A stretch of DNA of 64,000 nt, from contig NC_091147.1 of NCBI RefSeq assembly GCF_041381155.1, forward strand, positions 10,004,837-10,068,836, given 5' to 3'. The stretch is from Argopecten irradians (lineage: Eukaryota; Mollusca; Bivalvia; Pectinida; Pectinidae). The position numbers and the translations under genes were made by a program. Positions 1-64,000 of the stretch are shown in pieces. How positions within the stretch are numbered: position 1 is the first letter of the stretch; the number at the start of each line of letters is the position of its first letter. The notes beneath the pieces are model-generated. The model ran no database searches. It was not told where the DNA came from and saw nothing but the letters and a program-made list of their open reading frames with translations.

Positions 1-1205
1 TTAAAAATTATTCCAGTCTAGTACTGTAATTACGGAATCGTGGAATATAGCAATCACCCGTAATTTTCTAAGGTTTTAGGAAAAATTCTAAGCATGTATT
101 TTCATAGCTGCAATATTGTAGCTCAAAAGACTTTTTGACAGAAAATGGTGTCGTCTTTAGAAAGGTATAGTAGGCCGGGTACGTATATTCGTTCTAGTAT
201 TTTCACTGTTTCGAATCTACATGTATAGTCATACAAGAAGGGTTACAGCATTACCACACTAAATATACTTATATAAATATCACCAAGTATAATTTTGAAA
301 AGGTACAACAATTCATATCGATTTATGATGCCTGTATACAAGTAATTTTATTTTTTCATTTGAACACTATGTGTGGTTACTTTTTGGATTATACGATAAA
401 TGTTCATATATCATACTAACTATTAAATCTCGGTATGATATACAAAAGGATCGACAATAGATATACTATTTTAAGGATTTAGTATAATTTTGAAATTATG
501 AATTTAAATCTACACTTATACTGTAATTTAGAAACACATATCAGAAATATCATTGATGTATTTCTGCTTTTTAGTAAACGTTATGGATAAAGTTTCAAAG
601 GCAACAATATAGATATACATATTATTTTCGGTATAAGTTCGGTATTGTCACTCCAATATCACATAACTAATAACCGTCCACATTTTACTTTTACTCAAAA
701 ACTGTGACGTATTTCATCGTTATGGTAGAAATTTGAAATAAAAAACAATAATAAGTAATAAGATAGTGTTACATTATACTGTTTTTTTTTATTACACAGA
801 AATTTATGTAATATGCTATCTAAATCTCAGTCCAGACTGATCCGAACATCATTTTGATATCGCTATCAAATTGGACAGATTATCTAATCTAAAGTTAGAT
901 ATATGCTTGTTTGAATGTTTGAAATGGTGTAAATGGAATGTTTTGAAACTGAAAATATCTACATCAGTATCTCATTATCTCTGAACCGTAGTCGACACTA
1001 CCCGTAAATCACGACCAAAACCAACCGATAGCGCTAAAAGCTAGGCGATTCGTTGGGTGGGACTTAATTTTTCATTCATCCAAAGCAATATCCTGACGTA
1101 TTATCAAAAACAATATTTTGGCTGCACAAATCCTTTAATATCTTAACGGAATATCCCTTTGTATAGAATATACAACATCTGCAAATAAACAAGATATTGT
1201 TAAAA

Positions 1206-1330
1206 CAAGAAAAAAATATATTTCACCTTACATAAAAAAATATTTTTGTCTTACATAAAAAAAAACATTTTCGTCCCACATAAAAAAAATATTTTTTCAC
1301 CATACATAAAAAATATTTCTTGTCTTACAC
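1206..1330. repeat. AT-rich degenerate tandem repeat
   Basis: About five degenerate copies of a motif of the form TCTTACATAAAAAAATATTT, roughly 27 to 36 bp apart. The copies differ at the C/T-rich start and in A-run length. A related copy occurs near 1410-1470. Confidence 0.55.
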
Positions 1331-1343
1331 AAACTGTTTTACT

Positions 1344-1398
1344 TGAGCACGTAAACGTTTTACGTGCTCACGTAATAAGTTTTACGTGAGCACGTAAA
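1344..1398. repeat. Small palindromic ACGTG repeat cluster
   Basis: TGAGCACGTAAA at 1344-1355 is followed by its reverse complement at 1359-1370, and a third copy follows at about 1385-1398 (TGAGCACGTAAAA). The motif contains CACGT and could fold as a short hairpin. It is probably a remnant of a small inverted-repeat element. Confidence 0.45.
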
Positions 1399-1996
1399 AG
1401 AAAAAAATTTTTTCACCCTATATAAAATCTTTTTTTTTTTGGGGTCCTACATTAAAAAAAAAATATTTTTCGTGTCACTTCTGTGCCGCCGTACTTTTAT
1501 GTTTATTTTTGAGAAATGTTTTGTTAATAATGTTGCTTCAGAATGAATCAAATTATACAGTGATGCTATCATTTCCAAATATTATTCGACATGAGGACTT
1601 CAAAAAATTAATTAAAACGTTTACATGTCAGAAAATGGGCGATTTTCTCTGTCGGAAATACTCAAAATATTGCCGATTTTTTATAACTTAAACACAATAT
1701 ATGCGCAAATTACCTGAAATATCGTAAACAAACTAATCAATATTTGTATCGTGGCTCCATCAATATATTTGCTCTGTAAAACACTGTTATTGCTGCTTTG
1801 TCCGTGCCGATTCACCGTCCGTTCACCGCTTCTTTCACTTTCTATCGTTCCGAGTAATGTGTTTTATTGTAGGATGTTAGTACATTATTTGCCGTTGAAA
1901 AATGCACGAAAATGATCTGATCAACTGTAAATGAAACATATTAAAGGATTATTGAATTTTTGACAGCAAGTTTTTAACAAAATTATCAACACTCAC

Positions 1997-2017
1997 GGCT
2001 GTAAACTCGCCAGCCAT
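1997..2017 (-). CDS. Possible first coding exon of an unidentified minus-strand gene
   Basis: On the minus strand an ATG at 2017 opens seven codons (MAGEFTA) ending in a good donor, GTGAGT, at 1996-1991. A gene starting here would run left and out of the window. No second exon is recognisable in 1-1990, and no family can be assigned from seven residues. A similar short ATG stretch with a GTATAT donor lies at 2222-2199. The evidence is start codon plus donor only. Confidence 0.15.
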
Positions 2018-2906
2018 TCCAGGACCAACACGGCGTCAGGTAATGGCGATAGTACGGGACCTCGCCGTTTTTCATGTACGTCAGATTTTCGTTCGGTCAA
2101 ATTGAATAAAAAATCGTCAAAATCATTGTCAGATTATATCCTTTTAGGCCTGTGATATTTAAATATCATGACATCGTACTTATAATTACAAATATATACC
2201 GTAATATCAACAGCAGAAGCCATGATGGCGTCCCCGGTAACATGAGTGAAGCAGTGAACACATGTGTCATTATAACACTCTGCATTGGAGTGCGTCGGCA
2301 GAGTTTGTAACAGTTGTCTCCCTTTGTACGGACTGTTCTTGTTGACATGTTCATTAGTTTGGGGAATTCTAGTTCATTTTTATAAAAATATTAGTGGATA
2401 GGCCTATCAATATTCGATTAAATACACGTAATTGAAAAGGCATTTATTGTCAGTTGAATTATTTTTACTTACAAACAAGTTTATATGCAATTACTGTTAG
2501 ATTCGCGGTTTGCAAGTTAGTCTGCCGTAGGTTAGTAAGGCTAACAGATCTAGATGCAGCGCACTCACTAGTATTAGTACCGATATTGAGACACACTTTC
2601 GGTGAGAATAACTAATAACTAATTGTAACATTGAAAATAAGTCTAAAGTCATTAAGTGGGAAATTATAATGTGACTGAAACATGTAATAAACGGAGAACC
2701 TCTGACTGCTGTATAATACACAACGTACGTTGCAATACACAGTGTAAAGTTATCTCCCGTAGTTCCGGAAACTGTCGATAGGATTACCAAGGTATAGTGT
2801 TCCGGTGATAATTGAAAACCAGAGTGATTACATGATGGCAGGCTGCGCCTCCATAAAAACTAATTTTTTTCTCTTTTAAGTATCAAAAGTAAACTAAATA
2901 ATCTTA

Positions 2907-3372
2907 GAAACAAGAGATCCCAGAGGGATCTTGGCGCCCACCAAAGAATGATCTATGTCTGACAATAGAAAGATGGATCTTTTCTCTACTTTTTAAACAT
3001 AAAATTTTTTTTTTAAACGAAAATACTACACATAAAATTTGAGACAGATCGCTTCAGTACTTTCTGAGAAATAGCAGTAACAAACTTTAACTATCAAAAT
3101 CCAAGATGGCGGCCTGGCGGCCATCTTGTATACCGATTGGTCCCAAAACGCAATGTGCACAACCAGGTTCCTAGGGGAACCTACATATGAAATTTGAAGC
3201 AGATCCTTTCAATACTTTCTGAGAAATAGCGATAACAAACTTTAGCTATCAAAATCCAAGATGGCTGCCTGGCCATATCAAGAATTGTTAACGGACGGAT
3301 GGACGGACGATGGACCACGGACAAAAAGCCATTTGAATAGCCCACCATCTGATGATGGTGGGCTAATAAATT
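2907..3372. repeat. Dispersed repeat, GGCGCCCA/GGCGGCC family, copy 1
   Basis: Begins with AGAGATCCCAGAGGGATCTT followed by GGCGCCCACCAAAG. It contains two subunits, each with a palindromic core around AAGATGGCGGCCTGGCGGCC, and ends in GGACGGATGGACGGACG followed by AGCCCACCATCTGATGATGG. The head recurs at 24043 and 61457. The multi-subunit structure and end signature suggest a non-autonomous interspersed element; its class is not determined. Confidence 0.7.
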
Positions 3373-3941
3373 GAAATTTGAGTGATAAAGTCAGTTTTAA
3401 AATCCTGTTACCAAGTTTTGTTACTCAGTTCAACCAGGTGTCGGCTCTCCATCAATACCTAAAAATGAAGCAATGGAAACAAAACTGTTTTCATATAAAA
3501 TTTTATTTTTTGGATAAAACAACATCATTTCAACAACATTAATTTTGGACAGTGTTTAAAACATGTGTCCACATGTATCCATGCCATAAGGTAGTGAAGA
3601 AGTAATTATCAGTGTGTTGTTTTTATATCACAGAGACTTGTCATCTAAGGCTAAAGGGAGCTAACTTTTACTCAAGGGAGTCCTGCACTTTTGCTCTCTC
3701 AAGACAACAGCAGCACATCAGTTCATAATGCATCAATCAATATATTGATATTTCAGGTGTACACGTACATGACACTGATAAGTAACCTGTTTTTGAAAGG
3801 CTTTGTCAAAACTTATTCAAATTCAAAAAAACAATCACCTGGTTGACATTGTCATATAATAAAAGTTGCCAAGAAACACATTACAGAGTTATCTGCCCTT
3901 ATTTTATGGGTAAACATATTTTCATAGAAAGTAATGTAATT

Positions 3942-3947
3942 TTTATT
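3942..3947 (-). terminator. Candidate poly(A) signal for EIF4E2
   Basis: AATAAA on the minus strand, about 1.35 kb beyond the EIF4E2 stop codon. Another AATAAA is at 3502-3507. The choice is uncertain. Confidence 0.25.
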
Positions 3948-4555
3948 TGTAAACTAATGACATTACAATTGAGTTATATCTGTAAGAGCAGATTATATAT
4001 AATTACTTGATGTAATATGCAAAGTCCAAATATCCCCCTGAGAGCCAAAACAGAATCATATAGGAAAGTTTGAATATCAACACCAACGCTTCAACTCATC
4101 AAATATGGCAACAGAGAGCATTTATACATCTGTATTAAATTTACTGACAGAAACTCCAATGTTTTAACAAATGCAACTGCCCAATATAACTTAAAAAAGT
4201 ATGCGATGTTTGAAGGTAGGCTGAGTGTTATATCAGTTTGCGAAAGTCATTTTTCAAAGTACCTGATACTTTAATAACCACTACTTGCAATGTAACATCT
4301 GCCTGAACAATTTATATTATTACGTTGACTGATTCAGTAATAAATGCATTTAATATAATTACAGTAGAAATGAAGTATAGTAAACCTGTCTTTGTGACAA
4401 CCTCTGTATACAGACCACCTGCCCTGCTTATTAAGACCACTTTCCTGGAGTCCCAAATGATCCATTGCAATACAATGAACGGGACCTGTGTATAAAGACC
4501 ATTTGGCAATAAAGGCCAATTTTCTGTGTCCCTTGATTGGTCTTTGTAGAAAGAT

Positions 4556-4735
4556 TTACAGCCGTGCTACCCCAACTGAGAACGACGCATGTATATAAAC
4601 CCCTACTGCTCTACCGCTAACTTGTATTGATGTATTGAATGAGTGAAGCTAGTTATTACATCGATACAAGTTAGCGGTAGAGCAGTAGGGGTTTATATAC
4701 ATGCGTCGTTCTCAGTTGGGGTAGCACGGCTGTAA
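4556..4735. repeat. Long near-perfect inverted repeat (hairpin)
   Basis: The left arm, 4556-4627, is the exact reverse complement of the right arm, 4664-4735: 72 bp with no mismatch seen. After one mismatched pair the pairing continues inward (GATGTA 4629-4634 with TACATC 4657-4662). The outer end reads TTACAGCCGTGC. It may be a MITE-like element or a recent fold-back duplication. It lies downstream of EIF4E2 and would form a very stable RNA hairpin if transcribed. Confidence 0.9.
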
Positions 4736-5287
4736 CAATACACATATCTATCAGGTAAATATTTTTTTCAGATCAAATATTGGTTGTTTTAAATTCTGAT
4801 GAATAGACATCAAGACAAGACCAACATCTAGTTTCCATATCTTACAGTCCTATAAATCACTATTAGAAAGACCTTGTTATGTTATTAAGAATACTGAAGT
4901 CACTGCATTGGTTTACAATGTGCCAGGACACTCCACAAAGTCCATGTTTTCAAGTCACATTTTAGCCTTTACACAAGCTTGATGAGACGGGCTTTACTTC
5001 TGAAGCTGCGAGATACATGAACACGAATATTGCCGAGGCACATGAACATGTATAAATATTGCCAGGAATTATGCATTTGTGTGCGTTGTGACCATGTTTG
5101 CCTGTTAAAACATCCACATGTTGTTGCACTGTGCTCCTCCTGTGTGTGTACAGAACACTGTCCGTATCCATCTGCTGTAACCTTGCTGATCACATCTCAA
5201 CATCTCTGATAATACAATAATGGACTACAGAACATGTCATGGTGCCATCTTTGGTCACAGTTAAATGTCAAGTTACAGCCGTTTCTG

Positions 5288-8200
5288 TCACCGCATGAAA
5301 ATGTCTGTATTTCTGAAACTTGAATTGTCTCTGAAAAGATAAAGAATAAAAACATTAAAATATTGTTAATCTTAGACAGGAGCATGCTTAGAGACATTGC
5401 ATATGGTCATTATATGCTACATTTTAAAGCAACTTGTTTTCTTTTTAGACTTTACATGTACTTAAATCATACCAGCATTCTTTCTTTTTTTCTCTCTTTC
5501 TTTCCATCTTTTTCTTTCTTTTACTCTTTCTTTAAACTGTACTTCTTTATACTTTCATTATGAGCTATTTTTAAAAGAAACTTTCTTTCTGTCCTCATTC
5601 CATTGGTCCTCATTCCATTGGTTATACTTAAATCCACATACTTAAATCATACTGTCATTATGTGTTATTTTTAAAAGAAACTTTCCTTCTTTCATATTGC
5701 TTTCTTTTTCCTCTTTCTTTCCATTTTGTTTTTTCTTTCACTCTTTCTTTAGAATATACTTACTTCATACTGTCATTAACAGTATGCGTTATTTTTAAAA
5801 CGCAACTTTCTTTCTTTCCATATTTTTCCCCCTCATTTTTAGACTATACCTACTTCGTACCTTCATTAATGAGCTATTTTTAAAAGCAACTGTCCTTCTT
5901 TCCTCTTTCTATATTTTTCTTCTTTCTCTTTCTTTCCATCGTTTTTTACCTTTACTCTTTCTTTAGACTATAATTTCTTTAAACCATTATGAGCTATTTT
6001 TAAAAGCAACTTTCATTCTCTTTTCTATATCTCCTTCACTCTTTCTTTCTCTTTCTTTATACTTACCACATACTATTATTTTGCGTTATTTTTAAAAGCA
6101 ACTTTCTCTCTTTCCATCTTTCTTTCTTTCACTAATTCTTCTGACTATACTTACTTCATACTGTCATTGTGTGTCTTATATTCCATGATCGTGTTAGGAG
6201 GCAGATTGAGGACACGTTTGAGAGTATCACGGATCCTTGACGTTGTAACAGTGTCACTAGCCGTCCGATTCCATAATGCTAAAATATCCTCCTGTAATAA
6301 ATCATGTTGTAATAAATATGACATTTTTCCATTTGACATTTGCAATCAAAGACAATGGCAGAACATCATAGATATCAAATAAATATAAAACAGTCTTCAT
6401 ATTTCAATAAGCTGTGAATCATACAAGATATTAAACCAGTCAAAGTTTCACACAAGAAATTTTAAATCAAAGCAGTACATCACAGGTATAAAACATATTC
6501 TGTCATCATTCTACAATGTGTAGTTCCACACTTTAATATCAGTATCCCATCTACCTGATATCTAATCGAGATCACAGCTCCACAGATTTCCTCCCCGACC
6601 ATGAACTGTTCCCCGAGCATGGCCAATACTAAATTTTCCCAGCATCGTGACGCTAGGCCTTTCTTTAGACGTACAATCCATTTACCTCCCTTGTTATTAG
6701 CAGTGTCCTGAAGTCAATTGTAGATCATTAAAGAATACATCATAATGTATTGAAATAAAGAATTATCTTCCCTTGTGGATAGGGCCGTTTTCGTTTATTT
6801 GAAACAACTGGTTTGACCGTTGGTAAAAGTCATTATTTCAAGTATAAATCCTGGCGGACTTGCAATTTTTGATACAGGCCTGTGAGGGCTTTGTCAAGGC
6901 TCGTCTAAAAACAATATAAAATCACCAGGTCCGTCTTTAATTAATAAACGAACAACTATGTCCAACCAGTCAAACTGTATAATCAAAAACAGCCCAGGTA
7001 TTGATATATATAGTGACTTCATGTGTTTGCAATCATTAAGTCATTGTTTTCAGAGAAAACCATCTGAGCTTCACTCACGAAATAATGACGTCACAATTGA
7101 TACCTTCCTGCAAGGGAGATAACTCTACAATAAAAGTTAGTAGCCAGCTAGCTAGTAAATATCAATACAACTTTTTCTTCTTTTATAAATTTTCAGCCTG
7201 TTAGCCATCCTCAGGTACATGGAAACAGAAACAATACAGCGTGCCCCCTGACGTTCTCTCATCAGGGGTAAAGTGTACCCCTCCTCTGAAAATTTTAGGG
7301 GTACAAGCATAAATCTTGGGGTACAACCAAAATTTAAACAATCATGAAGCATTTAATATTTTGTTGGTAGAAGGACTCACAAAGAAATCGCTAATTGTAC
7401 ACTTTTTAGACGGCTCCATGTTTACAACATCGGACAAGTAAACACCACTGGTGTTACGCCTTACGATCTTTAGTGTGTGATAGTGCCCATAATCAAATAG
7501 CAAAACATTATTCAGGTTAGGAAATAACCTAGATCGATGGGTCGTCATGATCAGCCAATCAAACTGTAGGGCAATTGCCAGTAGCAACCAGCTTATAGAA
7601 AGATCAGGACGATGTTGTCTCGTCATTTCTTCTGAAAATTTTAATACATGTGTATATAATTATAAATAACAACTGTTTTCAGTTTTTACACCCATTTCAT
7701 TAGCTTTTACACCCATTTTATCGTACGTGCAGTGTACCCTCGGCCTCCAATTTGTGTACATGCATATTACTTTTGATGCGTGAATCACGTACACCTGTAC
7801 GTAACGGGGCACGCTGACAATAGGCCGATAATTTAAGACATTTGCACTATTAATATTAATTTAAAACAGTAATAATCTTATACCTTTCATTACCGTCCCA
7901 AATGACCATTTATAACATAATTTGATCTCTGTATGACCACTTTGCTATGGAGAGCATTCCCCCCCCCCCTGTCCGTTGGGTGGTCTTTATAGACAGGTTT
8001 GATTGTATTTCTCATGTGCATAACCACATGTAAAACCCTATCTTCTGGAGATTTTTGGACTGTAAAAAAATGCTATACCAACCTCCCACATAGGCCGGAT
8101 GCCTTCCTTGAATATGTGATAGTCGCTGTGTCCTGTCAGGTCGCTTGGCCTTACTAGATGACTGTAATGATTCCACCACTGCTCCACCTAGGATAACAAG

Positions 8201-11200
8201 GGACATAACTCTGCAGGTGTTTTTAGAGTCTGTTTTAATTAATTGTTTCTCAATATTTGTAACAATAATTGCAAAACAAGTTATATTATCTTATATTTAT
8301 CTTGTTGCCTCTGTAAGTGTATGAAAAATGTATAAATTCATAAATCATATTATTCACTTTGAAATGGTCATCAACGAACAAAACTTACAGATGCAAAAGT
8401 TGTGATGAGTTTGAGATTCTGATTGTAGCTTGAAGCTGATGACTGTTTCCCTGGAGCTTTCCGCGAAAACCAAACTGCATAATTAAACTGTAATGGGTGT
8501 TCTCCTGGTCCTGGTTTCTGTAAAGTTAGAAAACAATCAAAATACTTATGTATCAAGGTAATTATGTCAATATCCTTTTTGTGCTAAAATTATATAGGAA
8601 ATGTGTATTAAACAAGACAAGTTTTGAAGAAGTTGCTGTTTATGACAAATATCTTGAACTTTGTAATTCCAAAGCTCTTCACTTTATGATATGTCACAAT
8701 ATGGTGTTACATTATTTCCATATATCATCATTCTTACAGGTGTGGGCCGGGGTCGTGGAGAAAGTTCGTCGTCTCTGTCTTCATATCTTTGATCTGGAGT
8801 CTCATTTTCTTCTTCCCCACTGTCTTCTGTTTTAAGTCTAAAATATAGAAAACAATTTCAAAGTTGTTTTAAATAAGAAAGTTTACTTAAATCCAGAAAG
8901 ATATCTTCTTCTTTTACCTATTAAGTACATGAGGATGAGAGATTTAAGAGATCAATTGTACTTTACCCGTAAGAGTTCTGACATTTCAAAAGAAAAACAG
9001 CTTAGGGCTCAATTTCTAGTCTCATCCAATGGATGTCAGTCTAACAATTTGTATACAGGGTTTTCATTATCAGGTGGTACCCGGTACATTTTTCCGGTTA
9101 ATTATGCCTGTGGTGCCGAATGATTTGGGCTAAATTACATTAGATAGCATACAGATATCATAGAAAAGTACCCCTGAAATTTTAATGGTACCGCCTCTCC
9201 TGAAAGATAATGATACCCCTGTGTATATAAATGTTAATCTAGAATTTCAAGGTATCTTGTAGTGTTGTATTGATGATCGGCAATAATCGATTAACTGGCT
9301 AGATGACCCTCGACCGATCCAATGATCGATTGAAAATGTCATAATCGATCATCGGGAAAAAAATTTAACTCATTGGGAATCAAAAAATTTTCTATTAAAA
9401 ACCTAAAATACACTGAAAACTCCCTAACATTCCTCCATGTCAATAATTTTCACCAAATACAGTCAAAAACCAGGCCTCAAAGTTGAGAGAAATTTACTCG
9501 CATATGCGAGTAAATATTCCCAAAGGCGAGTTAAAATTAACAATGTATCGCCAAACGGCGAGTAAAAAATTCCTTAATATTTCCGGATTTATTTTATGTG
9601 TTCGGTTCTTTTAATAGTTACACATATCTAATCTGTGTAAGAAAAGCGCTTAAAAGCATAATCACTGCCTGCTGTAAAGCGTCTTGATGACCCTACCTCA
9701 TGTATCAGTAGCAATATGGCGGCAAAAAGGCCGGGGCAAATCCCCCTGACTTGTTTTGGCTTTAAAAAGTCAAAACAAACAGAGAACAATGGCAGTTTTG
9801 ACTCTGGATTCATGTGAAAAAAGGGACTGAAGCCAATACATCAACAGGAAGCAAACGCTTCGACATGGCTGAACGAATGTTGTGGCCAAGACATGACGAA
9901 GGTACGATGTTCTGAAAGATGTGTAAACAGGTTATTAATTGATCAATGGCCGGCACAAAAAACAAGTTTTGAAGAAGTTGCTGTTTATGACAAATATCTT
10001 AAACTTTGTAATTCCAAAGCTCTTCACTTTATGATATGTCACAATATGGTGTTACATTATTTCCATATATCATCATTCTTACAGGTGTGGGCCGGGGTCG
10101 TGGAGAAAGTTCGTCGTCTCTGTCTTCATATCTTTGATCTGGAGTCTCATTTTCTTCTTCCCCACTGTCTTCTGTTTTAAGTCTAAAATATAGAAAACAA
10201 TTTCAAAGTTGTTTTAAATAAGAAAGTTTACTTAAATCCAGAAAGATATCTTCTTCTTTTACCTATTAAGTACATGAGGATGAGAGATTTAAGAGATCAA
10301 TTGTACTTTACCCGTAAGAGTTCTGACATTTCAAAAGAAAAACAGCTTAGGGCTCAATTTCTAGTCTCATCCAATGGATGTCAGTCTAACAATTTGTATA
10401 CAGGGTTTTCATTATCAGGTGGTACCCGGTACATTTTTCCGGTTAATTATGCCTGTGGTGCCGAATGATTTGGGCTAAATAATATTAGATAGCATACAGA
10501 TATCATAGAAAAGTACCCCTGAAATTTTAATTGTACCGCCTCTCCTGAAAGATAATGATACCCCTGTGTATATGAATGTTAATCTAGAATTTCAAGGTAT
10601 CTTGCTAATTGCTACCTTTCTGACTTTATTTAACAACCTACTGTAGATTGTGTTGTATTGCTGCATGGTCGAATTTGCCACCAGCACAATATTTAACAGA
10701 TGAAAACTTCACAGAACTAAAAGCCGTTTTTGATTACACATGTACAGTTTGACAGGTTGGACCTAAATATTAGTTTATAAATTAAAGACGGACCTAGAGA
10801 TTTTTCTTTTTCCAGGTACTGGTAATCTTTAATTTTTTGTCATGAAGGTCTGTGGATACAGAAAGAAAGAAGACAAGCCTCGAGAATGCGCTCACATGTC
10901 TGTATTAAAAACTGCAGATCCGTCAGGATTTATAATTGAAATGCAGTCAAACTGTTCTTTGGATTAAACAAAAACAACCTAGGTGTTATGACCATCATAC
11001 CACCTTCACCCAGGACTCTACCATATCAGTAAGATTATATAGGTCAACCAGAGTTACTTGTTTTGACAAAGAGTCGTTTTAACAAGTTTAGTTAATGACC
11101 ATGTTCTTTAACTTCTATGTTTGTCAATAAATTTAGTTTATATAAATTCTATTATACTGCACCATTAATCAAATACTAATAAAGTTCATCAGTTATCACA

Positions 11201-11950
11201 AATTCAGAACGAATGTTCTCCAAGATTCATTTCATAAATATGTCAGCTGATTTGTCGAACCTTATGACCTTAAATGTAAATAACAAGCAAGAAAACTTGA
11301 TCAAACCTGTTTTGTTGATTTTCTGGCTTCATCTTAACGATTTTTGTTCCACGTTAATTTTGATAATGTTGTCTCTCTATTTCAAAACACCATATGTTCA
11401 GATCTGACCCCGTTATAGCTCTGCCGGCAAGTTACACAGAGTCAAAAGTTTCTCCCAAAACTCTCATAAGCTACCACGTGTCTGAGCATAGACAACAACG
11501 CTGTTCTTTCATTGGTTACACCGATTTAATTTGGCACAGATCTAGAGGAATACATTTTTTGAACAATAAGTGATATGCTCATTTTTTTAATGTCTCTAAA
11601 AAAACTTACCTTACATTATATCTTTCACCAGACAAATTTATCGAAGGTATTATTTTAATAAACAAAATCGAAAAGGATAGCACGACCTCATAAATGTAAG
11701 CGTATCGCACATTGTGACGTCACAAACTGAGTTCACTCAACCGAGCAGAATCTGGCAGTCTCTCGCGGAGTGATCGCCGACAAGCACCTGAGGGCTAAAT
11801 GTTTGCCGTCAAGTAACAGCGATCTATTGGTCTAGCCAGATAGTATAGCAATATCAAGAGAGAGAAATACCAGCCTGTCACGCATGTGCTACAAATGATT
11901 GCAAATTAAGATATTAAAATGGAAACTTACGCATCGAATTTGTTGTTCAT
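5288..11950 (-). CDS. EIF4E2: Eukaryotic translation initiation factor 4E type 2 (4EHP), seven coding exons
   Basis: Cap-binding paralogue of eIF4E. In the family it competes for the mRNA 5' cap without recruiting eIF4G, usually with GIGYF partners, and so represses translation. Exons in transcription order: 11931-11950, 8738-8837 (or its copy 10083-10182), 8389-8517, 8083-8187, 6555-6707, 6155-6291 and 5288-5330. Phases join cleanly to 228 residues (human about 245). It starts MNNKFDALK, close to human 4EHP. Landmarks are HPLQFNYAVW (residues 47-56), RPMWE with the cap-stacking Trp at 117, SRCWENLVLAMLGEQFMVGE in exon 5 and LNLPPNTIMEYKTH in exon 6. The predicted C-terminus (KDNSSFRNT then IFMR and stop) is an alternative tail rather than the longer MPGRLGPQ tail; I recall a similar tail in 4EHP isoforms. 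Exon 1 faces MED4 across a 140-bp divergent promoter. The intron after exon 6 starts with a repeat array copying its donor. Confidence 0.94.
5451..6168 (-). repeat. Degenerate array of donor-site copies in EIF4E2 intron 6
   Basis: About seven units of roughly 90-120 bp, each carrying a variant of the exon 6/intron 6 boundary within CT-rich filler and a TTATTTTTAAAAGCAAC block. The clearest copy, at 5755-5777, matches 6146-6168 exactly over 23 nt. That match covers 14 nt of exon 6 and 9 nt of intron, including GTAAGTATA on the minus strand. Other copies lie near 5540, 5640, 5850, 5970 and 6060. The true exon is the first unit in transcription order. Confidence 0.75.
8617..9259. repeat. 643-bp direct duplication containing EIF4E2 exon 2, copy A
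   Basis: Nearly identical to 9962-10604 at a constant offset of 1345 bp. By eye there are about five substitutions and no indels. It includes the whole 100-nt exon 2 with both splice sites and several hundred bases of flanking intron. Confidence 0.95.
9260..9961. repeat. Spacer between the EIF4E2 exon 2 duplicates, possible hAT-like remnant
   Basis: A 702-bp unique segment separating the two 643-bp copies. Its left end, TAGTGTTGTATTGATGATCG followed by several AATCGATT/ATCGATC motifs, resembles the ends of hAT-type DNA transposons. No transposase is visible. The transposon reading is an inference from these end motifs only. Confidence 0.35.
9962..10604. repeat. 643-bp direct duplication containing EIF4E2 exon 2, copy B
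   Basis: Partner of 8617-9259. The second copy of exon 2 is at 10083-10182, with intact acceptor, 100-nt coding body and GTAAG donor. It lies upstream in transcription, between exon 1 and the other exon 2. No differences were seen within the exon itself. Confidence 0.95.
10083..10182 (-). CDS. EIF4E2: Duplicate copy of EIF4E2 exon 2
   Basis: Same 100 nt as 8738-8837, encoding the acidic N-terminal segment LKTEDSGEEENETPDQRYED and following residues to RPTP. Both splice sites are intact. Exon 1 contributes 20 nt, so either copy alone restores frame (120 nt). Including both would shift the frame, because 100 is not a multiple of three. The copies must therefore be mutually exclusive for a full-length product, and they encode the same protein. 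Confidence 0.8.
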
Positions 11951-12090
11951 TTTCTGTGTTTACTCCGGAACACACTGCTCCTCTGAAATGGTGAATGTTA
12001 GCTTATCACTGATTGGCTGAGCGGTTCTCACTTCCTTTGCGATTCCATCATCTGAAACATGATTGGTTTATGGACTCAAGGAAAGCAAAT
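11951..12090. promoter_or_regulatory. Divergent promoter between EIF4E2 and MED4
   Basis: Only 140 bp separate the EIF4E2 ATG (minus, 11950-11948) from the MED4 ATG (plus, 12091). Inverted CCAAT boxes (ATTGG) lie at 12012-12016 and 12062-12066, and an ETS-like CTTCC lies near 12031. The MED4 start overlaps ATGGCGGC, which resembles a YY1 site. No TATA box is obvious, which suits a housekeeping bidirectional promoter. Start sites themselves are not visible. Confidence 0.65.
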
Positions 12091-15000
12091 ATGGCGGCAA
12101 TCAGCACCAAACAGATGCTACTGCAGCTTATAGAAGATACCGAAATAATATCTAAGTAAGGTTATTTAAAGTCACAAGTACATAATTATTTTATTCCGTT
12201 AAGTGAACAAACAACATTTACCTAAATAGCAATTACCTTTTTTCAGGAAAGCACAGGGTTCCTTTTAGTCTGGCCATTGAAGTCCATTGTCATATTAGAA
12301 AATGTTATTGTGATGTTTAGAAACGAGGAATATTTTAGTACAGGATTACCAGAGGATATTGTCGAATTGTCAAAATTTCTTATGCTTCTTCTGACAATTT
12401 CTATACATGTTCATCCCCTGTTATTTAAAACTAATAGATCTAAATTAATATTAATAAAAAGCTAAGCCAGTATCGACTGTAGGTTGGAGATTTTCTCTGT
12501 GTTGTCAGTTTTCCTCCATGTTTCAAACTTGCCACTTTCTACAGTTAGATAAAACAAGATTAACTGATATAATATAGAGAGCACAGACAGAACGGGCCAA
12601 ATGCAAAGCAAACTCTTGTGGTAGAGATGTCTCGGGGTCACATATTTTTTGATGAAGTGAAAGTAGAAGACAACTAATGATAATCTACGCTAAAATTGCT
12701 TTTCTTGTTATAAACTCAATGCCAGGAATTCAGCAAGGCCATGTTTCTAATATAAAAGATGGATTTTAGCAGTACAGTAAAATAATACACAATAAACAAT
12801 GACTTGAATAAGAACGAGACACATGACACTACAAGAGACCAGTTGGCTTATGGATCAAGGGAGATTACTGTTACGTCGCTGGAAACCTTTCTATATTTAC
12901 TTGTCATCAAAATCATCTAAACTGCATTAATTGCAATCATATATTACTATTTGGTAACAGTTTATAAAAAAAAAAAAAAAAAACCAATGGATTTAGGGTT
13001 CTGCTGCACTCTCAGATTGGCTTTGCCTAAAATTATTTACCCATATTTGACCAAATGAGCAACCAGGCCAGGATGCTAAAATAATTGACAAATAATGAGA
13101 GGGAGCAAATTGATGGCACAAAGTAATCTTAAATCAATTTGCAAAAGAAAGTAGTTTTTCGTTCGTTCGTTGCAATTCAATTTAAGGTACATGTATATGA
13201 CATTGAGGCTTCCAAAAAAGGAAACATGTGCTTATTAGGTGAAATTCGGTAATGAAATTATAAACAATGCATGATGAATGTTAATTTCTGGAATGTTAAA
13301 ATCTTTATGTAATTATAGGTTACCATATATATACGTATTAATTCAGTTACGACAACACTTTACATGTATGAAGGATTATACTTCATTTAGAATTTAAAAT
13401 GCTTGTTTTCCTCCTTTGAATAGGGAAATTTTTGAATTGATGAGCACACCAAAACAACAACAGCGAGCTGATGCGCCTGAAACACAAAAATTGATGGAAC
13501 TATTGGTCTTAAAAGATAAGGAAATCAAGGAGAATCTTAAAATAGGTAGTGTACTTCACATTGTTTTGTATATTTTTTTTAAAGTTTAGTTTTCCTAAAA
13601 TCAAATGAATGATCTTTATTTAATTCATTTGTAAACAAATGATAATTTTTCTACGTTTTTTCTAAGTGAAATGAATAACTAAATTAGATAGATCAGAATG
13701 CTATCAAAGGGGCCTTGAAGACTGGGACTTAGATATATAAAGTTGTTGGGTTGTGGGTCCATGGGCCTTTTACTTTAAAAAATAGAAACACACTAATCAC
13801 AAAAATTAAGTTGACATCCAATCAAACAATTACCAATATATATATTTTTGTATTGTACAGCTGCAGAGCAAGCAGAGATACAGAAAACAGTAGATGAACT
13901 GAAAACAGAAGTAGACAAACGTGATGCAGATATTAGGAATCTTCAAAAGAATCTCAAAGAAGCAGAAACTATATTGGTATTTTTTTTTTTTTTTTTTTTG
14001 TATTAACGTTATTAGGAAGCTAACCAGTCAATGCTTTACAGTGAGTGTATAGGTGTGATAGGTGAATGAAACAAGAAAAATAGCTGCTTCTATCTATCTT
14101 TTTTATTACTTCAGGAGCATCGCCACACAGATTACTGGGTCAAAAATTGAACCCCTGTCAATACAAAAGCCTTTGTATAGATATATTGTTCAACAATACA
14201 CACAGTTGAAATAGCAATTATTTAGACCGCGTACATACAATTATTTGAATATTCCGCGTTCAATATATTATCTATATTATGAAGAACATACCTTTGACTA
14301 TCATGGTGACGTAGTCCAGATAAACGTCTCGTTTAATATGTTGTCCGACGTAAACCTGTAGATTTCACCCTTCATCTCCCTGGCTAATGCGCCGCTCCCC
14401 TCTTACACACCACTTAAATACACATACAAACAGGCCCCTTTTCACGTGTGAACTCTCATGCTTTAGCTGACACATCCATACATACCTGGACACAACTGGA
14501 CGAACAGGTTACAGGTAAAAATAGACATAACATTTCAGTGGTCCCTCAATAATCCGGACACCTTCATTCCCAGCCTAAACCGTCCGGATTACGAGTTTTC
14601 CGGACCGCTGAATTCCATGTTCTTCGTCAATTAAATTGTCAGGTACGAGTTACTCCCCTTGACCTTGTAATCGATGATAGGCTTTTATGTAATGTACGTG
14701 TATTACAATTAATACTTCTTTTGATATGTTTTATAGGTATTTTTATATCATTACGTTAAGAATATTAAATAAACGTATTTCTTTTTCAAAATACGAAACC
14801 AAAAGCCATTGTTAATTGTGTACTATGTATGCATATTGCTACGTATTCCACCCTTCATCTGTCGTACGGCAAATTGCCTAACAAAAGATCAATATCATCA
14901 GAGTTCTTGGCATAAAAAACTATGAAAAAAAAAGTTGTGAACATTTTATAAACTCATATAAATATTATTTTGTATAATGTGTGATTTTAGTGACCATTTC

Positions 15001-18000
15001 TACAAGTCTTAAATTGCTTTCTGATTTAAAAAACGTATGTAACAACCACGCGCCTGTTCACATCTAACTTTGTGCACAATGTCACACACGTGTAAATGGC
15101 ATGTGCCGTAGCCTTTATATCTTATACCACAGACGATGAATTCGAATATATTCACATACATTTAAAACTCTTTATTAATTTTGTGAGTATTATCTCACTA
15201 TATTGTATTCGATACTCAAAGCGATATATTCTGCATGCGAAACAAATAAGGTATCTACAGCAGACGTACCCGTACCCAAGCTCAAACTGCATGTTTAAAA
15301 GCGTGTGGCTAAAATAATATTGCGTATCTTAATTTTAGCACTTAAGTTTGATCTCCTAAAGAAAACCAATGAACCGTTACATGACTGCATGTACCCGTGT
15401 GAAAGGTGTTCAGGTAAATGCCCGTGGCTATGACCTGGCAGCCGTCGTTATGACAACCCACTCAGTGTCAAGTGATAGTGTGTATTGTACACATGAATGT
15501 AGCTGGCCTTGGATTTTCTCGGCATGTGTCGACAACAAATTGCGGGAATTTATTAACGAAAATTACATTCCGTTCCCAAAATTGAGTTCTGGATTCGGAA
15601 AACGAATTTCCGGACTAGTGAGTATAAATAACGTTATGGAAATTCGTTCCCTGACATTTCCGTCCGGATTGTGAGTTTTCCGGACTATCGGCGTACGGAT
15701 TATTGCGGGTTCACTGTACATAACTACTGGACGCACATGGACACATACTATAAATAGACACACAAGTAAACAGATCACACTCACTGTAAACAGTGATCCA
15801 CATATATGGAACACGTGACAATATATATAGGATCTTACATGAGTGTTCATTTCATATGAGATTTTATGAAACGTGTCTAAGAAGTTTTAATTTTTGCAAG
15901 CCTTGGCAAGCAAAAATTAAAACTTTGACACGAGTTTCATAAAATCTCATATGAAATGAACACAAATTTAAGATACTTTTCATCACATAACTACATATAC
16001 ACTGAGGTGTTCCCGATCTGGAGTGGACACTTCAAGATGGCGGCCGGTTCGGAACAAAAAAGGTAAGTGTCGCACACAAAGTGAGGTTTCTGCAGAAATA
16101 AGGAGCCGATTTTTCCATAGCAAGGCTAGATTTTGAGATAATTTAACAAGGAACACGCACATCCATTCCTCTGGATCCATTATTACGTTTTATGGTTGTA
16201 TCACTGCTCAGAAGTAGGCGTTAGCTGCGATTTAAAAATCGAAGCGTAACAATCATTGTAAACATGCGATTTTCGGACGTTTTGATGCTTATATACTGAA
16301 TGATTCATCATGTATATCACAAAATGGCGTTTCTACTTAATTCTGGCAAAGCACAACTCATTTGGTCAACTTATTAATTAGTTATCAATGTTTAAACAAT
16401 TTCGCATTGACACGGAGTGGACCCTGAAAATTTACGATCTTTTAATCATGGAGTGGACTCGAAATTTTGGGTACGGAGTATACTTTTTGGATACGGAGTG
16501 GACTGGGCAATTGTAATCTCAAAAGGCACATGGAAAGCCACTGACAGGAAGCATTAAAGTGTTCATACTGTCATCACAATTAATAGTGAATCACTAAATC
16601 ATAATGATATACTTTAGCATGGCTTTGAAATATTTTATTACTTCATAGTTTTACGAAATATTTAACAGAGTTTTTAATGACTCAAGAAGAGAAAGTTCTC
16701 TGATAAGTTTTTTTCGGTTAGGTGCTGTTGTGCAAAAATCATAATCATTCATGTTCATGTATGTTGATTTACTTGATAAAGAAACCAAGTTGTTTTACAA
16801 GTGAAATTGTTTTATTCTTTCATAGCATCGATCAACACTGATTATTGTTTTTCACAAAAAAGTATCGCTGTCTTTGCGATTTGGACCTAAATACACTCAT
16901 TCACAGTCTTAAAGATGGAGTCCACGTCTAACATGTGAAAGGGTTTTGGTGTCGTGGGCTCGGTGAAATTCCCTAACTAAAAAGCGGTTTTCTTGAAGGT
17001 TCATCTGGCTTGCTCACGTTTCCTTTTCTTCGTTACCTCGCACCTCTTGCCCTTTCTACTGCATAGAACTCATGGTCCCTACAAACATCAATTATTAATT
17101 AATACAATTATCGTAAAACGAAAGTAATTTAATGCAAGTCATATGAATATCATACCGTGCACATGAATGGATGTAATTATTATCATTTACAATTGTCCAC
17201 TCCGTATCCAAATGTGTCCACTCTGTATCCAAAAAGTATACTCCGTACCCAAAATTTCGAGTCCACTCCGTGATTAAAAGATCATAAATTTTCAGGGTCC
17301 ACTCCATGTCAATGCGAAATTGTTTAAACATTGATAACTAATTAATCAGTTGACCAAATGAGTTGTGCTTTGGCAGAATTAAGTAGAAACGCCATTTTGT
17401 GAAACATTTGGTACATAAGCATCAAAACGTCCGAAAATTGCATGTTTACAATGATTGTTACGCTTCGATTTTAAAATCGCAACTTACGCCTACTTCTGAG
17501 CAGTGATACAACCATAAAACGTAATGATGGATCCAGAGGAATGGAAGTGCGTGTTCCTTGTCAAATTCTTTCAAAATCTAGCCTTGCTATTAAAAAAATC
17601 GGCTCCATATTTCTGCAGAAACCTCACTTTGTAAATGACACCTACCTTTTTCGTTCTGAACCGGCTGCCATCTTGAAGTGTCCACTCCAGATCGGGTACA
17701 CTGCAGTGAAATACCTAAATAAGAAAGAATTTCACGTCAAAATGTATTCCAAAAATCAGCAGATAGATTGTTTCTGTCTGACGTCATAATGAATTTCCAG
17801 CCAATGAGAATCACTCCAGGTCATATTACACTAGTGGCAAAATCACTGGATATCAGGCGGATTATGTGATAAATACACATATTTAACCCTACAACATATG
17901 TAATGTAGATTTATTAGAGCACTGTGTTCTTTGAGGCCCATTGGGCCGCAAGTAAAGCTCTCTGATACCTTTTAAAAGAGTTGCCTCCCCTTTCCTGTTA

Positions 18001-20432
18001 TGATTAAAAGGAAATGTGTTATTCAAAACCAAAATAATTTCAAAATCAAAGTAATCATGCCTTTTGAATTCAACACTGCAATTAAATCAAAAGAACAAAA
18101 AAAATAACATTCGCATACTATTTATATCCAGTATGTTGCCTTTTTCTTGTGAAAAAACAACCTTTGTCTGAAATGATTTTCTTGCAACAGCTAGATTCTG
18201 AATAATGACACAATAATCTAGAACTTTCAGCACCTGCATTTCCAAAAGTTTCACCAACTAAATGAAAGTTAATATAGGTTACACAGGATATAAATGATCT
18301 TTTAGAGTGATTATTTGAAATTAAAGTTACGTAGGAAACTTTACATTAAATATCAGGAAATTCATTGAAGATTGGTAGAGAGTGACCTCCAACTTCAAAG
18401 GGTTGATAGTGTACTGTTATACTTTGTTAATGTACATCAATGGATCAAACTACCTGTCTTAACTGTTATCACACACAGAGCCTTCAGTTTTACTATGACA
18501 TAGTACATGGATTGATATAACGACAGTGATAGTAACCCTTGGAGGATTTTTGTCTTGTCACATTTTCATGACAACTTGAACTAATTATCATGTCTAATTG
18601 AAATGTTGATTTTACAGTCCACAGCTATTTACCAAGCCAAACAGAAACTAGAAGCCATAAGACAAGCTAATAACCAGACCATAGCGTCAGAGGAATTAAT
18701 CAAATTTGCCCACAGAATCAGTGCCAGTAATGCTGTAGCTTCCCCACCAACATGGACTCCTGGTAAATGTCTTTAGTAAATCATATATCGTTTCCTAAAT
18801 GTAGCTACTGAATTGTTCAGTTTCTATACGGTATAGTTGTTTAATTTTGCGAGGAGATCATTTTGCAATTTCCCCTTTGATACTTCTTCATGGGGAGAAA
18901 TGTTCACTTTTGTTTATTTCTAACAGTAAAAAGTTAATCTAAATATTTTACTTGTAATCATATCATTTCTTTGTCAAATTAGATAAACTAATACAAACAA
19001 TATTTTCCCTTGTAAGAAATTTGCCAAGGTTAGCAGTTCAGGTGTGATGGGTCAATATACAGAGGAATGGTATATCCCTGTCTTTATATACAATACTGAA
19101 AGCTGCTATCAACCACCAACTGGCTACTAAAACTAATAAATTAGGGCTCTTAGTGGCCTACTTCAACACACATTGACTTAACTCGTCTTCAAGATAAAAA
19201 TTTTATTTAGCATCTGAACATTTTGTTGTGTGGTGTCAAGCATCATCAAGAAAAGTGCACAAAACCCTAAAATTCTACATAAGCTATTGTATTGTTCTTT
19301 TGATTGTCTTTACAAACTGGTCTGACAGCTTACTGTAATGTTTATCCTAGGTGATCCCAGGAGGCCCTACCCCACTGACTTTGAGATGAGACTGGGTTTC
19401 CTTGGGAAATGCAGTGGTGACTTGCCTATGAATGGTCAGCAGTTACAGTCACAGGGGTCGTACGGAGAACCGATGTCCAGTAACAGGACATCCGCAGTAT
19501 TAGGAGGTAAGGGTCGTTCTCAGGAAAATATGTGGGACCAGCGGACAGCACTTTAATAAATAATGAGTGTTGGGCATTGATCAGATTAAAATAATTTTTC
19601 GGTGGTGTTTGGATGAGGTTTGTTTGTTTGATTAATTAACGTCCTATTAACAGCTATGGTCATGTAAAAACGGTCTCCCTTGTATGAGGTGTGTTGCATG
19701 TAAGTTGTGCAAGGGTGTGTTTGGGGAGACTGCGATATATTCATGTTGATACTGTTGTTGGGTTATGGTTTGTTTTGGCAACCTAGATAATATACAGATA
19801 CACTTTACCTAATATTTCCTGTCAGATCACCTATGTATGTTTGTATAAATGTCAATGGGTAGTTAAACTTAAACATACAAAGTGGTTGTATAAGTTCAGC
19901 TTGAGAAGATTGATAGGCACACTCAAGGTTTCCTAAAGGCCTCAACATGTATAACTATTAATCTTATTTTTCTCATGGCAATAAGATACAATTTATTGCT
20001 AACTAAAAACATGAAAACAGATATGTTGTTTTATTGCAATAGAAATTTCTTTGATATGGTACAAACTTTGACACTGTCTCTCCTTACTTTAAACGATACT
20101 TTGATATTTCAAAATTTTATCAAATGTAGAATAGAATGACTTGGTAGATGTAACAAAGTTTACAAGCCAGATGTATTCAATGTTTTAAGCTAATTCTTGC
20201 ATCCACATATCACTCTACTCTTGTTTGTTTTTATCACACAGAGCCAACATCTGCAAGTACACCTTCCTCAGTATCGTCATGGCAACCAGCACCGGAGCTA
20301 CATCATTCGTTGTCCACAGGAAGTGGAGGTGCGTCAGGTTTCTTGACGGAGATAAAGGGACATAATAAGGAGAACGAGGATGTGGGATTTATGTCCAGTG
20401 ACTCGTCAAGCAGTTCATCAAGTGATGAATAA
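12091..20432 (+). CDS. MED4: Mediator complex subunit 4, six coding exons
   Basis: Core subunit of the Mediator middle module, which links transcription factors to RNA polymerase II in the nucleus. Exons: 12091-12155, 13424-13545, 13861-13976, 18618-18762, 19351-19506 and 20242-20432. Phases join to 264 residues (human about 270). The first 100 residues are largely helical, matching the MED4 coiled-coil ([16 protein letters not shown], then [18 protein letters not shown] with minor variation). Exon 4 has [12 protein letters not shown] and exon 5 opens [14 protein letters not shown], both family hallmarks. The end, [15 protein letters not shown] plus a serine run, matches the acidic Ser-rich human tail. 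AATAAA at 20428-20433 overlaps the stop codon. Intron 3 (4.6 kb) is full of transposon-like repeats. The start is supported by position, family similarity and the ATGGCGGC context. Confidence 0.96.
14536..15716. mobile_element. Non-autonomous DNA transposon with CAGTG ends (pogo/Tigger-like)
   Basis: The left end CAGTGGTCCCTCAATAATCC is mirrored by the right end, whose reverse complement begins CAGTGAACCCGCAATAATCC. Both ends carry further copies of CGGATT...GAGTTTTCCGGAC. Ends of the form CAGTG followed by AATCCGGAC resemble the pogo/Tigger branch of Tc1/mariner. No transposase was recognised; the 101-residue open frame inside looks accidental. The element lies in MED4 intron 3. Confidence 0.6.
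15843..15963. repeat. Hairpin-forming inverted repeat, about 59-bp arms
   Basis: GTGTTCATTTCATATGAGAT at the left is the reverse complement of the right end. Pairing continues through a TTTTAATTTTTGC block to a tiny centre near 15902, with a few mismatches. It is MITE-like in size and lies in MED4 intron 3 directly before the 16.0-kb inverted-repeat element. Confidence 0.8.
16000..17708. mobile_element. 1.7-kb element with about 500-bp terminal inverted repeats
   Basis: The left arm (about 16000-16515) is the diverged reverse complement of the right arm (about 17192-17708). The outer ends are CACTGAGGTGTTCCCGATCT and, on the other strand, CACTGCAGTGTACCCGATCT. The inner arm parts carry repeated GGAGTGGAC motifs. 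The centre (16516-17191) is unique and AT-rich, without a recognisable transposase. Each arm holds an outward-to-inward ATG stretch ending in a GTAAGT or GTAGGT donor (left: ATG at about 16036, MAAGSEQK). It sits in MED4 intron 3. Superfamily is unknown; target-site duplications are not obvious. Confidence 0.75.
19625..19745. repeat. Dispersed repeat with AACGTCCTATTAACAGC core
   Basis: ATTAACGTCCTATTAACAGC followed by GGTCATG and a CTCCC block. A related copy is at about 40960-41060 (AATGCCCTATTAACAGC). Shorter traces containing GGGTCATTTAAGGA occur near 28435 and 29432. The element class is unknown. Confidence 0.5.
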
Positions 20433-21094
20433 AATTATTTATTGTCTGTAGATTTGACAGTGTTTTTAATTGTGAACTAAATGATTGTGTTCTGTTGAGA
20501 ATGGATATTGAATTGTGTATTTAAATGTTTTACCTGATTGTTAGTCTACCAGGTAAATTGACATTACTACCCCATGACTTCCTTAACTTTGACTGGTGTC
20601 ACTGTAAACATATAAATTAGCATTAATCCTATTTTAACCCTTTTCATGCCAGAAATTGTGCGCTAAATATGAGTGCATTAATTGTATTTTCTAAATATTG
20701 TATGAATAACCGTCATGTAGACACCACTAAATCAACAATACACACACTTGTTCAAGGTACTATTTGTACTAAAATAGGATCATGTCTATATAATGTATGT
20801 TTCCTTTAGCAGTTATTTTCAGGAGGATCATCTTTTCGTAATTAGGAAGACCAAACGAAATATGATATGTAAAAATTGACATTTAAAGTGAATAGTCTAG
20901 CAAAGGAAGGCTAAAGTCGGTTAAATGGTGTTGATATATCCAGTATCATTTCTTATGAAATAGGAAAAAAACCTTTCCCGTCAAAATCGCTTCCGAATGC
21001 AAAGAAATTGATTTATATTAAAGGAATCCTTAAGATCCTTCCGACTGGCTATGTCCATGTTACATTCCCACGTAGAATTTTTAGAACTGTGCTA
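20433..21094. other. MED4 3' flank
   Basis: No coding signal. The segment 20885-21060 belongs to a dispersed repeat whose second copy lies at 41366-41520 in U2SURP intron 2. Shared motifs are GGCTAAAGTCGGT, TTTCTTATGAAATAG and GGAATCCT. Confidence 0.55.
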
Positions 21095-23129
21095 ATTGCT
21101 AGACATATGAGTGGATGGTGACTTTCTACCTAGACATATGAGTTGATGGTGACTTTCTAGTAAGACATATGAGTTGATGGTGACTTTCTAGCTAAACATA
21201 TGAGTTGAAGGTGACTTTCTAGCAAGACATATGAGTTGACAGTGACTTTTCGAGCAAGACATTTGAGTTGACAGTGACTTTCTAGCAAGACATATGAGTT
21301 GATGGTGACTTTCTAGTTAGACATATGAATGGTGACTTTCTAGCTAGACATATGAGTTTAGTGACTTACTTTTAAGACATGAGTTGACTGACTTTAGCAA
21401 GACATTTGAGCTGACGGACTTTCTAGCAAGACATATGAGTTGAAGGTGACTTTCTAGCATATGAGTTGAAGGTGACTTTCTAAGACATAGGAGTTGACAG
21501 GGACTTACTATTAAGACAGATGAGTTGATTGGGACTTTCTAACAAGACACATGAGTTGACAGTGACTTTCTAGCTAGACATATGAGTTGATGGTGACTTT
21601 CTAACTAGACATATGAGTTGATGGTGACTTTCTAGCTAGACATATGAGTTGATGGTGACTTTCTAGCTAGACAAATGAGTTGATGGTGACTTTCTAGCTA
21701 GACATATGAGTTGATGGTGACTTTCTAGCTAGACATATGAGTTGATGGTGACTTTCTAGCTAGACATTTGAGCTGATGGTGACTTTCTAGCTAGACATAT
21801 GAGTTGACAGGTGACTTTTACAAGACTGAGTTGACAGGACTTATATTAAGACATATGAGTGACAGTGACTTTCTAGCTAGACATATGAGTTGATGGTGAC
21901 TTTCTAGCTAGACATATGAGTTGATGGTGACTTTCTAGCTAGACATATGAGTTGATGTGACTTTCTAGCTAGACATATGAGTTGATGGTGACTTTCTAGC
22001 TAGACATATGAGTTGATGGTGACTTTCTAGCTAGACATATGAGTTGATGGTGACTTTCTAGCTAGACATATGAGTTGATGGTGACTTTCTAGCTAGACAT
22101 TTGAGTTGACAGTGACTTTCTAGCTGAGACATATGAGTGATAGTGAGTGACTTTCTAGCTAGACATATGAGTTGATGGTGACTTTCTAGCTAGACATATG
22201 AGTTGATGGTGACTTTCTAGCTAGACATATGAGTTGACAGTGACTTTCTAGCTAGACATATGAGTTGATGGTGACTTTCTAGCTAGACATATGAGTTATG
22301 GTGACTTTCTAGCTAGACATATGAGTTGATGGTGACTTTCTAGCTAGACATATGAGTTGATGGTGACTTTCTAGCTAGACATATGAGTTGATGGTGACTT
22401 TCTAGCTAGACATATGAGTTGATGGTGACTTTCTAGCTAGACATATGAGTTATGGTGACTTTCTAGCTAGACATATGAGTTATGGTGACTTTCTAGTTAG
22501 ACATATGAGTTATGGTGACTTTCTAGCTAGACATATGAGTTGACAGTGACTTTCTAACTAGACATATGAGTTGATGGTGACTTTCTAGCTAGACATATGA
22601 GTTATGGTGACTTTCTAGCTAGACATATGAGTTGATGGTGACTTTCTAGCTAGACATATGAGTTGATGGTGACTTTCTAGCTAGACATATGAGTTGATGG
22701 TGACTTTCTAGCTAGACATATGAGTTGATGGTGACTTTCTAGCTAGACATATGAGTTGATAGTGACTTTCTAGCTAGACATATGAGTTGACAGTGACTTT
22801 CTAGCTAGACATATGAGTTAGGTGACTTTCTAGCTAGACATATGTTAAGGTGACTTTCTAGCTAGACATATGAGTTGGACATGACTTTCTAGCAAGACAT
22901 ATGAGTTGACAGTGACTTTTCTAGCAAGACATATGGATTGACAGTGACTTTCTAGCAATACATATGGATTGAGAGTGACTTTCTAGCTAGATATAAGAGT
23001 GGACATGACTTTCTAGCAAGACATATGGATTGACAGTGACTTTCTAGCTAGACATTTGAGCTGAAAGTGACTTTCTGACAAGACATATGAGTTGACAGTG
23101 AAGTTCTAGCTAGAAATATGAGTTGACAG
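21095..23129. repeat. 31-bp satellite array, about 65 units
   Basis: Consensus GACATATGAGTTGATGGTGACTTTCTAGCTA split at any phase. Central units (about 21580-22800) are highly homogeneous, while both edges are degenerate and contain indels, a typical pattern of array homogenisation. Each unit contains CATATG and CTAGCTAG. It lies in the intergenic region 3' of MED4, with no coding meaning. Confidence 0.95.
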
Positions 23130-23730
23130 GCCAACCTACTATCCAATCCTCAAAGGTTTAATGCTTGAAATTTAACAAAAGGCTGGTGTTATTTACTGGG
23201 GATCCTCTAGAAACTATAGACTGGTGCTATTTTTCTCCAGGAGGGAATCCCGGAGAGAGAATGGAAACAATGACGACTCGATAATCTAGTAAATACCAGA
23301 TAAAGGTTGTTTGTACTGGATTAAGCACAGACTTGACAGAAAGAAAGCAGGTCTAGCACTTCTGTAAACAACTATAACCAATCTAACCACCAACATTGAT
23401 TGGTCTTTGGTCACACAAGATACATATACAGCAAGTTGGTGATATGTATATGTGGTGTTGTGTATTGTCTGTCAGGAGAATTAACTTCTTCTCAATAACC
23501 ATACAACACAGAGACTTCAGACTTGGTCTTTAGCATAATCTGATAAAGGACTACCAGGTTTGGTAATTTAAAATAAATGAATAACCTAGACATTTTGTTT
23601 ATGACCACAGCACTGTCTTACAAAATCTTGAAAACCAGAAACCACATGACTGAAAGATATGGGGTCTATATAGCATGCTTGGATGGAGACTATTCAAAAT
23701 GACAATGGTAAAATATGTAGGATTATTATC
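23130..23730. other. Intergenic sequence, nothing recognised
   Basis: Unique-looking sequence between the 31-bp satellite and the 312-bp direct duplication. Neither strand shows a coding exon or RNA gene. Confidence 0.5.
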
Positions 23731-24042
23731 GAAAAGGCCACATAATATTGGGCCTTGTAGCATGCTGAGATTAAGAACTACGTACCAAGTTTGTTCAAAT
23801 AAATAACCTTGACCTTTCATGAACCTGTAGATGGTCCAGGTGTGTTTGCACTGATGTTAGATATCAGTTTTATGAACATACCAGATACAGTAAAACATGT
23901 CTAGTTATCATGTTTAAAACAAATTCATGGTTATAATTTAGTATTTTCATTCACCATCAATGTCCCTATAAATTGTTTATAATATGTGCAGTCAGTTTGT
24001 TTTTACCGTACATTTTCATTTTTGAACAGAGAATAAGTGTTA
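23731..24042. repeat. 312-bp direct repeat, left copy
   Basis: Runs from GAAAAGGCCACATAATATTG to GAGAATAAGTGTTA and is nearly identical to 24513-24824. It directly abuts a dispersed repeat element that fills the gap between the copies. Confidence 0.9.
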
Positions 24043-24512
24043 CAAGAGATCCCAGAGGGATCTTGGCGCCCATCAAAGAATGATCTACGTCTGACAATAG
24101 AAAGAAGGATCTTTTCTCTGCTTTTCAAACCTTTACTGTATATTACTACATATGAAATTTGAGAAAGATCTTTTCAGTACTTTCTGAGATATATAACACT
24201 AACAAACTTCAATTATCAAAATCCAAGATGGCTACCTGTTGGCCATCTTGTTGACCGATCGGTCCCAATATGCAATATGCAGGTCCTAGGAGAACCTACA
24301 TATAAAATTTGAGACAGATCGCTTCAGTACTTTCTGAGAAATAGCGGTAACAAAATGCAATATGCACAACTAGGGCCCTAGGGGAACCTACACGTGAAAT
24401 TTGAGAGAGATCCCTTCAGTTCTTTCTTAGAAATAGCTGTAACAAACTTTAAGTATCAAAATCCAAGATGGCGGCCTGGCGGCCATCTTGTTGACCGTTC
24501 GATTACAAAATA
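24043..24512. repeat. Dispersed repeat, GGCGCCCA/GGCGGCC family, copy 2
   Basis: Starts CAAGAGATCCCAGAGGGATC followed by GGCGCCCATCAAAG, like copy 1 at 2907 and copy 3 at 61457. It contains subunits with CAAGATGG(C/G)...GCCATCTTG palindromes. It lacks the GGACGGATGGACGG tail of copy 1. It is flanked exactly by 312-bp direct repeats. Confidence 0.75.
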
Positions 24513-24824
24513 GAAAAGGCCACATGATATTGGGCCTTGTAGCATGCTGAGATTAAGAACTACATACCAAGTTTGTTCAAATAAATAACCTTGACCTTTC
24601 ATGAACCTGTAGATGGTCCAGGTGTGTTGCACTGATGTTAGATCTCAGTTTTATGAACCTTCCAGATACAGTAAAACATGTCTATAGTTATCATGTTTAA
24701 AACAAATTCATGGTTATAATTTAGTATTTTCATTCACCATCAATGTTCCTATAAGTTGTTTATAATATGTGCAGTCAGTTTGTTTTACCGTACATTTTCA
24801 TTTTTGTACAGAGAATAAGTGTTA
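24513..24824. repeat. 312-bp direct repeat, right copy
   Basis: Partner of 23731-24042 with a few substitutions and small indels. It ends GAGAATAAGTGTTA and then continues into unique sequence. Confidence 0.9.
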
Positions 24825-25943
24825 AATTGTAAACATTGTTACCAGTAAGTTAATAACAAAGACACAGAAATTCTTTTTCAATATTTATTTTACAAATGAC
24901 CATAAACTTACAACAAATAACAATGATAACAATTTTGTGGTCTTTAAGACAAATACATTGGTAATACATGTACATGTTTTGGTATTTACTGTTTACTACT
25001 GAAGGATTTTGATCTGCTCTCGAAGTCATACAGTGATACAATATCTTTACATAACCCTCAGTTGCAGTAGATTTATGGAAACTCCAAACATTAGAATATC
25101 TTTAGAGGAATAATGGATATAGAACAACAAACCATAAAAGTGTATTTATTATTTCTAATAAAAATCATATGAAAAAATGTAAGTAGGAAGTAAAAAAAAA
25201 AAACAACTCAATTTAAGGTACCATTATCCAAATTTTCAACATATTACTGATTTGAACAAAGCGCTTTGAAATATTTTTTTAAACCTATCATTAATTCAAC
25301 AGAAAATGCAATTAAACAGCATTTATATATTTCCGAAATTAAAGCTTTCAAATGGAAAATGTTACGATATGACTAGCACTTATACTATACAGTTACAATA
25401 CATTTGGCAGATTAAAGACAACTCTTCATTGATATACAATCCTTCAAAGAAAAAGGTTGAATTCTGATTACAAATTCTCTTGGGTAGTCATTTTGTAATC
25501 TAATAATGTACATGTATATATATGGCACATAGGAAAAAAAAAGATAGTTTTTGATCACTTACATTGAAATATATTTTGGAAATTTGATGGAATAATGGAT
25601 TTTTGATTTAAATAAAAGTAATAAAAAGTGAAAATAAAAGTCATTGTTTATAAAATTTAGCTTGTTTACCGTAAATTTGCACCATTTTATTTCTCAATAA
25701 AATAAGTCATGAAATGAGAATTTTAATAAATATCTTAAGCTTTGGAGTACAAATTCCTTGATATAAAGAAAGGAAACAAAAATAAAAAAATAGGATTAAA
25801 TGTTTATCTTCAATCATCGGTGCAACATTGACAGGGTAATGATGATAGCGATTAGCAAGAGTTAGGTTCATGTACGTAGGTAATTAATTAGTAGTTATAG
25901 CAATGCATGTGGACAGAACGCCAACAAAGGACAAAATGCATCC

Positions 25944-26248
25944 TTGATACTTCAGGGGTTACTATAACAATAGTTATATTCACCCCTAGACTGTGCAAGG
26001 AGAAAACTGAAGGCTCTGTGTTAAACTAAAGTTCGATTCCTTGATATACATCACAAGAATCAACTAACAGTACACCTTGGTTGGCTGTAAGGCTTTGAAG
26101 TTGTGTGTCACTCTCTGTAATTGTCAAAGAAATATTCTGTAAGCCTGTGATTGGTCAGATTTTTCTTCCGAAATGCCTTCAGGTGTACTTTGACACAGTC
26201 CAGGAGTGGATATAACAACAGTGATAGTGACCCCTGAAGTATCAAGGA
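25944..26248. mobile_element. MITE-like inverted-repeat element
   Basis: The left end CCTTGATACTTCAGGGGTTA is mirrored at the right by TGACCCCTGAAGTATCAAGG. Pairing extends about 50 bp (ATATTCACCCCTAGACTGTG with CACAGTCCAGGAGTGGATAT, imperfect). A diverged end fragment (ATAACGACAGTGATAGTAAC) lies near 18516 in MED4 intron 3. No coding content. Confidence 0.65.
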
Positions 26249-26689
26249 AGACAAAACTGAGCTACCACTCAGTCTAGAGACGTAGGGTTGTACGTACCAG
26301 CAAAAAAAATCCGTTAAAAAACCCCAATGCTCCAAAGTTTGATTAAATACCAGTTTTGTATAATCATGTGTCTGCATACTGTTTGTGTAGAATGAATGTA
26401 TGATAAACACTAAATTATTAAAACAAAATTTGTTAATTAGCAAATACAATACTATTTATGTGATATTTCATCCACAAAGTATAATTCACACAGTTACAGT
26501 TTCCGTTAACATTTTTATATACATGACTGTACATAAACAAAGTAAATAAATTGGTACACTTTGCAATACGTTTAAACAAACTGTACAATCGTACAATATG
26601 AAACACAAAATTTGTAGCATAATGGTTATCACGAGATGAACACATGTATCAACTAAGCAGTATAGAGACATGATGGTATCTAAAACACG

Positions 26690-26882
26690 GCCCAGTTTCA
26701 TCAATATTCCTTCACTTTATGGAAATCCTTGACTTCCAATTCTCCATAGAAAAATTCATATTGAAGTTGAGAAAAGTTCCTGAACTTGAAATTTTTTACT
26801 TTAAAATGCTTTTCTAAAGATAATCTTAAGTTAAGGAATTTCTCAAAAGTGAAGGAACATTGATGAATTTTAAGCCCAGACA
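26690..26882. mobile_element. MITE-like element with GGCCCAGTTTCATCAA ends
   Basis: GGCCCAGTTTCATCAATATT at one end and AACATTGATGAATTTTAAGCCC at the other form terminal inverted repeats. Inner CCTTCACTT/AAGTGAAGG motifs also pair. Related elements lie at 32975-33166 and 33178-33312. Confidence 0.55.
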
Positions 26883-27161
26883 ACTTAAAAACAGCGAGGA
26901 ATAAGTTGTTCAAATTCAGCAATATTTAATGCTTTAAAGAAAGAAACAGTAATCTTTCATATCCAACTTCACTTTCAAACTTAACAAAAACAAATATCTT
27001 TGGTATTTCACCATAGGAACAACAATCTTAAACAAAGGCATATATTGCTGACTTTCAGCTTTAGATAAAAACATAACTTATAAACAGTTACAAAAGAAAC
27101 AATATATGGAGTAACATCTTTGACTTCAATAGACTTTATAAATTTATAAAATTGTATAAAC

Positions 27162-27503
27162 TTAAAGATGCTCCTCCACTGACAAATGGTATTTTTTCTC
27201 TATCAAAAACAGGAGCAGACGATTAAGTATATTTCTTCAATTACAAAAGTTACTTAATTTACACCATTACCACCATTGAAAAGTTTGAGCTTCTAATTTA
27301 ACTAAAAAATAAAAATATTAAAAATATTACTTGCATCCCGAGAAAAATTCTGTGACACTTTGTTCTATATGGAAAGCACTACTGATTGCGCATGCACCGA
27401 AAGCAAAAAAAAAATATATATTGAATTATTTTTTGTTTTAATTTGACATAAATGTACACGAGTAAATACCAATTATGCTCTGTCGGCGGTGGAGCATCTT
27501 TAA
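27162..27503. mobile_element. MITE family with TTAAAGATGCTCC ends, copy 1
   Basis: Starts TTAAAGATGCTCCTCC and ends GGTGGAGCATCTTTAA, so the ends are inverted repeats beginning in TTAA. About 340 bp. Shares internal blocks (GAGCAGACGATTAAGTA, CACCATTACCACCATTGAAA) with copies at 32593 and 37878. No coding content. TTAA at both ends hints at TTAA-targeting insertion, but this is inference. Confidence 0.75.
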
Positions 27504-27969
27504 CCAAATTCAAAAGTTATTTGAATGAAATGCTCTGAAATCAATTGAAACAACTTAAATATGATTAATTGGCATATACATAGCTTCGTCCTCATTCAAA
27601 GGTGAAGCAAAATGGACTCTGTCCTTATTTTATCAGAATAATATAGAGTTGTGTCAATTTTAAATCATCATTCTGGTTCTTGGGGCAAAAAAGTTAGAGA
27701 GTTCTTACTATATAATAGATATATGCAAGAAATAAATACTTTTGAGATGAAAAAATAAGTTTAAGAAAAAAACATAACAGTTACATCATAGGAAAAGACA
27801 GTTTTGTCTCCTCAATACTGTTTATATAGCACAGGAAAGTTATAAAAGCTACTCTCTGACAAAATAGATCCACAACCGTGATTTGAGCTAGACTGCTTCG
27901 CCTATAACGTGTGTAATTCAAGCAAGGAAGCAGAGGGATATGGCTATCACAGAGAAGGAAACACTCTGT

Positions 27970-28177
27970 ACTGTATACCAACTTTCTTTTGTGAGCAATT
28001 TACTTTCGCTGATTTCGCAATCCAAGTAAATTCGCGAAAGTTTATCTCTGAAAATGAACTTTTAAATCATTGATTCTGACAGGAATTTTTAAATCTGCGA
28101 ATTTTAATCTCGGCGAACTTGTTTTGAAATAGAAATCATGAAATTTAGTAGCCCCAAAAGAAAGTTGGTTTACAGTA
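27970..28177. mobile_element. MITE family with ACTGTA(T/A)ACCAACTTTCTTT ends, copy 1
   Basis: ACTGTATACCAACTTTCTTT at the left is mirrored by AAAGAAAGTTGGTTTACAGT at the right. The interior carries TTCGCGAAAG and TTAATCTC blocks. A second copy occupies 51337-51550 in U2SURP intron 12. Confidence 0.7.
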
Positions 28178-28886
28178 TTACAACATGGACTGTACAGCTT
28201 ACAAGGCTAATACTTAGTTATCTACCACAGGGGTCTGATGGGAATTCACAATCCCTGGTCCAAATCAATAATGTACATCACAGACCATGGGCTTGACATT
28301 GTGAAAAATCCCTGTGCAAATCGATGAACATGAAAAGTGTAAAATACCACAAAACAACACAAACTTTAGGTTTATAGACAGAAATAGCATTTTGGGTTTA
28401 TTTTTTTGTTTATGTGACCCATTAACACTGTTCAGGGTCATTTAAGGAGGAAAGTCAGAGCTACAGGAGAAAAACCTTCAACCAGTGGCCTCAATTCCAA
28501 TTACTAGTAAATTGCCTTAAATTTAATAAATAGACTAAAACTATGAAAACCATTCAGGTTTCTTTTTATTTGCCATGCAGATTTATTTATTTGCCATGCA
28601 GATTTATTTATTTCATTTCTTTTGTATATTGATGCCTTTAAAGCCAGTGCATTAATTTTGTAAAATTTTAGCCCAAGTTTGGTCCTGTTAATCACCTTTT
28701 TTTTCACTTTATTAACCATCCTGGATGCTTATTGGGTCTAACAGATACCAGCTGAAATATATACAACAAATGTACATTCTTCCAAAACACTAGGTCTTGA
28801 ATTTCATGCAAGACTTTACTTCAGTCAACAAATTTCTTATTTTCATTACTTAACCTATAACTACATAATATACAAGCTGATAAGGC

Positions 28887-29004
28887 CTTGATTTCTCAAA
28901 ACAAAAAGGGGCTTAAGTCAAAAATCTTAACACAAGTTGCATATTCAGTGGAAACTTAAGTTTCTAACTTCAGTCGGTACTTTTTGTGTTGAGAAATCGG
29001 GACC
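28887..29004. repeat. Short inverted-repeat element
   Basis: TTGATTTCTCAAAACAAAAAG near 28889 pairs with CTTTTTGTGTTGAGAAATCG near 28979. About 118 bp, with inner ACTTAAG-type motifs. Probably a small MITE. Confidence 0.5.
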
Positions 29005-30540
29005 AGTTCTAAAAATCATCTTTAAAAGGAATACAATACTTCTACTTATACAGCATTATAAAATGTATTCCATAGAATAACAAATATTATTCAAGTTTCA
29101 TTATACATTCCCAATAAAGATAAAATCTGTTACAAACAAACATGGTATTGCACTCTTTATACAACTCAGATCCACACAATAACAAACTCGGCCATATCTA
29201 TGACATTTCATAACTTTCTGCTCATCTGCAAAAACACAAGACAAACATAAATGTACTGTATTTAACGTAAAAATATTCACGGGAATTCAAAAACATGTTA
29301 TTATGCTCAACAAAAATTTGACAGAAATCTTCGTACATGAGTTTTTTATACATAGTTTTTAATACTATAATATAAACTGTGTTAAATAGTTTCAAGTTTG
29401 ATTTCAAATTTAACGTCCAATCTCCAGTTGGGTCATTTAAGGACAAGACATAGGGGGATGAGGGAAAGTAAAGCTGAATGTATGTACTCAATAGAAAAAA
29501 AAACACCCATCTACAGTTTGTCTCGCAACTGTCCCACTTGGGGTTTGAGCACACAACATAGAGCTGGGTGAATGGGTGCAGAAATGGGTGTGACATTTTA
29601 ATAGATTGTACAGATCACTACCTACAGAGATTTAACATACACGATAGAAGTAAATAATGCTGATAGTTTAGTCGTTGTTATATGAATACTGTATAATGCA
29701 TCATCTATCTATATCACCTTCTCTTCTTTTTTTTTTTATTTATATAAAAAAAAGGTTGAAATAATTTAATGAATTGCAATATTGCACCATCATAGATATA
29801 CTACCAATATAAAAGTTAGAATTAACAGACAGATATGGTTAACATGACTACGGTATGACACAGCTAATATATTCAACAATACAATAATCTCTAAATTTTC
29901 TAAAATTATTAACTGCCCTCAAGTGTAATCTCTGGCTATAGTTCAAAACTTTCTTAATTTGATCAATTTGATCTTTTACATCTTTCTTCTTCATGATTAT
30001 TTTAATCATTCACATAATAGATAGATATACTTTTCAATATTTTCTGCTTTCTTGAGTTTTTGTGTAATAATTGATACCCTATAAAAATCTTCCAATTGCT
30101 CAACTTGATATCAACTTTGATATACAAGTTTGAAAATTTCACATGAAATTGACACTACCTCTTCAAGTCAAAGACTCAAAATGTGTTAGGATAAGCAGCT
30201 ATATTGTTCTGTCCCTTTCAATATCTGACATCATATTTTCGTTCATATATACCCTGCCATAAGCTTAAATAGTATATTGGCGAATTCACAGGACAACAAA
30301 TGGATTATATAAATGTATATAGGTACAATATTTCTGGGATAATCAAATGTTTCCTTAGTTCGATACTCTGACTATAAAAGACTATACATTGTTTATTCTA
30401 CTTAAACATATGCATTTCAAATCATTACCTGTTCAATTATCAATACCTGGTTAATACAGGAGAACTTCAAACAATAAACAATAAATGATTGATTTACAGG
30501 AATTGATTGATTTGTCCTTGGTGCATTAATTAATACCAGT

Positions 30541-30690
30541 ATCACTCCCTTTCATAGAGAATCTGACAACATGCCTAAGGGGTCACATCCTGGTGACTGT
30601 ACAAAAGTTACGAAATGACATCAGAACTTGACCTCTATCGGAGATCCTCTATAAATTGATGTAAGAGTAAGGATTTGTATATTCAGATTG
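30541..30690. repeat. Diverged relative of the 58.5-kb MITE
   Basis: Carries AATCTGACAACATGCC, GGTCACATCC, GATCCTCTATAAA and TAAGGATTTGTAT in the same order as the element at 58522-58880, but with a shorter interior. Confidence 0.5.
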
Positions 30691-31894
30691 GGACAAATAA
30701 TTCAATTCTGTCTCCAAAGAGTAGATAATTCTGCATAAATTCAAGTACATACAGCAGTACTAAACATAAACAAAATAATTATATATTTCATTAAGACTTC
30801 TTAGGAGGTGGAATAAATGAGGTTTGGAATCTTGCAACAAAAAACTGATAACATTTATCATTATTATAACATAAACATAATTTGAAACTTCCTTGTTTCA
30901 CAACGTTAAAACAAATACTGTACATATTTTGATATATAATGCTGTCACATTTCCAACTTTATATAAAATTATGTACACCGCAAAATTTACATCAGCATAG
31001 CTATATATATGAAGCGATAATATCTAACTGATATCTACAGGATATGTACATCAAAATTTTAAAGCAATCATTTGAATGAAACCTCAATTTGATGGTGAAG
31101 GAACTACATAAAAAATTCCAAAATGAACAATTGCCAATAATTATGCTCAAACGTCCTTCCTTCACTCTCTTAGTGTACTAACTTTTAATACCTTTGCTAA
31201 CTTTTTATACTCATATAATAGGCCTATTCCATTGAAATATCTACCCCACACCTGGACAAATAAAATAATTTATATCCACGATTCAGTTCGCTTTCTATTG
31301 CTTATATGTAAGGTAATGGTAACTAAAATAAATTCTATGAGTGGTACTTCTGAATAAAATCTAGAGTCCCAGGATGGGGCAGATGTTACTATGGAACAGT
31401 CCACATCAAAATGTCAAGTCCTAGGAAGGGACAATTGTTATAATGGAACAGTCCGCAGGGATGGGACATATATTATAATGGTAAATATTTTTAGTCTCTT
31501 TAAGTCATTTAGTTTCACCTTATATTTTGTAGATTGACACAACAACAATATGATCATCCATAGAACCTATTATCAAGTTCAAATACTTTCGACAAATATT
31601 TAACAAATTGGAGTATTTCGCATTCAGTCACATTTTTAACAAAAACAAATCTCTCCATAACAATTCAATCATTATCAATCAACATTAAAGACGTTTTGGC
31701 AAGTTATGTCATCTATAACTATTGATATTTGAATATTAAACAAACAAAACAATAAAGTGATATTTAATAAAACAAGTTTAGGTATTTAATGGAAAATCTG
31801 ACTATTTCACCTATAATACTTCATTATTTCATGTACCTTATAAACATGTGTTTATTTTCATATTACATCAAGTACATTTAATAAATACTATACA

Positions 31895-31900
31895 TTTATT
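31895..31900 (-). terminator. Candidate poly(A) signal for PLEKHB
   Basis: AATAAA on the minus strand, about 295 nt downstream of the PLEKHB stop codon. It is the nearest clear signal after the stop. Confidence 0.4.
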
Positions 31901-32193
31901 TTTTTAAGACTTTCTTGCCTTCATTCAACACTAGGTACAAATTCAATGTACCAGGTACAAAAAGCAGCATTGTTAAAAACAAAATGTTTCAGAAAGAATG
32001 GAAAATTAATCACTGCATCATGATTTTATCACTGTGTATCAAGTAGGAATATATAACAATGGTTTTAACCATGGAATTAAGTTCAATAACCTTAGCATTA
32101 ACTGTTTTTTGCTACATTTTTCAAAATACCTTTTTAATGGCTTACGCCCTGAAATGTTTATCAATGATCTACATTGCTTGGTTTCCAGATTTC

Positions 32194-35100
32194 TCACCAG
32201 TATAAAACAGGGCCCCACATCATGGAGCCGAGTGCGGCCCCAGCTACCATACCCATGGCCAAATCCCCTCCATCATAGCGACGACGGCCATACAGGTACT
32301 GGTCTTGTACATTGTTCACATAAACAATGTTGCTTGCAGGCTGATTAGCAGGTGGAGCCATAACTGTAAAGATATCAATGGTCAAAGCTCAAATTACACA
32401 TATAGAGGTCATCATAAGTAGAATTATAAACCTGGCTTTATTGTCCTTTAAAATACTGACCCCTATTATAATTCAGAGGTAATGAGTATGCATTTGAAAA
32501 CTCATTACTCAAGGCCCTTAGCATTACTTGCTACTCCTAGAGGGATTAAATACTTAAATTGTCATATTATAAATTCAAGTACTATCATTAATTTAAGATG
32601 CTCCACGCCGACAGAGCATAAACGACACCTATCATTCGAACAATAACTGATGTATAATTGTTTTTATATGTGTCTAATTCAGGCAAAAATGCATATAGAA
32701 TAATTCATTTTGCTTTTGGTGCATGCACAAGCAGTACTGAATTCCATATAGGGCATAGTGTAATGGAATTTTTTCGGGACGCAATTAATTATTTTTAATA
32801 TTTTATCATGAAATAAAATAAGAAGCTCAAACAATGGTGGTAATGGTGTAAAAAAAGTAATTTTTGTAACTGAAGGAAAATACTAATTCGTCTGCTCCTG
32901 TTTATGATAGAGAAGTCATGGAAGTATTGAGCTTAACATTTATGCAGGATTTCAATACTCATCAGTAAAACTGGGCCTAGTTTCACAAACATAAGGAATT
33001 TCGTAACTTAAAATTTTCCATAGAAAAGCATAACATATTTTATAAAGGAAGGCTCCTTGACCTAAGGCATTTTCCTTAACTTCTATAATGCTTTCCCGTA
33101 GGCAATTTTAAGTTAAGGGATTTCTTAAAGTTAAGGAATGTTCATAAAACTGTGCCCTGAAAATGTAACCTTAACCAAGGCCAGGTTCATTAACACAGTT
33201 CATTTTAAGGAATACCTTAACTTACAATATTTCATAGAAATGCATTACAGAAGTTAAGGAAAGCTCTTTGGTTAATGAGGTTTTTTTTAAGTTGATGAAT
33301 GTTGATGAGACCAGATCCTATGTTTGATAGGTACCTGTGGTATAGGGGGATGTAGATATCACCTGTCCTGGGTAGTAATACTGCACCTGTTGCCGTGGAT
33401 ACACTACACTGTTGGCGTTAGCAACCTGGTAGGGATAGGATCGTAGATCTGTAGCTATATTGGCCGTGTAGAGAGGAGGACCCGCCGTGTAGGGAGGGGG
33501 CAAAGCATGAACAGCAGAACCAGGGGGGAGAACTCTCGCCTCCTCTAACGCTATCTGCCATGCCCTGAAATAATAGAAACAGATCATTTCTCAATTTATA
33601 TTGGCAGTAATCTTTTTAACATTATCCAAAACAGTTTGTGACATTTTTCAAACAATACTTTTTCTAGTCAACAAGCTTAAGGGTACATGTAAACATTACT
33701 GTAAATCAAGTTAATTTTGCAAGCAATTTATTTTTGTGTATTTCGTGAGTGATTAGAATTTGTAAAAATAAATTGCTGTGAAAAAGATTCAACAGCGTTT
33801 TACCTATTAATGTTGTTAGACATGAAAACATGAAATGTAGTATGTAAATCTCATGCTGCCAAAAAGTCTAACAGTAAATATTCCTTACCTCATGTCGTCT
33901 GGGTCCTCAGCACAAAGTCGGAGTTCTCCATCTCGCAGGATCAATGTCAGGAGACAGTCTTTTGTCTTACCCTCTGGAGCTGAATTTTCACACTGTAAAA
34001 TAATTCCATCTTTGTTTATTTGGTGAGGATATTGACCAAGTTTTGGTTTGGTATATTAGATTTAGCATCTTATAATGTTTACTGTATGAGTTTGGAAATA
34101 CTGCCAATATAAATGTAGATGATCGGGCACGTAACCTCAAAACTGTTTACATCGCTGGGAATCAAACCCTTGTGGACCAGGTAAAAGGCGAAAGACTTAA
34201 CTAAACACCAAGTCACCCCATCCTTAACCACTAAACAACACCCAGTCACCCCATCCTTAACCACTAAACAACACTCAGTCACCCCATCCTTAACCACTAA
34301 ACAACACCCAGTCACCCCATCCTTAACCACTAAACAACACCCAGTCACCCCATCCTTAACCACTAAACAACACCCAGTCACCCCATCCTTAACCACTAAA
34401 CAACACCCAGTCACCCCATCCTTAACCACTAAACAACACCCAGTCACCCCATCCTTAACCACTAAACAACACCCAGTCACCCCATCATTAACCACTAAAC
34501 ATCACCCAGTCACCCCATCCTTAACCACTAAACAACACCCAGTCACCCCATCCTTAACCACTAAACAACACCCAGTCACCCCAGCCTTAACCACTAAACA
34601 ACACCCAGTCACCCCATCCTGAACAACTAAACATCACCCAGTCACCCCATCATTAACCACTAAACAACATCCAGTCACCCCATCATTAACCACTAAACAA
34701 CACCCAGTCACACCATCCTTAACCACTAAACAACACCCAGTCACCCCATCCTTAACCACTAAACAACACCCAGTCACCCCATCCTCAACCACTAAACAAC
34801 ACCCAGTTACCCCATCCTTTACCACTAAAAAAACACCCAGTCACCCCATCCTTAACCGCTAAACAACACCCAGTCACCCCATCCTCAACCACTAAACTAC
34901 ATCCTGTCACCCCACCCATTTTTACCACGGATGCTACCCAGCTGGTCTGCTTGTATGGCACTACACACAGCCTTAACACAGATACTCACCATCTGGCCTG
35001 CTTGTATGGCACTACAGTTAGCCTTTGTTTTACCACAGATAATCACCAGCTGGCCTGCTTGTATGGCACTACATACAGCCTTTACCACAGATACTCACCA

Positions 35101-36095
35101 GCTGGCCTGCCTGTATGGCACTATACCCAGCCTTTACCACAGATACTCACCAGCTGGCCTGCCTGTATGGCAATACACACAGCCTTTACCACAGATACTC
35201 ACCAGCTGGCCTGCTTGTATGGCACTACACACAGCCTTTTCTTTACCACAGATACTCACCAGCTGGCCTGCTTGTATGGCACTACACACAGCCTTTACCA
35301 CACATACTCACCAGCTGGCCTGCCTGTATGGCACTATACCCAGCCTTTACCACAGATACTCACCAGCTGGCCTGCCTGTATGGCACTACACCCAGCCTTT
35401 ACCACAGATACTCACCAGCTGGCCTGCTTGTATGGCACTACACACAGCCTTTGTTTTACCACAGATACTCACCAGTTGGCCTGCTTGTATGGCACTACAC
35501 ATAGCCTTTACCACAGATACTCACCAGCTGGCCTGCTTGTATGGCACTACACACAGCCCTCACCACAATTCTCGCCTCAGGTTCATGACTGTTAGGACTT
35601 TCAAAATATCTCAAGTCACCATCTTGGTATAACACAAACCAAGTTTTTTTCCAACGACGGAGTATAGTGCCTAAAAAATAACAAAAATTATTGTACCAAA
35701 GCTTATGTAAAAGACGTCTATAATCATCGACAACTTCTGACAAAATAGTATAACACTAACAATAAAATTAGGTACATTCCATAAAAGGTCCAATGAATAC
35801 CGGCATTTGTACAAATTTAAGTGTCTATTGCATAGACATAGTGGCTTTTCCAAACTGACCTTTGAATCAGGGGAGATATTTTTTCCTACTGTACAGGCTG
35901 TGAGGAAATTAACCTGTGTACATAACTACATACAGTCAAACTTGTCTATAATAAAGACCAGCCAAGTGGTCTTTATATTGTATACAGGTTGAATTAAAAA
36001 AAAATTGCATTATACTGCAATTGTCTAGCTAGGTTATGGTTATTTCACCTACTTTGACGATATAGCCATCCAGCTTTTGCAATTTCTAGTGTCAT
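32194..36095 (-). CDS. PLEKHB2: PH domain-containing family B (evectin), five coding exons
   Basis: Evectins are small membrane proteins with an N-terminal PH domain that binds acidic phospholipids, on recycling endosomes and post-Golgi membranes. Coding exons in transcription order: 36053-36095, 35525-35670, 33889-33992, 33335-33564 and 32194-32363. Phases join to 230 residues (human PLEKHB2 222). The PH domain spans residues 1 to about 105, with AGWLYRQSTILRRWKKTWFV near the start, KTKDCLLTLILRDGELRLCA in the middle and DPDDMRAWQIALEEAR in its last helix. A Pro/Tyr-rich segment follows. A C-terminal hydrophobic stretch (LAMGMVAGAALGSMMWGPVL) matches the evectin membrane anchor. The start ATG follows a CAG acceptor at 36109-36111, so an upstream non-coding exon must exist, probably near 37.1 kb. 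Exon 2 ends at the first donor of a 12-unit array. The B1 versus B2 assignment is not certain; the single invertebrate gene is probably ancestral to both. Confidence 0.9.
32593..32925. mobile_element. MITE family with TTAAAGATGCTCC ends, copy 2 (reversed)
   Basis: Starts TTAAGATGCTCCACGCCGAC and runs in the opposite orientation to copies 1 and 3, with GGTGGTAATGGTGTAAA and TCGTCTGCTCCTG in the body. The far end (near ATGATAGAGAAGTCATGG) is degenerate. It lies in PLEKHB intron 4. Confidence 0.65.
32975..33166. mobile_element. MITE-like element related to 26690-26882
   Basis: GGGCCTAGTTTCACAAACAT at one end and ATGTTCATAAAACTGTGCCC at the other, with inner AAGGAATTTCGTAACTTAAA and TTAAGTTAAGGG pairing. 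It lies in PLEKHB intron 4. Confidence 0.55.
33178..33312. mobile_element. Second adjacent MITE-like copy
   Basis: GGCCAGGTTCATTAACACAG to GATGAATGTTGATGAGACCAG, with TTAAGGAATACCTTAACTTA inside. It is a shorter, diverged relative of the neighbouring element, ending just after the exon 4 donor of PLEKHB (33334). Confidence 0.5.
34200..34917. repeat. 33-bp minisatellite in PLEKHB intron 2, about 22 units
   Basis: Consensus (plus strand) ATCCTTAACCACTAAACAAC followed by ACCCAGTCACCCC. The unit is 33 bp, so open frames run through on the minus strand with an 11-residue repeat (VVKDGVTGCCL). These are by-products of unit length, not genes. It directly abuts the 52-bp donor array at 34932. Confidence 0.95.
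34932..35567 (-). repeat. 52-bp array of PLEKHB exon 2 end plus donor, 12 units
   Basis: Each unit, read on the minus strand, contains the last 36 nt of exon 2 (GGCTGTGTGTAGTGCCATAC to GCCAGCTG), then GTGAGTATCTGTGGTAAA. The exon's own end (35525-35560) is the first unit in transcription order; eleven further units run into intron 2. Donors in the internal copies are mostly intact GTGAGT. The unit is 52 bp plus small insertions, so use of a downstream donor would usually shift frame. Long plus-strand open frames through the array are artefacts of repetition. Confidence 0.93.
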
Positions 36096-37091
36096 TTTCT
36101 TTTCTCTTCTGAAAAATAATAAAATAACAATGAAGTGTTTATACACTGGTTTACAGACAGGGAGTAAAAAAGAATCTAACATCAGCAATTTAGATCGAAG
36201 CTCAAATAGAACAGTCATGTGGCAACAATAAATAAAAGTTATGAAGTCTGACATATCAGTTATGCTTTTTTATTTTGGTCCCTTTGATTATTTTTTTCAA
36301 ATATGGAAATCTGCAAGTAGATATTTTAAATTATAATGTTTGCCGAATATCATATACCAAATGAAACACAAATTGCAAGAACCTCATGTCAAAAACCTAA
36401 GCTGCATCCATAAAACTAACGGTAAGTATTGACATGGCACTGTCTTTAATTTCATTTCTTTCAGTTCATTTAATATGCATATACATCTTTTTATTTTAAT
36501 CAACTTTCACATCCAATCGCAGAGACACTCATATAATTAATTGTCATTTTATTTAGTCCTTGGCAATTATTTTGGACTTGAGACACAGAAAAACTGCATC
36601 AACGAAAGCAAATAGTTACAGAGATAAATTCAGATAATTGTATGATGGTTCAGAATTTATTTTGAATATTACAAGCATTGACTGCAAGTTTTTAGCAGGA
36701 CATCAAATATACTGATAGACCCTGATAGTATTTTGACTCACATAAATCAGGTTTGATTTATGGGTATGAATCATTACCTTTACATAAAGATGGATACTTT
36801 AAATACCATACCATGTGTTTACCTAAGGATTGAAGAGATTTCGGTCACACGAGTTTTTGTAAGATCGCGAGTTGACAAATGTCACATGCACGAAATTAAA
36901 TGTCTTCTAATTTTCTAAATACATCCTAAAATATGTTTTACTTTCACGTGTTTAAAATATAGTTCATGAAGACAATACCTTTGAGTTTTCACGCCTATGC
37001 GGGTTTGCTTCCTTCGAATATATATGATTTTAGCTAATTTTTATAATCTGTCAAATAAGCAGCTGAGCAAATCCAAAATATCAATACTATA

Positions 37092-37120
37092 ACTTCCGGT
37101 GTTTTTCAACACATGCGCAG
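37092..37120. promoter_or_regulatory. ETS and NRF1-like sites, candidate PLEKHB (bidirectional) promoter
   Basis: ACTTCCGG (an ETS site on the minus strand) at 37092-37099 and ATGCGCAG (NRF1 half-site) at 37112-37119, in a locally GC-richer patch with ACTATAACTC blocks. The position is about 1 kb upstream of the first PLEKHB coding exon, suitable for its missing non-coding exon 1, and just upstream of the plus-strand ATG at 37227. Confidence 0.4.
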
Positions 37121-37226
37121 TGTTGGGAGACTATAACTCTAAGTAGACAGACTGTAAATCCGGAGCAGGTGCCCCTCCCCCACATTCGCTCAGGATTTTC
37201 CTTTTGTCATCAACTTACAGAAAACA

Positions 37227-37259
37227 ATGGTACTAGCAGAATCTATTGGTGGAATAAAG
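37227..37259 (+). CDS. Possible alternative first exon of U2SURP
   Basis: ATG in a good context (ACAATGG) followed by ten codons (MVLAESIGGIK) and a weak GTGATC donor. It ends in phase 0, so it could splice in frame to U2SURP exon 2 at 41236. The start at 39428 looks more authentic because it matches human MADK. Alternatively this is chance. Confidence 0.25.
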
Positions 37260-37877
37260 GTGATCTTTTATCACCAGAAGTATATATATTATGTCTCTGT
37301 TACCAGGAACTAGATTTTTAATTGAATAAATGAAAATCAGAAATATATATTAGAGTCATTTAGAGAGTATTTATGTTTCTGATATTTTTTTCACAAGTGT
37401 GCGATATGATACATTTACATATGCAGTATAACAATCGCCTAAAGAGGGCATGAAAACATAAGTGATAGCAAATGACCTAGTTGGTTATTTTATCTTTATT
37501 TTTAATATACAGCATATTTGCAAATACATATTGGTACGGGACCAAGGTCATGTTTGAAAACCTTTCGCGCGTAAAGTAAGAAAAGTCGATTCGCCACATA
37601 CGTTGTAAAGATCCTGCGTTACCCGGAGCATACCGTTGGCATAGTTTATTTATACACTGTATTATAAAGTACCTATATATATAAAAAGTAGGGTCGGTTG
37701 ATTTTTATATTTTCGCCTGTCTGTGGGACAAATATACAAAAATAAAATTGTTAATTTGTTTGTTAATGGTGACAAATTATAAGAGCTGATTCAAAAGTGA
37801 ACACATGTCGGCAAAATGGTGCAAGTGGTTACCTGATATAAAATTTTGACATTAAACAGAAACGAATCAGTAAAATC

Positions 37878-38244
37878 TTAAAGATGCTTTGCCGTTGACA
37901 AATGTTTTTTTTAATCAGTGTCAAAAACACGAGCAGACGATTTAGTATTTTTCTTAAGTTACAAAAGAAACTTACTTTACACCACTACCACCATTGAAAA
38001 GCTTGAGCTTCTAATTTTACTTCAAATTAAAAATATGAAAAATAATCAATTGCATCCCGAAAAAAATTCGTGGCACTATATCCTATACGGAATGAAGTAC
38101 TGATTGTGCATGTACCAAAGACAAAATAAATTATTTCATTTTGTTTTTGTGTTAATTAGGCATATATATACACACGATTAAACACCAATTATTGTTTAAA
38201 TGATGAATATCATTTAAGCTCTGTCGGCGGTGGAGCATCTTTAA
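37878..38244. mobile_element. MITE family with TTAAAGATGCTCC ends, copy 3
   Basis: TTAAAGATGCTTTGCCGTTG at the left and GGCGGTGGAGCATCTTTAA at the right. The interior matches copy 1 at 27162 throughout. It lies upstream of the U2SURP start. Confidence 0.75.
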
Positions 38245-39427
38245 TTAATCAAAGCAAAAACATAAACCTATAAAAATATTGACACGTATATTAAATAATT
38301 TGTCTCTGAAATATAAGTTTCTGAGTCTGAAATAGTATACATACAACATAATTTCTTTCTTTCTTTCTTTTTTAAATATTTTTTTTATTGTTATTTTGTG
38401 AAAATAATAGTGATAATAGTGGTTTAAAGACCGAGCCTTGAGAAACACCAGTTTCAAGTTCAAAGCTCTTTCTGTATGAGTAAGCTACACTATTCAAATG
38501 TCTATAGTTATCATTTACAAGATACTTTCATATCAAGCACAACAAATCTACGATGATGCGAAAAGACGAAATAACTAAGTAGAACAAATCAACATCGTTG
38601 GAGACCCGAAACAAATAACATTTACGATATAGATGCGATAAATATAACACAAATGATAATTTTGAGAATATGAAAACAAATCATACAAATAACTTTTTTA
38701 TAAGCCCCCCCACCCCCCCGCCACTCCATCCCCCTTAAAAAAATGTTTGTTTAGGGTTACCCGACCAACCCTTGTTTTTCACCCGACTTTATTATTTCCC
38801 CACTTTCCTACTAAAAAAATAAAAGTCGATATTTCGATCTCAGACTCTGGTTCCGGCCATTACTTTAGATTGAAAGACTCTAAAATAATAATAAAAAAAT
38901 CCCGACTTACCGACCCTATTTTTTGTCAATGTAATCCTATAACAAGCACTTATAAATCCTTGCCTAAACATACATTTTTTTTGCCTAATACAAATACGAA
39001 ATATTGAATATAAATACTTAAATGTTGACTGTAATTTCAAATCATATAATACAAAATAATTATTGAATATAAATGAAATTTATACAACAAAAATGAAATC
39101 AAATCTAATATAAATATTCATTTATCGAAAAATGTAAAGTCTGACATCCTTAAACGTAACGTAAATAGGCCTATTATTAGCATAGACTATGTCTTGAAAT
39201 ACAGAAAATGTAATGGAATATTACTTGTAAGTAATTTCGACTTATACACGAAATCTGGGAAAATTCGTTGAAAACTCGAGAAAATTTGTCCGAATCCGTG
39301 AAATATTGTAAAAATATGACGTGTCCATATACTTTTGACCCTAGCCTGTAAGTTTCCGGAAACTGTTTTTCCCCGTGTCCGTACACAGCTTCTATTTTTA
39401 TTATGCACTCGAACGCACTGAAGAAAA

Positions 39428-60346
<20,919 letters not shown>

Positions 60347-61456
60347 TATTCCACAGAGGGGGGGAGGGAAGGGGTCATGGGAGGGGCCATGGGAGGGGCA
60401 TTATTGTTCATTGTAAACTATCATAAAAGATTTCTGTTCTTTACGTTTGGAAGGTCTTGTGTCATTTTCCTCAAAAATAGAAAACTTTTCATCTTGTGAT
60501 GCATGATTGGAAGTGATATTTTGTTGTTGTTTTTTTTTCTCATAAATTATTTTGCTATTTAGCCAGCTGCTATAGAGATAGAAATGAAGAGCTGATCTTA
60601 ATGTGAAATAGTATAAACAGGTGCACTTCATAAATGTTTCATTATCAAACAAATTAATACGTGCTCAATTTAAAAACTAACGCTTATCTTCGGTGTGACC
60701 AAAACGTGTACAAGGATAATCAACATCTACAGTGCGAATGTTTGGTGATACAATTTGGTTGTAACTTTGGGCTTTTGATATCAGTTTTATACCTATTAAC
60801 TAGGTGTTGAATTTAATTTGTTGATGGTCTATATGACATTCACTAGATAATTGAAATGATTGATCGATAATGGTTTGATAGGTTTTAAGGAAGCTTTTTT
60901 GTCTGGTCTGGATGAAAGTGTTGATACTTTAAAAGTTTAAAATGAATAAATCAGTGCTGGAAAGCAAAACAAAATTGTTTAAAAAAATTATATTATCAGG
61001 TCCTGTTGTAGTCAATGGTATGAGAGAATTAAGAGCGAGGTAAATCAACATGTATTAAATGGATGCAGTGACAATAACAAAGATTATTTCTTATCGTAAA
61101 ATCACATAAACATGTATAATAGGTTAAACAAATGTCTTTAAATATTATTGATTTTGTGTATTTACACAAAATTTAATATAACAATACAGGGAATAAAATC
61201 TTTGTTTAGATTTTTATCTGATGTTTGTTGTTCTGTTGTTAACTATGTAGAGAGAATTTTAGGTCAACTTATCCTGTGTATGATTAAATTCCACAGGCAA
61301 TTTAGATAGAATTGCAAAAAAAAAAAAAAAAAAAAAGACATCGAAAAACGTATTAGCAGCAACGACAATGGAGGTTCTAAATTGTAAATCACGAAATTAA
61401 TTAAATTTAATTAATGATTAATTGTGAAAAAAAATGATTTGGCATTGAAATGTAAA
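60347..61456 (+). other. U2SURP 3' UTR and flank
   Basis: No coding signal. A G-rich stretch (60357-60402) follows the stop. Candidate poly(A) signals AATAAA lie at 60945-60950 and 61192-61197. An A-run occurs at about 61316-61336. Confidence 0.55.
60945..60950 (+). terminator. Candidate poly(A) signal for U2SURP
   Basis: AATAAA about 600 nt after the stop codon. A second AATAAA at 61192-61197 is an alternative. Confidence 0.4.
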
Positions 61457-62240
61457 CAAGATATCCCAGAGAGATCTTGGCGCCCAGCAAAGAATGATCT
61501 ATATCTGACAAAGGAAAGATGGATCTTTTCTCTACTTTTTAAACTTTTTCAAACATACTACATATAAAATTTGAGACAGATCGCTTCAGTACCTTTTGAG
61601 AAATAGCGGTAACAAACTTCAACTATCAAAATTCAAGATGACTCCTTGGCAGCCATCTTGTTGATCAATCGGTCCCAAATCACAATATGCACAACTAGGG
61701 CCCTAGGGGAACCTACATGTGAAATTTGAGAAAGATCCATTCAATACTTTCTGAGAAATAGCGATAACAAACTTTGAATATAAAAATCCAAGATTGCTGC
61801 CCGGCAGCAATTTTGTTGACCGATCGGTCCCAAATCACAATATGCACAACTAGGGCCCTAGGGGAACCTATATGAATTTTGAGACAGATTCCTTCAGTGC
61901 TTTCTGAGAAATAGCGATAACAAAATCCAAGATGGCTGCCTGGCGGCCATCTTGTTCACGGATCGGTCCGAAAATGCAATATGCATAACTAGGTCCCTAG
62001 GGGAACCTACATATGAAATTTGAGACAGATCCCTTCAGTACTATCTGAGAAATAGCCATAAAAAACTTTAACTATCGAAATCCAAGATGGCGGCCTGGCG
62101 GCCATCTTGTTCACCGATTGGTCCAAAAATGCAATATGCACAACAAGGGCCCTAGGGGAACCTACATATTAAATTTGAGAAAGATCCCTTCAGCACTTTT
62201 TGAGAAATGGGGATATCAAACCTTAACTATCAAAATCCAA
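61457..62240. repeat. Dispersed repeat, GGCGCCCA/GGCGGCC family, copy 3
   Basis: Head CAAGATATCCCAGAGAGATC followed by GGCGCCCAGCAAAGAATG, as in copies at 2907 and 24043. It consists of diverged subunits of about 150 bp with CAAGATGG...CCATCTTG palindromes and AACTAGGGCCCTAGGGGAAC. It passes directly into the homogeneous 156-bp satellite that follows. Confidence 0.75.
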
Positions 62241-63315
62241 GATGGCCGCCTGGCGGCCATCTTGTTTTTTCCTATCAGCCTCAAAATCTGTATGGCACAA
62301 AAAGGGACCAAGGGTGACCTCCATGTGAAGTTTGAACAAAATCCCTTCAGTAGTTCTCAAGAAATATCGATAACAAACTTCAACTGCCAAAATCAAAGAT
62401 GGCTGCCTGGCGGCCATCTTGTTTTTCCGATCAGCCTCAAAATCTGTATGGCACAAATAGGGACCAAGGGTAACCTCCATGTGAAGTTTGAACAAAATCC
62501 CTTCAGTGGTTCTCAAGAAATATCGATAACAAACTTCAACTGCCAAAATCAAAGATGGCTGCCTGGCGGCCATTTTGTTTTTCCGATCAGCCTCAAAATC
62601 TGTATGGCACAACTAGGGACGGACCAAGGGTAACCTCCATGTGAAGTTTGAACAAAATCCCTTCAGTGGTTCTCAAGAAATATCGATAACAAACTTCAAC
62701 TGCCAAAATCAAAGATGGCTGCCTGGCGGCCATCTTGTTTTTCCGATCAGCCTCAAAATCTGTATGGCACAACTAGGGACCAAGGGTAACCTCCATGTGA
62801 AGTTTGAACAAAATCCCTTCAGAAGTTCTCAAGAAATATCGATAACAAACTTTCAACTGCCAAAATCAAAGATGGCTGCCTGGCGGCCATCTTGTTTTTC
62901 CGATCAGCCTCAAAATCTGTATGGCACAACTAGGGACCAAGGGTAACCTCCATGTGAAGTTTGAACAAAATCCCTTCAGTGGTTCTCAAGAAATATCGAT
63001 AACAAACTTCAACTGCCAAAATCAAAGATGGCTGCCTGGCGGCCATCTTGTTTTTCCGATCAGCCTCAAAATCTGTATGGCACAACTAGGGACCAAGGGT
63101 AACCTCCATGTGAAGTTTGAACAAAATCCCTTCAGTGGTTCTCAAGAAATATCGATAACAAACTTCAACTGCCAAAATCAAAGATGCTGCCTGGCGGCCA
63201 TCTTGTTTTTCCGATCAGCCTCAAAATCTGTATGGCACAACTAGGACCAAGGGAAACCTCCAACTGTGAAGTTTGAACAAAATCCCTTCAGTAGTTCTCA
63301 AGAAATATCGATAAC
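62240..63315. repeat. 156-bp satellite derived from the GGCGGCC repeat, about seven units
   Basis: Units start at AGATGGC(T/C)GCCTGGCGGCC and repeat near 62242, 62398, 62554, 62715, 62871, 63027 and 63183. The length of 156 bp (3 x 52) keeps frames open on both strands, giving repeated 52-residue peptides without protein character. Each unit has the palindrome AAGATGG...CCATCTT. Units are much more alike than the subunits at 61457-62240, which indicates local expansion of one subunit. Confidence 0.93.
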
Positions 63316-63484
63316 ACACAACTTCTAAAAATAAAGTGGACAAATACTGACAAGGTTGACACTTTTAGGTCCATTGGTTCACGGCCGTCCATTACTGACA
63401 ACGGGCGTAATCACCGTAATCTGACAACGGCGATACCAGTATCATAACTGAACACAAGCGATGTCTCAAATGACAACGAAGCGA

Positions 63485-63950
63485 TACACCGTCCACGCAC
63501 CTGACACGGGCGAACCAGCCGTCCAATACTGACAACGGGCGAACCAGCCGTCCACTACTGACAACGGGCGAACCAGCCGTCCTATACTGACAACGGGCGA
63601 ACCAGCCGTCCTATACTGACAACGGGGCGAACCAGCCGTCCAATACTGACAACAGGTGAACAGCCGTCCTATACTGAACGGGCGAACCAGCCGTCCTATA
63701 CTGACAACGGGCGACCAACCGTCCTATACTGACAATACTCATACAACGGGCGAACCAACCGTCCTATACTGACAACGGGCGAACCAGCCGTCCTATACTG
63801 ACAACGGGCGAACCAGCCGTTCTATACTGACAACGGGCGAACCAGCCGTCCAATACTGACAACGGGCGAACCAGCCGTCCATATATTATACTGACAACGG
63901 GCGAACCAGCCGTACTATACTGACTGACAACGGGGCGAACCAGCCGTCTT
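63485..63950. repeat. 29-bp satellite at the window end, about 16 units
   Basis: Consensus ACTGACAACGGGCGAACCAG followed by CCGTCCTAT. GC-rich compared with the surroundings. Degenerate units extend back to about 63365 (GGCCGTCCATTACTGACAAC). Single-base indels in GGGCGA/GGGGCGA and a few rearranged units are present. Confidence 0.92.
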
Positions 63951-64000
63951 ACTACCACTTTCCTGACTACAACGCACTGAAAAGAACAGTAGTTCCACGA

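Follow-up and report, generated by a model that had tools for sequence, protein, structure and literature searches.

Minisatellites that span exon-intron boundaries have been described in amphioxus under the name of mirages. In the parts of one report available to us (PMC3087553), they are recorded in Adh3 (Canestro et al. 2002, as cited there) and in the globin genes BflGb6 and BflGb9; both 5' and 3' boundaries can be affected, the data suggest that splicing is undisturbed, and intron gain from mirages is proposed. The available text of a second report (PMC3902484) adds the genes TnC and PGBD5, the first repeat of the latter abutting the 5' splice site. The arrays analysed here, in the scallop Argopecten irradians, share with mirages a boundary that lies within the repeat unit, occurrence at both 5' and 3' boundaries, and presence in unrelated genes with unrelated units. 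As in amphioxus, where according to the available text unit length runs from 10-72 bp in Adh3 up to about 160 bp in the globins, the units stand in tandem across the boundary and many of the copies, though not all, carry splice signals. Thus, the class is not an undescribed one, as a preliminary description of this DNA had supposed. The amphioxus cases, as far as the accessible text goes, were reported gene by gene in a chordate, whereas the present case concerns a bivalve, in which counts cover the whole genome, donors are in excess and arrays are long. Conversely, length and somatic instability, as well as splicing, were studied there, whereas the scallop arrays are known from the sequence of one assembly.

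Two further systems invite comparison. In the portion of the source at hand (PMC2812944), tandem-repeat expansions in human segmental duplications are similar in that minisatellites may expand at exon-intron boundaries and so alter gene structure; unlike the scallop arrays, they belong to paralogues of recent origin in primates, roughly half of the repeats are coding, and that portion describes no systematic seeding at donors. The Rogers model of intron gain by tandem duplication of AG/GT proto-splice sites, as discussed in the available text of PMC3087553, likewise has duplication multiply splice signals, but the scallop arrays lengthen existing introns. Earthworm metallothionein introns (PMC12783039) were set aside as, on the accessible text, a different phenomenon. 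No report of such arrays in a scallop or other mollusc was found in the literature searched, most subscription papers being beyond reach. Mirages are apparently both new for a mollusc and abundant.

The window, by which we mean the whole stretch of 64,000 nucleotides analysed here, carries EIF4E2, PLEKHB, a MED4-like gene and U2SURP. Exons of the last were placed by scallop U2SURP proteins. For 21 of its 23 introns the boundaries follow from fitting the joined exons to the Pecten protein, and for the final intron from frame and consensus. Splice sites of U2SURP intron 8, EIF4E2, PLEKHB and MED4 were chosen by consensus, and a few of them may be off. The spliced U2SURP frame is complete, with 942 residues. 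Its best identity among the 120 matches listed is to A. irradians isoform X3 (89% over 77% of a partial query), which many of the exons match at 95-100%. The A. irradians U2SURP model P0002 begins within exon 4, directly beyond the array at exon 3, an example of how junction arrays may break gene models.

Arrays in the window were listed with TRF and then split into units around the donors, by eye and with a script (Table 1). Four clean donor-anchored tandem arrays were found, at U2SURP exons 3, 21 and 23 and at PLEKHB exon 2. In all four, the genuine exon end is the first unit in transcription order. The repeat unit includes the exon-intron boundary, here as in arrays elsewhere in the genome; that of exon 3 consists of the final 35 nt of the exon, whose coding ends at 42089, and 16 nt of intron. 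The preliminary description had counted a fifth array of this build at EIF4E2 exon 6. That case is weaker than claimed: the units are degenerate and purine-rich, with copies of the exon end still recognisable, TRF finds no period of about 100 bp, and just one downstream copy reaches 19/24 across the junction. A sixth array said to lie just past the exon 19 donor was confirmed. Two other arrays, the 23-bp array some way beyond the exon 15 donor and the 33-bp array of PLEKHB intron 2, had been overlooked.

Table 1. Junction-anchored and neighbouring intronic arrays. Positions are those of the window.
Feature	Position	Strand	Basis and remarks
U2SURP exon 3	41972..42089	+	Splicing to scallop U2SURP proteins; unit comparison; last 35 nt are the exonic share of the unit
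U2SURP exon 3 array, 51-bp units, 18.3 copies	42055..42988	+	TRF, unit split; donor GTAAGT at 42090
U2SURP exon 21 array, mostly 34-36 bp units, 27.7 copies	57382..58343	+	First unit is exon 21 end plus donor GTAGGG at 57413; TRF, unit split, 24-mer junction test
U2SURP exon 23 array, 42 bp	59509..59906	+	First unit is final 8-9 nt of exon 23 plus donor GTATGT at 59518; TRF, unit split, 24-mer junction test
PLEKHB exon 2 array, 52/57 bp, 12.2 copies	34921..35567	-	First unit is exon 2 end plus donor GTGAGT at 35524; TRF, unit split, 24-mer junction test
EIF4E2 degenerate units, roughly 90-110 nt	5451..6170	-	First unit is exon 6 end plus donor GTAAGT at 6154; unit split by eye and script
U2SURP intron 19 array, 20 bp, unit without exon sequence	55847..56695	+	Starts at 8th intron base; donor 55840; TRF and unit split
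U2SURP intron 15 array, 23 bp, not donor-spanning	53257..53992	+	TRF; begins 93 nt after exon 15 donor at 53164
PLEKHB intron 2 array, 33 bp, no splice-site anchor	34204..34914	-	TRF; offset +610
Donor-anchored chaperonin arrays: C10, CCT gamma-like gene, 40 and 53 bp; C1, another gene, 97 bp			
Acceptor-anchored chaperonin arrays: C10, 74 bp; C15, 57 bp			

The window holds other repeats as well. A 31-bp array of about 67 copies (21098-23126) lies downstream of the MED4-like gene, and downstream of U2SURP there are a 156-bp array (61921-63316), whose units bear the inverted motif GATGGC..GCCATC, and a 29-bp array (63501-63948). Pieces resembling these last two recur in translated open reading frames at about 3.0-3.4 kb and at 24 kb, which suggests a dispersed repeat. 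Coding sequence like that of EIF4E2 exon 2 is present twice, at about 8501-9230 and 9846-10575, with an offset of 1,345 bp and 87% identity over 8501-9200.

To compare the two kinds of splice site within the window, a 24-mer across each junction was searched for within 2 kb, a copy being accepted at 19/24. Of the 36 donors, 5 have downstream copies (17, 24, 7, 11 and 1 in number), and none of the 35 acceptors tested has any copy. The EIF4E2 exon 2 donor has one upstream copy, consistent with the duplication at the 1,345-bp offset. The difference between 5/36 and 0/35 gives a Fisher P of 0.054; an asymmetry between donors and acceptors is therefore not established from the window alone. Five of the eight intronic arrays span a donor, for which random placement gives P=1.5e-5 (at least five, one intron length being assumed), a flattering value because the window had been flagged for this very pattern.

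Evidence of wider scope comes from pattern scans of the whole 846-Mb genome, in which the reversed pattern, equal in composition, served as control and copies rather than arrays were counted. Three GGTAAGT words at 20-50 nt spacing occur 26,318 times, against 7,483 for the reversed word, while the single word occurs 141,817 times against 129,344. From these counts, 18.6% of GGTAAGT head a tandem triple, compared with 5.8% of the reversed word. For the stricter donor CAGGTAAGT, triples number 3,383 against 101, a 33-fold excess, and for the looser form MAGGTRAG 28,695 against 4,387. About three quarters of the 100 CAGGTAAGT matches listed come from one stretch of C1. These scans bear out the earlier claim of unrelated units on both strands, as a class of donor-seeded arrays found throughout the genome.

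Array starts were then examined for each of the seven distinct arrays among the GGTAAGT matches listed and for three of the four among the CAGGTAAGT matches listed (the stretch near C1:6.46 Mb and L040 were left out). The MAGGTRAG matches listed comprise six arrays, one being that of L037; the other five were left out of this reading. L038 lies inside its array, so that nine arrays were evaluable, and five of them (L003, L033, L035, L036 and L039) start at the end of a coding exon. Exon identity is backed by Pfam or PDB for an enolase (L003), an ABC transporter (L035, ABC_tran) and a guanylate cyclase (L039, Guanylate_cyc). The exon of L033 has a weak V4R match below the Pfam cut-off, and that of L036 has no Pfam or PDB match; the exons of L035 and L036, separated by 5 kb, can be read as parts of a single ABC transporter gene. 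At the remaining four (L025, L028, L034 and L037) no coding exon was found at the array start, a search that untranslated exons would escape.

The same approach was applied to acceptors. Among those listed on C1 in the TTTTNCAGG scan, six of eight acceptor-motif arrays were read. Two of them, L041 and L044, have an acceptor as anchor and mirror the build seen at donors: the genuine exon start is the last unit, and the copies extend upstream within the intron. Both exons are open, with flanking splice signals, and have no database match (L041) or a weak one (L044). A third array (L042) reaches almost to an acceptor, a few tens of nt at most separating the two, and no clear coding exon is apparent at L043, L045 or L046. 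Together with acceptor-anchored arrays in chaperonin gene regions, described below, these cases led us to drop strict donor exclusivity. Thus, the absence of 3' splice site equivalents noted in the preliminary description holds for the window and fails as a rule. Likewise, the downstream run of copies that it noted at donors does not hold in general; with the genuine copy last at acceptors, the rule is one of intron side, not of polarity. Since exons are constrained, copies on the intron side are to be expected at donors and acceptors alike.

How large the donor bias is can be judged roughly. Counts for the acceptor motifs against their reversed forms, with the window acceptors that each captures, are 3,455 and 2,781 for TTTCAGG (ratio 1.24; 1/35), 1,068 and 1,316 for TTTTNCAGG (0.81; 1/35), 1,317 and 600 for Y7NCAGG (2.2; 0/35), and 68,535 and 55,518 for TTNNACAG (1.23; 5/35). 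The donor motifs GGTAAGT and MAGGTRAG each capture 2 of the 36 window donors. When excess is divided by coverage and the best-covered acceptor motif is set against GGTAAGT and MAGGTRAG, copies at donors are about 4 to 5 times as numerous as those at acceptors; TTTCAGG as the acceptor motif would yield a larger ratio. Because the acceptor motifs capture few real acceptors, the acceptor rate is poorly bounded and the ratio soft. There is, then, a rough donor excess in copy number, 3 to 5 fold, on small coverage counts. The directional donor bias proposed earlier stands in this form, as an excess in bulk copy counts measured against weak acceptor tests; as donor exclusivity it does not, given the acceptor-anchored arrays of L041, L044, C10 and C15.

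Pfam PF00118 finds chaperonin genes exon by exon irrespective of arrays, and eight of ten multi-exon chaperonin clusters, about 69 kb, were taken (C4, C451 and two single-match places were left out). C10 was examined first, an extended open frame common to its matches having suggested an array, so that the order was not blind, which hardly affects the set. Counting arrays with a period of at least 14 and at least 2.5 copies, the eight regions contain 12, of which 3 are donor-anchored, 2 acceptor-anchored (Table 1) and 7 neither. The five anchored arrays are short (2.6 to 5 copies), and Pfam or PDB identifies their exons as chaperonin, with peptide scores under the Pfam whole-protein cut-off, as is usual for short pieces. 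Junction anchoring of 5/12 compares with 12% expected (P=0.0095), the target size behind this expectation being a rough guess. All three junction-anchored arrays of C10, two at donors and one at an acceptor, belong to the CCT gamma-like gene (L055, C10:8990000-8998000). Several chaperonin exons on C10, C11, C13, C3, C4 and C1 lie in unusually long open frames (395-588 aa), for which the C10 arrays give no obvious explanation.

Eight arbitrary 10-kb stretches, 80 kb in all, contain 13 arrays with at least three copies. None of the 12 arrays tested there has an accepted coding-donor anchor, in a setting of few exon calls from a detector that recovers 10 of 21 known U2SURP exons. Three candidate donor anchors in L051 were rejected as lying within repeats, one (9.1 points) being wholly inside an array and two being weak. 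One stretch, from C3, is 70% a single 45-bp array of 155 copies (L050, 1-7012); the genome is array-rich in general. An early estimate from motif density, that about one in ten introns bears an array, was dropped, as neither the arbitrary sequence nor the chaperonin genes supported it.

It could be argued that nothing happens at junctions in particular: duplications would arise uniformly, and those that span a junction would simply survive like any intronic one, with no excess there. The general abundance of arrays in arbitrary sequence agrees with this, and so does the donor's place within the unit, which is varied rather than at the edge (a Kolmogorov-Smirnov test against a uniform distribution gives P=0.85 with n=9, and P=0.077 with n=12 when hand-read values are included and EIF4E2 is omitted). 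The latter indicates that the exon edge does not fix the break points, and a mechanism with a fixed donor spot in the unit was dropped for this reason. However, the 33-fold excess of CAGGTAAGT triples, the share of anchored chaperonin arrays and the placement of arrays in the window all point to an excess at junctions, and we regard tolerance on its own as unlikely. A contrasting proposal, one of two offered in the preliminary description, is that selection retains tandem donors. The benefit might be, for instance, U1 recruitment, slower splicing or the blocking of premature polyadenylation. Most later units do keep a donor-like GT (intact in the 11 aligned units of PLEKHB and the 7 of U2SURP exon 23), the donor columns of PLEKHB are slightly more conserved than the rest (0.987 vs 0.96), and the donor-motif excess is strong. 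In the U2SURP arrays, however, donor columns are no better conserved: at exon 3, changed positions number 2/153 in the donor and 17/714 elsewhere; at exon 21, donor columns (0.81-1.0) lie inside the range of the others; and at exon 23 they score 0.939 vs 0.951. With later donors about as conserved as the rest in these few arrays, and with acceptors amplified as well, selection for tandem donors finds no clear support and seems to us improbable.

The arrays might alternatively be exonised coding repeats, later donors being used so that the repeats add amino acids. The exon 3 array would permit this, being open in the coding frame to its last GTAAGT (42957); splicing there would be in frame, adding 289 residues to give a 1,231-residue frame without an internal stop. 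The translated array is, however, in none of the proteins found, those of Pecten and Mizuhopecten have a single copy, and of 12 unit lengths just 3 are divisible by three. Exonisation was dropped as a general function and is in our judgement very unlikely. Least credible is an assembly artefact. Tandem arrays are prone to misassembly; against this, the units differ among themselves in ordinary ways, several genes, spread over several contigs, carry arrays whose units are unrelated, and the similar repeats of amphioxus PGBD5 are, in the available text, backed by resequencing (PMC3902484).

Having weighed these possibilities, we consider it likely that the arrays are mirages, that is, junction-straddling minisatellites whose intron-side copies are tolerated and whose birth or survival is raised at true junctions. 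Their anatomy, genome-wide abundance, donor-motif excess and intron-side rule at both ends are observed. An array would be born as a short tandem duplication straddling a splice junction. Splicing would continue to use the exon-proximal copy, since the coding sequence relies on it; at donors, judging from the sequence, the first would thus be the one spliced. The extra copies would sit on the intron side, tolerated as inert intron, and the array may grow through unequal exchange or slippage. At acceptors, a mirror-image version of the same process is envisaged. Long arrays seem to develop more often at donors, probably since surplus downstream donors are easily ignored; surplus upstream AGs fall between the branch point and the exon and tend to be used first. 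Births at both junctions, with donor arrays growing longer, would fit both the motif ratio and the 3 vs 2 of the chaperonin sample.

That arrays are commoner at true junctions than in other DNA means that birth or persistence must be raised there, and a mutational bias linked to transcription or to strand skew would be the likeliest cause. Coding-strand GC skew over 50 nt is 0.28-0.70 at the five array donors, compared with a mean of 0.13 at 31 others (Mann-Whitney P=0.0045), and offers a lead, from few cases, towards R-loops or strand-asymmetric slippage. The mechanism acting at donors that had been suggested earlier survives in part, as a mutational bias that may act at junctions. A stronger version can be put forward tentatively, although we doubt it: a splicing- or transcription-coupled mutational process in scallops would seed duplications at junctions, at donors above all, and a few per cent or more of introns would carry donor arrays. 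If true, tandem donors would be in constant supply, introns would lengthen and new ones might be gained. Counting could test whether junction duplication feeds intron gain or alternative donors, and whether junctions are hot spots of tandem duplication. Mirages would thereby cease to be an oddity of a handful of amphioxus genes and become a measurable feature of a whole protostome genome.
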